DNA of 64,000 nt from Clostridiales bacterium (GTDB lineage: Bacteria > Bacillota > Clostridia > Oscillospirales > Oscillospiraceae): positions 1-64,000 of the forward strand of contig JAQXKZ010000031.1 in assembly GCA_029010715.1 (NCBI GenBank), in the 5' to 3' direction. Positions within the stretch are counted from its first letter, which is position 1. Each line of letters opens with the position of its first letter. The position numbers and the translations under genes are program-made. This document shows, one piece after another, positions 1 to 64,000 of this stretch. Below the pieces are notes generated by a model. The model saw nothing but the letters and a program-made list of their open reading frames with translations, did not search any database and had not been told where the DNA came from.

Positions 1-3000
1 GCAGACGCGTCTGTAGCCGGCATGAACATAGGCAAAGAGAGCATCGCGGCAAGCGTTGCGGTGGCAGTGCTCCGCAACACCCAGGAGGCCATTGTTCAGG
101 GCGGCAAAATCACTGCCGACAGTCTCACCGCAAAGAGCCTGCTGAACACCGGCAGCGGCAACAGCTCAGAGGCAAAACTCCTCACCGGCAGCGGTGCAAT
201 GAACAGCGTGAAGGCAAATGTGGCAGTGGCCTACGGCCGCTCCAGATCCATTGCCGGCGTGGCTGCGGACGCTCTCACAGTTGCCGGCGGCAACGTGCAG
301 GTGCTCTCCACCGGCAGCGCCAATACGCTCGCAGACATCTCCAATCAGGATCTTGCGGCAGTTTCCGCAGGAATTATGACCGGCTATGCCTACGCGCAGG
401 GCGTTTTCCAGGCATACCTGCAGCTGGACGAGGGCGACAGCCTTACGGCAGACAGCGTAAGCGTAGAGACGACCTACACCGCAAATGCCACCACCCATCT
501 GACACCCAGCGCGGCAGGTATAAGCGGTAATCTGGCAAGCATCAACGCGAACGTTGCAGTCAGCAACGCAAGCTCCGACTCCTTTGCGAGAATCTGCGGC
601 GGCGGCACCATCACCGCAGGCACTGTAACCGTCAAGGCAGACGGCACTGCCTGTTCGGAAGCCATCATTTACACCCCTGCATTCAAAGTAAGCAAGGTGG
701 ATGTGGCGGCGAATGTGGTAGTTGCGCTGCTGGATGCATCCAACAAGGCCCAGCTTGACGGCGTGACGGTCAATAACGCGGCAGTCACGGTTCAGGCCTT
801 CCTCAATAACGGCGAAGGGGAGAGCGCCAAGGCAAGACTCTCCAACTCCGCACCCGTCAGCATAACAAACGAAAAGGGCGAGACTGTTGCAGTCGAACTC
901 GCCAAGTATGGGCTTTCCAGCAACATCGCCCTTGCAAAGAACAATTCCGTGAACGAAGCGTCCATGACCGGAGCCAGTGTCCTCGCAAGCGAGAAGGCTC
1001 TGAAGGTGGAGTCCGACGCCAACAGCATCGCCGATCCCGGCGTGCAGGAAGCGGATGTAAAGGCCGGCTATATGACTGCCGGTGTCACCGTTATCATAGC
1101 AGAGGCCGAGGGCAGCTTTAAGGCATTTATCGACACAACCGGCGCGGAAATCCATGTAAAGACGCTGGATGTCACCAACACCTATACCGCAAAGGCGGAG
1201 GCGGAGACCACGCAGGCTGTGGGCGGCGTGGACGCAAATGCCATCAAGGCAGAAACCAACGTGGCCAAAGCCACCGTCAGTACCCAGGGCCAGGCAGGCA
1301 TCTGCGGAAACGGCAGTGTAACTGTGGACGGCAAGCTCAATGTCAAGGTCACCGGCACGGCCAATGCCAGAGCCGGCATCGCCAGCAGCACTGTGGAGCT
1401 TTCCGGTATCAAAATCGCGGCAAATGCAGTGGATGCACAGCTTCTGGCGAAGCAGTATGCATTCATCGAGGATGCCAATGTCACTGCCGCGGGTGTGGAC
1501 ATTTTCAGCCTGTTCAATACCGACAAGAGTGGCGCCGTGGCTCAGTTGGGCAGCGTCACCACCGGCAGCCTGAATGTGACTCTTGCAGGCGCAAGCGCAA
1601 ACGTGGCCACTGCCAACGCAAACGCCACCAGCCACGCCTACGCATCCGGAGCCACCATCGACGCCGGCACCGGTATCATCAACATCAACTCCAATGCTAC
1701 CAGCATGGCAACTGCTGATATTCTGCTCCCGAACAATAATATCAGCCTTATATCCATCGGTGTAAACGTGCTGGAAGCCACTGCGGGCGGCAGCTACAGC
1801 GCATATCTGAACGGATCTGCGGGCAGCGTCACCGCAGGCCAGCTGAATATCAGCAATACTTACACCGCAAAGGCAAAAGCCACCACCGGCGCATCCAAGG
1901 ATGGCATCAGCGCATCCGGCGGCAACGCACAGGCGAATAAGGCGAATGCCGAGACCAATGTCACTGCCGACGCAGGTGTGAACCTTGCAGTCTCCGACCG
2001 GGACGGCGAATACAGCAACGACGACAGTGAAGGAGAGCCACAGCTATTCATTGATGTTGACACTGTCAGCATCCTTGCGGACGGCACTGCCACCGCACAG
2101 GCGGAAGTGAAAACCCAGAGCGGCGTTGCCATCAACAATGCAGCGGTCAATGACCTCAAAGCCGTTGTCAGCGGTGAGCAAAAGGCGCAGTTCAACGGCG
2201 CGAAGCTGGACGGCGTGAGCCTGAGCGTGAAGAGCATCTTCAATGATGGTACGGAGGAGGGCGCGGTTGCCGTTCTCGGCAGCGCTACCAACAAATCCAT
2301 CAAAGCCTCCAAATATAGTGCCGAGCTTAATGAGGTGACGGCACAGATGGCCGGAAAGAGCGAAGCCTCCGCCAAGGGCGCAGACATCCGGGTCAGCGGC
2401 GCGGTTTCCTTCCTGAGCGACGTCAAGAGCTATGCCAGGGCTTACACCAAAGCGGCCGACGCCAGCCTGGGTCTGGTGAACATAGGTGCGGTCAAGGTCG
2501 ACGCGGATGCCGACGGCACCTTCGTGGCAGCGGTCAGCGGAAGCACGATCGATGCGGCGTCTCTGAGCGTCGAAAGCAGCTTTACCGCTTATGCCGAAGC
2601 CACCGCTGAGCAGCCTACGGTCAGCATGGACTTTGCCAGCGTTCAGGTGAATCTGGCTGATGCGGATGCGGGCGCATCCAACCGCGCGTCCATCACCGAC
2701 AGCGATATCACCACGACTGGGGTGATTTCCGACAGCAGCGATGGTATTCAGGTCAAGGCTGACGGAACCGCAACTGCCTTTGCTACCATTCATGCACCCA
2801 CGGTCAGTGTTTCCGGCATCGAGTTGCTGATCAGCGATGTGAATGCTGCCGTTTCTGCCGCGCAGGAAGCCTATATCTCCGGCGGCAGCGCAAAGGCAGC
2901 GAACAACAACATCAGCATTACCGCATGTCTCAATGATCAGGCCAAAGAGGGCGCGGAAGCCAAGCTGGAGGCCACCAATATGGGTCTCAGCGGCGCCAGC

Positions 3001-6000
3001 ATCAACACCAACACGGCGGATGCCAGTGTGACCGCTAAGAACAGCGCATATGCTTCCGGCACCAATTTTGGCAGCGACGACGATATCAGCGGCAAGCGGA
3101 GCAAGCTGAATATCCTGTCCCTGGCCAACAGCTATGCCCTTGCCCACTACAATGACAGCGAATTTGACGCCAATGGCGCCGATCTGGGCGTCATGGTCAT
3201 GAACGCCAACGCAAGCGGCACCTTTGCGGCCTATCTCGACAGCACCGGAGCCGATGCTTATCTTGACAATATCAGCATCAAGCTCCAGTACACCTCCAAG
3301 TCCAATGCCATTTCCACCCAGCCCGGCAGCGGTATCAAAGTAAACGGCGTCAGCGGAGAGACCAACATGGCCATAGCTGCCTCCAATACCAACGCTACCG
3401 GCGGCGTCAAGGGCAGCGGCAATGTGTACACCGGCAATCTGTACATTCAGGTGGACGGCAGCGGAAGCTCCGCCACTGCGGATGTGGACGGCAAAAAGGT
3501 GACTGTAAGTGCCAATATGATTGGTTTGAACTATGCCCAGGCCAATCTGTCCATGACCCAGGAAGCCTATTTGGAGGGCGACGGCACCGTCGAGGCTGAC
3601 GGCGATGTGAATGTCATTTCCAAAATGGACAATGCAGCTTCCACTTCCGAGCTGGGAAGCAACGGCGGTGGAAAGGTCAGTTGGTCAAGCGATGATAATA
3701 ATTGGGCCGATGCCAATGCCAGCATGAGCAACACCGCCTCCATCCGGGGCAATGTGCGTATCAATAAAGCCGGTTTGGTGAAGGTTCTGGCGCAGACCAA
3801 TGGGCTGAAGGTCACCGCCAGGGCAGAGGCAGGAGATCTTGCTTTCAGTGCGGCGGCGCTGGATGTGGTTCTTACCCATGCAAAGATTGAGGGTATGACC
3901 ACGGATGCGACCGTTGACGGAAAAGCAAAGATCCAGGCGGGCAGCGTCATTATCCAGGCGCTTGGCGGTACCTCCGGCAATGTGAACCAGCTGATTTCCA
4001 AGGCGGAGGTTCCCACCTATAAATTCAGTGGTGTGGATGGCAAGGTCGTTCGGGCGTACGCTACCGTGAAGAGCAACACTACCTCAGCGGGTGTGGGCGC
4101 CAACGCAGTCATCACCACCACCGGCGACGTTACCATCTACGCGGAAACCAATACAAAAATGGATTCCGGATCCAATAAGTCGACAAGTGTTGACCTGGTT
4201 GGAGTTGGCAGCTACGCATTCTACAACACTGTTAATGACCAGTCTACCAAAGCTTACCTGAACGGCAAGGTCTATGCGGGAGACAAATTGAGCGTCGAGG
4301 CCAAAGACAAGGTGGAAGCCGACTCCTGGCTGAACAACAACAGTATCGGCGCCGTCACCAGCGGTACCAACAAGGTCAATATGCAGGTGGCCCAGAACAG
4401 CTCCGTGGTCATGGGCGCCAACGCAGACGCGGAAGCCAGAAATAATGTCACCCTGAAGGCCAACGCCTATGTGGATCTCCACGGAATCGTCAACACCACT
4501 GACGTGGGACTTGGCACGAGCAGCAAGGCGAGCATCAACCTGGTGTGGACCCGCAACCAGAAGATCACCATTGATAAAAACGCCCGGCTGGCTGCCCGCT
4601 ACGGGAATCTGGATATCCTCAGCGGCGACAGCACAGAGCCTTATATGAATGCCGATCTGGATATGGACGGCGGCGGCGTCATCGTGGCAGGAGAGGGTCC
4701 CAAGGCCACTGTGAAGCAGACCAGCAAGACTGAAATCAGTGTTGCGGAGGGTGCTCAGATCACCGCCCTCTTCGGGAAGCTTCAGATGAAGACCGTTGAC
4801 ACCACCTGCGCCACCGCGGATGCTTACCGGCATATGATAGGCGTTGCGGGCAGCAACAAGAGTGAAGCGGCTGTGACCACAAAGGTCACCTCCAACATCA
4901 CCCTGGGCGAAAACAACGCCTCTGCAAAGCAGGCCTATATCAACGCAAGGCTCACCGAGGTGGTTTCCGACATCATTCAGAAGCTCAACGCCTACGCAAG
5001 CTCCACCACGATCTCCGCAGGCTCCTCCACCACTGCCTGTGCGGATATCAAATCCATGGACAACGAGCAGATTATCAGCCTGTACAATGTGTTCCTTGGC
5101 GGTATCGACAGGCTCTATATTGAGACCGAAACCTCCGAAATGGACAACAATGCCGTGGCTACCGCGTACATCGCGGGTGCAAGCGGCAAGGCAACTGCCA
5201 AGTCCAATGTCATGATCAACAGCTCCGATACCAAAGACGCTGTTGTGGCGAAGATCTATGTCTCCTCCATGGCAGACGTGGCAGGCCAGGACGTGCAGAT
5301 CGTGGCAAGCGCTCCCAATGTACAAAGCACCAGCTGCGTGGAAAGCAGCGCCAAGGCCAAAGCCGACACCGCCACCAAGTGGCTGGTCAAGATCTTCACC
5401 TTCGGTCTGGCCGATGACGGCAGCGAGGAAGCCGTTGCAAGCGCCACCTTGAGCGTGCGCAGCAGCGTCACCCTCAACGGCAGATTCCACCTTGGCGGCG
5501 CCGCGGCAGGCAGCTTCGTGGATATCGACGAAAACGGCGGCCTGCACTACTCCGGTCTGGATGACCAGGGCTTTACCGGTGCGGACGCTGTTGGCACTGT
5601 AAGCGACAGAGAAATCCATCTCAACCGTCTTTACAACGATGACCGCGGCTCCCTGACTGCGAAGGCCTATGTGGGCAAGGAAAAGGCTACATTCAATTTA
5701 AAGACGCTTCTTTACCCGGGCTACAAGGACAACGTGGTAACGGAGAATGCCGGCAAAATGATCACCATTTATGACGGCAGCTTCCTGCCCAATGTGGTCA
5801 TCACCAATCGCTCTGACAGAGATCTGTATGTCAATCAGGTTACCCTTATCAACGGCAAGCAGCCCAGACCCGATCTGGACATCGGCCTCATCCTTTCCCA
5901 GAGCGAGAGCCGGAAGCCACAATACCAGATTGTCAACTTCTTCTGTACCCAGTACGCGCACGAGCTGCCAATGCTTAGCATTGTCTCCGAAAAGAAAGGC

Positions 6001-9000
6001 AATGTAATCTTCCGCGCCACCGACGGCAGCAATGTTCTGGATCAGGACGTGGCAGAGGGCATCGTGGATATACGCATGAACGGCGGCCTTCTCAACACCG
6101 AAGCCGGCACCAAGCTCTGGGCAAACAAGCTCACCGCCACCGGTGCGGACAGAATCGGCACCGAGCAGAACCCCTTCCTCGCGTATATCACGGAGATCGC
6201 CAGAGCGGATTATTCCGGCTTTGTCTCCCAGCCTGAGCGGGATGCCTTCATCTCCATGAAGGCCAGGGGCGACATCTGGGCAAATCTCAGACATGTGCTC
6301 ATGTACAGCGAGTACGCGGATGGTAAGGTCTACGAGATCGACGATCCCAAGCTGACTCTGGGCGAGATCACCTCCGAAACCGGTAAGGTGAACCTGACCA
6401 TCGAGGCTCCCGGCAAGGTGGTGGCGAAGCTCCAGAGCAACACCGAAATGGATGTGTACCTGCCCGGAAACGGCAACAATTTCGTGGATGCGGGCAAGGT
6501 CACCCAGGACACCGTTATCAAGTATGTGGATGAAAACGGCAACTATGTGGATTCTGACTATGTGCTCACTTCCGACGGCACCGTCAAGCACAAGGGCGAG
6601 GACACATACCTTAATCTTGCCGATTACCTGCTCTATACCGATACCGAAAACGGCGAGCGCTTCTACATGCTGCCCAACCAGCTTATCCTCCGGGTAAGCA
6701 ATAAGGACGGCCAGCTGAACTTCCAGGGCGCGGAGAAAGAAGCCGACGGCGTCACCTATGATTTCAGTGACCTGAGCTTCACCCTTTCCGGCGGAAAGAT
6801 CAGCAAGATCACCTACAAGGACGGGGACAAGGTTTCCAAGGAAATCGACTTTACAAGCGGCACTGTCACCATGAACATCGGTCAGGTAGGCGGTACGGTC
6901 TACATGACCCGTGGCGACACGCTTGCATGGACCCTGCCCGACGGCACCCACATCTACCTCTCCAATGTCTTTATGAAGGAAGAGAACGGGAGTGTCACCG
7001 AAGTTAACCCCGTTTCCATCGGAAACAACCTGTATCTGCTGGAGGAACTGAGCGGCGGCAGAACCTACTATCATGTGGTGGAGCTTGCTGTGGACAGCAG
7101 CGACAACAGCTTGAAGGGCTACCTCTATAAGTTCGACAGCACTGAGCTTGGCAAGGCGAGCGCATACTATAAGCCCCAGAGTGCGGAGGAAGCCAGAGCC
7201 GAAGCGGTAAAAGCGGTGGAAAATGCAGTGAGTACGCTGACTGAAACCGATCGCACCACCGGCCTCATCGCGCAGGCCGTGGCTAAGGCAGTTGCAAAAG
7301 CAATTACCGCAGACTGGAAGGCAACGGTCAATGTCAGCGCCACCGGCGGAGGCAGCTTCCCCGGTCTCAGCTCCAATGTTCTGATTACCGTGCAGCTCGA
7401 GGTTGCGGATCCGGACAGCATGGATCCTGTCAGCATTGAAAAAATTTCCAAAGAAATGGCACGCATGGTCACATCTGGCAATAGTAGCGCCATTGTAACC
7501 GGCGAGAACACCGGAACGCTGGCTGCAAATCTGGGCGTCAATTTCAACCGTGGTGTTCTGGGCGAACGGAAGGGCTCCGTTTCCATCACGACGGATAGCA
7601 GTGGCAATGTCACAGGAATGACCATAAAGAACGGTTCCTACACCTTCAGCACCACCTATAACGACAAGGTTGGCGCGTATCAGGTGGCGGAGATTACAGA
7701 CTTTAACGGCGACAACTGGTACAAAGCCCGCTATGAGGAGCTGAAGAACAAATACTTCACCGTGACCAGGGATGGGAACGCTTACACCATCGGGTTCAAG
7801 ACACTCAAGCCGGTCGCCGGCGGCGAAGGCGTTGTGTCCGGCGATAAGCTCAACGGCGGCTACAAGAAGGTCAACGGCGGCTATCTGTTTGTGGACAATG
7901 TGAAAGATACGACAGGTATCTTCTACATGGAAGACAGGGCGGTTGCCTTCACTCAAGACGGCGAGTTCTACTATGTCAACATCAATTACGCCCGGGACGA
8001 AAAGGGGAATATCATCGACGATCTGTCTCAGGCCACGCTGATGTACGGCCCCCAGATGGAGCAGGCCAAAGACGAAAAAGACAACCCCATCTACTCTGTG
8101 TTCCAGTTCCAGTATCTGGATCCGGGCAAAAATGCTCTGGATCCGGGCGACGATGTGCAGAAAACGTTCTGGAGCGACGGCAAGGATGAGGAATACCAGA
8201 AGATACTTGCCATTGTCCAGGCGGCCGACGAAAAGATCCGGGAGGACAACGAAAAATTGCCCGAGGCCGAACGTAAGGACGGCTATAAGTACGAAAAGAC
8301 CCTCAAGGCAGTTACGGATGAGAATGGCTGTCTCAACTATGAGAAGAAAAGTATACCTCTCTACACCGCCACGGGCCAGGTGCAGGCAAAGAATGCACAG
8401 GGCGAGTACCTCTATGTGGCTGCGGACGGCAGCATTTTCAGCAACAGCAAGGACTTTGAAGCTCTGTCGGCTGACAGCAGCAGTATGGCAGAGGTTCTGG
8501 AGGAGCATGGTCAGTTCACAGCCTACTACTATTACCCCAAGGGCACTGTGACCATCACGCCCGCGGGCACGGATGGTATGAACATTACCTACATGCCTTA
8601 CAGCGAAAGCGGAAATATCAGCTTTGACATTTCCCGCGACAGTGACGGCTACGGCATCGTGGACAGGTACACCCGAGTCATCCTCACCGATAACCACACC
8701 AGCGGTCTGCCCCAAGGCACCCTGCTGTACCTGGACGAGGACGGCAAGGTGGTTGGCGCGTACACGCCCAATGGACTGCTTCGTATCTATGATAAGGGAA
8801 GCAGCCTTGGTGCAACGGATGGCAGTGGCGTCAGCACTGAAATCTATTGCGAAGTCAACAGCAATTACATCCACATGACCCCAGGGGCAAAATTCAATCT
8901 CCACCAGGCTGCTACCGGCGTTTACATGGCGCCCCAGAGTATCGGCGAGGTAAACATGCTGGCAGAGAACAGCAATGCCCCAGTCAGCCGCTATTTCCAC

Positions 9001-12000
9001 AGCGACTACTTCTCCGCCAGCGATGACGGTCTCGTGCAGATGAAGCGTGGAGACGTTCAGACCATGGACGGTGAGCGGCTCAGCACAATGGGCTTCCGCT
9101 ACCCCAACAATACGACGCAGACCCTCTTCGACGGCGCTTATGTCAGCGAAGTCAGAGATGCAAACAACAAGCTGGTCATGTATGTTCTGGAGCGCAAGGA
9201 CGGCAGCGCAAGCACCGAGCCCACCACCATCATCCTTCTGCCCGACGGCACATGGTACGCATCCGACAGCAGCGCCGGCGTGCTCCAGCCCATCTCCGAC
9301 AGAGTGGTGGAGACCCTTGAGCAGACCCACACTCTGGTGGAAATGACGGAGACTCTCTCCGGCGAGAGCATCACCATCATCTTCGGCGGCGAGAACACCA
9401 GCCTCAACGATAAGGATAATATTGTTGCAGACAGTCACACCAATGTCATCACCAACAATCTCAAGATCATTGCCACCGACAACGGCAATATCTTTGAGGA
9501 AAACGATCCTATCGTCCTCAAGCCCTTCAGCGGTGACACCTGCAATATCCAGATCATCGGCAGCACCGCTACTTCCGGCGCCTACGGCGGCGAAGCCTAC
9601 GCAAAGACTCTGCTTGAGGCAAACGTCAATCTCCATGACACTCATGTTTGCGAGGATGGCAGTATAGACCTTGAAATCCACAAGGGTTACACCGGCCTGA
9701 AAAATGTTACCGTGGATGACGGCGGAGAACTCACCGTGGACGTGGTAAACGGCGGCAATGTGAGCATGGAAAATGTCAGCGTTCTGGGCGACGGCCAGGG
9801 CAGCGAAGGCAAGCTCACTGTCGACACCGCAGAAGGCAATGTGAGCATTGGCCGGGACAACGGACAGGACAGCCATGGCATTATCATCAGCGGCGTCGTG
9901 GATGTGACGACCGGCAAGGGCAGCATCAGCCTGACGGATGCCGAAATCAGCGGCACGGCAGATATCAGCTCCAGAGGCGAGGGCAGCATCACCATGCAGA
10001 ACGTGGACGTCACCTCTACCGGTGATCTGACCATGACTAACAGGGGTGATGGAGCTGTCGACATGGACAATGTCAATATCGGCGGCGAAGCGACTGTCAG
10101 CACCGACAATGGCGATGTGGATATGGACGTGATCACCGTTGCGCAGGGCGGCAGGCTGGATCTCAACACCGGTAACGGCGACGTGACCATGGGTGAAAAC
10201 GGCACCGCATCTGACAACGCCATCACCATTGACGGTACTGCGGAAATTACCAGCGGAACCGGCAAGATCCACATGGACCAGGTGGATGTGAATCAGACCG
10301 GCAAGCTTGTCGTTGATACCGGCAAAGCAGGCGGCAATGACAACGATGTCATTGTGGATGCTGTCTATGTGGACGGTCTGATGACCATCACCACCACCGG
10401 CGATCCTGCCCAGGGCAGCGAACCCGGCAGCGATCTGCTGATGAAGAATGAGACCTCCAAGCTGATCCTGGATACGAACTTCCGGGAGACCGGGGAATCC
10501 GAAGATGGAGAAGAGATGTTCTTTGATATCGGCGGCAATATTGGTACCCCCGGCTGCTACTTCAAGGTCAGCTATGAAGGCAAAGACGAAAAACCCAGTC
10601 TGACACTGAACATTCGCAATGCCAACGATATCTTCCTGACGCAGCTCACCGATATTCCCACCGAGATCGAAGATGGTGAGGATACCGGCAGACTGGAGGG
10701 AGACAGCGTTAAGACGGAGCATGACGAGTGCATCAGCGACCTGGGTGAGAAAGAAGTTCAGGTCCTGATTCCGGATCAGACTCCCGAGGAGCTGGCAAAG
10801 CAGCTGGCTGGGAATCTGGCTGAGGAGAAGCTCCTGCATCTCGTGGATGGCAAGCTTTCCGGCACTGAGGTCAGGGATATACTGGCACTCAGCGAAGAAG
10901 GAATCGCCGAAGCTCTCACCGGTATGACCTCCGCGCAGATGGAGCAGTTGTGGAACACCGTGACCGGTGAAAACAGCGCACCCGCCTTGGAGGAGAAGCT
11001 CACCGATGTGGCGGCAATGCGGGAGAAGCTGAACGCTGAGGGTACGGATACTTCCAGACTCAGTGACGAAAAAGTTAAGCAGGCATATGAAGCCTATTAC
11101 CTGCAGAAGCGGAACGATTACCAGAAGCAGCTAAGCAATGCGGTTCTTGGCACGCTGAGCGCGGGTGAAAGCCTCACCGGAGCCAAGATCGGCGCCCTGT
11201 TGGGTCTGTCCGGCAAGGACGCTCCTATGGAGGCGGTCCTGGCCAGCATCATCAGCGGGGAGAAGATCAAGCTTGATCAAAACGGCGAGCCCATTCAGGC
11301 TGTCGATGAGAATCAAGCGCCCCTGTATCTGAATGCGGAAGGCAATCTGACCACGGAAGCGAAAGACGCCGGGGGCAATCCCAATGAACCTGTCTACGTA
11401 ACAGAGCCTATGCTGGACGACGAAAGCGAACTGTTCAAGGCTTACTGGGAGTCCCTCACCGATGAGCAGAAGCAGGCGTTGCTTGAAAATGCCTATGAAG
11501 CGCTGGCCGGCAAGTATCCTCCCGTCGAGGATCAGACCGGCGAACCCAGAGATCTGGTGCTTGTGATCGGAACCTCTACCGGGGAAAGCTATCTGCTGAA
11601 TGTCGGAGACATTACCATTAAGCAGAGCAGCGGTACCTTCACCGCCGGAGAAGTGGTTTCCACCCACGGCGATGTGACCATCACGGCTCCCGGCATCGAA
11701 GGTGTTGCAGCCGGGGATAAGGCAGCCATTACTGACTCCTATGTACAGCAGATGTACAAGGATAAGCATGTTGGCGAGAAGACCGTGGATGACACCACCA
11801 CTTATGGCACCGATTCCAACGTCTATGCGGAAAACCACAGCTATACTGCTACAGAGGGCGGCATCGGCGCAGCAACCGAACTTACTACGGAACAGCGAAG
11901 CTGGAAGGAAGATGTCATTGCCAATATTGTGGGCGAAGAGCCTTTGCCCGGTGCGGACGCTTACGATCCCGCGAATGTCGGCAGCTGGGACATCCTCCGC

Positions 12001-13179
12001 AACGAAAACGGCGAGATAGAGATGAACTTTGTTGCCAGCTTCAATGGCATCCGTGATGTCGACCTTCTCACTGAGACTACGTTGAACGCCGCGGCGGTGG
12101 GCAGCATCGCCATTACCGAGCTCACCGGAAACCAGATGGTTGACAGTGCCGTTTCCACGGCGGGCAGCGTGACACTTAAGGCTCCCGACGGCGATCAGCT
12201 CGTAAGTCAGGTGCAGGCGGCTGGGGACGCGACCCTTTCCTCCGGCGGTGAAATGAAGATTCAGCATATCACCGCAGGCGGCAGGGCGGATCTCGCGGCG
12301 CAGGAGAGCATACTGGATAACCGTGATGACGGTGATACCAAGGTGAATGTGGATGCCGGCAGCGGCTCCATCATCTCCGCCAACGGCTCCATCGGCGCAG
12401 GCTCCGACGATCGGATCGACGTATCCATAGACGACCGTTTGACCACTGACAGCTTCGGTGATACCAACCTGAATGCGGTGGGCAGTCTTAAGCTGACAGC
12501 CGACACCACCGAGGGCATCCTCCACGTGGACGGCACAGGGGATCTGGTCATCGACAACACCGACGGCGATATGAATCTGGGCGCGATTGAAGCGGCAGGC
12601 GATGTCTCCATCACCGCGCAGGGCGGACTGGTCCTCGGCGACAGGCTGGGACGGGACGCACAGGTGAAGGGCGACAGCATCTCTGTCACTGCCAACAATG
12701 GCGATGTTGGCACCGCAGAAGAACCGCTGCTGGTGGATACCAACCCCGATGAAAACGGCGATCCCGGCGTTCTGAATGCGGCTGCCAACAATGGCGACGT
12801 GTTCATCACGGAGATTTCCGGCGACATGACCATCGGCACCATCACTTCCACCGGCAAGGAAAACAGTGTAAACCTGAAGACCGAAGATGGCAGCATTCTG
12901 GAAAGCGACAAGGGCAACAACGACATGATCAAGGACGCCGTGGATGCAGCCATTGAGGCAGCCAAGGCGCAGGCTAAGGCCGAAGCTCTGGAAGATCAGA
13001 AGCAGATCCTGGATAACTACGTCAATACCCTCGACGGCGTGAAGCAGGAACTGCAGGCTGCACTGGACAACCGGAATGCGGCAAAGTCCGATCTTGACCA
13101 GGCACAGGCGGAAGAAGCGGATGCTCAGCAGAGACTGGAAGACGCCAAGGCCGAGCTGGAAAACCTGAAGAAAGCGTAG
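1..13179 (+). CDS. Giant beta-helical repeat surface protein (adhesin-like), 5' end outside window, ends at an in-frame amber codon
   Basis: The frame is open from base 1, so the true start lies upstream. The first ATG in the window (22) is probably internal. About 4390 codons are visible. The sequence is rich in Ala, Gly, Asn, Thr, Ser and Asp with short strand-turn periodicity, as in filamentous-haemagglutinin-like or LktA-type filamentous adhesins. Bases about 400-3900 carry long-period repeats. The middle (about 5700-9400) is less repetitive, and 9660-10350 returns to a tight beta-helix repeat of about 20 residues (GDV/GNV-type turns). A helical segment lies near 10750-11550, and the 3' end (12940-13179) is an Ala/Glu/Lys-rich coiled coil. 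The frame stops at TAG 13177-13179 but resumes at once in the same frame. The role in adhesion is inferred from composition. No catalytic motif was recognised. Confidence 0.85.
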   Translation, partial: ADASVAGMNIGKESIAASVAVAVLRNTQEAIVQGGKITADSLTAKSLLNTGSGNSSEAKLLTGSGAMNSVKANVAVAYGRSRSIAGVAADALTVAGGNVQVLSTGSANTLADISNQDLAAVSAGIMTGYAYAQGVFQAYLQLDEGDSLTADSVSVETTYTANATTHLTPSAAGISGNLASINANVAVSNASSDSFARICGGGTITAGTVTVKADGTACSEAIIYTPAFKVSKVDVAANVVVALLDASNKAQLDGVTVNNAAVTVQAFLNNGEGESAKARLSNSAPVSITNEKGETVAVELAKYGLSSNIALAKNNSVNEASMTGASVLASEKALKVESDANSIADPGVQEADVKAGYMTAGVTVIIAEAEGSFKAFIDTTGAEIHVKTLDVTNTYTAKAEAETTQAVGGVDANAIKAETNVAKATVSTQGQAGICGNGSVTVDGKLNVKVTGTANARAGIASSTVELSGIKIAANAVDAQLLAKQYAFIEDANVTAAGVDIFSLFNTDKSGAVAQLGSVTTGSLNVTLAGASANVATANANATSHAYASGATIDAGTGIININSNATSMATADILLPNNNISLISIGVNVLEATAGGSYSAYLNGSAGSVTAGQLNISNTYTAKAKATTGASKDGISASGGNAQANKANAETNVTADAGVNLAVSDRDGEYSNDDSEGEPQLFIDVDTVSILADGTATAQAEVKTQSGVAINNAAVNDLKAVVSGEQKAQFNGAKLDGVSLSVKSIFNDGTEEGAVAVLGSATNKSIKASKYSAELNEVTAQMAGKSEASAKGADIRVSGAVSFLSDVKSYARAYTKAADASLGLVNIGAVKVDADADGTFVAAVSGSTIDAASLSVESSFTAYAEATAEQPTVSMDFASVQVNLADADAGASNRASITDSDITTTGVISDSSDGIQVKADGTATAFATIHAPTVSVSGIELLISDVNAAVSAAQEAYISGGSAKAANNNISITACLNDQAKEGAEAKLEATNMGLSGASINTNTADASVTAKNSAYASGTNFGSDDDISGKRSKLNILSLANSYALAHYNDSEFDANGADLGVMVMNANASGTFAAYLDSTGADAYLDNISIKLQYTSKSNAISTQPGSGIKVNGVSGETNMAIAASNTNATGGVKGSGNVYTGNLYIQVDGSGSSATADVDGKKVTVSANMIGLNYAQANLSMTQEAYLEGDGTVEADGDVNVISKMDNAASTSELGSNGGGKVSWSSDDNNWADANASMSNTASIRGNVRINKAGLVKVLAQTNGLKVTARAEAGDLAFSAAALDVVLTHAKIEGMTTDATVDGKAKIQAGSVIIQALGGTSGNVNQLISKAEVPTYKFSGVDGKVVRAYATVKSNTTSAGVGANAVITTTGDVTIYAETNTKMDSGSNKSTSVDLVGVGSYAFYNTVNDQSTKAYLNGKVYAGDKLSVEAKDKVEADSWLNNNSIGAVTSGTNKVNMQVAQNSSVVMGANADAEARNNVTLKANAYVDLHGIVNTTDVGLGTSSKASINLVWTRNQKITIDKNARLAARYGNLDILSGDSTEPYMNADLDMDGGGVIVAGEGPKATVKQTSKTEISVAEGAQITALFGKLQMKTVDTTCATADAYRHMIGVAGSNKSEAAVTTKVTSNITLGENNASAKQAYINARLTEVVSDIIQKLNAYASSTTISAGSSTTACADIKSMDNEQIISLYNVFLGGIDRLYIETETSEMDNNAVATAYIAGASGKATAKSNVMINSSDTKDAVVAKIYVSSMADVAGQDVQIVASAPNVQSTSCVESSAKAKADTATKWLVKIFTFGLADDGSEEAVASATLSVRSSVTLNGRFHLGGAAAGSFVDIDENGGLHYSGLDDQGFTGADAVGTVSDREIHLNRLYNDDRGSLTAKAYVGKEKATFNLKTLLYPGYKDNVVTENAGKMITIYDGSFLPNVVITNRSDRDLYVNQVTLINGKQPRPDLDIGLILSQSESRKPQYQIVNFFCTQYAHELPMLSIVSEKKGNVIFRATDGSNVLDQDVAEGIVDIRMNGGLLNTEAGTKLWANKLTATGADRIGTEQNPFLAYITEIARADYSGFVSQPERDAFISMKARGDIWANLRHVLMYSEYADGKVYEIDDPKLTLGEITSETGKVNLTIEAPGKVVAKLQSNTEMDVYLPGNGNNFVDAGKVTQDTVIKYVDENGNYVDSDYVLTSDGTVKHKGEDTYLNLADYLLYTDTENGERFYMLPNQLILRVSNKDGQLNFQGAEKEADGVTYDFSDLSFTLSGGKISKITYKDGDKVSKEIDFTSGTVTMNIGQVGGTVYMTRGDTLAWTLPDGTHIYLSNVFMKEENGSVTEVNPVSIGNNLYLLEELSGGRTYYHVVELAVDSSDNSLKGYLYKFDSTELGKASAYYKPQSAEEARAEAVKAVENAVSTLTETDRTTGLIAQAVAKAVAKAITADWKATVNVSATGGGSFPGLSSNVLITVQLEVADPDSMDPVSIEKISKEMARMVTSGNSSAIVTGENTGTLAANLGVNFNRGVLGERKGSVSITTDSSGNVTGMTIKNGSYTFSTTYNDKVGAYQVAEITDFNGDNWYKARYEELKNKYFTVTRDGNAYTIGFKTLKPVAGGEGVVSGDKLNGGYKKVNGGYLFVDNVKDTTGIFYMEDRAVAFTQDGEFYYVNINYARDEKGNIIDDLSQATLMYGPQMEQAKDEKDNPIYSVFQFQYLDPGKNALDPGDDVQKTFWSDGKDEEYQKILAIVQAADEKIREDNEKLPEAERKDGYKYEKTLKAVTDENGCLNYEKKSIPLYTATGQVQAKNAQGEYLYVAADGSIFSNSKDFEALSADSSSMAEVLEEHGQFTAYYYYPKGTVTITPAGTDGMNITYMPYSESGNISFDISRDSDGYGIVDRYTRVILTDNHTSGLPQGTLLYLDEDGKVVGAYTPNGLLRIYDKGSSLGATDGSGVSTEIYCEVNSNYIHMTPGAKFNLHQAATGVYMAPQSIGEVNMLAENSNAPVSRYFHSDYFSASDDGLVQMKRGDVQTMDGERLSTMGFRYPNNTTQTLFDGAYVSEVRDANNKLVMYVLERKDGSASTEPTTIILLPDGTWYASDSSAGVLQPISDRVVETLEQTHTLVEMTETLSGESITIIFGGENTSLNDKDNIVADSHTNVITNNLKIIATDNGNIFEENDPIVLKPFSGDTCNIQIIGSTATSGAYGGEAYAKTLLEANVNLHDTHVCEDGSIDLEIHKGYTGLKNVTVDDGGELTVDVVNGGNVSMENVSVLGDGQGSEGKLTVDTAEGNVSIGRDNGQDSHGIIISGVVDVTTGKGSISLTDAEISGTADISSRGEGSITMQNVDVTSTGDLTMTNRGDGAVDMDNVNIGGEATVSTDNGDVDMDVITVAQGGRLDLNTGNGDVTMGENGTASDNAITIDGTAEITSGTGKIHMDQVDVNQTGKLVVDTGKAGGNDNDVIVDAVYVDGLMTITTTGDPAQGSEPGSDLLMKNETSKLILDTNFRETGESEDGEEMFFDIGGNIGTPGCYFKVSYEGKDEKPSLTLNIRNANDIFLTQLTDIPTEIEDGEDTGRLEGDSVKTEHDECISDLGEKEVQVLIPDQTPEELAKQLAGNLAEEKLLHLVDGKLSGTEVRDILALSEEGIAEALTGMTSAQMEQLWNTVTGENSAPALEEKLTDVAAMREKLNAEGTDTSRLSDEKVKQAYEAYYLQKRNDYQKQLSNAVLGTLSAGESLTGAKIGALLGLSGKDAPMEAVLASIISGEKIKLDQNGEPIQAVDENQAPLYLNAEGNLTTEAKDAGGNPNEPVYVTEPMLDDESELFKAYWESLTDEQKQALLENAYEALAGKYPPVEDQTGEPRDLVLVIGTSTGESYLLNVGDITIKQSSGTFTAGEVVSTHGDVTITAPGIEGVAAGDKAAITDSYVQQMYKDKHVGEKTVDDTTTYGTDSNVYAENHSYTATEGGIGAATELTTEQRSWKEDVIANIVGEEPLPGADAYDPANVGSWDILRNENGEIEMNFVASFNGIRDVDLLTETTLNAAAVGSIAITELTGNQMVDSAVSTAGSVTLKAPDGDQLVSQVQAAGDATLSSGGEMKIQHITAGGRADLAAQESILDNRDDGDTKVNVDAGSGSIISANGSIGAGSDDRIDVSIDDRLTTDSFGDTNLNAVGSLKLTADTTEGILHVDGTGDLVIDNTDGDMNLGAIEAAGDVSITAQGGLVLGDRLGRDAQVKGDSISVTANNGDVGTAEEPLLVDTNPDENGDPGVLNAAANNGDVFITEISGDMTIGTITSTGKENSVNLKTEDGSILESDKGNNDMIKDAVDAAIEAAKAQAKAEALEDQKQILDNYVNTLDGVKQELQAALDNRNAAKSDLDQAQAEEADAQQRLEDAKAELENLKKA
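406..3900 (+). repeat. Five long-period (about 235-residue) protein repeats in the adhesin
   Basis: A block containing an F/Y-x-A-Y/F strand, a turn, and then a TYTAKA-like strand recurs with the F/Y codon at 406, 1117, 1795, 2521 and 3223. The spacings are 711, 678, 726 and 702 bp. The copies read FQAYLQ..TYTANA, FKAFID..TYTAKA, YSAYLN..TYTAKA, FVAAVS..SFTAYA and FAAYLD..QYTSKS. The DNA is diverged, so the repeat is clearest at protein level. It probably reflects ancient tandem duplication of a beta-helix module. Confidence 0.75.
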
Positions 13180-13218
13180 AATCCGGATGCGGACGCTATT
13201 CAGGCCCAGCAGGATAAG

Positions 13219-14838
13219 GTGGACAGCGCACAGTCTGATTATGACAAGGCCAAGGCCGAAACCCAGAACAAGCAGGATGCACTGGAAGAAGCCAAGAAGC
13301 AGCTGCAGGATGCGGTGGACAGCGCCGGCGACAAGACCTTCGGCACGGTTCCCGGATTGGAGGAAGCTGCCTCCGCTGAGGAAGCCCTGAAAGCTTTGGA
13401 GCAGGAAAAGCAGATTCAGGAGAAAGAACTGCTCGACCTGACGGATGTGCTGAACCAGGCACTCCAGGATGCAGCCAGCAAGCAGGCGGAAGCCAGCCTC
13501 AAGGAACAGAACGCATCATCCACCGGAATCACCGCTGACGGCGATGTGAATCTCGAGGTCAACAGCAGTTCCGGTTCCGCGGGCATTGGTGAGAAGGACA
13601 ACGCTTTGGGTATTACCTCAGGCGGCGTTACACACATCGGCACCGGCGAGGATACTGCGCTGAAGAATGTGGATATCGAAAGCGGCAGCGACCTGACCAT
13701 CGATCCCATAGATGCCGGGGGCGAGGTTAACATCACCGCAAAGGGCGACATCAGGGGCAGCGAGGATGAGGATACCGTGGATATTATCGCTCCTTCCGGC
13801 AACCTGAACAGCCTGGGAGGCGATATTGGAACCAAAGAGAATCCGCTGAAGACCTCGCTGGACAAAGTATCCGCTTTCGGAGAAAACGTCTATCTGGACA
13901 ACACCGGGGATCTCATCATTGATTCCATCATTGCGGACGGTGATCCCGATAAGGACGGCGGCAATGTGCATCTGACTGTTGACGGCGATGTCATCGACAG
14001 TGACTCTCCTGTCAAACCCGATGGTATCGATATTATTGGCGGCGATATCCAGATCGACGCCAGCGGCAATATCGGTACGAAGGAGAATCCTTTGGATGTG
14101 GAGTCTGACGAGTTTGGCGCGACCGGCGGCAATATCCACATTTCCAGCGAGGGGGATGTGAAGGTAGACAAGATCGTTGGTGCGGATGTCAGTATTTCCA
14201 GCGGCGGCAAGGTTACCGATAAGGACGACGAGGATGCCATTATTGCCGGCAACCTGGACATTGATGCAGGTGTTGTCGGTGAGGAAAACAATCCTCTCAA
14301 CGTAAATGTTTCCGGCAAGCTGGACATTAACGCGAAGTATGGCTATATCAACCTTGTAAACAGCTATCGGGCAGCTGACAGCATATGGAATTACAGAACA
14401 CTCATCCATAAACCAACCGGGATCCGGGTTTCCGGCTATATTTCCAGTAATGCTGAATTGTTTGTAACGAACGGCTGCGAGCATGAAAACTGCATGATCT
14501 GTAAATATCTGGAAAAACTGCCCGCATCTATTGTCCTTTCCCGTTATAACATCACCATGAGCGGACATTATTATGGTAAGCTTTATGTCCAGATCCCTGT
14601 GGATGAAAAATTCAATGGGCAGATCGTGACAATTGCGTACTGTGATGACGGTAAGCTGATAACAATTCAGGTTGAGGTCAAGGATGGATTTGCAAGCTTC
14701 TTCGTGGACAGACTACATACCTTTGTGATTCTGGACGGTCAGTACCATGCAGTCACGGAAGGCGGTCATCAGATGCTTGCATCGGATGAAACCGGGGAGA
14801 CCGTATACGCAGAAAGTCTCCTGAATGCCGGCGCCTAA
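13219..14838 (+). CDS. C-terminal part of the giant adhesin-like protein, downstream of the in-frame amber codon
   Basis: This is in the same frame as the upstream gene and separated from it only by TAG at 13177-13179. The codons from 13180 on (NPDADAIQAQQDK...) continue the same coiled coil, so this is the natural C-terminus and not an independent gene. If it is translated separately, the first usable start is GTG 13219, and no strong ribosome binding site precedes it. Residues 1-95 are coiled coil. About 100-370 are beta-helix repeats with GDI/GNI turns. The last about 150 residues form a non-repetitive domain with C..C..C residues near 14478-14505 and an HTFVIL segment, like the terminal Ig-like domains of clostridial surface proteins. 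No LPXTG motif or membrane anchor is seen. Codon use becomes more AT-rich after about 14340. Confidence 0.75.
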   Translation: MDSAQSDYDKAKAETQNKQDALEEAKKQLQDAVDSAGDKTFGTVPGLEEAASAEEALKALEQEKQIQEKELLDLTDVLNQALQDAASKQAEASLKEQNASSTGITADGDVNLEVNSSSGSAGIGEKDNALGITSGGVTHIGTGEDTALKNVDIESGSDLTIDPIDAGGEVNITAKGDIRGSEDEDTVDIIAPSGNLNSLGGDIGTKENPLKTSLDKVSAFGENVYLDNTGDLIIDSIIADGDPDKDGGNVHLTVDGDVIDSDSPVKPDGIDIIGGDIQIDASGNIGTKENPLDVESDEFGATGGNIHISSEGDVKVDKIVGADVSISSGGKVTDKDDEDAIIAGNLDIDAGVVGEENNPLNVNVSGKLDINAKYGYINLVNSYRAADSIWNYRTLIHKPTGIRVSGYISSNAELFVTNGCEHENCMICKYLEKLPASIVLSRYNITMSGHYYGKLYVQIPVDEKFNGQIVTIAYCDDGKLITIQVEVKDGFASFFVDRLHTFVILDGQYHAVTEGGHQMLASDETGETVYAESLLNAGA

Positions 14839-14846
14839 AAATCACA

Positions 14847-14877
14847 ACCATGCTGCCGAAGCTTTCGGCAGCATGGT
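14847..14877 (+). terminator. Perfect 14-bp hairpin after the adhesin gene
   Basis: The arms at 14847-14860 and 14864-14877 are perfect inverted repeats around a 3-nt loop, 9 nt after the stop codon. No T tract follows, so it may stabilise the mRNA end or work together with the next hairpin. Confidence 0.55.
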
Positions 14878-14902
14878 ACAAGAATCCGAAATGAAAAAGC
14901 AT

Positions 14903-14953
14903 AGCCCCCTGATACAGTTCACACACAGAGGACTGTATCAGGGGGGCTTGTTA
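14903..14953 (+). terminator. Second hairpin with weak T tract, probable terminator
   Basis: Arms 14903-14918 and 14932-14948 pair over about 16 bp with one extra G, and are followed by TTGTTATT. Together with the preceding hairpin this closes the adhesin transcription unit. Confidence 0.6.
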
Positions 14954-15301
14954 TTGACGAAAAATACGATCCCGTTGCCGTATCAACACTTCCTTGACCT
15001 GTTCCCCATCCTGGCCCTGTGAAACCAGGAGCGAACAAAAGAAAGCAGGCCCACGGCCCGGAACCTGGCGGTTCGGACCGGGTGCCTGCTTCACTTTCAA
15101 AGGGGGTTTTATGTGGCCCGGGAGGTAAATGCTTTTCGCGGGATATACAGCGATGTGAGATTAACCCGTGTGGAACGGGTTCTTCTGGAGCAAATGAGAA
15201 AGCACCCGGTGCACTTTGTCTGATGTATCGAGGAAGGTAGAGCGAGAAACATGCGCTTGCCCTTGGGCAAGCCATGCAGCATAAAGAAAGAGCGTGATGG
15301 A
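14954..15301. other. Intergenic stretch without a convincing gene
   Basis: The stretch holds an imperfect long hairpin (about 15044-15062 with 15072-15090, arms AGCAGGC/GCCTGCT) and a smaller one near 15163-15181 (AACCCG/CGGGTT). A short open frame at 15019-15240 has no recognisable product and a biased composition. A promoter for the downstream nfo gene may lie here, but no clear -35/-10 pair was found. Confidence 0.4.
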
Positions 15302-16144
15302 ATGAATTCAATCTATATTGGCTGCCATCTGTCGGTGAGCAACGGCTACGAGGCTATGGGCAAGACGATGCTGGACTTCGGCGGGAACACCTTTGCCTTT
15401 TTTACAAGGAACCCACGGGGCGGAAAGTCGAAAGACATTCTGCCCGAAGACGCGGATGCTCTGCGGTCGCTTGCGGACAGAAAATGCTTCGGGCCCCTGG
15501 TAGCCCACGGCAGCTATACGATGAACCTCTGCGCCGCAAAGAGTGAGACCCGCGAAAATGGTCTGGATATGTTGGAAAAAGACCTGCTGCGCATGGAGCA
15601 GCTCCCCGGCAACTATTACAATTTCCACCCCGGCTCTCATACCGGGCAGGGGATTGAGACGGGGATTGAGTTAATCGCAGAAGCGTTGAACCGCTTTCTG
15701 TGGCCGGAAATGCAGACAACCGTACTCCTGGAGACCATGGCAGGCAAGGGCTCAGAGGTAGGCGGCTGCTTTGAAGAACTGCGGGAGATCATCGACCGGA
15801 TTGAGCAAAAGGACAAGCTGGGCGTCTGTTTGGACACCTGCCACGTGTGGGATGCGGGCTATGATCTGGTGAAGGATCCGGACGGTGTGCTGACCCGGTT
15901 CGACAAAGTGATCGGCCTGGAGCGTCTGCTGGCGGTTCATTTCAATGACAGCAAAAACCCCTGCGGTTCTCATAAGGACCGCCATGAGAAGCTTGGACAG
16001 GGCCAGATCGGCATGGAGGCCATGAGACGGATCGCGCTGCATCCCGCCCTCTCCGGCCGCCCCTTCATTCTGGAAACGCCCAACGATGACGAGGGATACA
16101 TCCGGGAGATACATACTGTCCTTAGTTGGCTTCTGGGAGGCTGA
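15302..16144 (+). CDS. nfo: Endonuclease IV (AP endonuclease)
   Basis: This is a 280-residue protein of the usual length for endonuclease IV, which cleaves DNA 5' of abasic sites in base excision repair. All expected metal ligands of the AP_endonuc_2 TIM barrel can be placed: His in VAHGSY, His in NFHPGSH, Glu in LLETMAG, Asp and His in CLDTCHVWD, His in AVHFNDSK, Asp/His in DRHEKLG, and Glu in FILETPND. The ATG at 15302 is chosen over the upstream in-frame ATG at 15251 because the family begins at the first strand (MNSIYIGCHLSVSNG) and a purine-rich site precedes it. The stop is followed after 4 nt by a broken antitoxin gene, whose ribosome site (GGGAGG) lies inside the nfo 3' end. Confidence 0.95.
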   Translation: MNSIYIGCHLSVSNGYEAMGKTMLDFGGNTFAFFTRNPRGGKSKDILPEDADALRSLADRKCFGPLVAHGSYTMNLCAAKSETRENGLDMLEKDLLRMEQLPGNYYNFHPGSHTGQGIETGIELIAEALNRFLWPEMQTTVLLETMAGKGSEVGGCFEELREIIDRIEQKDKLGVCLDTCHVWDAGYDLVKDPDGVLTRFDKVIGLERLLAVHFNDSKNPCGSHKDRHEKLGQGQIGMEAMRRIALHPALSGRPFILETPNDDEGYIREIHTVLSWLLGG

Positions 16145-16148
16145 TTAT

Positions 16149-16391
16149 ATGGAAATGGTTGGACCGGTATCCGATTTGAGAAACGATTTTGCTGATATTT
16201 TATAGACCGCGCATGAAACGGCGCAGCCTGTGTTTATGACGAAAAATGGCTATGTGGATATGGACATGCTGAGCATGGAGGCTTATGAAAATCTGAAATT
16301 TGACAGTGAAGTATTTTTCAAATTGCAAAAGGCGGAGCGAGAGGCAGAGCTTACCGATATCCGCTATTCATCCAAATATGTAATCTTATGA
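16149..16391 (+). pseudogene. Phd/YefM-family antitoxin, broken by an in-frame amber codon
   Basis: Read through TAG 16203-16205, the frame gives 79 residues that follow Phd/YefM antitoxins of Clostridia closely: PVSDLRNDFADI, then HETAQPVFMTKNGY, SMEAYENL, and a TDIRYSSK tail. The amber codon falls where homologues usually have Lys, and the C-terminus ends early (KYVIL stop) where homologues continue for several more residues. No RelE/ParE-type toxin gene follows. Phd proteins repress their operon and neutralise the partner toxin. Here only an 18-residue peptide would be made, so the locus is probably decayed. Family assignment is from recalled consensus. Confidence 0.8.
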
Positions 16392-16957
16392 AGAGTCAGA
16401 GAGTAAAGAGGAATGAAAAAGCGGGTCATAAGCGTGCATGAATAATCGTTGTATTAATATCTGCTGATACATTTGAACCGCTCACAGTGAACCGAACCCC
16501 CATTTGTCAGATAAGCATATTGTACTGTCTGACAAATGGGGTATTTTGCTGTGACGAAAGTATTATCAGACAGACGATGTATACCGCGATTAAAGGAAAT
16601 GGCCATAAGGCGTGTACAGAAAGACATCATGCGCACAAAGAAGGCAAACATGAGTATGGCAGGCAAAGATCCTTACGTGAGGAAACTGAGCGGGAGCTAC
16701 CACTCCGCAGGCAGGGACAAATCAACAGGCGGCGCGATATGCAACGTGGCGCAGGGGGTATTCGTTGCCTGCCGTGACGCAAATTAATGCAGAGGAATAT
16801 GCAGTCGGAACATCAGGTGCCGCGGTTGCTTTACCATACGTCTTGCGGAAAAAGGCAAGGAACAGACTGTTTCAGAATTTTGTTAACATAACACAAATGT
16901 TTGCCGGTGAATTCAGTAATTATTTCAAAAATATGTACAAAATAACAAGGAAAAGCA
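16392..16957. other. Mostly non-coding stretch before the kinase locus
   Basis: This contains one strong inverted repeat (listed separately) and short open frames with no recognisable product. The best of these ends at 16787, with a possible start at ATG 16650 preceded by AAGAAGG. It would encode about 45 residues (MSMAGKDPYVRKLSG...) of unknown kind. AT content rises towards 16900. I see no IS ends or RNA gene. Confidence 0.35.
16498..16546. repeat. Perfect 14-bp inverted repeat, possible terminator
   Basis: Arms 16498-16511 and 16528-16541 are exact inverted repeats with a 16-nt AT-rich loop, followed by TATTTT. It could be a weak terminator or the scar of a small mobile hairpin element. 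It is not linked to an intact gene. Confidence 0.5.
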
Positions 16958-16987
16958 TTGACCAGGGGTTACGCTGCATGGTATCAT
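16958..16987 (+). promoter_or_regulatory. Candidate promoter of the kinase/FHA locus
   Basis: TTGACC (16958-16963), an 18-bp spacer and TATCAT (16982-16987) lie about 120 bp before the first kinase. The leader contains a small inverted repeat, TTGAC-N4-GTCAA, at 17068-17081 that could be an operator or RNA hairpin. Confidence 0.5.
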
Positions 16988-17107
16988 AAGAACAGATTTT
17001 GGAAAGTAGCGTCGTAAAGTGCGGCGCATTTCAACGAATGTGGAGCATTTTATAGAATAATGATTTGTTGACTGCGGTCAAAGGAAGTAATACGGAGGAA
17101 ATCAGCA

Positions 17108-18967
17108 ATGGATGAATTATTTTTTTGTCCCACTTGTATGGCGAATATCAAACCGGAGAACGGCAGGTGCCCGGTATGCAGCGCTGATTTGAACGTTGAG
17201 AACGCTCCGCACCAGCTTTCCGTGAACAGTATTCTGTACGGAAGGTATCTCGTCGGCAAGGCCCTCGGCGCGGGCGGCTTCGGAATTACATATATTGGCT
17301 ATGACCTTAAGCTCAACAGCAAGGTTGCAGTTAAGGAGTTTTACATGTCGGGAGGCGTCAGCCGCACCGACTCTCTTACTGTCGCTCCGACGGACAAGAC
17401 CTTTGAAGCACCGTTCAACAAGGGCAAGGAGCGCTTTCTTGACGAAGCAAAAATACTCGCTCAGTTTATTGATGAGCCTAACATAGTAAATGTGCGCGAT
17501 TTTTTTGAGGAAAACGGCACCGCATATATAGTGATGGAATATCTTGATGGCGAGGACCTGAACCACTATTTGAAAAAGCATGGGGCCCAGGACTTTGACT
17601 CGACTATGGCAATGCTCGAGCCGGCAATGCTTGCGCTGGACAAGGTACATAAGAAGGGACTGATCCACAGAGATATAAGCCCTTCTAATATTATGTTGCT
17701 CAAGGACGGAAGCGTTAAGGTGCTGGACTTCGGAACGGCGAGGACGCAGAGCGTATTCGGCGAGAAGAGCCTTTCCATCATGCTCAAGCCGGGATACGCC
17801 CCGGAGGAGCAGTACAGGACGCACGGGCAGCAGGGGCCCTGGACGGATGTATACGCGATGAGCGCGACCTTCTACCGCCTGCTCACCGGCAAAACCCCAC
17901 CCACCTCGACGGACAGAATGTTCAACGACACGATCGAGCTGCCGTCAGCGCTCGGAGTCAGGATCACGCCGCAGCAGGAGGCGGCGCTTATGCGCGGCCT
18001 CGCGGTAAGGAGCGCGGACAGAATCCAGACGATGGAGGAGCTCGTCAAGTGCCTTAAGGGCGAACAGAAAATCAAAAAACTCAGAAAGGCGACACCCTGG
18101 AAGAAGATAGCCGCAGCGGCTGCTGTACTGGCAGTGATTGGCGGGGGCATTATTGCCGTTGCAGGCGGCGGAGGCAGTAAGATCGCCGCATTCGTTTCCG
18201 GCACGGCCGCGGAGAGCGGAAAGGCGGAATCCGAAGCAGGTGCGAAGACCGATGATAAAAGCAGTGACGAACCGGATGGCGAATATGTGCTTGAGGACAA
18301 GTACATGCTTGTCAAGAAAACTGTGAGGGATGCCCGAGGCAAGCTGCTGTATACCGAAGAATATGAGTATAATGAATACGGAGGAAGAACACGGTACTTT
18401 TATCAGTATTATGTTGATGGCGCGCCGAGCCATAGCTCCGAGATAAAAATGGGATATGACGAAAATAATATACTCATTTATCAAGAAAGCGAATATCAGG
18501 GAATATCACGCTACGAGTATGAATACGACGAGGATGGCCGGGTCACAAAGCGATATGAGTATGACGAGAACCATAATCTGAAAGGTTGGGATGAATACGA
18601 ACGCCCGGATGGAGTGAAGGGGCAGGACGTCTATACCTATTACCCGGACGGGACGCTTGAAGGCTTCTATAAGTCCCGCTATGATGAAGCTGAAAGAACA
18701 AGTGTTTATGAAGACTATGACGCAGACGGAAAGCTCAGCTATAAAAGCATTACAAAAACCGATGAGAATGGAAATATAGTCTCATCCAAGATGTACAGTG
18801 ACGGAGAGAACCTCAGCAGAGAAGAGGCCTACACCTACGACTCCGAGGGCAGAATGATCTCCGGAAGTGAGACGACGTACTACAGCGAGGAGCCGCAGAA
18901 GAATACCATTACCGGAAAAAGCGAACTGATGCAGATATATGTCTGGCATTACTTTGACGAGGAGTAA
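17108..18967 (+). CDS. Membrane Ser/Thr protein kinase with N-terminal zinc-ribbon tag and YD-like extracytoplasmic repeats
   Basis: This 619-residue protein starts with a paired-Cys tag (C7, C10, C21, C24). It is followed by a complete Hanks-type kinase: glycine loop GAGGFG (54-59), catalytic Lys76 in VAVKE, H187-R188-D189 in the catalytic loop with the Asn of PSNI, D207 of DFG, and a GYAPEEQY APE motif. An Ala/Gly-rich membrane segment lies at about 334-354. The outer part (about 370-619) is built of Tyr/Asp/Glu-rich strand repeats of the YEYDEDGR type, like YD or MORN-like repeats. It phosphorylates Ser/Thr of partner proteins at the membrane, and the outer repeats may sense envelope ligands (inference). 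It is the first gene of the locus, with ribosome site GGAGG, and the next gene begins 32 bp downstream. Confidence 0.93.
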   Translation: MDELFFCPTCMANIKPENGRCPVCSADLNVENAPHQLSVNSILYGRYLVGKALGAGGFGITYIGYDLKLNSKVAVKEFYMSGGVSRTDSLTVAPTDKTFEAPFNKGKERFLDEAKILAQFIDEPNIVNVRDFFEENGTAYIVMEYLDGEDLNHYLKKHGAQDFDSTMAMLEPAMLALDKVHKKGLIHRDISPSNIMLLKDGSVKVLDFGTARTQSVFGEKSLSIMLKPGYAPEEQYRTHGQQGPWTDVYAMSATFYRLLTGKTPPTSTDRMFNDTIELPSALGVRITPQQEAALMRGLAVRSADRIQTMEELVKCLKGEQKIKKLRKATPWKKIAAAAAVLAVIGGGIIAVAGGGGSKIAAFVSGTAAESGKAESEAGAKTDDKSSDEPDGEYVLEDKYMLVKKTVRDARGKLLYTEEYEYNEYGGRTRYFYQYYVDGAPSHSSEIKMGYDENNILIYQESEYQGISRYEYEYDEDGRVTKRYEYDENHNLKGWDEYERPDGVKGQDVYTYYPDGTLEGFYKSRYDEAERTSVYEDYDADGKLSYKSITKTDENGNIVSSKMYSDGENLSREEAYTYDSEGRMISGSETTYYSEEPQKNTITGKSELMQIYVWHYFDEE

Positions 18968-18999
18968 GCCCAAAATCATCCGAAAGGAAGCGAAAAGGA

Positions 19000-21012
19000 A
19001 TGCCCAATATGATCCTGTGCCCGCACTGTATGACACTCAACGAGACAGACGGGCATGTATGCATGACCTGCGGGAAGGATATGAACGCCGGCAACAATAC
19101 GCATCAACTCCCGATAGGAACAGTTCTGAACAAGCGCTACCTTGTTGGCTGCGCCATAGGCGGCGGAGGGTTCGGAATTACATACATAGGCTATGACATG
19201 CTGCTGAATATCAAGGTTGCGATCAAGGAGTACTATCCAAGCGGAGCAGCCAACCGAAGCACGACGGCAACGGTATATCCCACCTCAAGCAGCGGCGGCA
19301 GCTCGTTTGAAATCGGCAAGGAACGCTTCCTGAACGAAGCCAGAATCCTTTCTGATTTTATAGACGACGCGAACGTTGTGACGCTCAGAGACTTCTTTGA
19401 AGAGAACGGCACGGCGTACATCATTATGGAATATCTCGACGGGCAGGATCTGAGAGAGTATTTAAACGAACATGGTGCAATGAGCTTTGACGAAGCGCTG
19501 GAGCTGATTACCCCGGCCATAAAGGCGCTTGAGCGTATACACGCCAAAGGTATCATCCACGGGGACATCAGCCCGTCGAACATCATGCGTCTCAGCAACG
19601 GCGAAGTGAAGATACTGGACTTCGGCACGGCAAGGAATCAGGGCGGAAACGAAAACTACAATTCGTCAATGATGCTCAAGCCCGGATATGCCCCGGAGGA
19701 GCAGTTCAGACAGCAGGGCGAGCTGGGACCATGGACAGATGTATACGCGATAAGCGCGACAATATACAAGCTCATAACCAATGTTACTCCGGAGAACTCA
19801 ACGGACAGGGTTTACGGCGACACTCTTATGCGGCCGGGCAAGCTCGGCGCAAAGATCAGTCCGGCGCAGGAGGCGGCGCTGATGAAGGGCATGGCTGTCA
19901 GCGCAAAGAACCGCACCGGTACGATGGGTGAGTTGCTTGACAGTCTGAACCGGAACAGGCTCAGCGCTGCGGATGCGGTAAAGCTGCTGTTTGGGAAGCG
20001 GATTTTCCGTATCGGCGTGGCCGCAGCAGCTGCACTTCTCATCCTTTGCCTCACGCTGACCGGAAAGAAGGCGGAGACTTCTGTCAATACAGCCGCAGTG
20101 CCGGAGCAGAGTAAAACGACAGACGCAACACAGGACAGCCGTATTCAAAACGTCACTCTTAGGGAGGACGCTTACCCTGTCAAAATGTATTCCGGCATGG
20201 AAAAGATGGAGGGATTTTCAAGGGCAAGTCTGCTCAGCAGCAGTGGCGGCGATATATATATCAGCGACTGCTTCATCGGAAACGGTATGCTGTGCCTGAT
20301 TATGAATCTTGACAACAGGAGCGACGATGCCGGCACTGTGTTCAATGCAGAGCTGACGGACGGCTACAGAACAGTAGAATGTGATTTATATGACGAGATT
20401 AAACCCGGAGAGCAGAGAACGGTAGGGCTGTGGTTCAGTACAGATTTGATGTATATTCAGGGAATAAGCAACTTCAACAGGCTTGATCTGAATTTAACTG
20501 TGGACGGTTTTGGAAAGGAATATGAGAGCTTGTCCTCGATGGTGTATTTCCCGGAAACCGTACATATAGAGAGCAATATCGATACCGTGCCGGTGACCCT
20601 GTATTCGGAGGATAATCTGGAACTCATGTGTTACGGTGTGTCACTGAGAGAAGACAATTGCCTTGGAAGTATTCTGCTTAAGGCAAGGAGAAAGGTAAAG
20701 GATTATAAATCCATAACCTGTTCTCTGGATAATAATGAGGTATATGCCGACGGGACAAAGATGTTCTCTCAGGTCTCCAACTACAAATATATTGGTTATG
20801 AAGACGATAATTATTTAATGATTGATTTTAACTACGGATACTCTGCCCCGGTGGATGAAATGAATGTGATGCACTCAAACACGCAGATGCCAAAGACGGT
20901 GACGCTTACGGTCAAAATCGGCAACGGCAACAGCTCAGATGACATCATAGCCGGAGAGTCGCTCACGTTCGAGATAGACAATGATGGCATAGGTCATCTT
21001 AAACAGGGATAA
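19000..21012 (+). CDS. Membrane Ser/Thr protein kinase with N-terminal zinc-ribbon tag, catalytic loop HGD
   Basis: This is a 670-residue paralogue of the preceding kinase with the same Cys spacing (C7, C10, C21, C24). The kinase domain keeps GGGGFG, the Lys of VAIKE, D189, the Asn of PSNI, D207 of DFG and GYAPEEQF. The Arg of HRD is Gly (H187-G188-D189), which makes it a non-RD kinase that may not need activation-loop phosphorylation. A membrane segment lies at about 339-356. The outer domain (about 385-670) is beta-rich, unlike that of the first kinase, and not assigned to a family. The start at 19000 is supported by AGGAAG upstream. The different sensor domain next to a similar kinase suggests two inputs to one circuit (inference). 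Confidence 0.92.
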   Translation: MPNMILCPHCMTLNETDGHVCMTCGKDMNAGNNTHQLPIGTVLNKRYLVGCAIGGGGFGITYIGYDMLLNIKVAIKEYYPSGAANRSTTATVYPTSSSGGSSFEIGKERFLNEARILSDFIDDANVVTLRDFFEENGTAYIIMEYLDGQDLREYLNEHGAMSFDEALELITPAIKALERIHAKGIIHGDISPSNIMRLSNGEVKILDFGTARNQGGNENYNSSMMLKPGYAPEEQFRQQGELGPWTDVYAISATIYKLITNVTPENSTDRVYGDTLMRPGKLGAKISPAQEAALMKGMAVSAKNRTGTMGELLDSLNRNRLSAADAVKLLFGKRIFRIGVAAAAALLILCLTLTGKKAETSVNTAAVPEQSKTTDATQDSRIQNVTLREDAYPVKMYSGMEKMEGFSRASLLSSSGGDIYISDCFIGNGMLCLIMNLDNRSDDAGTVFNAELTDGYRTVECDLYDEIKPGEQRTVGLWFSTDLMYIQGISNFNRLDLNLTVDGFGKEYESLSSMVYFPETVHIESNIDTVPVTLYSEDNLELMCYGVSLREDNCLGSILLKARRKVKDYKSITCSLDNNEVYADGTKMFSQVSNYKYIGYEDDNYLMIDFNYGYSAPVDEMNVMHSNTQMPKTVTLTVKIGNGNSSDDIIAGESLTFEIDNDGIGHLKQG

Positions 21013-21026
21013 AAGGAGAGAATGGA

Positions 21027-22460
21027 ATGAGGAGCGATAAGACATGGGTGTGCAGCGAATGCGGCACCGTGAATCAGGCCGAGTTTGATATATGCTTCAG
21101 GTGCGGAGCAGCGCGCGGATCTGTACAGGAACCGCCGGCGGACGGAAAGGCAAAGAAGCAGAAGCCGGAGAAGAAACCAAAGGAAAAAAAGGCAAGACCC
21201 GAAAATCAGGCGGGTGTTTCCGCGGGTAAGGGAAAATGGAAGCCGGTGCTGATTACCGCTTTGATCGTAATTGCGCTGTTTGTGGGGATCAGCGCGGCGT
21301 TTCACAGCGCGGCGAAAAAGCTTGCCGATGAGGGCAAGTACGGCGAAGCTGCCGCCAAGGCGAAGTTCGACCTCCTTTTCAGTGCAAATCTTAAAGAGTC
21401 CGCGTTTATCGAAAAGGGCATGGAGCTTTATAATAAGGGCGATTATGCAGGGGCGGAAAAGTACCTGAGGTCCTTCACCGATGATGAAACGGCTAAGAAA
21501 TACCTGAACCTGTCGAACATGATGCTTGCATATAAGTATTACGACAGGGGCAACTACGACAAAGCGATTGAGCTTATCGAGGGAATAGACGACCCGTCAC
21601 TCGATCTTAAGCAACTCAGAAACGATGCTTATTTCAGCAAGGGCTTTGAGCAGCTCAAGGCAGGAAATCTTGAGAAAGCGCAGCCCAGCTTCGAGAATGT
21701 TACCGACGATCCGCTGACAGCGGACTATCTTGAAATAATCAAGGGCCTCGATTCGGGGGACTACGTAGCGGCGGCAAAGCTTGCGGAGGAATGTTCCGGA
21801 AATGGCCCTAAACAGCTGCCGCTCTACGATTGGAAGGACCTGTTTGAGAAAGAGCTTGAATCCGCCGACAGGGATACGATTGACCAGCTGTTCCGGATAA
21901 ACGCCGCGCTGAGAATGTTGAGCGGAGACGTTGACTTCACCGAGGAGGAACCGGGGTTCGTTTTATATTCCCAGCCGAAAGACCAGAGCTTTAACGATGA
22001 AGATCACACCATCGTGACAATTGAGGATTTAAACCGCTGCGGCAGCAGCGAGGACGGCAAGATAATCGTCCTGTGGGAAATACATAAATACGACACCGAT
22101 GAGGTCGTGTACTACATCGACTGGGATATCATGGGTCAAATCCCCAAGGAGCTGTATCCGGAGTCGCTTGAAGAGGTCGGCCGCTCAGTACGGATAGTGT
22201 GCGGCGGTGAAAAAGAGGGCTGGTATAATCTCAAAAGCGGCGGCAGCGCTGACGCGGTCAGAGAATACTCGACCGTCTATGCCGTGCTCGGATACAACGG
22301 CGGCAGCTTCTACTCCTCGCCTAAGGTGTGGGGTCCGACATGCCCGTACAGCATATTCTCTGCTTATGACGGGGTGCCGGTGTTTGGCGGCCTTACTGAC
22401 TATTCAGACAACGATAACAGCATCTATATATACAAGGCATTGAGAAAGCTGGTAATGTAA
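21027..22460 (+). CDS. Zinc-ribbon-tagged membrane protein with TPR-like helical repeats
   Basis: This is a 477-residue protein. The N-terminus (W7-V-C9, C12, C23, C26) resembles a RanBP2-type or double zinc ribbon. A Lys/Pro/Glu-rich linker leads to a membrane segment at about 74-93. The following part (about 100-290) consists of helical pairs with TPR-like features (GKYGEAAAKAKFD, GDYAGAEKYL, NYDKAIELIEG, GNLEKAQPSF). The last about 150 residues form a separate domain without a recognised family. It sits 14 bp after kinase 2 with a strong AAAGGAGAG site. TPR repeats bind proteins or peptides, so a scaffold or sensor role in the kinase pathway is likely but inferred. Confidence 0.8.
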   Translation: MRSDKTWVCSECGTVNQAEFDICFRCGAARGSVQEPPADGKAKKQKPEKKPKEKKARPENQAGVSAGKGKWKPVLITALIVIALFVGISAAFHSAAKKLADEGKYGEAAAKAKFDLLFSANLKESAFIEKGMELYNKGDYAGAEKYLRSFTDDETAKKYLNLSNMMLAYKYYDRGNYDKAIELIEGIDDPSLDLKQLRNDAYFSKGFEQLKAGNLEKAQPSFENVTDDPLTADYLEIIKGLDSGDYVAAAKLAEECSGNGPKQLPLYDWKDLFEKELESADRDTIDQLFRINAALRMLSGDVDFTEEEPGFVLYSQPKDQSFNDEDHTIVTIEDLNRCGSSEDGKIIVLWEIHKYDTDEVVYYIDWDIMGQIPKELYPESLEEVGRSVRIVCGGEKEGWYNLKSGGSADAVREYSTVYAVLGYNGGSFYSSPKVWGPTCPYSIFSAYDGVPVFGGLTDYSDNDNSIYIYKALRKLVM

Positions 22461-22491
22461 TGCCTGCAGATAAAACGGAGGCGATACTGCT

Positions 22492-23238
22492 ATGCGCTGG
22501 GATATTGCAAGCATGAGCGAGCACGGAGAGCGGAAAAACAACGAGGACTGCGTAGAGGTCGCTGCAGCGGATGCCGGAATATGCGCCGTGCTGTGCGACG
22601 GCCTCGGAGGGCACGACGCCGGAGAGCTTGCGTCGAAATGTGTCTGTGAAAGCATAATCGCAGACTTTGAGAAGGCCCCGGAGGATGCGGATATATACGA
22701 ACTCGTATGCGAGCTTATCCAGAGCGCACAGGACGAGCTGCTCAAAAAACAGATCGAGCTTGATAATCAGGGCGGGATGAAAACAACGGTCTGCTGTCTG
22801 CTGCTCCAGAACGGCAAGGCGGCGGCAGCCTATGTCGGTGACAGCCGCATATACCAATTCAGGAAAAAACGGCTGCTGTCAAGATCGGTGGATCACTCCG
22901 TTCCTCAATACCTCGTGAACGTCGGGGAAATCAGGGAAAGCGAAATCCGGCACCATCCGGACCGCAACAAGCTGCTGCGGGTTATGGGGTCGGAATGGGA
23001 GTCGCCCCGTTACCAGCGCATGACCCTGTCGGAGCCGCTGCGTGATGACGCGTTCCTTCTCTGCACGGATGGCTTCTGGGAGTGGATAGAGGAGAAGGAA
23101 ATGGAGTCCATGCTCAAACGCGCGTCATGCTCTGAGGAGTGGCTCTGCAATATGAAGAAGCTCATATACACCCGCGGAAGCGGAAAGAAAATGGATAACC
23201 TGTCTGCAATCGCAATCAGACAGGTGGACAAGGGCTAA
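22492..23238 (+). CDS. PP2C-family Ser/Thr protein phosphatase
   Basis: This is a 248-residue soluble phosphatase. The metal-binding and active-site motifs of bacterial PP2C (PPM) enzymes are in order: NNEDC near the N-terminus, CDGLGGHDAGE, YVGDSRIYQF, CTDGFWEW, and KMDNLSAIAI at the end. It would remove phosphates placed by the neighbouring kinases in a Mn2+/Mg2+-dependent reaction. It is placed between the TPR protein and the first small FHA protein, which matches the order in the second half of the locus (kinase, PP2C, FHA). Confidence 0.95.
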   Translation: MRWDIASMSEHGERKNNEDCVEVAAADAGICAVLCDGLGGHDAGELASKCVCESIIADFEKAPEDADIYELVCELIQSAQDELLKKQIELDNQGGMKTTVCCLLLQNGKAAAAYVGDSRIYQFRKKRLLSRSVDHSVPQYLVNVGEIRESEIRHHPDRNKLLRVMGSEWESPRYQRMTLSEPLRDDAFLLCTDGFWEWIEEKEMESMLKRASCSEEWLCNMKKLIYTRGSGKKMDNLSAIAIRQVDKG

Positions 23239-23279
23239 GGGATAATGCAATACAAAATCAAACTGGAAGAGGAGAAATC

Positions 23280-23906
23280 ATGAAGGTTTTAAAGTGCCAG
23301 AAAGGTCATTTCTTTGACGGGGAAAAATACAGCTCCTGCCCATACTGCGAGGACGGCGGCGCTACTGTCTCTAATAGTGTTCCGCAGTTCACAAAGGAAG
23401 ATATAGAGTATGCAAAGACTGCGGCAGCAAATGACGGCGAAGACGTGACCGTTGCATATGAGGAAGACAGGGACAGAGAGCAGACCATAGCATATCAGTG
23501 GACCCCATCTGCTGACGTGAATGCAGATGCGGCCGCAGACGTCCCGGATTTCCATATACAGGAAGAACGTTTTGAGCCGGTGGTCGGATGGCTTGTATGC
23601 GTGGAAGGGGCGGAGCGCGGCCGCGACTACAGGCTCCTCGCAGGAAGAAACTATATAGGCCGCTCCGTCGATATGGACATCAGCATCCCGGACGACCAGC
23701 AGCTGTCCCGCGAAAGGCACTGCTCCGTTATATATGACCCGCGTTCATTCCGCTTTGTAGTTCTGCCCGGAGACTCCTCACTCACAATGCTCAACGGCGA
23801 GACACTGAATATGCCGCATGACCTGAAGGACGGAGACGTAATTACCTGTGGCAGCACGAAGCTATGCTTCATCGCTTACTGCAGGGAAGGACGGGATTGG
23901 GAATGA
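23280..23906 (+). CDS. Small cytoplasmic FHA-domain protein with Cys/His zinc tag
   Basis: This is a 208-residue protein without a membrane segment. The N-terminus has C6, H10, C20, C23 (CQKGHFFDGEKYSSCPYC), a likely single zinc site. An acidic linker with several Thr (DVTVAYEEDR...) follows and could be a phospho-acceptor. The FHA domain (about 112-205) has the phospho-threonine-binding pattern YIGRS, LSRERH and LNGE. It would dock on phosphorylated partners. Its stop overlaps the next start by ATGA. It is paralogous to the protein at 28126-28869. Confidence 0.88.
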   Translation: MKVLKCQKGHFFDGEKYSSCPYCEDGGATVSNSVPQFTKEDIEYAKTAAANDGEDVTVAYEEDRDREQTIAYQWTPSADVNADAAADVPDFHIQEERFEPVVGWLVCVEGAERGRDYRLLAGRNYIGRSVDMDISIPDDQQLSRERHCSVIYDPRSFRFVVLPGDSSLTMLNGETLNMPHDLKDGDVITCGSTKLCFIAYCREGRDWE

Positions 23907-25669
23907 ATTTGCTTAAGAAGCTTCTTGCGCTGACGCTTGCCGTTCTGTGCGTCACACTGTGCGTTCCTGTTGCCGCCTCAGCGGAAACCGCGTGGACGTC
24001 GACAGAGCTTGAGCAATGCACGGTAACGGTTCCCGAGGTCAACGCATACCTGTATCCGATCGATCAGTCGGGCAACGTTATCCATGGGCTGACCGAAAAC
24101 AGCATCAATATTGAGGCGCAGCTTGGCACTGAAAAGCTTGACATCGAAGCTTTTAAGAACGCGAAGGATATGGGCTGCCTTTATATCGTGCTGCTGAACA
24201 CCGCGTCCAACAGCACGGGCTACGAGTATCTGAATATCATAAAGAGCGAGCTTGGCAAGTGGATTGACGACCTTAACGAGAACGACAGATTTATTCTGAT
24301 ATCCTATGCGGATGAATTCACGGTTCAGCTCGATGGCTCCGAAAGCCGTGATTCCGCAAAGCGTATTATCGCAAATATCGAAGAAGTTGTCAGAAATGCC
24401 AATGCCGTTCCCGCGATAAAGGAAGCAATAAGGCTGGCAGGGCTTGAAGAGAACAGCGAGCCGGAGCGCCGCGTACTTGTAATGTACGATAATGGGGCAT
24501 TTCTCAAAAACGGTGATGTTGTCTGTGACGAGCTGCTCAATTCTCTCGTTACCGAGGGCCTGCCGCTGTACACGCTGTGCAACTACACGTATGATGACAT
24601 ACAGCAAAAAATGACCGACTTCGCGAAAACCACCGGCGGTAACAACATCAGAATAGACGGCTCGAACCGCGCTGTTATGACGGAGCAGCTGCGAAGCTGG
24701 CTCAACAGCTGCTATGTGCTGAAAATGAAAGGGTCGAGCAACGATCTCCAGCCGCGTGAACGTGTGCTGAGCATAAGATTCAGCGCGGATGGAGGGGAAC
24801 AGAACCTCCGGAGATCCGTACTTGTTACCAGGAACATTCCGGATAACGTTCAGCCGACGCTTGAGCAGCTTAAATGCGAGGATGAAACGACGCTTGAGCT
24901 GCTGTTCTCCGAGGACGTCAGGGGCGCGGATAAAACGGATAACTATACGATAACCGAGAAGAAGACCGGCAAGGAGCTGAAAATAGAGGCGGCCGAATAT
25001 GACAAGGCCAGGCACAGTGTCACCTTGACGATGGAAAAAACAATGGCCGGCGAATATTGCCTTGAGATAAGGGGCATCACAGATGTCTCGTATGAGGCTA
25101 ATGCTTTCCGCTTTGAGGACGGCTCTGAGCAGTACGAGTTCAGCGTCGACGGCGGCAGCGCTGCGGTATGGATAGTCGCAGGCGTTGCAGTTGTTGTCTG
25201 CATAGCTGCAGTGGTGCTTGTTGTCATGAATAAAACGAAAAAACGCAAGGCTGAGCAGGAAAGGCTCGAAGCCGAGCGCGCAAGGGCAGAAGCGCAAAGA
25301 CGTGAGGAGGAGCTTCGCCGCGCCGTACAGGCACAGGCCCGCGTGAAGTTCGCAGAGGATCGCGCCGGTATGCTCCCGGTGAGCATGGTTATGGTGCTGC
25401 CTAACGGACTCAAGAGCAAGGCTGACATAAGCGTGGGAGAGAAATTCAGTGTCGGCCGCAGCAGCAAGAGATCAGACCTGAGTATAAACGATGACATGAT
25501 CTCAGGACTGCATATGCTGCTTAGCTACAGCCAGGGGAGGCTCACGGTTGCTGATGCGGGTTCCACAAACGGAACCTTCGTCAACGGAATCAAGATAGAC
25601 AAGCCGCGTCAACTGCAGAACGGCGACACTATTCTGATAGGAAAGACCAGAATAAGCGTGAAATTCTGA
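23903..25669 (+). CDS. Exported vWA-like domain, membrane segment and cytoplasmic FHA domain
   Basis: The protein has 588 residues. The ATG at 23903 overlaps the previous stop and is followed by a clear signal peptide ending near VAASAE. The outer part (about 65-270) has the alternating strand/helix pattern of a von Willebrand A fold, but the first MIDAS loop reads LNTASNS in place of DxSxS, so metal binding may be lost. A beta-rich domain and a membrane segment (about 422-444) follow, then a charged coiled coil (QERLEAERARAEAQR) and a C-terminal FHA domain with GRS (518-520), SGLH and STNGTFVNG intact. The topology is a receptor: outer ligand binding, inner phospho-threonine reading. The function is inferred from architecture. 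Confidence 0.88.
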   Translation: MNLLKKLLALTLAVLCVTLCVPVAASAETAWTSTELEQCTVTVPEVNAYLYPIDQSGNVIHGLTENSINIEAQLGTEKLDIEAFKNAKDMGCLYIVLLNTASNSTGYEYLNIIKSELGKWIDDLNENDRFILISYADEFTVQLDGSESRDSAKRIIANIEEVVRNANAVPAIKEAIRLAGLEENSEPERRVLVMYDNGAFLKNGDVVCDELLNSLVTEGLPLYTLCNYTYDDIQQKMTDFAKTTGGNNIRIDGSNRAVMTEQLRSWLNSCYVLKMKGSSNDLQPRERVLSIRFSADGGEQNLRRSVLVTRNIPDNVQPTLEQLKCEDETTLELLFSEDVRGADKTDNYTITEKKTGKELKIEAAEYDKARHSVTLTMEKTMAGEYCLEIRGITDVSYEANAFRFEDGSEQYEFSVDGGSAAVWIVAGVAVVVCIAAVVLVVMNKTKKRKAEQERLEAERARAEAQRREEELRRAVQAQARVKFAEDRAGMLPVSMVMVLPNGLKSKADISVGEKFSVGRSSKRSDLSINDDMISGLHMLLSYSQGRLTVADAGSTNGTFVNGIKIDKPRQLQNGDTILIGKTRISVKF

Positions 25670-25709
25670 GATGAGAATTAATTCCTGACGGGAGGAGCGG
25701 ACGGATCAA

Positions 25710-27143
25710 ATGAGATGTGCCAGATGCTTCAAAGAGATCGGGTCGGAGACAATGTGTCCGCTGTGCGGCTTTGATCTTGATGCAGAGCAGCAACGGCGCT
25801 ACGCCAGCAAGGCGCTCCCGCTTATGCACCGGCTTGCCGGAAAATATGAGCTGGGGGAAATGCTCGGTGCGGGCGGCTTCGGTATAACCTATCTTGCAAG
25901 GGATACAGCGGACGGAAAGCTTGTTGCCGTGAAGGAGTTTTTCCCGTCGGAGCTCTGCGACAGAGCCGCAGACGGGAGAGTCATACCGCGCAGAAGTGAG
26001 GAGACTTTTACAAAAAGCGTTCAGCATTTCTATGAAGAGGCCAAAACGCTGTATGCGCTTGGGCGCTGCCCATCGGTGGCGGGCGTTGACGGATTCTTCA
26101 GGGGGAACAATACCTCGTATATAGTCATGGAATATGTACGGGGAGAAACGCTGAAGGCGTACACTGCCCGTTGCGGCAACAGGGTTCCGTATAATTATGC
26201 AAAGCACATCGTGATTCAAATCGCTCTTGCGCTGAGCGAGGTGCACGCACTTGGTATTGTTCACAGCGACATCAGCCCGTCGAATATACTCATACAGCCG
26301 TCGGGCGATGTAAAGCTTGTTGATTTCGGCGCGTCGAGAAGCTTTCTTAACAAGAGCAACCCGATGCAGACCGTTCAGGTCAAGCCGGGCTTTGCGCCCC
26401 CGGAGCAGTACACGGGAAGCAATCTGAAGCTGGGACCGTGGACTGACATATATGCGCTTGCCTGTACTTTCTACCGCATAGCAACGGGGAAAATGCCGCC
26501 GCCTGCGGCGGAAAGAAGGGCGGGGGCGGCGGTGACGCCGATGTCCGTTTATGTGCCGGAGACGGAGCCGCGCGTTGAGGATACGATAAACCACGCGATG
26601 GAGCTTGACTTTCAGAAGCGCTACAAGAATGCGGACGAGTTTATTGCCGATTTTACGGATTATGTCCAGCAGGAAAATGTCACGGATCTTCAGGACACCG
26701 ATGGCGGTACGAAGAGCGTTGAATTGAAGGGCAAACTGTTCGAAAAGCTCAGAAGAGCCGTAAAATCAAAGCTTAACCGGGGATCGGAGCAAAAAACTCC
26801 GACGACTGAGGCATACGTTGAGGTTATCGAAGGACTTAATCCGGGTACAAAGATCAGGCTTGAGCCGGGCAGGCAGTATCTGATCGGCAGGCAGGCTGAT
26901 ATATGCGATATGGTCGTGTCCAACAGCTCGGTCATAAGCAGGGTACACTGTGCGATGAGCTTCAACAGCGATGAGCGCACGGTTATGCTTTACGATAAAT
27001 CCAGTAACGGAATTACGCTCGGCAATGGGCGGACTCTTAGAGGGGAGAGCATCAGCTTGAGCGGCGATTCCATGGTCGCCCTTTCGGAAGGGGAAGTTAT
27101 TCTGAACATTGTTATCAAAAACGGCCAGGGGGAGAACGGATGA
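25710..27143 (+). CDS. Soluble Ser/Thr protein kinase with zinc-ribbon tag and C-terminal FHA domain
   Basis: This is a 477-residue protein with no membrane segment. The tag has C3, C6, C16, C19. The kinase domain (about 45-310) has GAGGFG, K75 in VAVKE, catalytic loop H185-S186-D187 (Arg of HRD replaced by Ser), PSNI, D205 of DFG, and a GFAPPEQY APE motif. After a linker, an FHA domain (about 370-465) carries G393-R394, SRVH and SSNG. Fusion of writer and reader suggests it binds phosphorylated substrates or its own phospho-sites. The stop overlaps the next ATG by 4 bp, so it is translationally coupled to the second PP2C. Confidence 0.93.
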   Translation: MRCARCFKEIGSETMCPLCGFDLDAEQQRRYASKALPLMHRLAGKYELGEMLGAGGFGITYLARDTADGKLVAVKEFFPSELCDRAADGRVIPRRSEETFTKSVQHFYEEAKTLYALGRCPSVAGVDGFFRGNNTSYIVMEYVRGETLKAYTARCGNRVPYNYAKHIVIQIALALSEVHALGIVHSDISPSNILIQPSGDVKLVDFGASRSFLNKSNPMQTVQVKPGFAPPEQYTGSNLKLGPWTDIYALACTFYRIATGKMPPPAAERRAGAAVTPMSVYVPETEPRVEDTINHAMELDFQKRYKNADEFIADFTDYVQQENVTDLQDTDGGTKSVELKGKLFEKLRRAVKSKLNRGSEQKTPTTEAYVEVIEGLNPGTKIRLEPGRQYLIGRQADICDMVVSNSSVISRVHCAMSFNSDERTVMLYDKSSNGITLGNGRTLRGESISLSGDSMVALSEGEVILNIVIKNGQGENG

Positions 27144-28084
27144 ACGGAATGTGGATCGTTTTAGCGGCTGCCGGCACGGCACCCGAAGCATCGTTCAACG
27201 GAATGCGTCTGGCGGGAATACTGCTGGCGGCTGCCGGAATCATCCTGATTGCGGTCGGGATAATTTACAGACGCAGCGGAAGGACAAAAACCGTCCATAA
27301 GCTTAACATTGCGGAAAATGTCAATATTTCTGCAGAGAGCATAATAGGCGACCGCAAGTATCAGCAGGACTTTTTCATTTTTACGCCTGACAGCGACGAC
27401 GGTGCAGCCGGGGAATCCGGCCTTCTTGCAATTGTATGCGACGGTATGGGCGGCATGGAAGGCGGAGAGATCGCAAGCCGCATGTGCGCGGAGCTTGTGT
27501 ACAACGGCTTCTATCAGATGGGCAAGGTTGATGACGTCTGTCAGGTGCTCAGGGAACTTGTTTCTGCGGCAGATGCAGAGGTGTCGGCGATCACGGGTCA
27601 GGACGGCATAAAGCTCAACAGCGGCACGACTATTGTCGCCGTTGTTGTGCGCGGAAACAGGGCGTATTGGGTTTCATCCGGGGACAGCCGTATTTATTTC
27701 CTGCATAACGGACGACTCGAACGGCTTACGCGCGATCACAATTTCCGCATGCTTCTTCAGGAACAGTGCAACGCCGGGTACATCTCACAAGAAGAGGTGG
27801 ACAGCGACTGCCAGAAGGAAGCGCTCGTAAGCTATGTCGGAAAGGGCGGCAACCTTATAATCGACACGGGCGAGGTCGAGTTCGGCGTGGCGCAAAACGA
27901 CGTTATTATGCTCTGCTCCGACGGACTGTATAAAACGACCTGCGAGGATGACATACAGAGACTGATGCTTCAGTATGCATCGAATACGTCGCGGCTGCCG
28001 AACGTGCTTGCACGGGCGGCAATGGCCGGAGGAAGAGCCGGAAAGCACGACAACATAACCGTGCTTACTTTAAGCAGAGAATAA
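27140..28084 (+). CDS. Membrane-anchored PP2C-family protein phosphatase
   Basis: The protein has 314 residues. One hydrophobic segment lies at about 22-42, then a basic stretch (YRRSGRTK) marks the cytoplasmic side. The phosphatase domain shows DRKYQQD, CDGMGGMEGGE, SSGDSRIYFL, CSDGLYKT and KHDNITVLTL. It starts inside the stop of the kinase-FHA gene (ATGA), which implies coupled synthesis of a kinase/phosphatase pair. Membrane anchoring separates it from the soluble PP2C earlier in the locus, so the two may act on different substrate pools (inference). Confidence 0.94.
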   Translation: MNGMWIVLAAAGTAPEASFNGMRLAGILLAAAGIILIAVGIIYRRSGRTKTVHKLNIAENVNISAESIIGDRKYQQDFFIFTPDSDDGAAGESGLLAIVCDGMGGMEGGEIASRMCAELVYNGFYQMGKVDDVCQVLRELVSAADAEVSAITGQDGIKLNSGTTIVAVVVRGNRAYWVSSGDSRIYFLHNGRLERLTRDHNFRMLLQEQCNAGYISQEEVDSDCQKEALVSYVGKGGNLIIDTGEVEFGVAQNDVIMLCSDGLYKTTCEDDIQRLMLQYASNTSRLPNVLARAAMAGGRAGKHDNITVLTLSRE

Positions 28085-28125
28085 TTATCGTAATAATAAA
28101 AGCAACAATCAGGGAGGAAAAAAGA

Positions 28126-28869
28126 ATGAAATTACAGAGATGCGTAAACGGCCACTTTTACGACGGAGATAAGTATTCATCCTGCCCGCACTGCCAGAAT
28201 GCGGGACTTCAGGGCTCCAGCAACGACGAAACGGTCACCGTGCCCTTGAATCGTACTCCGGGCGCCGTGTCCAGCGGCACAATTCCGGTCGGGATGGGCG
28301 GCGGAAATACAGTACCCGTAAACTATTCCGACGAATCGGTAACTATGCCCATAACGCAGCCGGCGCAGGGCAGCCGGATGCCTGTAATGAATAACAGCGG
28401 CAACGGCGGTATGGTCAGCATGCCCGACGACGAGGGCAAGACAATAGGCATCTACGGAAATGTTTTCGAAAACAAGCCGGCGCCGAAGCCGTCAAAAGAC
28501 GAATATGCCGGACAGACCTCCCCGTGCGCAGGATGGCTGGTCTGCGTCGGCGGCATGCATGTCGGCCGCGATTTCAGACTCTATGTGGGAAGAAACACCA
28601 TCGGCCGCAGTGACAGCAACAGCGTTGCCCTAAGCGGGGATACCAGTGTTTCCAAGGAGCCGCAGGCCATCATCGTATATGAGCCACAGGGCAACAGATT
28701 CTTTGCGGTGCCTGGCACGGCAAGGAGCCTGGCCTATGTGAACGGTCAGGTCCTGCTTGCTCAGACCCAACTGAACAAGAACGACATAATCGAGCTGGGC
28801 GGCACCAAGCTTATGCTCATCCCCTGCTGTGACGAGAAATTCAACTGGAACACCGTGTTTGCAAAATGA
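28126..28869 (+). CDS. Small FHA-domain protein with Cys/His zinc tag (paralogue 2), FHA His replaced
   Basis: This is a 247-residue paralogue of the protein at 23280-23906, with the same tag geometry C6, H10, C20, C23 (CVNGHFYDGDKYSSCPHC). A low-complexity linker rich in Thr, Gly and Pro with repeated ETVTVP/ESVTMP-like motifs follows and offers possible phospho-threonines. The FHA domain (about 140-245) has TIGRS but SKEPQ where the first paralogue has SRERH, so the conserved His of the SxxH motif is Pro. Phosphopeptide binding may be altered. The ribosome site is GGGAGG. Confidence 0.86.
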   Translation: MKLQRCVNGHFYDGDKYSSCPHCQNAGLQGSSNDETVTVPLNRTPGAVSSGTIPVGMGGGNTVPVNYSDESVTMPITQPAQGSRMPVMNNSGNGGMVSMPDDEGKTIGIYGNVFENKPAPKPSKDEYAGQTSPCAGWLVCVGGMHVGRDFRLYVGRNTIGRSDSNSVALSGDTSVSKEPQAIIVYEPQGNRFFAVPGTARSLAYVNGQVLLAQTQLNKNDIIELGGTKLMLIPCCDEKFNWNTVFAK

Positions 28870-28875
28870 ATATAT

Positions 28876-28954
28876 GCGGCTGAGCAGCCGCAGGAGCACA
28901 CAGCACCACAGGCCGGTGTGCCCGTTCAAATAATGATTTTGTGGTGATGTTACA
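28876..28954 (+). other. Intercistronic gap with two small hairpins
   Basis: GCGGCT-GAGC-AGCCGC (28876-28891) and GCACAC...GTGTGC (about 28896-28921) can fold in the mRNA between the FHA and PASTA genes. There is no T tract, so they more likely modulate mRNA stability than end transcription. This is the largest gap (85 bp) in the locus. Confidence 0.35.
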
Positions 28955-29821
28955 TTGACCAATACAAAGACGCGGATGTATATGGATCATACAGACGAAA
29001 AAATAAGAGCTGACAGAATAAACAGGCGCTCAATGATAATGATCGTTCTTGGTGTGCTGCTGTGTACCGCAGGTGTGGCACTCATCCTTTTTGCGCCCGG
29101 AACAGCGGATAAGATGAACGAGATGCCGTATCTTATCGGCACTGATGAGGATGAGGCTACAGCACGGCTCGAAGAATACGGACTTACCGTGATTATCGAG
29201 ACGGGGGAAAGCGACGCATATGATGACGGCGTTGTTATCGGACAGAGTATTGAACCGGGCGAAGCGATAGAGCCGGGCATGACCGTTACGCTGACAGTCA
29301 ACGGCAGCAGTATAAGGATGTTTGATAATTATACGCCTCCCATGGGGACCGCAGCGCCGAAGAACGGAGAAAACAACGGTGAGCTTGAGCGCAATCAGCC
29401 CGGTGAGGGTTCAAACGGAAAGACGCCGCCGCAGCCCGGCAATAAAGAGGATTCGCCTGACAAGGGCGACGAAACCGGAGACGGCAGCACCGGAGACGGC
29501 AGCACCGGAGGCGGCACCGGAGGCGGCAGCACCGAAAGCGGGAGCACCGGAGGCGGGAGCACCGAAAGCGGCAGCACCGAAAGCGGCAGCACCGGAGGAG
29601 GCGGCACCGAAAGCGGGAGCACCGGAGGCGGCAGCGCCGGAGGCGGTAGCACCGAAAGCGGCAGCACCGGAGGCGGCAATACCGGAGGCGGCAGCACCGG
29701 AGACGGCGGCACCGGAGGCGGCAATAGCGGAGACGGCGGCACCGGAGACGGGACCGTGACAGACGCGCCGTCTGCCGGCTCAAATGCCGGCAGCGTATCC
29801 GCAGAGAATAACGAACCATAA
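28955..29821 (+). CDS. Single-pass membrane protein with one PASTA domain and a Gly/Ser/Thr/Glu repeat tail
   Basis: This is a 288-residue protein read from TTG 28955, preceded by GGTGATG. ATG 28976 or 28982 are alternatives. A charged cytoplasmic N-terminus, a membrane segment at about 26-48, and one PASTA domain (about 55-115: MPYLIGTDEDEATARLEEYG, GQSIEPGEAI, VTLTVNG) are followed by a low-complexity tail of GSTGG/GSTES units to the C-terminus. PASTA domains bind muropeptides or beta-lactams and are usually the outer part of PknB/PrkC kinases. Here the domain is on a separate protein without a kinase, so it may be a detached sensor subunit. Confidence 0.85.
   Translation: MTNTKTRMYMDHTDEKIRADRINRRSMIMIVLGVLLCTAGVALILFAPGTADKMNEMPYLIGTDEDEATARLEEYGLTVIIETGESDAYDDGVVIGQSIEPGEAIEPGMTVTLTVNGSSIRMFDNYTPPMGTAAPKNGENNGELERNQPGEGSNGKTPPQPGNKEDSPDKGDETGDGSTGDGSTGGGTGGGSTESGSTGGGSTESGSTESGSTGGGGTESGSTGGGSAGGGSTESGSTGGGNTGGGSTGDGGTGGGNSGDGGTGDGTVTDAPSAGSNAGSVSAENNEP
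29485..29757 (+). repeat. In-frame tandem repeat encoding GSTGG/GSTES units
   Basis: About 18 degenerate 15-bp units alternate between ACCGGAGGCGGCAGC-like and ACCGAAAGCGGCAGC-like forms. Units are whole codons, so copy-number change would alter tail length without a frameshift. This is a candidate length-variable wall-spanning or stalk region. Confidence 0.85.
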
Positions 29822-29859
29822 GCAAATAAGCGCCAAAGAAAAACAGCAAGGAGAAGATT

Positions 29860-32523
29860 ATGGGCGCAAGAGAGGTAAGCATAAGCGCGATATACAGAAA
29901 CTCGCTGATCGGTAAATGCACGGTTGCCGAGACTAATGACATGCAGGTGACTATAGGCCGCGAGCCGGGAAACAACATAGTTATCCCGTCACAGTACGTT
30001 GGCCGGATACATTGTGTGCTTCGGTTCTATAATGGCATATGGTATGCGCAGAATCAGAGCCGGAACGGCAGCTTTATAAACGGCTGTCCGATTGACGGCT
30101 TTACTCCGGTAAACACCGGCGACAGACTCAGCCTGCTCAGCGGCGACAAAGAGATCCTGATACAGTTTTCGCATCCGACCTGGGGCAGGAATTCCACCAG
30201 GGTGAACGATAAGGATGAAAATGATCTGGAGCTGCTCGTTTTTGACGGTAAGGACAGCGTATTTCGATACCGGCTGGACCGCACCCAAAACCGGCAGTAT
30301 CGTTTTGGCCGCGACGCGGATAACGACATCGTAATTGATTCCGCCGCCATTTCCGGGCATCACGGTGTGATAGAAATGACCGGCGGCGTATGCACGCTCT
30401 GCGACGTCGGCAGTACGAACGGTATTTGGATAAACGGTACGCGTTACGTTGGAAGACAGAACTACCTGCATGAGCTGCATGCGGGTGACGTCCTGCGAGT
30501 CGATACGGACAAAGACAGGGGATCGCTTGGCGCTATGTTAGTCGTCACGGACGGCGTCGGCGAGTGGCACAGGTACAGGCTGAGTAATAATAAGCCAAAT
30601 GTCATAGGACGTGCCGAGCATAGCGACATCAGGCTCCGCCATGTCGGCGTGTCCAGGCGCCATGCTGTGATAAACTACAGGGCAGGCGGCTATTACATCG
30701 AGAACTTCGGCACGAACGGTACGCTGGTCGACAATGCGATCATTACAGGCACGGTACCGCTGAGAAACCGGAGCACAATTTCCGTAACGACCACTACATT
30801 TTACCTCTGCGGCGACGAGCTCTATTATTACCTCTCCGAGGGCGGACTCAGGCTTGAGGCGCGCGAACTGACCAGAGATGTGACAAACCGCGGCAAGACC
30901 AAACGCATACTCAACGGTGTGAACCTGTCGATAGAGCCGGGCGAGTTTGTGGCGATAATCGGCGGCTCAGGCTGCGGGAAGTCCACGCTGCTCAATGCGC
31001 TCACAGGATATGAGCATGCGACAAATGGCACGGTTCTTGTCGGAGATAAGTCTCTTTACAGTAATTATGATTATTTCAAGAGCCTGATAGGCTTTGTTCC
31101 ACAGCAGGATATCGTTTACGATTTTCTTGAGCTTGAGAGGATGCTCGATTACACTGCGCAGCTGCGCATGCCCAAGGATGCAGACAGGGAAGAGCGTGAG
31201 GCTCGCGTGAAGGCTGTGCTTGACATGGTGGAGCTGAGCGAGTTTTCGACTTCAATGGTCAAAAAGCTCAGCGGAGGTCAGCGCAAGAGAGCCAGTATAG
31301 CAGTGGAGCTGCTGGCTGATCCCGGACTGTTTTTCCTTGATGAGCCAACCTCCGGTCTTGACCCCGGAACCGAGAGAAAGCTTATGCACACGCTGCGAAG
31401 ACTCGCAAGCGAAAACCGCAAGACTGTGATCATGGTCACGCACACAACCCTGAACCTTAATCTGTGCGACAAGATCGTATTCATGGGCAAGGGCGGCAAG
31501 CTATGCTTCTGCGGTAAGCCAGACGAAGCACTGCGCTTTTTCGGCGTCGACAACTTTGTGGACATTTATAACCTCGTTGCTGACGACACCGACAAATGGC
31601 ACGACAAATTCGCGCACGACCTGAACGTAGCCGGAACTACCGCTCCCGATCCGCTTGAAATCGGCAAGATAGAACGTCCGCGCTTCTTCAAGCAGGCAGG
31701 CATACTTTCGAATCGGTATCTGAACCTGATCTGCAATGACCGGGCAAGGCTTTTGCTGATGCTGCTTGAGCCGATTCTGATGGGACTGATCCTGTACATA
31801 TGCAAGCCCGAAGATATGTTCGAGACTTATATAGCCACGAAGAATCTGCTCTTTACCTATGTCTGCTGTGCAATATGGATAGGCATATTTAATTCGGTGC
31901 AGGAAATATGTAAGGAACGTGTGATACTCAAGCGTGAGTATATGGCGAACCTTCGGCTCAGCGCATACATATCCTCTAAGTTCATCGTTCAGGCGCTTCT
32001 GTGCCTTGCGCAGAGCGTGCTGCTGTTTACGGTATTTGCACTGACAATGGGGATGCCGGAAGAGGGCATGCTCTGCGGCTCCGCAGTTCCGGAGATGCTG
32101 GTCACAACATATCTGACAATACTGTCGTCGACGTGTATGGGCCTTACGCTCTCGTCGGTTGCGAACAATCCGGACAAGGCAATGACGCTTTCGCCGTTCC
32201 TGCTCGTCATACAATTGGTCTTCGCAGGAATAATCTTCGAGCTTGAGGGCGTTGTAGAGCTTGTCTCAAACATTACGATAAGCCGCTGGGCTGTATCAGC
32301 GCTGGGTGTCAGCGCAAATCTTGAAGGACTGTATGATGACTTCTCGGCGAAGCAGGCGCTGATTGCACAGGGCGGAAACAACGGAGCGGACAAGGTGGCG
32401 CAGATGTTTGAGCACAGTGACGCGAACCTGCTCAAGTGCTGGCTGATATTGCTGGCGTTCTGCCTGATATTCTGTGCAGTTTCTGCACTGCTGCTGAGGA
32501 ACGTATCCAGGGACAGCCGTTGA
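29860..32523 (+). CDS. Three FHA domains fused to an ABCG-type exporter (Rv1747-like)
   Basis: This is an 887-residue half-transporter. The three FHA domains centre on GRE (33-35), GRD (150-152) and GRA (250-252). The second and third keep S-x-x-H (SGHH, SRRH) and N-G, while the first has VGRIH. The ATPase follows, with Walker A GGSGCGKST (368-376), LSGGQRKR at about 470, Walker B LFFLDEP and a TSGLD loop. The C-terminal part (about 610-885) is an ABC2-type domain with about six membrane helices. The architecture resembles mycobacterial Rv1747, a two-FHA ABC exporter phosphorylated by PknF, with one more FHA domain. Substrate unknown. Transport is probably gated by threonine phosphorylation by the local kinases (inference). 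Confidence 0.93.
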   Translation: MGAREVSISAIYRNSLIGKCTVAETNDMQVTIGREPGNNIVIPSQYVGRIHCVLRFYNGIWYAQNQSRNGSFINGCPIDGFTPVNTGDRLSLLSGDKEILIQFSHPTWGRNSTRVNDKDENDLELLVFDGKDSVFRYRLDRTQNRQYRFGRDADNDIVIDSAAISGHHGVIEMTGGVCTLCDVGSTNGIWINGTRYVGRQNYLHELHAGDVLRVDTDKDRGSLGAMLVVTDGVGEWHRYRLSNNKPNVIGRAEHSDIRLRHVGVSRRHAVINYRAGGYYIENFGTNGTLVDNAIITGTVPLRNRSTISVTTTTFYLCGDELYYYLSEGGLRLEARELTRDVTNRGKTKRILNGVNLSIEPGEFVAIIGGSGCGKSTLLNALTGYEHATNGTVLVGDKSLYSNYDYFKSLIGFVPQQDIVYDFLELERMLDYTAQLRMPKDADREEREARVKAVLDMVELSEFSTSMVKKLSGGQRKRASIAVELLADPGLFFLDEPTSGLDPGTERKLMHTLRRLASENRKTVIMVTHTTLNLNLCDKIVFMGKGGKLCFCGKPDEALRFFGVDNFVDIYNLVADDTDKWHDKFAHDLNVAGTTAPDPLEIGKIERPRFFKQAGILSNRYLNLICNDRARLLLMLLEPILMGLILYICKPEDMFETYIATKNLLFTYVCCAIWIGIFNSVQEICKERVILKREYMANLRLSAYISSKFIVQALLCLAQSVLLFTVFALTMGMPEEGMLCGSAVPEMLVTTYLTILSSTCMGLTLSSVANNPDKAMTLSPFLLVIQLVFAGIIFELEGVVELVSNITISRWAVSALGVSANLEGLYDDFSAKQALIAQGGNNGADKVAQMFEHSDANLLKCWLILLAFCLIFCAVSALLLRNVSRDSR

Positions 32524-32551
32524 TATAAAATAAATTATGGGGGATAAGAGA

Positions 32552-33856
32552 ATGACTTACGGAAAAAGAATTATGAGTGTCTGCCTGACGGTCATAATGC
32601 TTATGTCGCTGCTGATGCTTGGTTCTGTAATGAGCGTGAGCGCCTGCGCCGAGAACAGCAAGGTCGAGGAAGCACAGAACAGCGTAGTTCGTATCTTTGT
32701 AAACCTCCCGGGAGGGATCAGTATCGGATCCGGCTTTGCCGTAGGAGGGAAGGACGAAGACGTAGATACGATAATCACGAACTACCACGTTATTGCGGAT
32801 AACCCTGACGAGATATACGTCACCGTAACGGATATCAACGGCGGAATTCCGGCAGAAATGATATATTCCGATGAAGATAATGACTTCGCAATACTCAGGC
32901 TGGATGAAAAGCTGACCGACCGCAAGCCAATCGCATTGCTGTCTCCGAAGGAGCTGCACAAATCGCAGAGCATATACTGCATAGGTTTTCCCGGTTTGTC
33001 GGATACACTCTCTGACAGCGACACATTCAGCTCGCGCATAAAGGATATGACCATAACCAATGGTACGGTCAGCAACAATGAGTATACCGACTACAAGGGG
33101 ACGGTATGCATACTCAGCGACGTCAAAGTCAATCGCGGCAATTCCGGCGGACCCATGGTTGATGAGTACGGTCAGGCGGTCGGTATAAATACGATGGTCA
33201 TCGGCGGCGGTGTGGAACTCAACAACATGACGCTTGCCGTCAGCATCGACTACGTTACTGAGGTTCTTGAGGACAAAGGTATAAACTACATTAAGGGGAC
33301 TGCGAACGGAGCAAATCAAAAGAATTCCGACGCGGGGGACTCGGTTTTTGACGACATAAACATAGATGATGCGCTGCCGTATATAATTGCGGCTGCGGTT
33401 GTTATCGTTGCCGCGGTGACGGTGCTTGTTGTGGCTGCTGCTGTTAAAAAGAGAAAGAAGGTTACTGTTTCCGCATCCGTGGGGCATGCCGGAAAGGGAG
33501 ATACGCCGGGTCACAATCCGGCTGCGGAGACTGTATCCAGAAAGCTCGTCGTTACCTGCGAGAGAGGCCCGATTAAGGGACAAAGCGTAGGGTCGTTCAG
33601 CAGTGTGCGCATAGGCAGAAACAAAAATACCTGCCAGCTTGTATACCCGGACAACACTCCGGGTGTCAGCAAGGAACATTGCGAATTGTATCTGACTGCC
33701 GGCGGGATCATTATTCAAGACCTCAACTCCACCTATGGTACATTTCTTTCCGACGGTCAGAAACTTGCACCGGGAGAGAGAAAGAACATAGGCAATGAGA
33801 ACATTGTCCTATTGGGCTCGGATAAGGTAATCATATCGGTTAAGACAGAGTACTGA
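32552..33856 (+). CDS. Exported HtrA/trypsin-like serine protease domain with membrane segment and cytoplasmic FHA domain
   Basis: The protein has 434 residues from ATG 32552, which is placed 8 nt after GGGGG. An in-frame ATG at 32537 is possible. A signal peptide or anchor (MSVCLTVIMLMSLLML) precedes an S1C-type protease domain with a complete triad: H79 in TNYHVI, D111 in DNDFAIL and S198 in RGNSGGP. There is no PDZ domain. A membrane segment lies at about 273-300. The inner part ends in an FHA domain with G355-R356, SKEH and STYGT (Asn of the usual STNGT replaced by Tyr). Outer proteolysis is thus tied to inner phospho-threonine reading. It is the last gene of the locus. Confidence 0.92.
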   Translation: MTYGKRIMSVCLTVIMLMSLLMLGSVMSVSACAENSKVEEAQNSVVRIFVNLPGGISIGSGFAVGGKDEDVDTIITNYHVIADNPDEIYVTVTDINGGIPAEMIYSDEDNDFAILRLDEKLTDRKPIALLSPKELHKSQSIYCIGFPGLSDTLSDSDTFSSRIKDMTITNGTVSNNEYTDYKGTVCILSDVKVNRGNSGGPMVDEYGQAVGINTMVIGGGVELNNMTLAVSIDYVTEVLEDKGINYIKGTANGANQKNSDAGDSVFDDINIDDALPYIIAAAVVIVAAVTVLVVAAAVKKRKKVTVSASVGHAGKGDTPGHNPAAETVSRKLVVTCERGPIKGQSVGSFSSVRIGRNKNTCQLVYPDNTPGVSKEHCELYLTAGGIIIQDLNSTYGTFLSDGQKLAPGERKNIGNENIVLLGSDKVIISVKTEY

Positions 33857-33908
33857 ACTGTCAATAATGGAGACAGAGTGAGAATATGCCTGTATTCTGC
33901 CAAAGCTG

Positions 33909-34050
33909 CACATGTCCTGGACGCCGGAGATGTCAATACCATCTGAAAGGGAAAAGCGCTCTGACGATATTTGACAGGTATACAAATCTGAAATACAAGT
34001 ACGGCAGCAGACACTTCCGGACGAGGGGATATTACGTCGGCGCAGTTAAT
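33909..34050 (+). pseudogene. IS200/IS605-family transposase (TnpA) remnant
   Basis: Frame 33934-34050 reads LKGKSALTIFDRYTNLKY, then KYGSRHFRTRGYYV, matching the C-terminal half of IS200-type Y1 transposases (LKGKSALMMFD..., NRHFWAEGYYV). Just upstream, another frame reads HMSWTPEMSIPS, which aligns with the HMLVSIPPKxSVSS segment, so at least one frameshift is present. The N-terminal His-x-His region and the catalytic Tyr helix are missing. The element is dead. Comparison is from memory of the family. Confidence 0.75.
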
Positions 34051-34091
34051 GGATTTGAATCCTGTCTGGCGCAGTAATCGGCAAGCTGAAA

Positions 34092-34131
34092 GGGAGTATT
34101 GCAGATTCTTCGTTCTGCAATGCTCCCTTTT
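34092..34131 (+). terminator. Strong hairpin with T tract after the IS remnant
   Basis: Arms 34092-34105 and 34114-34127 pair over 14 bp with one G-U, followed by TTTT. It is the first good terminator after the kinase/FHA locus and may end that transcript. Confidence 0.75.
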
Positions 34132-34136
34132 ACTGA

Positions 34137-34535
34137 TTATTGAGCATCCCTGCTGTAATGGGATGCCACTATACCGGGAGAAACTGCGGGCTGAGAGACG
34201 CCGCGGATCGGTTTTTACGCGGCGGGGGATAAGCCGCTGCCTGCACCCGGCTCATAAGCAATCCCTTGCCAGACCGTCAGGGATCTTGCATCCGGCAACG
34301 GACCGGTCGTCGGAATATACTGTTCAACGGTAAGCGTTCCGCTTTATCCGGACCTGAGCTTTTGGATAACGGGCTTCGAGGAGCGCCTGCAGCCGTGGAG
34401 CCGGATAGTAACGTTGACCCCGGATACGTTCAAATCTATTACAGCGCATATACGAAAACAACTGATCCGGGGAAAACAGGATTTTTGAAAAGACATTTGA
34501 CAACAGCCGTACTGACTGAGTGTGAGGAACAGCAG
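34137..34535. other. Region without an intact gene; startless open frame 34259-34488
   Basis: One frame, open from about 34259 to TGA 34486-34488, has protein-like composition (VPLYPDLSFWITGFEERL, then IVTLTPDTFKSI) but no usable start after the preceding stop. It may be a gene fragment. The frame in phase with the hydrolase is also open here from ATG 34266 but looks random. No riboswitch consensus could be fitted. Confidence 0.35.
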
Positions 34536-35129
34536 ATGAAAAAAGGAATCATATATATTCACGGAAAAGGCGGGAATGCCGGAGAAGCCGAACATTATAA
34601 GACACTTTTTCCTGAATATGACGTTACAGGATTTAACTACAGGTCTGAATCGCCATGGGATGCAAAGGAAGAATTTATTCAGTTCTATGAATCGTTTTGC
34701 AAAGAGCATGATGCTGTGAGCATTATTGCGAACAGCATCGGAGCGTTTTTTTCTTTGAATGCGTTTGGCGGCAGGAGGATTGAAAAGGCATATTTTATCT
34801 CGCCGGTTGTTGATATGGAAAAACTGATCTCGGATATGATGCAGTGGGCGAATGTTACAGAGGCGGATCTGAAAGAGCAGGGACACATAGAAACTGCTTT
34901 CGGAGAAACCTTATCATGGGAGTATCTTTCATGGGTAAGAAACCATCCTGTTTCCTGGAATATTCCGACAAGAATTTTATATGGAAGTAAAGACCATCTT
35001 CAATCAATCGATACGATTCGGTCGTTTGCAGAGCAGATCGGAGCAGACATTACCGTTATGGAGGATGGGGAGCACTGGTTCCATACAGAGGAACAGCTGG
35101 AGTTTCTGGATAACTGGATAAGCACGTGA
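34536..35129 (+). CDS. Small alpha/beta hydrolase
   Basis: This is a 197-residue protein from ATG 34536, preceded by GAGGAA. The upstream in-frame extension lacks conserved features. The fold is visible as GIIYIHGKGGNAGEAE (oxyanion region), nucleophile elbow ANSIGA (Ser in the place of GxSxG), ILYGSKDHL for the acidic residue, and DGEHWFH for the catalytic His. It resembles YdeN/RBBP9-like small hydrolases. Substrate unknown. It stands alone between remnants, which suggests accessory DNA. Confidence 0.85.
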   Translation: MKKGIIYIHGKGGNAGEAEHYKTLFPEYDVTGFNYRSESPWDAKEEFIQFYESFCKEHDAVSIIANSIGAFFSLNAFGGRRIEKAYFISPVVDMEKLISDMMQWANVTEADLKEQGHIETAFGETLSWEYLSWVRNHPVSWNIPTRILYGSKDHLQSIDTIRSFAEQIGADITVMEDGEHWFHTEEQLEFLDNWIST

Positions 35130-35474
35130 TGGGATACCCAAAGGAAAAAGATTTCTTATGATGTTTGGATGATTTTTTGCAGACATGCGAAGCCTGAGAA
35201 CAAGTAAGGAGAGCGTCAGGACCGGCGCAGAGGATATTGTGCGGATACGGCAGGAAGAAACAAAAAAGCGATTGCAGAATATATACGGAATCAACCGCAA
35301 GAGGATAAATATCCGGCATTGCAATAAAGGAATACCACGGCCCGTTTTACTGCCGGCCATAGCTCGCCCGCGCGGCAGCTGCAGCGGGGATATCACCGCG
35401 ATGCAGAGCCTGCTCAAAGGGACTCAGCGAGTCCTGCCGTGCTGCCCGGCGGCAGCTTGGGATGAACATGCGTC
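35130..35474. other. Stretch without a recognisable gene
   Basis: An open frame at 35185-35502 lacks a convincing start and matches nothing I recognise. A short hairpin GGACTC-AGC-GAGTCC lies near 35420-35434. Nothing else is supported. Confidence 0.35.
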
Positions 35475-35503
35475 TTGCCTGAACGGCACTGCCTTGCTAT
35501 AAT
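35475..35503 (+). promoter_or_regulatory. Promoter of the YunG-like gene
   Basis: TTGCCT (35475-35480), a 17-bp spacer and TATAAT (35498-35503) lie 30 bp before the start codon. Confidence 0.7.
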
Positions 35504-35533
35504 CTGACTGCAGATATTACGGAGGTCGAGACT

Positions 35534-36013
35534 ATGCTGATTAAGAAAATAGAGGGCACGGGCTATAAATATGACAGCGTTTACAGATTCTACGGCTGGG
35601 AGCATGCCGATGAGATCAGACCGATAGTTGACTGCGGCGCCGCGAATATCGGAGAGTTCTATCTGGCTTGTATGAAGGCGTGGAGCATAGATACCTGTTC
35701 GGCGAGATTCCGTCCGGATTGGTCCGAGGACAATCCTACAGCCGGACAGTGTACGATCACGGCGGCGATAGTGCGAGACTTCTTCGGCGGCGAGCTGCTC
35801 GGACTGCCGCTGAACGACGGCGCCGGGAAGCACAGCTTCAACCGGATAAACGGCGTCATTATAGACCTGGCATGCGAGCAGTTTGGAAAAGATGCCCTGC
35901 TGGATTTTGACGCGGCAGTGCCCGTCGACGCAGAGACCCTGCTTGAAGGCGGGGATAAAGCGGAGCGCTGCGCGCTTCTGCGCAGCCGGCTGGAGAAGGT
36001 CCTGAAGGGCTGA
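35534..36013 (+). CDS. YunG-like protein of unknown function
   Basis: This is a 159-residue soluble protein with its own promoter and a GGAGGT ribosome site. The central part (RPDWSEDNPTAGQCTITAAI, then VRDFFGGELL, and HSFNRINGVIIDLACEQF) follows the pattern of the YunG family, in which a Cys in the GQC motif and a later H-x-F/W-N and I-D-L segment resemble a papain-like fold. Catalytic activity is not established for the family and is not claimed here. Confidence 0.7.
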   Translation: MLIKKIEGTGYKYDSVYRFYGWEHADEIRPIVDCGAANIGEFYLACMKAWSIDTCSARFRPDWSEDNPTAGQCTITAAIVRDFFGGELLGLPLNDGAGKHSFNRINGVIIDLACEQFGKDALLDFDAAVPVDAETLLEGGDKAERCALLRSRLEKVLKG

Positions 36014-36060
36014 GTGCGGTTACGCTGAATAATCGCGCCCGCTTACTGCGGAACAAAAAC

Positions 36061-36234
36061 ATGTCGCGGAAGGACAGTACAGCCAACAGAGGGAAGCTCA
36101 GGTATATGGAAGCATGCAGGGAAGGGATGCGGCGTTTTCGCAGGAAGTACAGCTGCAAAAGCACCGAGGCGGACATACCGCCGATTTTATCCGCTGCGGA
36201 GTACACGAAGGCCGTGAGAGACTTCATAAAGTAA
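36061..36234 (+). CDS. Possible small basic protein, 57 residues
   Basis: An open frame from ATG 36061 to TAA encodes a Lys/Arg-rich peptide (MSRKDSTANRGKLRYMEACR...). Only a weak GCGGA precedes the start, and the frame is open further upstream. No family was recognised. It lies between the YunG-like gene and the riboswitch promoter. It could be spurious. Confidence 0.3.
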   Translation: MSRKDSTANRGKLRYMEACREGMRRFRRKYSCKSTEADIPPILSAAEYTKAVRDFIK

Positions 36235-36271
36235 AGAAAATGTTAACAAATAAAAGATCAACCGGAGTTTA

Positions 36272-36300
36272 TTGACAATTTGCGCCGGCAGTAATATACT
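36272..36300 (+). promoter_or_regulatory. Strong promoter of the riboswitch/P-type ATPase unit
   Basis: TTGACA (36272-36277), a 17-bp spacer and TATACT (36295-36300) give a near-consensus housekeeping promoter. Transcription would start just before the structured leader. Confidence 0.85.
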
Positions 36301-36319
36301 GCATTACACATTAATATCC

Positions 36320-36404
36320 TTGCTTGAGGGAGTAATTCCACCCCGTATTCCGGGGCGGGGCTGGTTCGTCAGAACGGTGTGCAGACACCCGGACCGCTCT
36401 TTAA
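36320..36404 (+). ncRNA. Probable yybP-ykoY (Mn2+) riboswitch aptamer
   Basis: The leader has the hallmarks of this class: GAGGGAGTAA close to the 5' arm (consensus GGGGAGUA), a middle arm with TTCGTCA (consensus GUCGUCA), and a closing 3' segment ACCGCTCTTTAA that can pair with the 5' UUGAGGG. The context agrees: it lies between a strong promoter and a P2-type ATPase, the gene type controlled by this riboswitch in Lactococcus (YoaB). Mn2+ binding should favour expression of the exporter. The call is from consensus features, not a covariance-model search. Confidence 0.7.
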
Positions 36405-36413
36405 AAGAATGAG

Positions 36414-36456
36414 ACTCATGCGTGAGTTTTGCTCGCGCATGGGTTTTTTGTTTTTT
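36414..36456 (+). terminator. Intrinsic terminator as riboswitch expression platform
   Basis: Arms 36414-36426 and 36432-36444 (ACTCATGCGTGAG/CTCGCGCATGGGT) form a hairpin followed by GTTTTTTGTTTTTT, upstream of the ATPase start. A terminator between promoter and gene implies regulated read-through. Confidence 0.85.
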
Positions 36457-36494
36457 GCGGGGATACTTAGTAAATGAGAGGGGGAGCGATTTTC

Positions 36495-39125
36495 ATGTCT
36501 GAACTGTATCAGCGCACGCAGGAAGAAATACTCGCCGAATTTGAAAGCGCTGAATCCGGCCTGAGCGAAGAGCAGGCTGCGGAGCGCCTCGAAAAGCACG
36601 GGCCGAATAAACTCAAAGAGGCGCCGAAGGTGACGGTGTTCCAACGCTTCATTCAGCAGATACGGGATCCGATGCTGCTGATACTGCTGGCTGCGGCGGC
36701 AGTATCAGCGGTGACTAACGCCCTGTCCGGCGAGAGCTTTACCGAGGTGTTCATCATTCTTTTCGTCGTGCTGCTGAATGCTGTGCTCGGCGTGATACAG
36801 GAGACGAAGGCGGAGGCGGCTATAGAGGCGCTGCAGACCATGACGGCGGCAAAATGCAAGGTGCTGCGCGGCGGGAAGCAGTGCGTCATCGAGAGCAGCC
36901 GTCTCGTACCCGGCGACGTTGTCGTGCTCGAAGCCGGCGACGCGGTCCCGGCTGACGGACGGCTTCTGGAGAGCGCGTCCCTTAAAATAGAAGAGGCCGC
37001 CCTGACCGGTGAGAGCGTACCGGTAAACAAGGCGGTAGAGGCTATTTTCGGCGGTGACGTGCCGCTCGGCGACAGAAAGAACATGTGCTATATGGGCTCG
37101 ACGGTCGTATACGGACGCGGTCGCGCCGTCATTACAGCTACCGGCATGGATACCGAGATGGGCAAGATCGCCGGAGTTCTGGCTCAGACCGGGCAGGAGC
37201 AGACCCCGCTGCAGCGCAAGCTCAGCCAGCTCAGCGGCGTACTGTCAAAGCTGGTGCTCGGTATATGCCTTTTTATATTTGTGTTTGATCTCCTCGTCGC
37301 CGGGAGTTTTACGCTGAACGGTGTGCTGGAGACCTTTATGGTCGCGGTTTCCCTTGCTGTCGCCGCTATACCGGAGGGCCTTGCAACCGTGGTCACGGTC
37401 GTGCTGTCGATCGGCGTTACCAATATGAGCAAACGCAACGCGGTCATACGCCGGCTTACCGCCGTCGAGACGCTCGGCTGTACACAGGTCATATGCTCGG
37501 ATAAGACCGGGACTCTGACCCAGAACAGAATGACCGTCGTTGAGCACACAGGGCCGACCGCGCTCCTGGCCACGGCAATGACGCTCTGCAACGATGCGCA
37601 GTATTCCCCGGAGGGTGCGCAGGGAGAGCCGACCGAGGCGGCGCTTGTTAATTTCGGCGCGGCCAACACCTGTATCAAAAACGAGCTCGAAAAGACGCAG
37701 CCGCGTGTTGCGGAAGCTCCGTTCGACTCCATGCGCAAGATGATGTCGACGCTGCACCGCGCGGATAAGGGCTGTATACAGTACACAAAGGGCGCGCCTG
37801 ACGAGGTGCTCAGAGCCTGCACGAGCTATACCGACGGAGACAGGATCCTGCCGATGACCGATGAAAAGCGCGCGGAGATCCTCGCAGATAACCATGCCAT
37901 GGCTGATAAGGCGCTGCGCGTACTGGCTGCGGCCGAGCGCTTCTGGCCTGACGGACTGCCGGAGAACACCGAGCCTGAAAACCTTGAGAAGGAGCTGTGC
38001 TTCATCGGCCTGACAGGCATGATAGATCCTGTCAGACCCGAGGTCAAAGCGGCCATAAACGAGTGCAGAACGGCCGGCATACGACCCATTATGATCACCG
38101 GGGACCACAAGGACACGGCCGTTGCAATTGCGCGGGAGCTGGGCATCATAGACGACGCCTCGCAGGCCATTGAGGGGCGTGAGCTCAACAAGCTCAGCGA
38201 CGAGGAGCTCGACAGGGTGATCGACAAATACGGCGTCTACGCCCGGGTGCAGCCTGAGCACAAGGTACGTATCGTGTCCTCATGGCGGCGCAGGGGCGCC
38301 GTAACGGCGATGACCGGCGACGGAGTAAACGACGCGCCGTCGATAAAGTCCGCCGATATAGGCGTCGGCATGGGAATCACCGGCACTGACGTCACAAAGA
38401 ACGTCGCGGACATGGTGCTCTCGGACGACAACTTTGCTACGATCGTAGACGCGGTCGGCGAGGGGCGCAGAATATATGACAACATCCGCAAGACCATACA
38501 GTTCCTGCTGGCGTCAAACATGAGCGAGGTGCTCGGCGTGTTCGCGGCGACTATCATGGGCTTCACGCTTCTCAGCCCCGTGCATCTTCTGTTCATAAAC
38601 CTGATTACCGACTGTTTCCCGGCGCTGGCTCTCGGCATGGAGCGGGGTGAACCGGATATAATGGAGCGCCCGCCCCGCTCCGCCTCAGACGGAATCTTTG
38701 CCGGAGGTCTCGGCGTGGATATCGCGTATCAGGGCTTTCTGATTGCCATTATCACGCTCGCGTCCTATATAATAGGACACTGCATGGAGGTCGGGCATTT
38801 TGAGTGGCCGCACGGTATTTCCGAGGATGGCATGACCATGGCCTTTCTGACCATGAACATGTGCGAGATCTTCCACAGCTTCAATATGCGCTCCCAGAGA
38901 CGCAGCGTGTTCACGCTGAAGGGGCAGAACGGGCTGCTTTGGGGCGCGATGATCGCGGCGCTGCTACTTGTCACGGTCGTGCTGGAGGTCCCGGCGATCG
39001 CGTCCGCTTTCGGATTTACTCCGGTGGACTGGAACGAATACGCGGTGGCGCTAGGACTTTCGATACTTGTCATTCCGATCGTTGAACTCGTGAAGCTGTT
39101 CCAGCGCAGAGCCGCAAAAGACTGA
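36495..39125 (+). CDS. P2-type cation-transporting ATPase (Ca2+/Mn2+ exporter type)
   Basis: This is an 876-residue pump starting at ATG 36495, about 10 nt after GGGGGAG. An in-frame ATG at 36474 is less well placed. P-type landmarks are all present: TGES at 171, phosphorylated D336 in DKTGTLTQN, MITGDHKDTA and TGDGVNDAPS. The PEGL motif of M4 (AAIPEGL) and NLITDCFPALALG in M6 are those of SERCA-like P2A pumps, which move Ca2+ or Mn2+ out of the cytoplasm. The Mn2+ riboswitch in its leader suggests manganese efflux as the physiological job (inference). It is followed by a terminator and is a single-gene unit. Confidence 0.95.
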   Translation: MSELYQRTQEEILAEFESAESGLSEEQAAERLEKHGPNKLKEAPKVTVFQRFIQQIRDPMLLILLAAAAVSAVTNALSGESFTEVFIILFVVLLNAVLGVIQETKAEAAIEALQTMTAAKCKVLRGGKQCVIESSRLVPGDVVVLEAGDAVPADGRLLESASLKIEEAALTGESVPVNKAVEAIFGGDVPLGDRKNMCYMGSTVVYGRGRAVITATGMDTEMGKIAGVLAQTGQEQTPLQRKLSQLSGVLSKLVLGICLFIFVFDLLVAGSFTLNGVLETFMVAVSLAVAAIPEGLATVVTVVLSIGVTNMSKRNAVIRRLTAVETLGCTQVICSDKTGTLTQNRMTVVEHTGPTALLATAMTLCNDAQYSPEGAQGEPTEAALVNFGAANTCIKNELEKTQPRVAEAPFDSMRKMMSTLHRADKGCIQYTKGAPDEVLRACTSYTDGDRILPMTDEKRAEILADNHAMADKALRVLAAAERFWPDGLPENTEPENLEKELCFIGLTGMIDPVRPEVKAAINECRTAGIRPIMITGDHKDTAVAIARELGIIDDASQAIEGRELNKLSDEELDRVIDKYGVYARVQPEHKVRIVSSWRRRGAVTAMTGDGVNDAPSIKSADIGVGMGITGTDVTKNVADMVLSDDNFATIVDAVGEGRRIYDNIRKTIQFLLASNMSEVLGVFAATIMGFTLLSPVHLLFINLITDCFPALALGMERGEPDIMERPPRSASDGIFAGGLGVDIAYQGFLIAIITLASYIIGHCMEVGHFEWPHGISEDGMTMAFLTMNMCEIFHSFNMRSQRRSVFTLKGQNGLLWGAMIAALLLVTVVLEVPAIASAFGFTPVDWNEYAVALGLSILVIPIVELVKLFQRRAAKD

Positions 39126-39142
39126 TAACATTCATTTCCCTG

Positions 39143-39182
39143 CTGCCGCGCGTGATGCAGTATGCTCACCGCGGCAGTTTTT
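39143..39182 (+). terminator. Terminator after the P-type ATPase
   Basis: CTGCCGCG (39143-39150) pairs with CGCGGCAG (39170-39177), followed by TTTTT. Confidence 0.8.
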
Positions 39183-39303
39183 CTGCATTCGGCTGAAAAT
39201 TTTCATACAAATGAAACTATATGGTTTTCCCGCCGTCATATACTCAGACCGGAGGGATGACGGGTTTTGCGGTAAAATTAAGATTCTTAATAATTAACGC
39301 TGC

Positions 39304-39332
39304 TTGCAGGCAGATAAAGCCTGTGTTATAAT
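39304..39332 (+). promoter_or_regulatory. Promoter of the Ig-like surface protein gene
   Basis: TTGCAG (39304-39309), a 17-bp spacer and TATAAT (39327-39332) lie about 57 bp before the start codon. Confidence 0.7.
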
Positions 39333-39389
39333 AATCCGCAAGGTTACATAATATCCTGAAAATGAAAATAAAAAGTGGAGAATGGAAAG

Positions 39390-40706
39390 ATGAAAAGATC
39401 AACATTTAGACTTGTGCTCACCCTCGCGCTGATGGTATGCATAGCCATGGCGCTTCCGGGACTGTCGGCAAGCGCCGACTATGTCGGCAGCTACAGCGTG
39501 GGGCAGAACATCGGAAGTGTACAGGTGTTCAGCAGCGAATCAAAAATACAGTCTTATACGAATTTCGCCGGTTATCTGCCCGAAGGGGTCAGCCTGAACT
39601 GGAACGAGTACGGAATATTCATGACCGGTGCGCCGGCAAAGGGCGGCGATTATTCGGCCAGTTATCAGGTCAACACAGAAGCCGGCATATCCACCTTTAT
39701 CATTAATCTCAGTGTATCAGGCGGTGAGGAGATCACGCCGGCGCCGACTCAGACTCCCAAGCCCGGGAGCGTACCCTACATAACAAAGCACCCCACGGGT
39801 GAAACCGTGGAGCAGGGCGGCAGCGCGCAATTTGTGGCCAGAGCGGATAACGCAACCAAGATAATCTGGCGGTTGGTCAGCAGGGATACCACAAACACAG
39901 TCAACTGCGCAGACGCATCTGACTATTTCCGCGGTCTCGGCGTGGACGGACTAGGCACTGAGCGCCTTACGCTCTCAAATATCCCGTCCGAGCTGAGCGG
40001 CTGGTGCGTAGAGGCCAAGTTTGAAAATGACTACGGCGCTTCCTATTCCAACGGTGCAAGAATAACCGTGACCCAAAGCAGCACGGGCAATGCAGGCAGC
40101 AATACCTCCGGATCCGGTCAGAACACCAATACAGGTTCCAACAACAGCCAGAGCACCAATACTCCGACCGGCGGCACCGGCGGGCTTGAGACCGGCGCAA
40201 GCACCAACAACAATAACGGCCTGACCACAAAGCAGGCAAACATCAATATCCAGCCCACCAGCGCAAAGCTTAAGAAGGGCGAGACCCACACGCTCAGCGT
40301 AATGGCTACCTCTCCCAATAACGGGGAGCTCAGCTACCAGTGGTACAGCGCGCCCACCGCAAACGTAAGCGCTCTGAGCCCGATACAGGGAGCGACTTCG
40401 GAAAGCTATACTCCCACACAGACCGAGGGGACCATGTATTACTGCGTCGCCGTGACCAATACACGCGAGGGGGTGGCGAGCGAGCCGCTGTACTCGGAAC
40501 TCGCGGAGCTGAGCTTTGAACCCGAAGCCACGCCTACTCCCATTCCCACCGCGACACCCACCCCGGCATCTGGCAACGGAAGCTATGACAGGGGAAGCAG
40601 CACACAGATCATATTCTTTATAATAATCGGCGTGCTTGCACTGGCAGCGCTTATAGGAGTTGTCGTGTACCTGCGCATTGATTCAAGAAAGCGCGGCGAT
40701 GACTGA
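39390..40706 (+). CDS. Surface protein with Ig-like domains and C-terminal membrane anchor
   Basis: This is a 438-residue protein. ATG 39390 follows GGAG at about 10 nt, and a GTG at 39375 is less likely. A signal peptide (MKRSTFRLVLTLALMVCIAM, cleavage near SASA) leads into a first beta domain, an Ig-like domain (about 130-230), a Ser/Thr/Asn/Gly-rich linker, and a second Ig-like domain with the YQWYSAP and YYCVAVTN strands typical of bacterial Ig repeats. A Thr/Pro-rich stalk (ATPTPIPTATPTP), one membrane helix (about 400-422) and a basic tail complete it. It probably projects from the membrane through the wall. Ligand unknown. Confidence 0.85.
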   Translation: MKRSTFRLVLTLALMVCIAMALPGLSASADYVGSYSVGQNIGSVQVFSSESKIQSYTNFAGYLPEGVSLNWNEYGIFMTGAPAKGGDYSASYQVNTEAGISTFIINLSVSGGEEITPAPTQTPKPGSVPYITKHPTGETVEQGGSAQFVARADNATKIIWRLVSRDTTNTVNCADASDYFRGLGVDGLGTERLTLSNIPSELSGWCVEAKFENDYGASYSNGARITVTQSSTGNAGSNTSGSGQNTNTGSNNSQSTNTPTGGTGGLETGASTNNNNGLTTKQANINIQPTSAKLKKGETHTLSVMATSPNNGELSYQWYSAPTANVSALSPIQGATSESYTPTQTEGTMYYCVAVTNTREGVASEPLYSELAELSFEPEATPTPIPTATPTPASGNGSYDRGSSTQIIFFIIIGVLALAALIGVVVYLRIDSRKRGDD

Positions 40707-40743
40707 TCATGGCGGAGGCACAGAAAACACAATAAAAAAACGG

Positions 40744-40776
40744 GGACGCCGCAGCACAGACGCTGCGGCGTCCTTT
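40744..40776 (+). terminator. Terminator after the Ig-like protein gene
   Basis: The arms 40744-40754 and 40763-40773 form a perfect 11-bp GC-rich stem, followed by TTT and preceded by an A run. It may act in both directions. Confidence 0.8.
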
Positions 40777-41097
40777 GAGCGCGGCAAAGACGGAGCGGAT
40801 ACAGACCGGTATGTAATACTGAAGTGCAATTAAAAAAGATAATATTTTGGGTCATAATCGCGCCGTGCTTCATTGGCATCCCTGGCCATATATCTCCATT
40901 ATGTTCGCGCCTTCCGCCTCGCCTGACACGAATCTGCCTCGTATATCTATGCCTGCTTTCTGCTGCGCTTTAGATGAAAAGCGGTTCAGCAGGATACGCA
41001 CGCTTTAAATCGAAAAAGCCATAACCGGAATGTCGGATATTTTCAGCACAAAAAAACCCCTCTGATTTAGCTGTTTCGTCGAATTTCGCGATTGTAA
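40777..41097. other. Intergenic stretch, nothing recognised
   Basis: No open frame with a ribosome site, RNA consensus or repeat was found between the terminator and the AEC promoter. Confidence 0.4.
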
Positions 41098-41126
41098 TTG
41101 TATTTTGCGCCTTTAGGCTGTATACT
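41098..41126 (+). promoter_or_regulatory. Candidate promoter of the AEC/MATE unit
   Basis: TTGTAT (41098-41103), a 17-bp spacer and TATACT (41121-41126) lie 58 bp before the AEC start. Confidence 0.6.
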
Positions 41127-41184
41127 GTGCAAATGTCTACCGGGGTGCATACATTTGATTCGGGGAATGTGAGGCAGGGGCACA

Positions 41185-42132
41185 ATGGAAAACCTGAAAG
41201 TGTGCGTTAACGCAGTATTGCCTATATTTATTGTTACGGCGGCAGGATATCTTGCGCGCCGGCTGGGATGCCTGAACGGGGACGACGTTTTCCGCTTCAA
41301 CAAACTGGTGTTCAATTTTTTCATGCCGGTCATGATGTTTTACAACGTATATGTCTCCGATCTTGCCGTGTCCTTTAACCACAAGCTCCTTGTCTGCTCG
41401 CTGCTCGGGGTGCTTATGGTGTGGCTCGTATGTACGCTGGCGGTGCTGCACACGGAGAAGATACCGGCGCGCCGCGGAGTGATGATACAGGGACTGTACA
41501 GAAGCAACTTCGTCATAATCGGACTCCCGCTGGTGCAGCAGCTTATGCCGGAGGGCACGGACTGCTCCCTCGTCATAGTACTGATAGCGACGGTTGTGCC
41601 GCTGTATAACGTGCTGGCGGTGGTCTCGCTCGAACTGTTCGGAGAGAATAAGCAGAAGCTCAGCAAGCTTGAACTCGCGGCCGATATACTCAAAAATCCG
41701 ATGATATTGGGTACGATAGCCGGCGTCCTGTTCTATATACTGGATATCAGGCTGCCGTCGGGCGTCGTTAACGCCGCAAAGCAGATGGCAAATGCCACTT
41801 CGCCTCTGCTTATGTTCCTGCTCGGAGGTTTCTTTGACTTCAGCGGCCTGAAGAATCAGCTGCACGAGGTCACGCCGGTCGTGATATGCCGGCTGGTGAT
41901 TATTCCGGCAGTCATGCTGGCAATTGGATATATGCTCGGCTTCCGCGGCATAGAGTTCGCTTCGATCATGGCTGTGTTTGCCGCGCCGACCGCTATCGCA
42001 TCCTTCACCATGGCGCAGCAGATGGGCGGAGAGCCTGAGCTTGCGGGGAACATAGTGGTCGCGACGAGCGCGCTGTGCCCGGTCACACTTTTTGCGTGGT
42101 CGATGTTATTAAAAACGGCCGGTGTTATCTAG
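41185..42132 (+). CDS. AEC-family (auxin efflux carrier-like) membrane transporter
   Basis: This is a 315-residue protein with about ten hydrophobic helices in the two-halves pattern of AEC (PF03547) carriers. Typical features are LPIFIVTAAGYLARR at the start, the FNKLVFNFFMP helix, LYRSNFVIIGLPL, and the second-half SPLLMFLLGG and ASIMAVFAAPTAIASF segments. Bacterial members export malate or other organic acids or amino-acid derivatives. The substrate here is unknown. It is the only intact gene in the window seen to end in TAG, and its stop overlaps the AGGAG site upstream of the MATE gene, so the two form an operon. Confidence 0.92.
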   Translation: MENLKVCVNAVLPIFIVTAAGYLARRLGCLNGDDVFRFNKLVFNFFMPVMMFYNVYVSDLAVSFNHKLLVCSLLGVLMVWLVCTLAVLHTEKIPARRGVMIQGLYRSNFVIIGLPLVQQLMPEGTDCSLVIVLIATVVPLYNVLAVVSLELFGENKQKLSKLELAADILKNPMILGTIAGVLFYILDIRLPSGVVNAAKQMANATSPLLMFLLGGFFDFSGLKNQLHEVTPVVICRLVIIPAVMLAIGYMLGFRGIEFASIMAVFAAPTAIASFTMAQQMGGEPELAGNIVVATSALCPVTLFAWSMLLKTAGVI

Positions 42133-42149
42133 GAGAATGGATTTTCGAA

Positions 42150-43514
42150 ATGAAAGAATCAAAGTTCAATGGTATTACGGACGGCATCATCTGGAAGCAG
42201 CTGCTGCTGTTCTTCTTTCCGGTACTTCTCGGTACCTTTTTTCAGCAGCTGTACAACACGGTCGATGCGGTGATTGTCGGCCGTTTTGTCGGCAAGGAAG
42301 CTTTAGCCGCCGTCGGCGGCTCCTCCTCGCAGATACTTAACCTGCTGATAGGCTTTTTCAACGGGGTAGCCTCCGGCGCGGCGGTCGTGGTCGCCCAGTA
42401 TTACGGCGCACGCGACGTGGAGGATTCCTCCCGCGCCGTACACACTGCGATGATATTGGCGATTGCAAGCGGCGCGATCATGACGGTGATCGGAATAGCT
42501 ACGGCTCCGGGACTTCTGGAGATGATGGACACGCCGAAGGATACGATCGGGGATTCCATCGTCTACATGCGCTGGGTGTATATTTCCATGATCCCGGCGA
42601 TGATATACAACATGGGCTCGGCGATTCTGCGCGCGATAGGCGATTCAAAGCGGCCGCTGTACTTTTTGGTCGCGTGCTGCCTTATCAATGTCGCGCTTGA
42701 TATTCTGTTCGTCGTCCGCTTCAGGATGGGCGTTGCGGGAGTCGCGATCGCAACGTCGCTGTCTCAGCTGCTGAGCGCTGGAATGGTCTGGTTCTTTCTC
42801 GCACGGGCAAAAACCGATGAAAGCGTCAGACTGAATCTGCGCTGCCTGCGCACCGATTGGAAGCTCATGCGGCGCACGGTACACATAGGCCTCCCTGCCG
42901 GACTTCAGGCTGTGCTTTACTCTGTATCAAACATGATAATTCTCACTGCGATCAACGGCTTCGGCACAGACACGGCCGCGGCCTGGGTAGCAATGGGCAA
43001 GGTTGACGCCTTCACATGGCTTATACTCAACGCGATGGGCATAGCCGTCATGACCTTCGTAGGGCAAAACTTCGGCGCGCACAGCGCGCCGCGCGTCAGG
43101 GAGAGTATAAGAGACTGCATGATAATGACGGTCTGCTTTGCCGTTTTGATGAGCGGACTGTACATGACGCTCGGCAAATATATACTCGTCATCTTCACGA
43201 CGGACCGGAACGTCATACAGCTTGCGATGAAGATAATCTTCTACATCATGCCATGGTATCTGCTCTATGTGCCGGTCGAGGTCATCGGCGGAAGCTTGCG
43301 CGGCATAGGCGACACGCTTGTGCCATTCATAATCACGGCGGTCGGCATATGCCTCGCGCGAGTGCTGTGGATATACACCGTGGTTCCGCTGCATCACTCG
43401 ATTGCCACGGTTTCGATGAGCTACCCGATCACATGGGGCTTCACATCGCTTGCGTATCTGATGTATTTCGGATATGTCAAGAAGCATAAGATAAATGCTC
43501 AGACAGCCTCGTAA
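42150..43514 (+). CDS. MATE-family efflux transporter
   Basis: This is a 454-residue protein with 12 predicted helices and the family signature at the first helices (LLFFFPVLLGTFFQQLYNTV, DAVIVGRFVGKEALAAVGG). MATE proteins expel cationic drugs or metabolites in exchange for Na+ or H+. The start is taken as ATG 42150. The AGGAG at 42131-42135 is 14 nt away, longer than usual, and no other good start in frame was seen. It is co-transcribed with the AEC carrier and followed by a strong terminator. Confidence 0.93.
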   Translation: MKESKFNGITDGIIWKQLLLFFFPVLLGTFFQQLYNTVDAVIVGRFVGKEALAAVGGSSSQILNLLIGFFNGVASGAAVVVAQYYGARDVEDSSRAVHTAMILAIASGAIMTVIGIATAPGLLEMMDTPKDTIGDSIVYMRWVYISMIPAMIYNMGSAILRAIGDSKRPLYFLVACCLINVALDILFVVRFRMGVAGVAIATSLSQLLSAGMVWFFLARAKTDESVRLNLRCLRTDWKLMRRTVHIGLPAGLQAVLYSVSNMIILTAINGFGTDTAAAWVAMGKVDAFTWLILNAMGIAVMTFVGQNFGAHSAPRVRESIRDCMIMTVCFAVLMSGLYMTLGKYILVIFTTDRNVIQLAMKIIFYIMPWYLLYVPVEVIGGSLRGIGDTLVPFIITAVGICLARVLWIYTVVPLHHSIATVSMSYPITWGFTSLAYLMYFGYVKKHKINAQTAS

Positions 43515-43539
43515 GAAGCGGCAATACAGGCTTTAACGG

Positions 43540-43573
43540 CAGGCGTACCAAATCGCGGTACGCCTGTTTTTTT
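43540..43573 (+). terminator. Strong terminator after the MATE gene
   Basis: The perfect 10-bp stem 43540-43549/43557-43566 is followed by seven T. Confidence 0.92.
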
Positions 43574-43647
43574 GTAATCTGGTGAAACAATTATCCGTTT
43601 GAGCGCGTTTATATAGGTGAAAGATAAAATGCAGGGAGCTGATACAT

Positions 43648-44481
43648 ATGAAGCGGCTTTTCACCGTTTTATTCATTATTTGCCTGCTGCTGTGCGGCTG
43701 CGGCAGCACAGCGGGAAATACTGACGCGAATACGCCGGGGCCGATGCAGCCCGAAGCCCCCGCTGCGCCGGAAGCAACGCCGGGCAGCGCCGCAGATGAG
43801 CTGTCCGAAGCTCATTACGGCAGCTGGAGAGACTTTCTGCGCTCTCTTTATGATGAGTACGGCAATTTTTATTTCGAAAACAATGCCGCGCTTGACTGTC
43901 TCGGGTGGCTGACACAGCAGCCGCAGGATCAGCCGGTGAAATTTGCTGTCATGAGCTGTCCGTTCTTCAATCTTGATGAGAGGCTTGACTACTGGAAGGA
44001 ACCCTCTCAAAATTTTGAGCACGCGCTGACGGCGCTGGCAGAAGTTCTGGGGGACGACGTGTTCCGTGAGTACGGCAGCTATGAAAAGCTGTCGGAAACG
44101 CTCAAAGATGAAGACCTGCTGAAAAAGCTGCCGGAGGAATACCCTGAGTGGGTTCGCAAAGCCGAAAACCGGGACGAAGCCCTCGCAACATACGAAACGG
44201 AATACTGGCCGCTCTTTGAAGAACTGAACCTGGAATACGCGGTCAGGGATGCAGAGGCCTTTGCCGCGCAGGGCGTTAACGCCGAGGTGCTGGCTGCAAA
44301 GAGCATATCCGACGGCCGCGAAAGCTTTAGCTACAGCTGCATCGTAACCGCGACGCCGGAGGAATTTCTCGCGCTGAGCGAGACAATGGACGGGCTTTAC
44401 CAGATATGGATCCCGGACGAGCAGTACCTGCTGCGCTTCAACATACACATCTGGCCCGGGAATGAGGTGGAGGCGGAGTGA
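43648..44481 (+). CDS. Lipoprotein of unknown function, first gene of an ECF sigma operon
   Basis: The protein has 277 residues. The signal peptide ends in a lipobox (LLCGC), so it is probably lipid-anchored on the outer face of the membrane. A Pro/Ala/Thr-rich linker precedes a globular domain (about 50-277) rich in Trp, Tyr and Glu with no recognised family. The stop overlaps the GTG start of the sigma factor by 4 bp. Its placement suggests an envelope sensor or target of the sigma system (inference). Confidence 0.75.
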   Translation: MKRLFTVLFIICLLLCGCGSTAGNTDANTPGPMQPEAPAAPEATPGSAADELSEAHYGSWRDFLRSLYDEYGNFYFENNAALDCLGWLTQQPQDQPVKFAVMSCPFFNLDERLDYWKEPSQNFEHALTALAEVLGDDVFREYGSYEKLSETLKDEDLLKKLPEEYPEWVRKAENRDEALATYETEYWPLFEELNLEYAVRDAEAFAAQGVNAEVLAAKSISDGRESFSYSCIVTATPEEFLALSETMDGLYQIWIPDEQYLLRFNIHIWPGNEVEAE

Positions 44482-45035
44482 ACGAAAGCAAGCTGCTGCG
44501 GCAGCTGAAGCAGGGGAGCACGGCGGCGCTGTCGGAGATCATTGAGCTTTATACGCCGTATGTCTATGCGATTGCTTCAAATGTTATGGCGGCATCACTT
44601 CCGGCGGAGGACATAGAAGAAGCCGTGTCCGACTGCTTTGCTGCGCTCTGGTATAACCGGGACAGCGTCGAGTCGGGAAAGCTCAGGGGCTATCTCGCCG
44701 CCGTGGTGCGCAACAGGGCGCTCAGCGCGCTGAGAGCGAAGCATATGGAAAGCCCGCTGGAGGACGATCTGATGGATATCACCGTGAGCGGGCCGGAGAA
44801 AGACGTGCTGATGCTGGAGCTGTCGGACATAGCCCGGGAGGCGGTAGACTCGCTTGGAGAGCCGGACCGCGAGATATTTCAGCGTCACTATTTTCTCTAC
44901 CAGAAAACCGGGGAGATAGCTTCGGCGCTGGATATGAACGGCGCGACCGTGCGCACAAGGCTCGCGCGGGGCCGCGAGCGGCTCAGAAAATATCTGACCG
45001 AAAGGGGGTACAGCTGTGAAGATACGGATATCTGA
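44478..45035 (+). CDS. ECF-type RNA polymerase sigma factor
   Basis: This is a 185-residue protein starting at GTG 44478, preceded by GGAGG. Region 2 is seen in EDIEEAVSDCFAALWYNRD and the SGKLRGYLAAVVRNRALSAL core-binding helix. Region 4 is seen in EREIF-like PDREIFQRHYF and the helix-turn-helix GEIASALDMNGATVRTRLAR. It redirects RNA polymerase to stress or envelope promoters. It overlaps both neighbours, so lipoprotein, sigma factor and anti-sigma-like protein are made together. Confidence 0.92.
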   Translation: MNESKLLRQLKQGSTAALSEIIELYTPYVYAIASNVMAASLPAEDIEEAVSDCFAALWYNRDSVESGKLRGYLAAVVRNRALSALRAKHMESPLEDDLMDITVSGPEKDVLMLELSDIAREAVDSLGEPDREIFQRHYFLYQKTGEIASALDMNGATVRTRLARGRERLRKYLTERGYSCEDTDI

Positions 45036-45837
45036 CATTTGCCCCGACTGCTGCCTGGAGAACGTGCAGCTCGGCACAGCGGATGCGGAGCTGAGCGCGA
45101 GGATAAAAGCGATGACAATGCAGAAGCTCGGCGTGGGGAAACCCGAAATCAACCGCAAGCCGCTGCGTATACTGCTGCTTGTCGCGGCGGCCGCGGCATT
45201 TTTCGCAACGGCGGCTTTCGCGATAGCAGAGTACACGATGAACGTTAAAGACGTGCAGGAGCAGGACGGGGTCGTTTCCGGACGCTGGCTCGAAGTCGGA
45301 GACGACGGCACCGTTCTTGAGGAGCAGACCTTTTATTATCCGGACGCCGGGATGCTTTTCACATTCGACGGGCCGGATTATGAATACAATCTTCCGGAGT
45401 TCAGGACCGGCTGGCTGCCAACGGAGCCGGATTTCGGCAGCCCTGACGGGGAAGGCTGGAGCATGTACCTTTCCGGACAGCCGGAAGGCGGCGGAATCGG
45501 GTATATAATAAGCGCGAACAGCGTGCCCACCGGAGAGGACAGCAAATATGTCCTGAACGGAAAAACCAGGGTGGTGAAGCAGGAAAACTGGGGCGGCTGG
45601 GAAGTGACGGAGATAGTATCCGATTACACGGAGTGTCTGCGGCGCCGGACGTATGACACGGCAAACTATATTCTTATGTTCGATCCGGAGCGAGGGTATC
45701 TGGTAATTGTTTCCGGTGAGGAGGATATGGAGACGCTGGAAAGGATCGCAAAGAATCTGGAAATACGCGAGAGCGACGAGCCTTGCAGGAATACTTACAG
45801 CGAAACGGTCGGCACTCTCGACATAGGATACGGCTGA
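45016..45837 (+). CDS. Membrane protein, probable anti-sigma factor of the ECF sigma operon
   Basis: This is a 273-residue protein from GTG 45016, after AGGGGG, overlapping the sigma gene by 20 bp. A short N-terminal cytoplasmic region with Cys9, Cys12 and Cys13 (ICPDCC) and a helical part precede one membrane segment (about 50-68). The rest is an outer beta-rich domain with many aromatic and acidic residues, reminiscent of DUF4179/DUF4367-type clostridial anti-sigma proteins. Position and topology support a role in holding the sigma factor. The sequence alone does not prove it. Confidence 0.72.
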   Translation: MKIRISDICPDCCLENVQLGTADAELSARIKAMTMQKLGVGKPEINRKPLRILLLVAAAAAFFATAAFAIAEYTMNVKDVQEQDGVVSGRWLEVGDDGTVLEEQTFYYPDAGMLFTFDGPDYEYNLPEFRTGWLPTEPDFGSPDGEGWSMYLSGQPEGGGIGYIISANSVPTGEDSKYVLNGKTRVVKQENWGGWEVTEIVSDYTECLRRRTYDTANYILMFDPERGYLVIVSGEEDMETLERIAKNLEIRESDEPCRNTYSETVGTLDIGYG

Positions 45838-45843
45838 GTAAAG

Positions 45844-45869
45844 CCCCCGGATTTGATATCCGGGGGTTT
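45844..45869 (+). terminator. Terminator after the sigma operon
   Basis: The perfect 9-bp stem 45844-45852/45858-45866 is followed by TTT, 6 nt after the stop. Confidence 0.8.
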
Positions 45870-45885
45870 ACGCTGCATAATACAC

Positions 45886-45914
45886 TTGATGAAGGCGGAA
45901 ACTGATGCTATAAT
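45886..45914 (+). promoter_or_regulatory. Promoter of the VanW-family gene
   Basis: TTGATG (45886-45891), a 17-bp spacer and TATAAT (45909-45914). Confidence 0.75.
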
Positions 45915-46008
45915 AAAGCACCGCAAAGCTGCGCTTTGACGCAGTATGTGCAGAAAGAGTACACATATATACATCGGGATGCTGGGCGTCCGGAAAATGA
46001 GGAAAGGC

Positions 46009-47628
46009 ATGAGCAAGCAAAAAAAGGCAGCCAGGAAAGACAGCACGGCGCTGTGGGTCGTGATAGTCGTAATTATCGCAATCATAAGCGGCGGAGTATT
46101 TGCCGGATATAAGATTACAAAAAGCGAGAAGAACCTGCCCAATGTATATGTCGGCGACATAGATGTAGGCAAGATGACCGCGGCACAGACTGCGGAGACG
46201 CTCGAACAGCAGGGCTGGGAAAAGCGGGCCGCGACGCCGCTGAAGGTAACTACCATAGGCGGGCAGAGCTTTGAGGTCGACCCGGTCAGGTCCGGCGTCG
46301 TGCTGTCGCCGGAGGCCGCGGCAGAAGCGGCGCACTCCTACGGCCACGGCACGAATATAATCGAGAATCTGATAACCTATGTCAAAGCCGTATTCAGCCC
46401 GGTGGACGTGAACGCCGTCAGCCAGAATATAGCGGACGATTACCTGAACGCCTGCATAGACAAGGGTATTGAGGCGGTCGGCGATTATATGGGCGAGGAC
46501 GAATATACAGTTGACGCAAAGGCCGCCGTGATGACGATGAAAAAGGGCTGGAAACAGATAGAGTTCGATAAGGAAGCCTTTAAGGCGGCCATAGTTTCCG
46601 CGCTTGAAAAGGGCGGGACGGAGCTGAGCTACACAGAGCTTTCAAAGCAGCTCAGCTCTCCGGATTTCGACTCCATACACAAGGAACTTGAGCGAGAGCC
46701 GGTCGACGCGTATTATTCCGATGACGGCAGGTTCGAGGTCACGGACGAGATCGTCGGCTGCAAGTTCGATGTGAGTCAGGCGGAGAAGATATGGGACGAC
46801 GCGGCGCCCGGGGACGAGATAAAGATTCCTCTGGACATCGTTTGGCCGGAGGTCACCGGCGAGGAGCTGCGCGGCAGGCTTTACCGCGATCTGCTCGGCG
46901 CGATGACGACCAAGTATCCGAATTCAGGGGAAAACCGCAGGAGCAATCTGCGTCTTGCTACATCCAAGATAGACGGTATGATAATGTATCCCGGGGACGT
47001 GTTCTCGTATAACGAGGTTGTCGGACAGCGTACGGAGGAGGCCGGCTTCCTGCCGGCGCCGGCCTATGTCGACGGCGACGTCAAGGATGAGATAGGCGGC
47101 GGCGCATGTCAGGTTTCGAGCACGCTCTACTCGGCGACGCTCTTTGCTTTCCTGGAAACCGTCGAGCGTGAATGCCACTATTTCCCGGTAAACTATATGC
47201 AGATGGGAACCGACGCTACCGTTACTATCCCGGAGGGCGGCGGACGCTCCATAGACTTCAAGTTTAAAAACAGCAGGAATTATCCGATAAAGCTCGTCGG
47301 CTACTGCGACAATGACGAGAGCACCATTACTTTTGAGATCTGGGGTACGCTGGAGGACGACGACTATATGCCTGTTGAGTTCGACAGCTCCTACAGCTGG
47401 GTATATGATTTCGACAGGTTTATAGACCCGGCATATCCCGACCGTGAGGGCTACAAGATCAAGCTCACACACGAGACCTACGGCTTTGAGGACGACATCG
47501 GCGCAGGCTACAGGACTCTGACTCACCGTCAGGTGTTCGACCCGGACGGAAACATGATTGTCGATGAGATCACAAACAGCAAGCTCTCCAACGGCAACTA
47601 TGCCATGGACACCTATTACCAGCACTGA
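46009..47628 (+). CDS. VanW-family cell-envelope protein with peptidoglycan-binding-like domains
   Basis: This is a 539-residue protein. ATG 46009 is preferred because of the GAGGAAAGG site. In-frame ATGs at 45946 and 45997 exist. One N-terminal membrane segment (about 16-36) is followed by two PG_binding_4-like modules (VGDIDVGKMTAAQTAETLE and a later copy about 140-250). The VanW domain (about 300-450) is recognised by SNLRLATSKIDGMIMYPGD, FSYNEVVGQRT, GGGACQVSSTLY and PEGGGRSIDFKFKN. A short C-terminal beta domain follows. VanW proteins occur in glycopeptide-resistance operons and widely in Clostridia. Their biochemical activity is not settled. It stands alone here, so resistance is not implied. 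Confidence 0.92.
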   Translation: MSKQKKAARKDSTALWVVIVVIIAIISGGVFAGYKITKSEKNLPNVYVGDIDVGKMTAAQTAETLEQQGWEKRAATPLKVTTIGGQSFEVDPVRSGVVLSPEAAAEAAHSYGHGTNIIENLITYVKAVFSPVDVNAVSQNIADDYLNACIDKGIEAVGDYMGEDEYTVDAKAAVMTMKKGWKQIEFDKEAFKAAIVSALEKGGTELSYTELSKQLSSPDFDSIHKELEREPVDAYYSDDGRFEVTDEIVGCKFDVSQAEKIWDDAAPGDEIKIPLDIVWPEVTGEELRGRLYRDLLGAMTTKYPNSGENRRSNLRLATSKIDGMIMYPGDVFSYNEVVGQRTEEAGFLPAPAYVDGDVKDEIGGGACQVSSTLYSATLFAFLETVERECHYFPVNYMQMGTDATVTIPEGGGRSIDFKFKNSRNYPIKLVGYCDNDESTITFEIWGTLEDDDYMPVEFDSSYSWVYDFDRFIDPAYPDREGYKIKLTHETYGFEDDIGAGYRTLTHRQVFDPDGNMIVDEITNSKLSNGNYAMDTYYQH

Positions 47629-47634
47629 TAATGA

Positions 47635-47669
47635 AAAACCCTTCCCCGTCCGGTACGGGGAAGGGTTTT
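47635..47669. terminator. Bidirectional terminator between convergent genes
   Basis: The perfect 15-bp stem 47635-47649/47655-47669 has A and T tracts on both sides. It serves the VanW gene and the convergent minus-strand gene. Confidence 0.92.
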
Positions 47670-47801
47670 AACATGTCTCGGCAAATCTTTCTTTATCCGA
47701 ATCCGTTGAGGATCGGACACGGGCTTATTACAGCGCCGTAAGAGCCGGGGCGCGTATGGAACACAGCGGTGAGCCTGAACCGCGGGCCCTGTTAAAAGAC
47801 A

Positions 47802-49250
47802 TCATTTTGACCCACGGGCGGCACGAGTCTCAGGCGGGTATATGTCGTAATAGTATGCGAGGACAATTCCGGCGATGAGGAAAAAGGCAAGCTCGCGGAA
47901 ATCCGTGGCGGCGCGCTCATCTGCGCAGTTTGTGAAGATCACGGTCTCCATCATGCCGTACACCAAAATACCGGACAGGGGCAGGGTAAGGCTCTTGATC
48001 GCGGCAGAAGCGAGCGGGGACGCGGAGAAGAACAGCTTTATCATGCGGAAAACGAGCAGCACGGAGAAGGCCACCACGAGAAGGCAGCCGATGAGGCCGG
48101 TAAGCATAAGCGTCTGAAGAACGTAATTGTGCATGTGGTAGTACGGGTAATTCTGATACAGATGAGGTATGTCCATCAGCTTGCTGCTGTACTTGCCGAT
48201 GAGCAGACGCAGGGGGTCATCCTTCATAGCCGGCACGACGCTGGCGTAGATGCTGCTGCGGTTGGACATGTTCGACAGGCTTTTGCCGAGATCGCGCGTG
48301 TCGCTGAATTTCGTGACTTCACCGTTGCCGTCGGCGGTGAAGAGGAAATCGTCGGAGCGGCTTTCTACATCCAAATCAATGAAATCGTAAAGCGCCTGTG
48401 TCCCGGATGTGATGAGGTCAAAGCCCTTATACGTGAGCGGGAGCGCAGCCGCGGCAAGCACAGCGAGGATGAGCGCCCTGACGGCTGCCTTTTTTGTGTG
48501 CAGCGCCTTCTGCCCCCAGAGCAGTACGAGCATGGCTGCGTTTATGCAGACGGCAAGCTTGACACTGCGGCAGAAAGAGAGCGCGATCGCCAGCGTGAAC
48601 ACGAACCAGGCGAGAGCGATGGGAATGCGCCAAAGCTTCCGGCGGCATTTGAGAAACTCATATATCATGAGACACCAGCAGATGTAGAACCAGACGGCGG
48701 AAATCGTGCGGTTGGTACTGAGCGGGGTCAGGTAACAGAAGGTGTTGTAAAAATAGGACGAGTCAATGCCGAACACAACATTCTCGGGCGGGATATAGAA
48801 GTATGTGGAAAAGAAACAGGCCGTTATGCCGAGGATGGCAACGACAAGATAGAACGCGCATACAATGCCGATGCAGATATCAAGCGCACGTTCACGCTGA
48901 GCGGGCTTCAGAATAAGGCCGGTGGGCAGGACAACGCAGCACAGAACACGGCTTATGACAAGGTCAAGCTCGTTCTGCAGATAATAGTCGGTGTTGAGAA
49001 GACGCGTCACGAACAGCCAGAGAGTATACCATATAACGAGTCTGAGCTCAATGACGCCGTCGAAACGGCGTTTCCAGAAATATACGGCCGCCATTGAGAT
49101 GATGGCGATCCTGCCGTACGAGAGGTACAGATCGTGCCAGCGGACAGGAGCGACCGGGCACAGCATATAGAACACGAGCAGGGCCACAGCCATAAAGGCG
49201 TGGAATACGGGCCAGCTCTTATCTTCGGATATGACAGCTTTATGCTCCAT
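47802..49250 (-). CDS. O-antigen-ligase-like polytopic membrane protein
   Basis: This is a 482-residue protein with about 11-12 hydrophobic helices. The segment YYHMHNYVLQTLMLTGLIG in a large outer loop followed by two to three helices matches the His-Asn and helix pattern of Wzy_C (O-antigen ligase/polymerase) proteins, which transfer or polymerise polyprenyl-linked glycans on the outer face of the membrane. The start at 49250 has GGGG at 8 nt. An in-frame ATG at 49289 with GGAG 4 nt away would add 13 residues. In a Gram-positive cell it could act on wall polysaccharide or capsule. No other glycan genes flank it. Confidence 0.75.
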   Translation of the reverse strand: MEHKAVISEDKSWPVFHAFMAVALLVFYMLCPVAPVRWHDLYLSYGRIAIISMAAVYFWKRRFDGVIELRLVIWYTLWLFVTRLLNTDYYLQNELDLVISRVLCCVVLPTGLILKPAQRERALDICIGIVCAFYLVVAILGITACFFSTYFYIPPENVVFGIDSSYFYNTFCYLTPLSTNRTISAVWFYICWCLMIYEFLKCRRKLWRIPIALAWFVFTLAIALSFCRSVKLAVCINAAMLVLLWGQKALHTKKAAVRALILAVLAAAALPLTYKGFDLITSGTQALYDFIDLDVESRSDDFLFTADGNGEVTKFSDTRDLGKSLSNMSNRSSIYASVVPAMKDDPLRLLIGKYSSKLMDIPHLYQNYPYYHMHNYVLQTLMLTGLIGCLLVVAFSVLLVFRMIKLFFSASPLASAAIKSLTLPLSGILVYGMMETVIFTNCADERAATDFRELAFFLIAGIVLAYYYDIYPPETRAARGSK

Positions 49251-49289
49251 CAGATTTACCCCGTAAAATTTTTCTATATATTCTATCAT

Positions 49290-49660
49290 AAGCTCCGGAG
49301 TAATGCAAGGAGTGTGCCATGCGCGAACAGGAGTGGCGTGCAGGCGCGCGAACAGGAGTGGCGGTGCGAACAGGAGAGGCGGAAAAAGCTTGATTTACGG
49401 CGGAGGCTGTGGTATCCTCTTTCCTTGCGCGTGAGGATACCAACGGTACGTTCCGGGTCTGACACTGCTCCGCGCGCCGAGGAATGCACAGGCGGATGAA
49501 TGTCGAGTTTTTCGCGGAATTTGCCGGGTTTTGTCTCAAAAGTGGGGAAAAGGAATGCGGTACAGGATAAAATCGGCCGAATAAGTTGCAATTTATGGCA
49601 TTTTAATAGGACATTCGGAATAATCCGGCCGAAAAGTGTCGAATAACAGCTCCCCACCAT
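49290..49660. other. Intergenic stretch between divergent genes
   Basis: This contains a three-copy short direct repeat (49323-49381, listed separately). No gene, RNA consensus or terminator was otherwise seen. Confidence 0.4.
49323..49381. repeat. Three direct copies of a 16-bp motif
   Basis: GCGAACAGGAGTGGCG occurs at 49323-49338 and 49348-49363, and with one change (GAGAGGCG end) at 49366-49381. The spacings of 25 and 18 bp are unequal. It could be a binding-site cluster for a regulator of the divergent minus-strand gene or a small repeat expansion. Confidence 0.7.
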
Positions 49661-49689
49661 TTGACTAAAGTAGCGTAAAGTGCTATAAT
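49661..49689 (+). promoter_or_regulatory. Near-consensus promoter of the SleB-like gene
   Basis: TTGACT (49661-49666), a 17-bp spacer and TATAAT (49684-49689), with the start codon 34 bp downstream. Confidence 0.88.
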
Positions 49690-49723
49690 GCATTTGTCGA
49701 TTTCCCACAGGAGGACTTAGACT

Positions 49724-50341
49724 ATGAAAGTTCTGGATAAAATTCTGGATATTCTGCTGCTTTTATGGGACGGGCTGAAGAGGCTCTTTGAGAATCCGAT
49801 CTCACGGAAGATCATTATCCTGCTGGCTATAGTTTTGGCGGATATAGTGTTTCTCAACGTAAAGACCAAGGCGATAAACAGGCAGGCAGAAGAAAAAATC
49901 AGCGCCATTGAGCAGCGCTACGCAGCCGAGCTTGCCGCAGCCCGGGCTCAGACCCAGAGCAGTTCATCGACGCAGCAGTATCAGATCAGCGAGGACGCCG
50001 AGTATATGGCGAAGGTCGTCGCGGGATGTTCTACATACTATGATGAGAACGTGCAGAGAGCAGTTGCGTGGTGCGTGCTGAACAGAGTGGACAGCGCGCT
50101 GTACCCCGACACCATCAAGGAGGTCTGCGAACAGGCCAACCAGTGGCAGGGCTATGAGAACGCGGCTGTTATAGACAGTATCTGCGAGCTGTGTCAGTCC
50201 GTTATAGACACATGGAAATCAGGCGGGAAGCGGGATGTACCTCAGGATTGTCTGTTCCTGCGCATGACGGCCGACGGCGTTGAGCTCCGCACTGATTTTA
50301 ACGGCGGCAATGTATGGCTGGTCGAAAATTCCAGCAAGTGA
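49724..50341 (+). CDS. Membrane-anchored SleB/Hydrolase_2-like protein lacking the usual catalytic Glu
   Basis: This is a 205-residue protein with ribosome site AGGAGG. A membrane segment (about 26-46), a short coiled coil (about 50-75) and a Ser/Gln linker precede a domain (about 90-205) resembling cell-wall hydrolases of the SleB/CwlJ type: MAKVV, QRAVAWCVLNRVDS, YPDTIKEVCEQANQWQGY. In that family the first segment normally carries the catalytic Glu (EA after the MAKVV-like helix). Here it reads AGCSTYYDE. It may be inactive, use a different acid, or only bind wall glycan. Family assignment is from motif pattern. Confidence 0.65.
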   Translation: MKVLDKILDILLLLWDGLKRLFENPISRKIIILLAIVLADIVFLNVKTKAINRQAEEKISAIEQRYAAELAAARAQTQSSSSTQQYQISEDAEYMAKVVAGCSTYYDENVQRAVAWCVLNRVDSALYPDTIKEVCEQANQWQGYENAAVIDSICELCQSVIDTWKSGGKRDVPQDCLFLRMTADGVELRTDFNGGNVWLVENSSK

Positions 50342-50369
50342 AGCGGCTGAAATCCGGAAAAGAGAGTTG

Positions 50370-50407
50370 AAAAGACCCGGGAAGATCGAAGTCTTCCCGG
50401 GTCTTTT
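50370..50407. terminator. Bidirectional terminator between convergent genes
   Basis: The perfect 16-bp stem 50370-50385/50392-50407 with flanking A and T runs lies between the SleB-like gene and the minus-strand glycosidase gene. Confidence 0.92.
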
Positions 50408-50426
50408 CCCTTACTGAATGTGCGTA

Positions 50427-51953
50427 TCAATCATCCGGTATGGCGGTGGCAAAATAGAATATGTCGCTCATCGTGCGCTCCACTCCAAACTGGACGGGGT
50501 TGATAAGCGTGCCGTCAATGATGATGCTGCCGGTCTGGCCGCCGTCGAGAGTATAGGCGTTATAACAGCCGTGGGCGATCATGGAATCCGCCGCCTGACG
50601 TAATGTGACATACACATAGTGGTCAGGCTGCTGGCAGTTGATAGTCATCGCAAGGTAGTGCAGTTTACCGAGCTGGCCGACAGCGCAGCGGGCATATGTA
50701 TCGCGTACCTCGCCGAGCGGATAGTCATATGGAGTGACGTCGATGCCTTTCTCGACCATAACCGGGCCGAAGCTCAGAGAAAACATGACATTGTTATCAT
50801 CCAGAAAAGCCTGGGCGGCTTCGTTGCTTTCAAACTGAGACTCATAACTGAAGATCATATCGCCGGTATCTGTGAAGTAGCAGGTCTGACCGGCGGTGAG
50901 GCAGCTGAGCATGACCTTGCCGTTGTAGGCGTAGACGCCGTAGATGCGGTCGGGATGATCGTAGAAGTCGCCGCTGACGGCGAGCACGGCGTTGGACTGC
51001 CTCGCAAGATCGGTCGGGTAGTAATAGGTCTGACCGCCGAAGGTGTCGTCGGCGAGTTTGCGCCGGAGCTGGCTGGCGTCGCTGATAAACACCTCGGCAA
51101 AGGTGCCGACCGCACCGTGCTCGTCCTCCTGCCAGACTATGGCGAGAATCGTATCGTCGAGATAATAATGTATGCTGCTGCCCTCAATGAGCTCCTTGTC
51201 CGCATTCCAGTCAAGCTTCTGGCCGTCGATAAGCTTCTTCGCGGCCTCGGTTTCGAGGAGCTCTGAGATGACCTGCGGGTCGTCAGTCTCTCCGAAGCGG
51301 CTTTTGTCAGGCCTGGGGCCGGGGCTGGTCCAGTCAGGCAGAGAGTAGTGGAACTCTATATACTCAGCCTGCGCTGCGGCTTCGTCGTAGCCGGGCAGCG
51401 GATCGACGGGAGAAACGGCCATGCTCTCCAGCTCAGCGGCGTTGTCGAGCTGCCACCGTCCCTTGCCGTAGCTGAGACTGAGCTCAAGGGAGTCTGTACG
51501 CAGGTAGTCCGCGGCATGCTCAAGCCGGGCGTCGATCACTTCAGCGTATGCTTCCTCAAGAACAGACGGGAGAAAGCGGTTATCGCCGTCATACACGTCT
51601 GCCGGGCGCTTTGCGGCGGCAACGCGCTCCGCAAGGGCTGCCTGAAGCTCGGCTGCGGTATCGCTGCCGAGGGCGGCTGTGTCGAGAGTGGTGATCTCCA
51701 CGGTGGCATAAGCCTTTCTGTAATGCTGTTCCACATCGCCGGCGGGCTTTATGCTGAAGCAGTCGGCCGCCGCCTGCCCGACATGACTGTCGGCCGGCAG
51801 GGGCTCTACGGCGGCAAGGGCGCTTTCCAGCACGGGACGGGCTTCAGAAGACGGCTTACCGATAAAGTATGCCGCGGCCGCGGCGAGAATGAGAAGAATG
51901 ACTATGGCAGCAATAATGACAGGAGCGCTGCGATTCGAGCTTTTTTCAGCCAT
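50427..51953 (-). CDS. Phosphodiester glycosidase (NAGPA)-family membrane-anchored protein
   Basis: This is a 508-residue protein. The ATG at 51953 is placed 7 nt after GGAGG, and the upstream GTG at 51965 overlaps that site and is rejected. A membrane anchor (about 12-33) is followed by an unassigned Ala/Asp/Glu-rich domain (about 40-230). The C-terminal NAGPA domain (about 290-505) is marked by AVLAVSGDFYDHPDRIYGVY, FSLSFGPVMVEKG, and YNAYTLDGGQTGSIIIDG. Bacterial members hydrolyse or bind phosphodiester-linked sugars in wall polymers and exopolysaccharide. It has its own promoter, divergent from tatD. Confidence 0.88.
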   Translation of the reverse strand: MAEKSSNRSAPVIIAAIVILLILAAAAAYFIGKPSSEARPVLESALAAVEPLPADSHVGQAAADCFSIKPAGDVEQHYRKAYATVEITTLDTAALGSDTAAELQAALAERVAAAKRPADVYDGDNRFLPSVLEEAYAEVIDARLEHAADYLRTDSLELSLSYGKGRWQLDNAAELESMAVSPVDPLPGYDEAAAQAEYIEFHYSLPDWTSPGPRPDKSRFGETDDPQVISELLETEAAKKLIDGQKLDWNADKELIEGSSIHYYLDDTILAIVWQEDEHGAVGTFAEVFISDASQLRRKLADDTFGGQTYYYPTDLARQSNAVLAVSGDFYDHPDRIYGVYAYNGKVMLSCLTAGQTCYFTDTGDMIFSYESQFESNEAAQAFLDDNNVMFSLSFGPVMVEKGIDVTPYDYPLGEVRDTYARCAVGQLGKLHYLAMTINCQQPDHYVYVTLRQAADSMIAHGCYNAYTLDGGQTGSIIIDGTLINPVQFGVERTMSDIFYFATAIPDD

Positions 51954-51993
51954 TTGGGCCTCCACATCAAAAAATAGAAATAATTTTCAGTAA

Positions 51994-52022
51994 ATTCTAC
52001 ACTGAGCGGGAAAAAACGTCAA
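51994..52022 (-). promoter_or_regulatory. Promoter of the phosphodiester glycosidase gene
   Basis: On the minus strand: TTGACG (52022-52017), a 17-bp spacer and TAGAAT (51999-51994). It is back to back with the tatD promoter, 4 bp apart. Confidence 0.8.
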
Positions 52023-52026
52023 GCCC

Positions 52027-52055
52027 TTGCAAAAGCGGCTGGGTCAATATATATT
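52027..52055 (+). promoter_or_regulatory. Promoter of tatD
   Basis: TTGCAA (52027-52032), a 17-bp spacer and TATATT (52050-52055), 32 bp before the start codon. Confidence 0.72.
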
Positions 52056-52087
52056 AATAACACGATAAGCAGCACAGGAGGTGCAGC

Positions 52088-52846
52088 ATGTTTTTTGACA
52101 CTCACGCGCATTATGACGACAAGGCCTTCGACGGCGACCGTGACGCGCTCCTCGCGTCTATGCCGGGAGAGGGCGTAAAGCTTGTAATAGACCCGGGCTG
52201 TGATCTTTCGAGCAGCCGTGCGGCTATCGCGCTTGCCGAAAAATACGGACATGTATATGCTGCGGTGGGCATACATCCGGAGGAGCTGCGGGACTTCGCT
52301 CCGGAGAAGCTGGATGAGATCCGCGCGCTGGCACTGCACCCAAAGTGCGTGGCTATAGGGGAGATAGGGCTTGACTATTACTGGGACGATACGCATAAAG
52401 AGGAGCAGAAAGAGCTTTTCAAAAGACAGATCGAGCTTGCGCTGGAGCTGGGAAAGCCGGTCATCGTACATGACCGCGAGGCACACGGGGACAGTCTCGA
52501 AATCGTCAGTGAATACAGGAAGCTAAGGGGAGTGTTCCACTGCTTTTCAGGCTCGGCGGAAATGGCTCGGGAGCTTTTGAGACGGGGATGGTATCTCGGT
52601 TTTGACGGGCCGGTGACATACAAGAACGCCAGAAAAGCGGTCGAAGTGCTGGAGATATGCCCGATGGACAGGCTGCTCATAGAAACGGACAGTCCATATC
52701 TAAGCCCCGTGCCTGTGCGCGGAAAGCGCAACGATTCCCGAAACCTCCGCTATGTCGCTCAGAAAATAGGCGAGATAAAAGGAATTACCGCGGAAGAGGT
52801 CGCCGCTGCGTCGGCCGGGAACGGGCGGGCACTTTTCGGAATATAA
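52088..52846 (+). CDS. tatD: TatD-family metal-dependent DNase
   Basis: This is a 252-residue TIM-barrel hydrolase of normal length with ribosome site AGGAGGT. The metal ligands are visible: FFDTHAHYDD (HxH), Glu in AIGEIGLDYY, His in VIVHDREAHGD, His in VFHCFSG and Asp in LIETDSPYLSP. TatD enzymes are 3'-5' exonucleases implicated in DNA repair and RNA/DNA turnover. It is convergent with the cyclo-ligase gene across a bidirectional terminator. Confidence 0.95.
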   Translation: MFFDTHAHYDDKAFDGDRDALLASMPGEGVKLVIDPGCDLSSSRAAIALAEKYGHVYAAVGIHPEELRDFAPEKLDEIRALALHPKCVAIGEIGLDYYWDDTHKEEQKELFKRQIELALELGKPVIVHDREAHGDSLEIVSEYRKLRGVFHCFSGSAEMARELLRRGWYLGFDGPVTYKNARKAVEVLEICPMDRLLIETDSPYLSPVPVRGKRNDSRNLRYVAQKIGEIKGITAEEVAAASAGNGRALFGI

Positions 52847-52860
52847 CGAATACCGCAGAT

Positions 52861-52902
52861 AAAAGCGCCGTGAGGACGGAAGACTTCCTCACGGCGCTTT
52901 TT
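52861..52902. terminator. Bidirectional terminator between tatD and the cyclo-ligase gene
   Basis: The perfect 16-bp stem 52861-52876/52886-52901 has A and T runs on both sides. It touches the 3' end of the minus-strand gene. Confidence 0.92.
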
Positions 52903-53465
52903 CAGTACCAGCGTATTTCCGTGGCAATAGCATCAAGGCGTACATCCCTCGGCCCCGCAGGCAAATCGTCAAGCCTCTGCAGATCATATGCAGCGCCTAT
53001 ACTGAAGCTCCCGGTACACAGGGGGAGAAAACGGTCATAGTAACCGCCGCCCTGACCGAGCCTCCGGCGGTCGGCGTCAAATGCGACGCAGGGCACGATT
53101 ATTACATCTATATCCACGGGAGGAACATACACGGAACGGCCGGGAGCGGGAGAGAGGATACCGTATTTGCCGCGCTCAAAAGCGCCGCCGTCCTCCGGAG
53201 ACATCGCCAGCATTATACCGCCATCCGTGCACACAGGAAAGCACAGGCGCTTGCCGGCCGCGCCGAGTACGCGGTGCAGTACGGAGAGGTCGGGCTCACC
53301 TCCGAAGGCCATATATGACATGACGGTGCGCGCGGAGTCCACGGCGGGGTGAGACAGTATCCGCGCGCATAAGGCACGGTCCGTTTCACGGCGGAGATCA
53401 TCCGAAACGGCGAGTCTTGCCGCGCGAAGCTCCGGGCGGAGACGTTTCTTGTCCTGAGACAGCAT
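52902..53465 (-). CDS. 5-formyltetrahydrofolate cyclo-ligase
   Basis: This is a 187-residue protein of family length. It converts 5-formyl-THF to 5,10-methenyl-THF with ATP. Diagnostic features are the basic N-terminus (KKRLRPELRAAR), YMAFGGEPDL, DVIIVPCVAFDADRRRLG, and the nucleotide/folate loop GQGGGYYDRFL. The gene is commonly named mthfs or fau in bacteria, so no symbol is given. It has its own upstream region shared with the divergent LysM protein gene. Confidence 0.94.
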   Translation of the reverse strand: MLSQDKKRLRPELRAARLAVSDDLRRETDRALCARILSHPAVDSARTVMSYMAFGGEPDLSVLHRVLGAAGKRLCFPVCTDGGIMLAMSPEDGGAFERGKYGILSPAPGRSVYVPPVDIDVIIVPCVAFDADRRRLGQGGGYYDRFLPLCTGSFSIGAAYDLQRLDDLPAGPRDVRLDAIATEIRWY

Positions 53466-53972
53466 CCGGCGCTCCTCCTTTCCGGCCCGCGACAGTAAAC
53501 GACACCATATTCCTGGCCTGTATGCTTATTATACATTATACAATAGCCGCGGCCGGGAAGCAAGAAGGCGCAGAGCCGAAATAATTTGAGAAATTTTGAT
53601 ATGGCGGGAACTTTACGCGCGCTGGCCACGTCATAGAAACAAAAGGCAGAAGGACAAGCTTTTGCCATACAGGTAAACATAAAGCATAACTGTAATATTT
53701 CTGCAGTTAATTTTTATTAAGAAATGTTGCCGCTGTGCGGCAAGCCTTGAAATATAAGGAAAAATTTACCTGGGTAACATAACAGACTGTAACAAATTGA
53801 AATTTATTTGAAATTTTTGCGTATTTAGGGCTTGCAATTCGGAGAAACTTGTTGTAATATTATAGCCGAAACGTAACCGAATTTTAATTTATTTCAAAGG
53901 AACGGTTGCAGACACAGCAAAGATCCATAGTACATCATTTTACCCGAGAGGGTAGTTTTAGGGGGAGCAATT
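53466..53972. other. AT-rich divergent intergenic region with a long untranslated leader
   Basis: This contains the promoter of the LysM/B-repeat protein and an untranslated leader of about 105 nt with a small hairpin TACCC-GAGA-GGGTA (53941-53954). The c-di-AMP (ydaO/yuaA) and c-di-GMP riboswitch consensus elements, which would suit a LysM gene, were looked for and not found. Confidence 0.45.
53832..53860 (+). promoter_or_regulatory. Promoter of the LysM/B-repeat protein gene
   Basis: TTGCAA (53832-53837), a 17-bp spacer and TAATAT (53855-53860), upstream of a leader of about 105 nt. Confidence 0.68.
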
Positions 53973-56900
53973 ATGAAGAAACGGCTCATCAGTATGCTGC
54001 TGACAGTGCTCATGGTCATGTCTCTGGTAACGGGCATGTCCGTAAGCGCTTATGCAGATGATACTACTGACGGAGTGGTTGAGTACACTCTGAGCGAGGG
54101 AGATTTCGTTCTCCGTCTTTGCCAGAGACAGGGCATCAACTACTTCACATGCAAGGATGCTATAATGAAGCTCAACGGAATAAAGAGCGAGGCTGAGTTC
54201 AGCAGACTTGCTGTAGGCAGGGTCATCAAGCTGCCTGCCACCGACGCTGCTGCCGCGGCCATAAGCGCAAGCGGCACCACAAACAGCAGCAGCACGTCCG
54301 GCTCAGCGACTACAGGCGTCGTCACCGTTGCAAAGGGAAGCGACTTTGTTGCATACTACCTTATTCCTTACACCATTCAGCGCGGCGAGACGGTTGCGGG
54401 CGTGTGCAACGCACTTGGCATCAGCTTTAACAACTATGCCGACCAGATCATGAAGCTCAACAATATTTCGAGCTGGAACAAGGTCGCGGCCGGCAAGACG
54501 CTGCTTCTGCCTTCGACGAAGGCACCCGCCGTGGGTACTACCTGCTATCAGATAATAGGCCATAAGGTTGCTTCCGGTGAAACGGCATACAACATGTGCG
54601 CAAGCTACGGCATTGATTACGGCGGCAACACAAAGCTGCTTCAGGCACTCAATAACAGCAGCAACCTGGCCAAGATAAAAGCCGGTTCCGTCTTCTATAT
54701 GCCGGCTGTCACCACAATTGCTTCAAGCAGCACCGGCAGCAGCGGCAGCACCGGCAGCACCGGCAGCAGCGGCAACAGCGGCAGCACCGGCAGCAGCGAT
54801 AACAGCAGCAGCGGCGGCACAGGCAGCACTGCGGCTAAGAAATACAGCATCACACCCAATATTAACACCGCTTACGGCACGATGACATTCTATGTCGACA
54901 ACAAGGCGGTCAGCACCGCGGCTGCAGGCGAGAAGGTTTCCGTTGACGTCGTTACGAAAAACGGCAAGGCGATAGACGGCCTGACTGTCAAGTATGCAAG
55001 CGGCAACGCCGACCTCAAGCTTGAAGGCAATACTTTCATCATGCCCGGCTGCGACGTCCGTGTCGATGCAGCGATCAAGGCAGGCTATGACATCGATATC
55101 GAGAGCAATTACTCCACTAAGACTGCGGCTACGGTGAGCGGCGTTTCCGTTACTTCCGCTTCTCAGGGCGCCAATGTCAAGATCGTCAGCACCGATCCCG
55201 GCTACATGGTTGAGTCTGCCACCGTGTATTACACCACTTGGCTCGGAATAAAGAAGTACGTCGCCGTCAACGATGCAATGTGCTTCATCATGCCCGCGGA
55301 CGATGTTACCGTCAAGGCAACTCTAAAGACTGTTCCTACATATAACTTCTACAGAACAGACTGTGTCAACGGCAGCTTTGACCTCCAGGTAGACGGCTTC
55401 AGCGCAAGCAAGGCAGCAAAGGGCGCTAAGGTCACCATAGTGTGGAAGGCAATGGACGGCTATACTCTGACCGGAATTGAGGTCACAGAAGCAAAGTCCG
55501 GCAAGAATATCAGCGTTCTCAACAACTCCTTCACCATGCCCGGTTGCGATGTCAATGTTGAACTGACCTTCGGATCCAGCGACAATGCAATCGTAATTAA
55601 CGCAGCGGAAGGCGGCATCCTCAGAGCATACGAGTGGGATGTTGAAAACGATCAGATAAAGGATGAGATGGATCCCACCGCGATTACCGAGGCGCCTACC
55701 GGTAAGGTGGTCTTCATACAAGGCAGCGTTTACGGCGGCAGCGGATATAACGGAGACTTTAACGTTACCGTTACCCGCAATGCGGACGGCAACCTGGTTA
55801 AGGTAAAGGCGGTCAGCGGAGGATACACCTTCACGATGCCTGCAGGCGGCGTCACGGTTGACGGCCAGTTCATAGGCGAGGACAAGACTGTCACGGTTGA
55901 GTTCCCGACCAGCAGCAATAATGAAAATGCGGTCACCCTTAACGATACGACAATTCTTGATAACTCTGCCGACAAGACCGGAAAGTTTGCCGTAGGCAGC
56001 AGGGTAGAACTCAGCACTCTGGCAAGAGACGGCTACGCATTCACCAAGTTTGAGATCTACGCCGGAGCAGAGTATCAGACTGAGCTCAGCGAGCTTGCAA
56101 ACACTCAGAGCTACTTCCCGATGCCCAACAGCGATATTACCATCAAGGCAATCTTCACCGCAGACGCAATAGCTCTTGAGCCCGCGGAAGTCAAGGGCAG
56201 TGCAGATGTAAGCTTCCAGGTTTCCACCAACGGCAAGGACGGCGATTACCAGACCGCAAACAGCTGCAAGGTCGGCGATTGGGTCAAGGTAGTTGTCAAG
56301 CCCACCAAGGAAGGCTACGTCGTCCCCGATAACGCCATCCTGGTCACTAACAAGGCAACCGAAAAGTCGATAAAGCTCGTCAAGCCCGCAGGCAGCGATC
56401 ACTATGCGTTCCAGATGCCCGCAGAGGGAGCTGATATCTATATAGTTCTTGTCGGTCAGGTGCATAAGCTCTCCCTCAGAACGGTGGATGCAAACGATGC
56501 TTCCAACGTGCTCCAGGGTAAGAGCCTGTGGCAGATCAGCATCAATGAAGACCTGCCGATAGTTGAGAACAAGACTGCCGGCTCCGATGTTGAAGCCTGC
56601 TTCAACGACCAGATCGTGCTTTCCCTCACCGATGTCGGCGCGGCAAACTATGTGGTCGACAGAATCGAGCTTAAATCCGGCAGCGGCACGTACGCGGGCG
56701 GAATTGAGTTCCAGGGGAAGGAATACTACTTCAATATGCCGGATGAAGATCTGACATGCACCGTATACTTCAGAGAGAAAACCTCAAATGATATTGAACT
56801 TACGGGCCTCAGCTACAACGCTGCGCGCGGTACCGCAGGCTTTGAGGTCGGCGGTAAGGCTGCAACTGCATGCAAGGTCGGCGACACCGTTATGGTTCGC

Positions 56901-57974
56901 GCAAAGGCACTTGACGGGTTCTACTTCACCGAGGACGACGTCGTCATCACCAGAGCAGACTATGGCACGCTCACCAAGAGCTCCACTCTCGGCGAGGGTA
57001 ACTTCCAGCCCGTTTACGACGGTACGGAACTGGTCGGCTGGAACTTCATCATGCCGAAGGGCGGACTTGTAAGCGTTGAAGTCAACTTCCGTGTCAAGGA
57101 GTCGAGCAAGCTTCTGCTCGAGGCCTACGACGAGAATGGCGATCCACAGTTCGGCAACGGTTACATAGCGATTTCGTATGACGGAATCGTCAAGACCGAC
57201 CTCAGCGGTGATATGGGCACCGCACCGACCGGAACCGCAGTTTATGTTTCGCTGACTGACGCCGGCAAGAGCCTCTTCAAGCTGGTAAAGGTTACCGTTG
57301 ATGGCATCGCCTGCGCCAAGAACGGCGAGTACTATGTCTTCAATATGCCCAGCAGCGACGCAAAGATCGAGGTCTCGCTGGAGACCAAGAATGCAGAGCC
57401 TGAGTACTACAATATCCTGAGCAGCTATGATTACAGCAAGGGTACTGTAAGCTACTACGTTGGCGACGGCTCGGTCACTTCCGCAAAAGAAAACGATGAT
57501 GTCAAGATCGTGTTTGCACCGGCTCCCGGATACATGCTCGACAGCTACACCATCACCCGCAACACGGATAACGTGACCATCAACGAGGAGAAGGATCTGG
57601 CAAAGGACGGATACAACTGCACTCAGAAGATGCCCGCAGACGGTATCACTGTTGCGGCAAAGTTCGTGAACAAGACCTTCAAGACCACAATCAAGCTCAT
57701 TGACAAGGACGGCAATGACATTACCGCGGAGAATCTGATCCAGGTTAAGGTTGCTGACGGCAAGTATGTCGCCGTGAAGACCGGTACTGTTATAGAAACC
57801 GTGTTCAACAATAACGTGAATATAAGCCTTACTTCCACCGGCAAGGATTATAAGATCACCGGATACCAGATTGACTCGGCCGACGAGGTCAAGGGTGACC
57901 GCAGTGAATTCACGTTAAAGATTGATAAGAACGGCATAGCCACTCTTACCATCCGCCTTACACCCAAAACCTGA
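53973..57974 (+). CDS. Large secreted protein with three LysM domains and about ten InlB-type B repeats
   Basis: The protein has 1333 residues. A signal peptide (cleavage near SAYAD) is followed by three LysM modules (about 36-90, 134-184, 194-250), which bind peptidoglycan glycan and would anchor the protein. A Gly/Ser/Thr linker (about 250-288) then leads to about ten copies of a 90-110-residue beta repeat. Each copy ends in a FxMP-turn such as MPGCDVRVDAAI, MPADDVTVKATL, MPAGGVTVDG, MPNSDITIKAIF or MPADGITVAAKF, the pattern of divergent InlB B-repeats (Flg_new_2). There is no LPXTG. The role is likely structural or adhesive at the wall. It is a single-gene unit with promoter, AGGGGGAGC site and terminator. 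Confidence 0.9.
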   Translation: MKKRLISMLLTVLMVMSLVTGMSVSAYADDTTDGVVEYTLSEGDFVLRLCQRQGINYFTCKDAIMKLNGIKSEAEFSRLAVGRVIKLPATDAAAAAISASGTTNSSSTSGSATTGVVTVAKGSDFVAYYLIPYTIQRGETVAGVCNALGISFNNYADQIMKLNNISSWNKVAAGKTLLLPSTKAPAVGTTCYQIIGHKVASGETAYNMCASYGIDYGGNTKLLQALNNSSNLAKIKAGSVFYMPAVTTIASSSTGSSGSTGSTGSSGNSGSTGSSDNSSSGGTGSTAAKKYSITPNINTAYGTMTFYVDNKAVSTAAAGEKVSVDVVTKNGKAIDGLTVKYASGNADLKLEGNTFIMPGCDVRVDAAIKAGYDIDIESNYSTKTAATVSGVSVTSASQGANVKIVSTDPGYMVESATVYYTTWLGIKKYVAVNDAMCFIMPADDVTVKATLKTVPTYNFYRTDCVNGSFDLQVDGFSASKAAKGAKVTIVWKAMDGYTLTGIEVTEAKSGKNISVLNNSFTMPGCDVNVELTFGSSDNAIVINAAEGGILRAYEWDVENDQIKDEMDPTAITEAPTGKVVFIQGSVYGGSGYNGDFNVTVTRNADGNLVKVKAVSGGYTFTMPAGGVTVDGQFIGEDKTVTVEFPTSSNNENAVTLNDTTILDNSADKTGKFAVGSRVELSTLARDGYAFTKFEIYAGAEYQTELSELANTQSYFPMPNSDITIKAIFTADAIALEPAEVKGSADVSFQVSTNGKDGDYQTANSCKVGDWVKVVVKPTKEGYVVPDNAILVTNKATEKSIKLVKPAGSDHYAFQMPAEGADIYIVLVGQVHKLSLRTVDANDASNVLQGKSLWQISINEDLPIVENKTAGSDVEACFNDQIVLSLTDVGAANYVVDRIELKSGSGTYAGGIEFQGKEYYFNMPDEDLTCTVYFREKTSNDIELTGLSYNAARGTAGFEVGGKAATACKVGDTVMVRAKALDGFYFTEDDVVITRADYGTLTKSSTLGEGNFQPVYDGTELVGWNFIMPKGGLVSVEVNFRVKESSKLLLEAYDENGDPQFGNGYIAISYDGIVKTDLSGDMGTAPTGTAVYVSLTDAGKSLFKLVKVTVDGIACAKNGEYYVFNMPSSDAKIEVSLETKNAEPEYYNILSSYDYSKGTVSYYVGDGSVTSAKENDDVKIVFAPAPGYMLDSYTITRNTDNVTINEEKDLAKDGYNCTQKMPADGITVAAKFVNKTFKTTIKLIDKDGNDITAENLIQVKVADGKYVAVKTGTVIETVFNNNVNISLTSTGKDYKITGYQIDSADEVKGDRSEFTLKIDKNGIATLTIRLTPKT

Positions 57975-57990
57975 TAACATCGTCCCCCTA

Positions 57991-58022
57991 ACCGGCAGGG
58001 CTTCGGCCCTGTCGGTTTTTTT
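57991..58022 (+). terminator. Terminator with UUCG tetraloop
   Basis: Arms 57991-58001 and 58006-58016 form an 11-bp stem closed by a TTCG loop and followed by a T tract. Confidence 0.92.
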
Positions 58023-58158
58023 ATTCTTCCCTGTCGGTTTACCGGCGCAGACCGCGCCGCGACGCTGGTACCGGAAGCCGATAAAACACTTTGATCGGTT
58101 TTTGGTATGACACATTTCACAAAAATCGGCGGGTACTGTATCCCCGGTATTTTTTCTC

Positions 58159-58187
58159 TTGGAATTGACAGGCAATGAATGTATAAT
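58159..58187 (+). promoter_or_regulatory. Promoter of the glycogen operon
   Basis: TTGGAA (58159-58164), a 17-bp spacer and TATAAT (58182-58187). A TTGACA at 58165 is too close to the TATAAT to be its -35. Confidence 0.7.
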
Positions 58188-58238
58188 AAATATGTATGGG
58201 ACTTCTGCATACAGATATAACAGATGGGAGACATACTT

Positions 58239-60158
58239 ATGGATGCAGCGTATGCAAGCTTTATTCCGCGCGACGATATTTATCTGTTCAATACGGGGGA
58301 CGCCAAGAAAGCCTGGCTGTGCTTCGGCTGCCGCTATATACCGGAGCTCGGAATGCACCGTTTTATTGTATGGGCGCCCAACGCGCAGCGGGTCTCGCTG
58401 GTGGGAGGATTCAACGGCTGGGACCGGGATTCGAACCGGATGGAAAAGGTCGAGGGCGGCGTTTGGGTCTGCTTTGCCGCAGGACTGAAAAACGGAGATC
58501 TGTATAAATTCTGCATAACCGGAGCGGACGGCCGGCAGGTCCTGAAAGCTGACCCCTTCGCCAGATTCTCGCAGAGCGGCGCAGAAACGGCGTCAATCGT
58601 CTGGGACGGCGGAAGCTACAGCTGGGGAGACGGTGAATACATGGGAAAACGCGCGCAGCGTGATTTCATGACTGAACCCATGAGCATATATGAGGTTCAT
58701 CTCGGCTCATGGAAAAATACGGAGGGTAAAAGGCCGGCGTACAGGGAGCTTGCCGACGCGCTGTGCGAGTACTGCGTCGACATGGGATATACTCACGTTG
58801 AGATAATGCCTGTCACGGAATATCCGTACGATGCATCGTGGGGATATCAGGTCACCGGATACTATGCCCCTACGTCCCGCTATGGGGATCCTGACGATTT
58901 CAGCTACTTTGTGGACCGGCTGCACAGGGCGGGCCTCGGCGTCATAATGGACTGGGTACCGGCGCATTTCCCGAGGGATGAGCACGGCCTTATGCGCTTT
59001 GACGGTACGGCCCTCTTTGAATGCAAGGAGAGACGTATGGCGGAGCATCCTGAGTGGGGGACCATGATATTTGACTATGCTGCCGACCAGGTGCAGAGCT
59101 TCCTGATCTCGTCAGCCTGCCTGTTCTTTGAGGTGTACCACATAGACGGCATACGTGTGGACGCGGTAAGCTCAATGCTGTACCTGAACTACGGCAGGAG
59201 AGATGGAGAATACACGCCTAACAGGAACGGCGGCTACGTTAACCTTGACGCAGTCGACTTCCTGCGTAAGCTCAACTCCACCGTTCTCACTGAATACCCG
59301 GGGGTAATAACGGTCGCGGAGGAGTCCACGGCGTTCCCGCTTATAACCGCTCCGCCCGACGCCGGAGGCCTCGGCTTCTGCTTTAAGTGGGATATGGGTT
59401 TTATGCACGATACGCTTGACTATATGGCGCTTGACCCGTATTTCCGCAGTTACAATCACGACAAGCTTACATTCTCAATGATGTATGCCTTCTCAGAAAA
59501 CTACGTGCTCGCCTATTCACACGATGAGGTCGTGCACGGAAAGAGGTCAATGCTGGACAAAATGTTCGGCAGTTATGACCAGAAATTCGCGTCTCTTCGC
59601 GCTCTCTACGGTTTCCAGTTCGGACATCCGGGCAAGAAGCTATGCTTTATGGGAAGCGAATTCGGACAGTTCATCGAGTGGAACTGGAAACAGGAGCTTG
59701 ACTGGATGCTGCTGGATTACCCGCGTCATGCGCAGATGAGGGAATATTACCGCGAGCTCAACCGGCTGTACGTATCCACTCCGGCCTTTTACGGAGTGGA
59801 CAAGTCATGGGACGGCTTCAGGTGGCTGAATGTGGATGACCGGGAGAGAAGCTCAGTGGCCTTTATGCGCTTATCCGAAAAGGACGGGAGCTATATCGTA
59901 TGTGCCTGCAACTTTACACCGGTCATGTATGAGAACTTTGTCATCGGCCTGCCCATGGCAGGAACTCTCAAGGAGATACTCAACAGCGACGATGAGCGAT
60001 TCGGCGGCACGGGCGTATCGAACCGCACCGCAATCAGGACAAAGAAAATTCCGTTTCTCGATATGGAGAACTCTGCGCAGATCACGCTGCCGCCAATGTC
60101 GGCGGTGATGTTCCGCTTTAAGCCAAGGAGGAAGAAGAATGAAAAAAGAATTTCGTGA
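58239..60158 (+). CDS. glgB: 1,4-alpha-glucan branching enzyme
   Basis: This is a 639-residue protein from ATG 58239, 8 nt after GGGAGA. An in-frame ATG at 58224 overlaps that site. An N-terminal CBM48 (FIVWAPNAQRVSLVGGFNGW) precedes the GH13 barrel with catalytic nucleophile D308 (IDGIRVDAVSSML), acid/base E361 (VAEES) and the SHDEVVHGKRS stabiliser. EIMPVTEYPYDASWGYQ is the branching-enzyme signature. It introduces alpha-1,6 branches into glycogen. The 3' end overlaps glgA by 20 bp. Confidence 0.96.
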   Translation: MDAAYASFIPRDDIYLFNTGDAKKAWLCFGCRYIPELGMHRFIVWAPNAQRVSLVGGFNGWDRDSNRMEKVEGGVWVCFAAGLKNGDLYKFCITGADGRQVLKADPFARFSQSGAETASIVWDGGSYSWGDGEYMGKRAQRDFMTEPMSIYEVHLGSWKNTEGKRPAYRELADALCEYCVDMGYTHVEIMPVTEYPYDASWGYQVTGYYAPTSRYGDPDDFSYFVDRLHRAGLGVIMDWVPAHFPRDEHGLMRFDGTALFECKERRMAEHPEWGTMIFDYAADQVQSFLISSACLFFEVYHIDGIRVDAVSSMLYLNYGRRDGEYTPNRNGGYVNLDAVDFLRKLNSTVLTEYPGVITVAEESTAFPLITAPPDAGGLGFCFKWDMGFMHDTLDYMALDPYFRSYNHDKLTFSMMYAFSENYVLAYSHDEVVHGKRSMLDKMFGSYDQKFASLRALYGFQFGHPGKKLCFMGSEFGQFIEWNWKQELDWMLLDYPRHAQMREYYRELNRLYVSTPAFYGVDKSWDGFRWLNVDDRERSSVAFMRLSEKDGSYIVCACNFTPVMYENFVIGLPMAGTLKEILNSDDERFGGTGVSNRTAIRTKKIPFLDMENSAQITLPPMSAVMFRFKPRRKKNEKRIS

Positions 60159-61617
60159 ATTGCTGCGCGAGCGCGGCCGCAGCGCAATGCCCAACGTCCT
60201 GCTGGCCGCGGCAGAATGCGCCCCGCTGGCAAAGACCGGCGGTCTTGCGGATGTGGTAGGCACGCTGCCCAGGTCTCTTGCGGGGCTAGGCATAGATGCG
60301 CGCGTCATAATACCGTATCACCGCTGCATCAAGGACAAATACGCCGATAAGGTCGAACACATGTTCTATTTCTATGCAAAGCTTGGCTGGCGTCAGGAAT
60401 ACGTCGGCATAGAGAAGCTCATTCTCGACGGCGTGACCGTATATCTCGTCGACAACGAGCATTACTTCGGCGATAAGATATATCGGGGCGGCAATCCTGA
60501 GGGCGAGCAGTACTCGTTCTTCTGCCGCGCGGTGCTTGACGCGATCCCGAATCTGGGCTACGACGTCGAGGTGGTGCACTGCAACGACTGGCACACGGCG
60601 ATGCTTCCGATGCTCGCACATACCCAGTACAGGGGACTGCAGCAGGACAGAATAAAATACCTGCTGACCATACATAACATCGCTTTCCAGGGGAAGTTCG
60701 GCTTTGACTTCGTGCAGGACATGCTCGGCGTCGACAGCCGCTACTACACGCCGGAATACATTGAACTCAACGGCTGCGCCGACTATCTGAAAGCCGGCTG
60801 CGTCTTTGCAGACCGCATCAACACTGTCAGCCCGAGCTACGCCTCCGAGATCAGGACGCCTTATTACGCCGAGGGCCTCGAGGGTATACTCAACGCGCGT
60901 TCGGCTCAGCTGAGCGGCATAATCAACGGCATCGACAAAAAGGTCTTCAACCCGCACGGCGATGAGCTTATCCCGGCGCGTTACGACCGCGGACATCTGA
61001 AGGGCAAAGCAATATGCAAGGCAAGGCTGCAGGAGAGAGTGGGCCTGGAACAGCGTCCCGATGTACCGATATTCGCGATGGTCACGCGCATGACCGAGCA
61101 GAAGGGATTTGACCTGGTCGTATGCGTGCTCGACGACATGATGTGCCGGGAGGACATGCAGTTCATGCTGCTTGGCAGCGGCGATGAACGCTTCGAGAAT
61201 TTCATGCGCTCCGCCGAGAGCCGGTACAAAGGCAAGCTCTGCGCGTATATCGGCTACAACGAGGAACTGTCGCACCTGGTTTATGCCGGCAGCGACTTCT
61301 ATCTTATGCCGTCACGCTTTGAGCCCTGCGGTCTGAGCCAGATGATCGCGATGCGTTACGGCACGGTGCCGATAGTGAGAGAGACCGGCGGCCTGAAGGA
61401 TACGGTAACGCCATATAACCGCTTTACCGGCGAGGGCAACGGGTTCTCATTTGCAAACTACGACGCCTGGGAGATGCGCGACACAATGCGCCTGGCGATG
61501 GAATGCTATAAAAACGAGGAGATAATGCACGGCCTTATCAGCCGCGCCATGCAGGCTGACTTCGGCTTTGAGCGCTCGGCGATTGACTATGCACGCCACT
61601 ATATATGGATGCTTTAA
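60139..61617 (+). CDS. glgA: Glycogen synthase (ADP-glucose type)
   Basis: This is a 492-residue GT5 enzyme. It has KTGGLADVVG near the N-terminus for sugar-nucleotide binding, HCNDWHTAM, and the C-terminal FEPCGLSQMIAMRYGTVPI plus RETGGLKDTV segment with the conserved Glu. It extends alpha-1,4-glucan from ADP-glucose. The start at 60139 is chosen for its strong AAGGAGG site, which lies within the end of glgB. The family usually begins nearer the ATG at 60187, so there are 16 extra N-terminal residues. No glgC was seen in the window. Confidence 0.96.
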   Translation: MKKEFRELLRERGRSAMPNVLLAAAECAPLAKTGGLADVVGTLPRSLAGLGIDARVIIPYHRCIKDKYADKVEHMFYFYAKLGWRQEYVGIEKLILDGVTVYLVDNEHYFGDKIYRGGNPEGEQYSFFCRAVLDAIPNLGYDVEVVHCNDWHTAMLPMLAHTQYRGLQQDRIKYLLTIHNIAFQGKFGFDFVQDMLGVDSRYYTPEYIELNGCADYLKAGCVFADRINTVSPSYASEIRTPYYAEGLEGILNARSAQLSGIINGIDKKVFNPHGDELIPARYDRGHLKGKAICKARLQERVGLEQRPDVPIFAMVTRMTEQKGFDLVVCVLDDMMCREDMQFMLLGSGDERFENFMRSAESRYKGKLCAYIGYNEELSHLVYAGSDFYLMPSRFEPCGLSQMIAMRYGTVPIVRETGGLKDTVTPYNRFTGEGNGFSFANYDAWEMRDTMRLAMECYKNEEIMHGLISRAMQADFGFERSAIDYARHYIWML

Positions 61618-63986
61618 AAAACAGAAAAGTCAGAGTATGGTTCGGCGGAAGCTACCGTGAACAGTGGTCCGAGAACTATATACTGTCCATTATATATGAG
61701 GGACGGCGCTGGGTGGATGCGGTCATGAAAGACGGCCTGTGGAGCCCGGAAGGCGGTGATGAGGAGCTGGTAAACCGGCTCCTTTCCCCTGAATGCCCGG
61801 AACTGATGCAGCAGTATTTTCAGGCGGCGGCAACGGTGTACGACGCCGTGCGCGAGTGCCTGAACATGGGACTGAAGAGGGAAAGACTGAGCGAATGCCT
61901 GCATACCGAGATGCCCCTGGCGGCGCCTGAGCTCATGCGTCTGCTTATGGATGACTGCGGATTCCCGCTTGTCGAGGCATATCGCGTCACCGCAGCCTGC
62001 TGCGGCGATCTGTATGCTTCGGGGGTGCTGCCGCAGGAACTGTATCAGTATCAGCCGCGCACCTCGCATGTTGTGAGCATACTGCGCCAGACGGCGGGGA
62101 GCGTGACGGCTGCGCTCCATGACAGCCGCAGGGAGGAGTTTCGCAGCCCCTTCGGCGCGCCGGAATGCGGCAGCACGCTTCGCCTTGGTTTCCGCAGGCT
62201 TGGCGGCTCCGTAAGGGACGCCCATCTTGAACTCTGGGGAGACTCCATGGAGCACAGCTACTCTATGGAGCGCGACGGGGACTACTATTATGTAAACCTG
62301 ACCATGCCGAATGAGCCGCAGGCCCTCTGGTACGCGTTTTATATCGAAAGCGATCACAGCGCGCATTGGATTTGCCCGGACGGGACCGGCTGCCTCGGGA
62401 AGGTATGCGCCCAGCGCGAGGCGGGTTTCAGACTGACGGTTTACAAAAAGGATTTCGACACTCCGGCGTGGTTCAGAAAAAAGGTAATGTACCAGATATT
62501 CCCGGACCGTTTTGCTTTCTCAAACGACGGCACGGCGGAGCGCGGAGTGGAATACCACAAGAGTCTCGGCCAGACTCCCGAGCTGCATGCCAGTCTTGAC
62601 GAGCCGGTCCGCTGGCAGCCGCGCAGCTGGGAAAGCTCATACAGCCCGGACGACTTTTACGGCGGAACGCTCAGGGGAATTGAACAGAAGCTGCCCTATC
62701 TGAAAGAACTGGGCGTTGGTGTGCTGTATCTGAACCCCATAGTCGAAGCGCGCTCAAACCACCGCTATGACACCTCGGACTACTCGCGGCCGGACCCGAT
62801 TCTCGGTACGGTAGAGGACTTTGAGCATCTTTGCGCGGAGGCCGGGAAGCAGGGTATAAGGATCATCCTTGACGGCGTCTACTCCCACACGGGCGCAGAC
62901 AGCCGCTACTTTGACCGCTACGGCAACTACGGAGGGACCGGAGCCTGTCAGGGCGCGGGATCCGAGTTCTATTCTTGGTACGACTTTCGGAGTTTTCCCG
63001 ATGACTACCGCTGCTGGTGGGGATTCAGGGATCTCCCCGAGGTCAACGAGTTCAATCCCAAGTGGCAGGACGATATTATCACTGGGGACGACAGCATAGT
63101 TAAGCTGTGGCTGCGCCGCGGGGCGGCGGGATGGCGGCTGGACGTGGCCGACGAACTGCCGGACAGCGTACTGGCGCTGATACGGGGGGCGGCAAAGAGC
63201 GTCAAACCGGACGCACCGATAATCGGTGAGGTCTGGGAGGACGCTGTAGTAAAGGAGAGCTACGGCGGCCGCCGGAATTATGCGCTGGGCTGTTCGCTGG
63301 ATTCGGTCATGAACTATCCGCTGCGCGAGGCCGTCATCAGCTTTATGCATGGCTGGTCGGACGCCTACGCCCTGCGCGATTTTCTGATCGCACAGCAGAT
63401 GAATTACCCGAAGCCGCTGTATTACTCGCTGATGAATCTTATGGGCTCCCACGATGTTGACAGGCTGCGTACAGCGCTTGCGGCCGGCAGGGTGCTGCGG
63501 CAGATGTCACGGGAGGATCAGCTGAAGGTGGAGTTTACGCCGGAGTCGCTGGAGCGCGCTCTGCTGCTCGAGAGGCTCTGCGCAGTTATACAGTTTACGA
63601 TACCGGGCGTACCAAGCATATATTACGGCGATGAGCAGGGAATGTGCGGAGTTTGCGACCCCTTCAACCGCCTTCCGTTTAAAGAGGGCGACAGGGAGCT
63701 GCACGACTTCTATGCATCGCTTGCCGCGCGCAGAAATTCCGCGGCGGCGCTGTCCACCGGGCACGCGCGGTTTATGGCGGGGTCCGCCGACGTGTTGCTC
63801 ATACTGCGCTGGATATCCGACGGACGCGATGTTTTCGGGGAAACAGCGGAAAACGGAGCATACCTCGCTGTGATAAACCGCGGCAATGATGAACGGAGCT
63901 ATCGGGCGGATTGCTCTGCCGCCGGTCTGGGAATATGCGAGGGAAGTATCGCAGCTCTGAGCTCGGAAATAATAAGACTGAAATAA
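61605..63986 (+). CDS. GH13 alpha-glucan hydrolase (neopullulanase/cyclomaltodextrinase-like) with an unusual N-terminal helical domain
   Basis: This is a 793-residue protein starting inside the glgA end (13-bp overlap, no clear ribosome site, so translational coupling). Residues about 1-170 form a helical extension not usual for this family. About 175-290 is a beta domain resembling the N-terminal module of GH13_20 enzymes. The barrel carries PDRFAFSNDG, D513 (GWRLDVADEL), E542 (IIGEVWED) and H616-D617 (LMGSHDVDRL). It probably hydrolyses alpha-1,4 links in maltodextrin or glycogen side chains, and operon context points to glycogen turnover. The gene ends 14 bp before the window edge. Confidence 0.9.
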   Translation: MDALKNRKVRVWFGGSYREQWSENYILSIIYEGRRWVDAVMKDGLWSPEGGDEELVNRLLSPECPELMQQYFQAAATVYDAVRECLNMGLKRERLSECLHTEMPLAAPELMRLLMDDCGFPLVEAYRVTAACCGDLYASGVLPQELYQYQPRTSHVVSILRQTAGSVTAALHDSRREEFRSPFGAPECGSTLRLGFRRLGGSVRDAHLELWGDSMEHSYSMERDGDYYYVNLTMPNEPQALWYAFYIESDHSAHWICPDGTGCLGKVCAQREAGFRLTVYKKDFDTPAWFRKKVMYQIFPDRFAFSNDGTAERGVEYHKSLGQTPELHASLDEPVRWQPRSWESSYSPDDFYGGTLRGIEQKLPYLKELGVGVLYLNPIVEARSNHRYDTSDYSRPDPILGTVEDFEHLCAEAGKQGIRIILDGVYSHTGADSRYFDRYGNYGGTGACQGAGSEFYSWYDFRSFPDDYRCWWGFRDLPEVNEFNPKWQDDIITGDDSIVKLWLRRGAAGWRLDVADELPDSVLALIRGAAKSVKPDAPIIGEVWEDAVVKESYGGRRNYALGCSLDSVMNYPLREAVISFMHGWSDAYALRDFLIAQQMNYPKPLYYSLMNLMGSHDVDRLRTALAAGRVLRQMSREDQLKVEFTPESLERALLLERLCAVIQFTIPGVPSIYYGDEQGMCGVCDPFNRLPFKEGDRELHDFYASLAARRNSAAALSTGHARFMAGSADVLLILRWISDGRDVFGETAENGAYLAVINRGNDERSYRADCSAAGLGICEGSIAALSSEIIRLK

Positions 63987-64000
63987 GCGCACAATACTGC

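Follow-up and report, generated by a model that had tools for sequence, protein, structure and literature searches.

The window analysed here, a 64,000-nucleotide stretch of a Clostridiales genome, contains twelve open reading frames (A to L), confirmed at their coordinates and all oriented on the positive strand between positions 17108 and 33856. The intergenic gaps from A to L are 32, 14, 31, 41, -4, 40, -4, 41, 85, 38 and 13 bp, taking the ATG at 23903 as the start of F and the TTG at 28955 as the start, itself uncertain, of J. An earlier, sequence-only reading had described twelve co-directional genes with gaps of at most 85 bp and two 4-bp overlaps, as found here, and its count of three kinases, two PP2C phosphatases, eight FHA domains and a PASTA protein is borne out by Pfam matches above cut-off: Pkinase in A, B and G, PP2C in D and H, PASTA in J, and FHA in E, F, G, I, K (three stretches) and L. 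ABC_tran and ABC2_membrane in K and Trypsin_2 in L are also above cut-off, and the locus thereby includes an FHA-ABC exporter and a protease-TM-FHA protein in addition to a vWA-TM-FHA protein. Eight of the nine FHA matches of the whole genome, and three of its four above-cut-off kinases, lie inside these 16.7 kb out of 1.99 Mb; random placement gives P values of 2e-16 and 2e-6 respectively, for a region picked after the fact, ruling out chance clustering of the FHA and kinase genes.

A sigma-70-like promoter (TTGACC-18-TATCAT, with a TG ahead of the second hexamer; consensus scan 10/12) is located on the positive strand at 16958–16987, 120 bp upstream of A, and is by consensus the sole positive-strand site above 9/12 in the region. 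An intrinsic-terminator-like hairpin at 34087–34132 on the same strand, likewise identified by consensus, has a 19-bp stem, the longest of the region, and lies 230 bp downstream of L. The one-operon reading is supported by the close spacing and by the bracketing of the genes by the best promoter-like site and the longest terminator-like stem; the consensus scan finds more promoter-like and terminator-like sites within the operon, and spacing and signals together are compatible with a single transcription unit. An Rfam scan gave no match and a tRNA search found none.

Three of the gene products are kinases. A (17108–18967) consists of an N-terminal zinc ribbon, a Ser/Thr kinase domain (PF00069, 114.9 bits) with intact HRD and DFG motifs, a TM segment and a beta-repeat ectodomain, the model of which is all-beta and of low confidence (mean pLDDT 60.6). 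B (19000–21012) is composed of a zinc ribbon, a kinase domain of the HGD variant (PF00069, 112.7 bits), a TM segment and an ectodomain with no detectable similarity to that of A. The kinase domains of A and B share 58-59% identity and are sisters in the kinase tree (FastTree, with long-branch warnings), and that of B is probably, as judged from sequence, a tandem duplicate of that of A. G (25710–27143) is probably soluble and joins a zinc ribbon and a kinase domain of the HSD variant (PF00069, 122.2 bits) to an FHA domain (PF00498, 36.8 bits); its nearest rows in the same tree are the kinase-FHA proteins of loci L118 and L092. By motif check the catalytic Lys, Asp, Asn and DFG are kept in the kinases, with B (HGD) and G (HSD) being non-RD kinases. 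C (21027–22460) has a RanBP-type zinc ribbon, a TM segment and a TPR-like part that probably lies outside the cell; the TPR-like label given to it earlier falls just under threshold (TPR_1 27.4 bits, cut-off 27.8). The ectodomains of A, B and C had no match at E 1e-3 among the ORFs of loci L048-L152. J (28955–29821) carries a TM segment, one PASTA domain (PF03793, 54.3 bits) and a Gly/Ser/Thr-rich repeat stalk, encoded by a 15-bp x 18.7 tandem repeat at 29474-29751, and its PASTA domain matches kinase-fused PASTA in seven loci.

The phosphatases and zinc-ribbon FHA (ZnFHA) readers occur in pairs. D (22492–23238), the first gene of the conserved core described below, encodes a soluble, Stp1-like PP2C phosphatase (PF13672, 48.1 bits), three of whose five nearest rows are PP2Cs of the 'beforeZ' position, while H (27140–28084) encodes a TM-anchored PP2C (PF13672, 36.3 bits) whose nearest rows are all 'afterG' PP2Cs (5/5, with L118 and L092 first). 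These positions are mixed on the tree, with 9 changes between D-type and H-type. E (23280–23906) comprises a zinc ribbon (C-x2-GH ... C-x2-C), a linker and an FHA domain (PF00498, 36 bits), and sits in a 26-row clade made up entirely of 'first'-position ZnFHA proteins (SH-aLRT 97). I (28126–28869), the last core gene, has the same arrangement (PF00498, 30.9 bits), and four of its five nearest rows are 'second'-position ZnFHA proteins. Over the whole locus the phosphate-binding Arg is kept in 8/8 FHA domains and the Ser in 7/8, with the FHA of I lacking the histidine and the first FHA of K lacking the Ser.

Three membrane proteins end or begin in FHA domains. F (23903–25669) is predicted to contain an N-terminal hydrophobic segment, presumed to be a signal peptide as is that of L, followed by an outer vWA domain, a beta domain, a TM segment and a cytoplasmic FHA domain (63.2 bits). 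Its VWA match of about 22.6-22.7 bits is below the Pfam cut-off of 23.8; however, VWA is matched in 32 of the 34 members of the F family, the window's F among them, and the AF2 model (pLDDT 87) matches vWA/integrin I domains and FHA in Foldseek, both of which support the vWA fold. A search for single-protein relatives of F beyond the window's genome returned partial matches only. The vWA-FHA receptor proposed earlier keeps its vWA-TM-FHA layout but has lost the MIDAS (DxSxS...T...D), with N99, A166, N197 and an inserted residue in place of a motif whose Asp, Thr and Asp are kept in 32, 31 and 32 of 33 relatives. K (29860–32523) consists of three FHA domains (PF00498 x3), an ABC ATPase (PF00005, 103.7 bits) and an ABC2 membrane domain (PF01061, 60.2 bits). 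L (32537–33856) has an N-terminal hydrophobic segment, a trypsin/HtrA-like protease domain (PF13365, 78.9 bits), a TM segment and a cytoplasmic FHA domain (PF00498, 49.2 bits); its triad of H84, D116 and S203 is invariant across 8 aligned sequences, and it scores 85.6 bits against the HtrA/DegP model TIGR02037 (cut-off 416), while Pfam lists no PDZ domain. The export and extracellular proteolysis suggested in the earlier reading would be compatible with the predicted topology and the intact catalytic motifs.

One could also see the locus as an accessory island that is decaying and functionless in its host, since it is accessory in the genus (11 of 102 genomes, counting the window's own, match ZnFHA at E 1e-20 or better), gene remnants lie on its flanks and the metal site of F is lost. 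Against this, none of the 12 frames is interrupted over the 16.7 kb and catalytic motifs are kept in the kinases, PP2Cs, protease and ABC ATPase, leaving decay a very improbable explanation. Given the missing His of I, the missing Ser of the first FHA of K and the lost metal site of F, some parts of the locus may be scaffolds.

The domain layout of K resembles that of M. tuberculosis Rv1747, in which FHA domains precede an ABC exporter and whose operon also contains the Ser/Thr kinase PknF (PMC3908365, PMC5549992); K shares the N-terminal FHA, ABC ATPase and ABC-2 domain and has kinases in the same run, but has three FHA domains in a locus that adds phosphatases, adaptors and a protease. Rv1747 has been tied to PIM glycolipids (PMC5549992), and this likeness, together with protein J and kinase-fused PASTA in several of 79 related loci, would fit cell-wall surveillance of the PrkC/PknB kind, with PASTA as the muropeptide sensor and remodelling of the wall or of surface lipids as the output. 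The PrkC/PknB-PrpC pair likewise combines TM kinases, a PP2C and PASTA, however the window's PASTA is on a separate protein and not on A, B or G, which score 165.8, 150.4 and 155.4 bits against the PASTA-kinase model NF033483 (cut-off 450) and are rejected as members. As the highest Pkinase score of the genome belongs to a protein outside the locus (C7, 569-aa frame) and PASTA is not seen at many of the loci, we regard wall surveillance as quite unlikely.

Conservation was assessed with ZnFHA as anchor, in the best 80 of 214 loci, 79 of which were typed. The ZnFHA profile was chosen over a per-genome FHA count because the count mixes lone FHA proteins, which occur in most genomes (frames of ~570-680 aa among the matches listed), with true clusters. 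The typed loci span nine phyla, 50 of the 79 belonging to Bacillota, and a kinase and a PP2C are also present at 64; the other 15 lack this pair in the fetched flank, some of them ending at contig ends. Neighbour domains were called by profiles grown from the window's proteins, with Pfam re-checks on samples, and counts are inflated by related genomes. The core PP2C-ZnFHA-vWAFHA-STKFHA-PP2C-ZnFHA, corresponding to D-I and adjacent and co-directional in the window, is found in order at 4 of these 79 loci, and its last five genes at 13. At none of the other typed loci were all twelve genes seen, and vWA-FHA, G, K and L types were typed together only at the window locus and G052.

Gene order was tested on 77 loci, two having no recognised anchor. 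Components occupy 84% of the +1 slots and 59% of the -1 slots around the anchor, and at most 12% at offsets of 9 or more. The order ZnFHA-vWAFHA was seen 38 times vs 7.7 (sd 2.5) in shuffles, ZnFHA-vWAFHA-STKFHA-PP2C 16 vs 0.2, the same with the second ZnFHA 13 vs 0.0, and PP2C-protease-PP2C 14 vs 1.1. Kinase-ZnFHA (18 vs 16.8) and PP2C-kinase (24 vs 19.9) are near shuffled levels, ZnFHA-PP2C (14 vs 19.2) is below chance, and ZnFHA-K (1 vs 1.4) gives K no fixed place. On the tree, 'first' and 'second' ZnFHA proteins are separated by one change over 59 labelled rows when 50 'other' rows are excluded; counting these, 'first' requires 7 changes and 'second' 10. In a second sample of 393 class genomes, 12 have both vWA-TM-FHA halves, all within the 36 strong-ZnFHA genomes (P 5e-14 if genomes are independent, the 12 coming from three families only, with 3 candidates scored per genome), and the two genes abut in 10 of the 12. 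The conserved unit is D-I, with K and L as optional outputs that have no single fixed place; co-conservation holds for the core in order, but not for all twelve genes.

Some relatives of the locus lie beside genes of type VII secretion (T7SS). WXG100 genes were searched for in 52 genomes (41 of the 79 locus genomes and 11 genus genomes), 50 of which have ZnFHA (all but G012 and G107, both of the genus set). Nine of the 50 matched, two weakly and acidobacterial, and the array was followed in four of the nine, the weak two being excluded: in L075 (Blautia luti), L086, L149 and L150 the module, an EssC-like ATPase (Pfam-confirmed in L150) and WXG100 genes share one mostly co-directional array, contigs having been equated by length. 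In L074, L076 and L090 the contig with the WXG100 stretch differs in length from that with the locus. T7SS variants T7SSc-T7SSj are described as carrying a TM kinase, a PPM phosphatase, a vWA protein (T7SSc) and separate FHA proteins (PMC11217815), the same kinds of component as found here. These observations would support the locus being a regulatory arm of a T7SS, its secretion genes lost or unassembled and its output the secretion of WXG100/LXG cargo. However, the window's genome has 0 WXG100 matches and a single FtsK-like protein of 888 aa, on which T7SS membership of the window copy was rejected, with the caveat that absence of WXG100 and EssC from a 94.7% complete genome is not absolute. 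Furthermore, 41 of the 50 ZnFHA genomes, Gammaproteobacteria included, show no WXG100 (genome completeness not stated), none was seen in L089, the sister of L086, and across 29 'first' ZnFHA rows it takes three changes to explain the linkage. In the available text of PMC11217815 the TscE vWA is called cytoplasmic, whereas F is membrane-spanning with an FHA tail, and ZnFHA, protease-FHA and FHA-ABC proteins are not among the described parts. A T7SS arm is considered unlikely. The earlier statement that the locus has no secretion machine is true of the window copy but not of the family, given the arrays of four genomes and the published variants. A different neighbour, a MotA/ExbB-like protein, occurs at 17 of the 79 typed loci (best 80 of 214), called by Pfam for L105 and otherwise by a profile from L105, one call being an 81-aa fragment.

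Threonine phosphorylation in the T6SS involves the kinase PpkA, the PP2C PppA and the FHA protein Fha1, which control an envelope machine. This PpkA-PppA-Fha1 pathway is named in PMC6213207; among the window ORFs scanned Pfam named no T6SS genes, and the TagH model TIGR03354 (cut-off 120) gave 32.2 bits for F, 22.3 for L and 17.2 for E. ArnA of the archaellum network (ArnA-ArnB-ArnC/D-PP2A) has the layout of E and I, an N-terminal Zn ribbon, flexible linker and C-terminal FHA, and is reported to bind vWA partners in a manner governed by Ser/Thr kinases together with a phosphatase (PMC10470591, PMC5300886). The F model matches the ArnB structure 8s05 (Foldseek TM-score by target 0.37), and ArnA is not among the 18 PDB sequences listed by the ZnFHA profile (A1) at E 0.01. 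In the text available, ArnA-ArnB binds promoters and represses genes, whereas the vWA domain of F is predicted outside the cell, and PP2A takes the place of PP2C.

The TerY-P triad of ter stress systems places vWA, PP2C and kinase genes side by side; it is not known to include an FHA-tailed ectodomain protein. In actinobacterial conflict systems, kinases with zinc ribbons neighbour PP2C and vWA genes (PMC7159879), a kinase-kinase-phosphatase phage-defence module has been published (PMC11341870), and the kinases match the PADLOC PD-T4-6 and mad6 profiles, raising the idea that the locus serves defence or conflict, its kinases sensing infection. These profile matches look kinase-generic, with A, G and B at 137.9, 125.1 and 110.3 bits against the MADS kinase model MAD6 (NF047741, cut-off 460), in NCBIfam and PADLOC scans that covered ten of the twelve proteins (H and J excluded). 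None of the flanking ORFs scanned was assigned by Pfam to a recognised defence family, and E had no match in phage records, on which ground a phage origin of the locus was also dropped. A defence role was rejected as highly improbable on these kinase scores. In the GAP1-N2 systems of actinobacteria the vWA protein is standalone, whereas that of F is fused to TM and FHA, and the accessible text describes no ZnFHA, kinase-FHA, FHA-ABC or protease-FHA proteins (PMC7159879). As the sequence-only reading had anticipated, a full-text search of one open-access library found no described system with the full set; within the literature searched the conserved system has no description, and the exact 12-gene set is local.

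We favour, as somewhat better than an even prospect, the reading that a single operon here encodes a membrane-bound Ser/Thr phospho-switch, in which contacts between FHA domains and phosphothreonine bring envelope machines together. Beside the observed gene content, order, conservation and catalytic motifs and the predicted protein topology, we infer a stimulus, a phosphorylation wiring, FHA docking partners, an exported cargo and a protease substrate. A and B, with closely related kinase engines and unlike ectodomains, would sense the exterior along with J (PASTA) and C (TPR-like), and on stimulation A and B would phosphorylate threonines on themselves and on partners. The probably soluble G, in which a kinase and an FHA domain are joined, may amplify or relay the signal, with E and I serving as putative adaptors. 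The FHA tails of F, of the exporter K and of the outer-side protease L would then dock on the phospho-sites so that a surface complex is gathered or activated, and D in the soluble phase and H at the membrane would reset the switch. In such a scheme D-E-F-G-H-I would be the conserved cassette and the driven machine exchangeable, the neighbouring machine being the presumed output: the ABC exporter and protease in the window, a T7SS in some Clostridia, and a MotA/ExbB-like channel in Acidobacteriota, Pseudomonadota, Thermodesulfobacteriota and Myxococcota.

A broader reading, to which we give slightly less than an even chance, is that this is an unrecognised phospho-switch cassette common to Bacillota, Actinomycetota, Acidobacteriota, Pseudomonadota, Thermodesulfobacteriota, Myxococcota and Synergistota. 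It would have been connected repeatedly to envelope machines unrelated to one another (T7SS, ABC exporter, MotA/ExbB-like channel, surface protease and perhaps dynamins), each of which acquired either an FHA domain or a partner with one, and kinases of swapped ectodomains would be its sensors. Bacterial Ser/Thr kinases have mostly been studied one by one, with scattered targets; a conserved operon with writers, erasers, readers and membrane outputs would offer a closed circuit testable gene by gene, and reduced versions of the locus are present in the cultured Heliobacterium mobile (a kinase, ZnFHA, FHA-protease and two PP2Cs), Bacillus sp. FJAT-29937 and Methylomonas sp. SURF-2 (a kinase, ZnFHA, vWA-FHA and PP2C). 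The recurring nearness of the cassette to the T7SS and to other machines would help explain the kinases, phosphatases and FHA proteins of the newly named T7SS variants, and, if the broader reading is true, the cassette would be a bacterial counterpart to eukaryotic phospho-docking modules.

The twelve ORFs listed by the sequence-only reading (A to L, + strand, 17108-33856) were all borne out, as was their spacing, with gaps of -4 to 85 bp and two 4-bp overlaps (E/F, given by an ATG start for F at 23903, and G/H). Pfam likewise confirmed, over cut-off, the proposed set of three kinases (A, B and G), two PP2C phosphatases (D and H) and eight FHA domains in six proteins, three of these domains being carried by K, an FHA-ABC exporter. 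PASTA, Trypsin_2, ABC_tran and ABC2_membrane also exceeded the cut-off in the operon; F's vWA match and the TPR match in C fell slightly below it. In a consensus scan, the top-scoring + strand promoter-like site, at 16958-16987, lies 120 bp upstream of A, and 230 bp downstream of L comes the region's longest terminator-like stem, of 19 bp (34087-34132); the same scan gave 26 promoter-like sites (15.2 expected) and 22 terminator-like sites (16.8 expected) across the region, some within the operon. In the window's genome, an assembly of 1.99 Mb in 59 contigs at 94.7% completeness, eight of nine FHA hits and three of four over-cut-off kinases fall in the operon stretch, with random-placement probabilities, computed after the fact, of 2e-16 and 2e-6, respectively. 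The Gly/Ser/Thr-rich stalk of the PASTA protein J is encoded by a 15-bp tandem repeat of 18.7 copies (29474-29751).

Near the contig start, a giant ORF of 4385 aa is followed by a second frame at 13219-14838 (overall 22-14838); this region, without a Pfam match for the giant ORF, encodes an Ala/Gly/Thr/Ser-rich protein, interrupted by a stop at 13179 and perhaps truncated by the contig end, that resembles a filamentous adhesin. The gene-poor stretch upstream of the operon holds a degenerate frame with an internal stop (16149-16400), similar to a PhdYefM-type antitoxin, and directly downstream of L is a short frame (33886-34076) resembling an IS200-type transposase fragment, a possible trace of past mobility. 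Co-directional genes at 58224-63986 for a branching-enzyme-like CBM48/alpha-amylase, a starch-synthase-like protein and an alpha-amylase apparently form a glycogen operon.

A hydropathy scan identified one TM segment each in A, B, C, H and J, six in K, and an N-terminal hydrophobic segment, putatively a signal peptide, plus one TM in both F and L; a hit in G (residue 176) was not taken as a TM as it sits within the kinase domain. The predicted topology places the kinase, phosphatase and FHA domains inside the cell, and leaves the A and B ectodomains, C's TPR part, J's PASTA, F's vWA and the L protease outside. DFG, the catalytic Asp/Asn and the lysine of VA[VI]KE are intact in all three kinases, whose catalytic-loop motifs are HRD in A, HGD in B and HSD in G. 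Both phosphatases retain DG[LM]GG, [ST]DG and DN; only D matched the R-x-x-N-E-D pattern at the N-terminus. The phosphate-binding Arg is present in all eight FHA domains and the Ser in seven, the first FHA of K having Gly instead; the FHA His is absent from I. Residues H84, D116 and S203 of the L protease are invariant across eight aligned sequences. The kinase domains of A and B (58-59% identity) suggest a tandem duplication; their ectodomains have no significant similarity to each other and no matches at E 1e-3 among the ORFs of loci L048-L152, and the pair may represent one engine with exchanged sensors. At another locus (L133), five TM kinases in tandem precede a zinc ribbon-linker-FHA (ZnFHA) protein, likely an array of swapped sensors.

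The AlphaFold2 model of F (34 sequences, mean pLDDT 87.2) matched vWA/integrin I domain proteins in Foldseek, several single domains having TM-scores by target of 0.66-0.77. It also matched FHA domains, including GarA and FhaA (0.71-0.88), and, at 0.37, the vWA chain of 8s05, an archaeal ArnAB complex. Pfam detected FHA in 34/34 members of the F family and VWA in 32/34, and the metal site is well kept among 33 relatives (Asp 32, Thr 31, Asp 32). Members of the family would seem to bind at the surface in a metal-dependent way. The window's F has N99, A166 and N197 at these positions, with an inserted residue, and has probably lost metal-dependent binding; the site is likewise lost in a vWA protein of the same genus (L049, genome G052).

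Whether the gene order is conserved elsewhere had been left as a check by the sequence-only reading, and the core order (D to I) does recur in some of the loci compared, its E-to-I part well above shuffles. As the most specific parts of the locus, the ZnFHA proteins E and I served as anchor, and a search of 84,980 species genomes with their alignment (A1) gave matches to 281 stretches, 214 of them encoding relatives. Keeping the best 80 yielded 79 loci, with neighbouring ORFs typed by profiles grown from the window's domains: 50 in Bacillota, 11 in Acidobacteriota, 7 in Pseudomonadota, two each in Actinomycetota, Thermodesulfobacteriota, Myxococcota and Synergistota, one each in Rhodothermota and Bdellovibrionota, the last with none of the other cassette components, and one unplaced. 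Within the fetched flanks, 68/79 loci have a kinase and 64/79 a kinase and PP2C. Components have a density of 0.84 directly after the anchor and of 0.59 directly before it; the figure is at most 0.16 from seven genes out and drops to zero from the tenth gene on, where few genes remain countable. The order ZnFHA - vWA-FHA occurs in 38/77 loci against 7.7 shuffled (sd 2.5), its extension by kinase-FHA and PP2C in 16 against 0.2, and with a second ZnFHA in 13 against 0.0, counts that are raised by kinship among genomes and drawn from loci of which several end at contig ends. PP2C - protease - PP2C was found in 14 loci (1.1 shuffled); the position of K is not fixed (ZnFHA-K in one locus, 1.4 shuffled), and kinase-ZnFHA, ZnFHA-PP2C and PP2C-kinase orders lie about or under shuffled levels. 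All six core genes stand in order in 4/79 loci, every one from Bacillota, and an actinomycete locus (L076) has the last five. By motif scan, contig C88 of G052 (L048-L050) carries seven kinase and four PP2C genes over ~56 kb, with many FHA genes interspersed.

In a tree of 109 ZnFHA proteins, those in 'first' (40, as E) and 'second' (19, as I) position are separated by one change, a figure omitting fifty rows in other positions, with which 'first' takes 7 changes and 'second' 10. E sits in a clade of 26, all 'first' (SH-aLRT 97), and four of the five rows nearest I are 'second'. The nearest relatives of G and of H come from the same two loci (L118 and L092), and D-type and H-type PP2C places take 9 changes, less clean than the ZnFHA split. 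We take the double core to be an old unit in Bacillota and Coriobacteriia. In a second sample of 393 genomes, evenly drawn from the class, A1 matched 103 at E 0.001 and 36, including the window's, at 1e-30, the next genome standing at 2e-9. A two-halved vWA-TM-FHA was seen in 12/393, all within these 36, and abuts the ZnFHA gene in 10/12, the window's included. The overlap has P 5e-14 assuming independent genomes; the 12 belong to three families (eight from one) and three candidates were scored per genome, among the rows listed, and true support is therefore weaker. Within the genus, A1 matched 15/102 genomes, 11 (window's included) at 1e-20 or better, and the cassette is accessory.

The genes accompanying the core vary. 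FHA-ABC proteins occur in 9/79 loci and a trypsin-type gene, mostly FHA-bearing, in 26/79; an FHA-ABC protein, protease, vWA-FHA and kinase-FHA were typed together only in the window and G052. A MotA/ExbB-like protein, a typing with Pfam backing for L105 only, was assigned in 17/79 loci (one an 81-aa fragment; Acidobacteriota 10, Bacillota 0). It stands beside the cassette (at L105, 3196-4823), and a coiled-coil TM protein is close by in 16/17 such loci. In two plasmid loci the match spans about half of E. The Leisingera plasmid NZ_CP041163.1 has a reduced cassette, kinase - FHA - PP2C, followed co-directionally by a hypothetical gene and two dynamin-family genes, which raise the question of a membrane-remodelling output; the Azospirillum plasmid has OmpA - FHA - FHA - PP2C - PP2C - trypsin - DUF805 - kinase, and some kb away lie an integrase and an ISL3 transposase. 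WXG100 proteins, which belong to the type VII secretion system (T7SS), were found in 11/52 genomes searched, including two without ZnFHA (G012 and G107), and in 9/50 ZnFHA-bearing genomes, two through weak acidobacterial matches. In four loci (L075, from Blautia luti, L086, L149 and L150), the contigs bearing WXG100 and the locus are of equal length, and EssC-like and WXG100 genes share one mostly co-directional array with the module; for L180, in the array of L150, Pfam gave FtsK_SpoIIIE and FHA. On the ZnFHA tree, the four loci require three changes among 29 'first' rows. The window's genome, 94.7% complete, gave no WXG100 match and no second FtsK.

Kinases, PPM phosphatases, a vWA protein and FHA proteins have been described in T7SS variants, with phosphorylation control suggested (PMC11217815), and the idea is therefore not new; the T7SS-free, cross-phylum form is absent from the available parts of that account. 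Actinobacterial GAP1-N2 neighbourhoods, in the excerpt available, contain a related triad of zinc-ribbon kinase, PP2C and standalone vWA gene (PMC7159879). The closest working analogue, going by the portions available, is the Arn network of Sulfolobales, which combines a Zn ribbon-FHA protein and vWA partners with kinases and a phosphatase (PMC10470591, PMC5300886); at E 0.01 ArnA lies beyond the reach of the ZnFHA profile, and the likeness is therefore called analogy. In keeping with the sequence-only reading, which knew of no described system with the full set, no account of it was found by full-text searching of one open-access library with few subscription journals, for some searches among the matches listed.

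Given known FHA behaviour and the precedent of the mycobacterial kinase PknF and exporter Rv1747, the FHA domains would dock onto threonines phosphorylated by A, B or G. In our reading, the system joins a constant phospho-switch, comprising writers, erasers, two adaptors and a vWA protein that faces the surface, to a variable machine, which at the window locus would be a surface protease held by a tether together with an FHA-ABC exporter.
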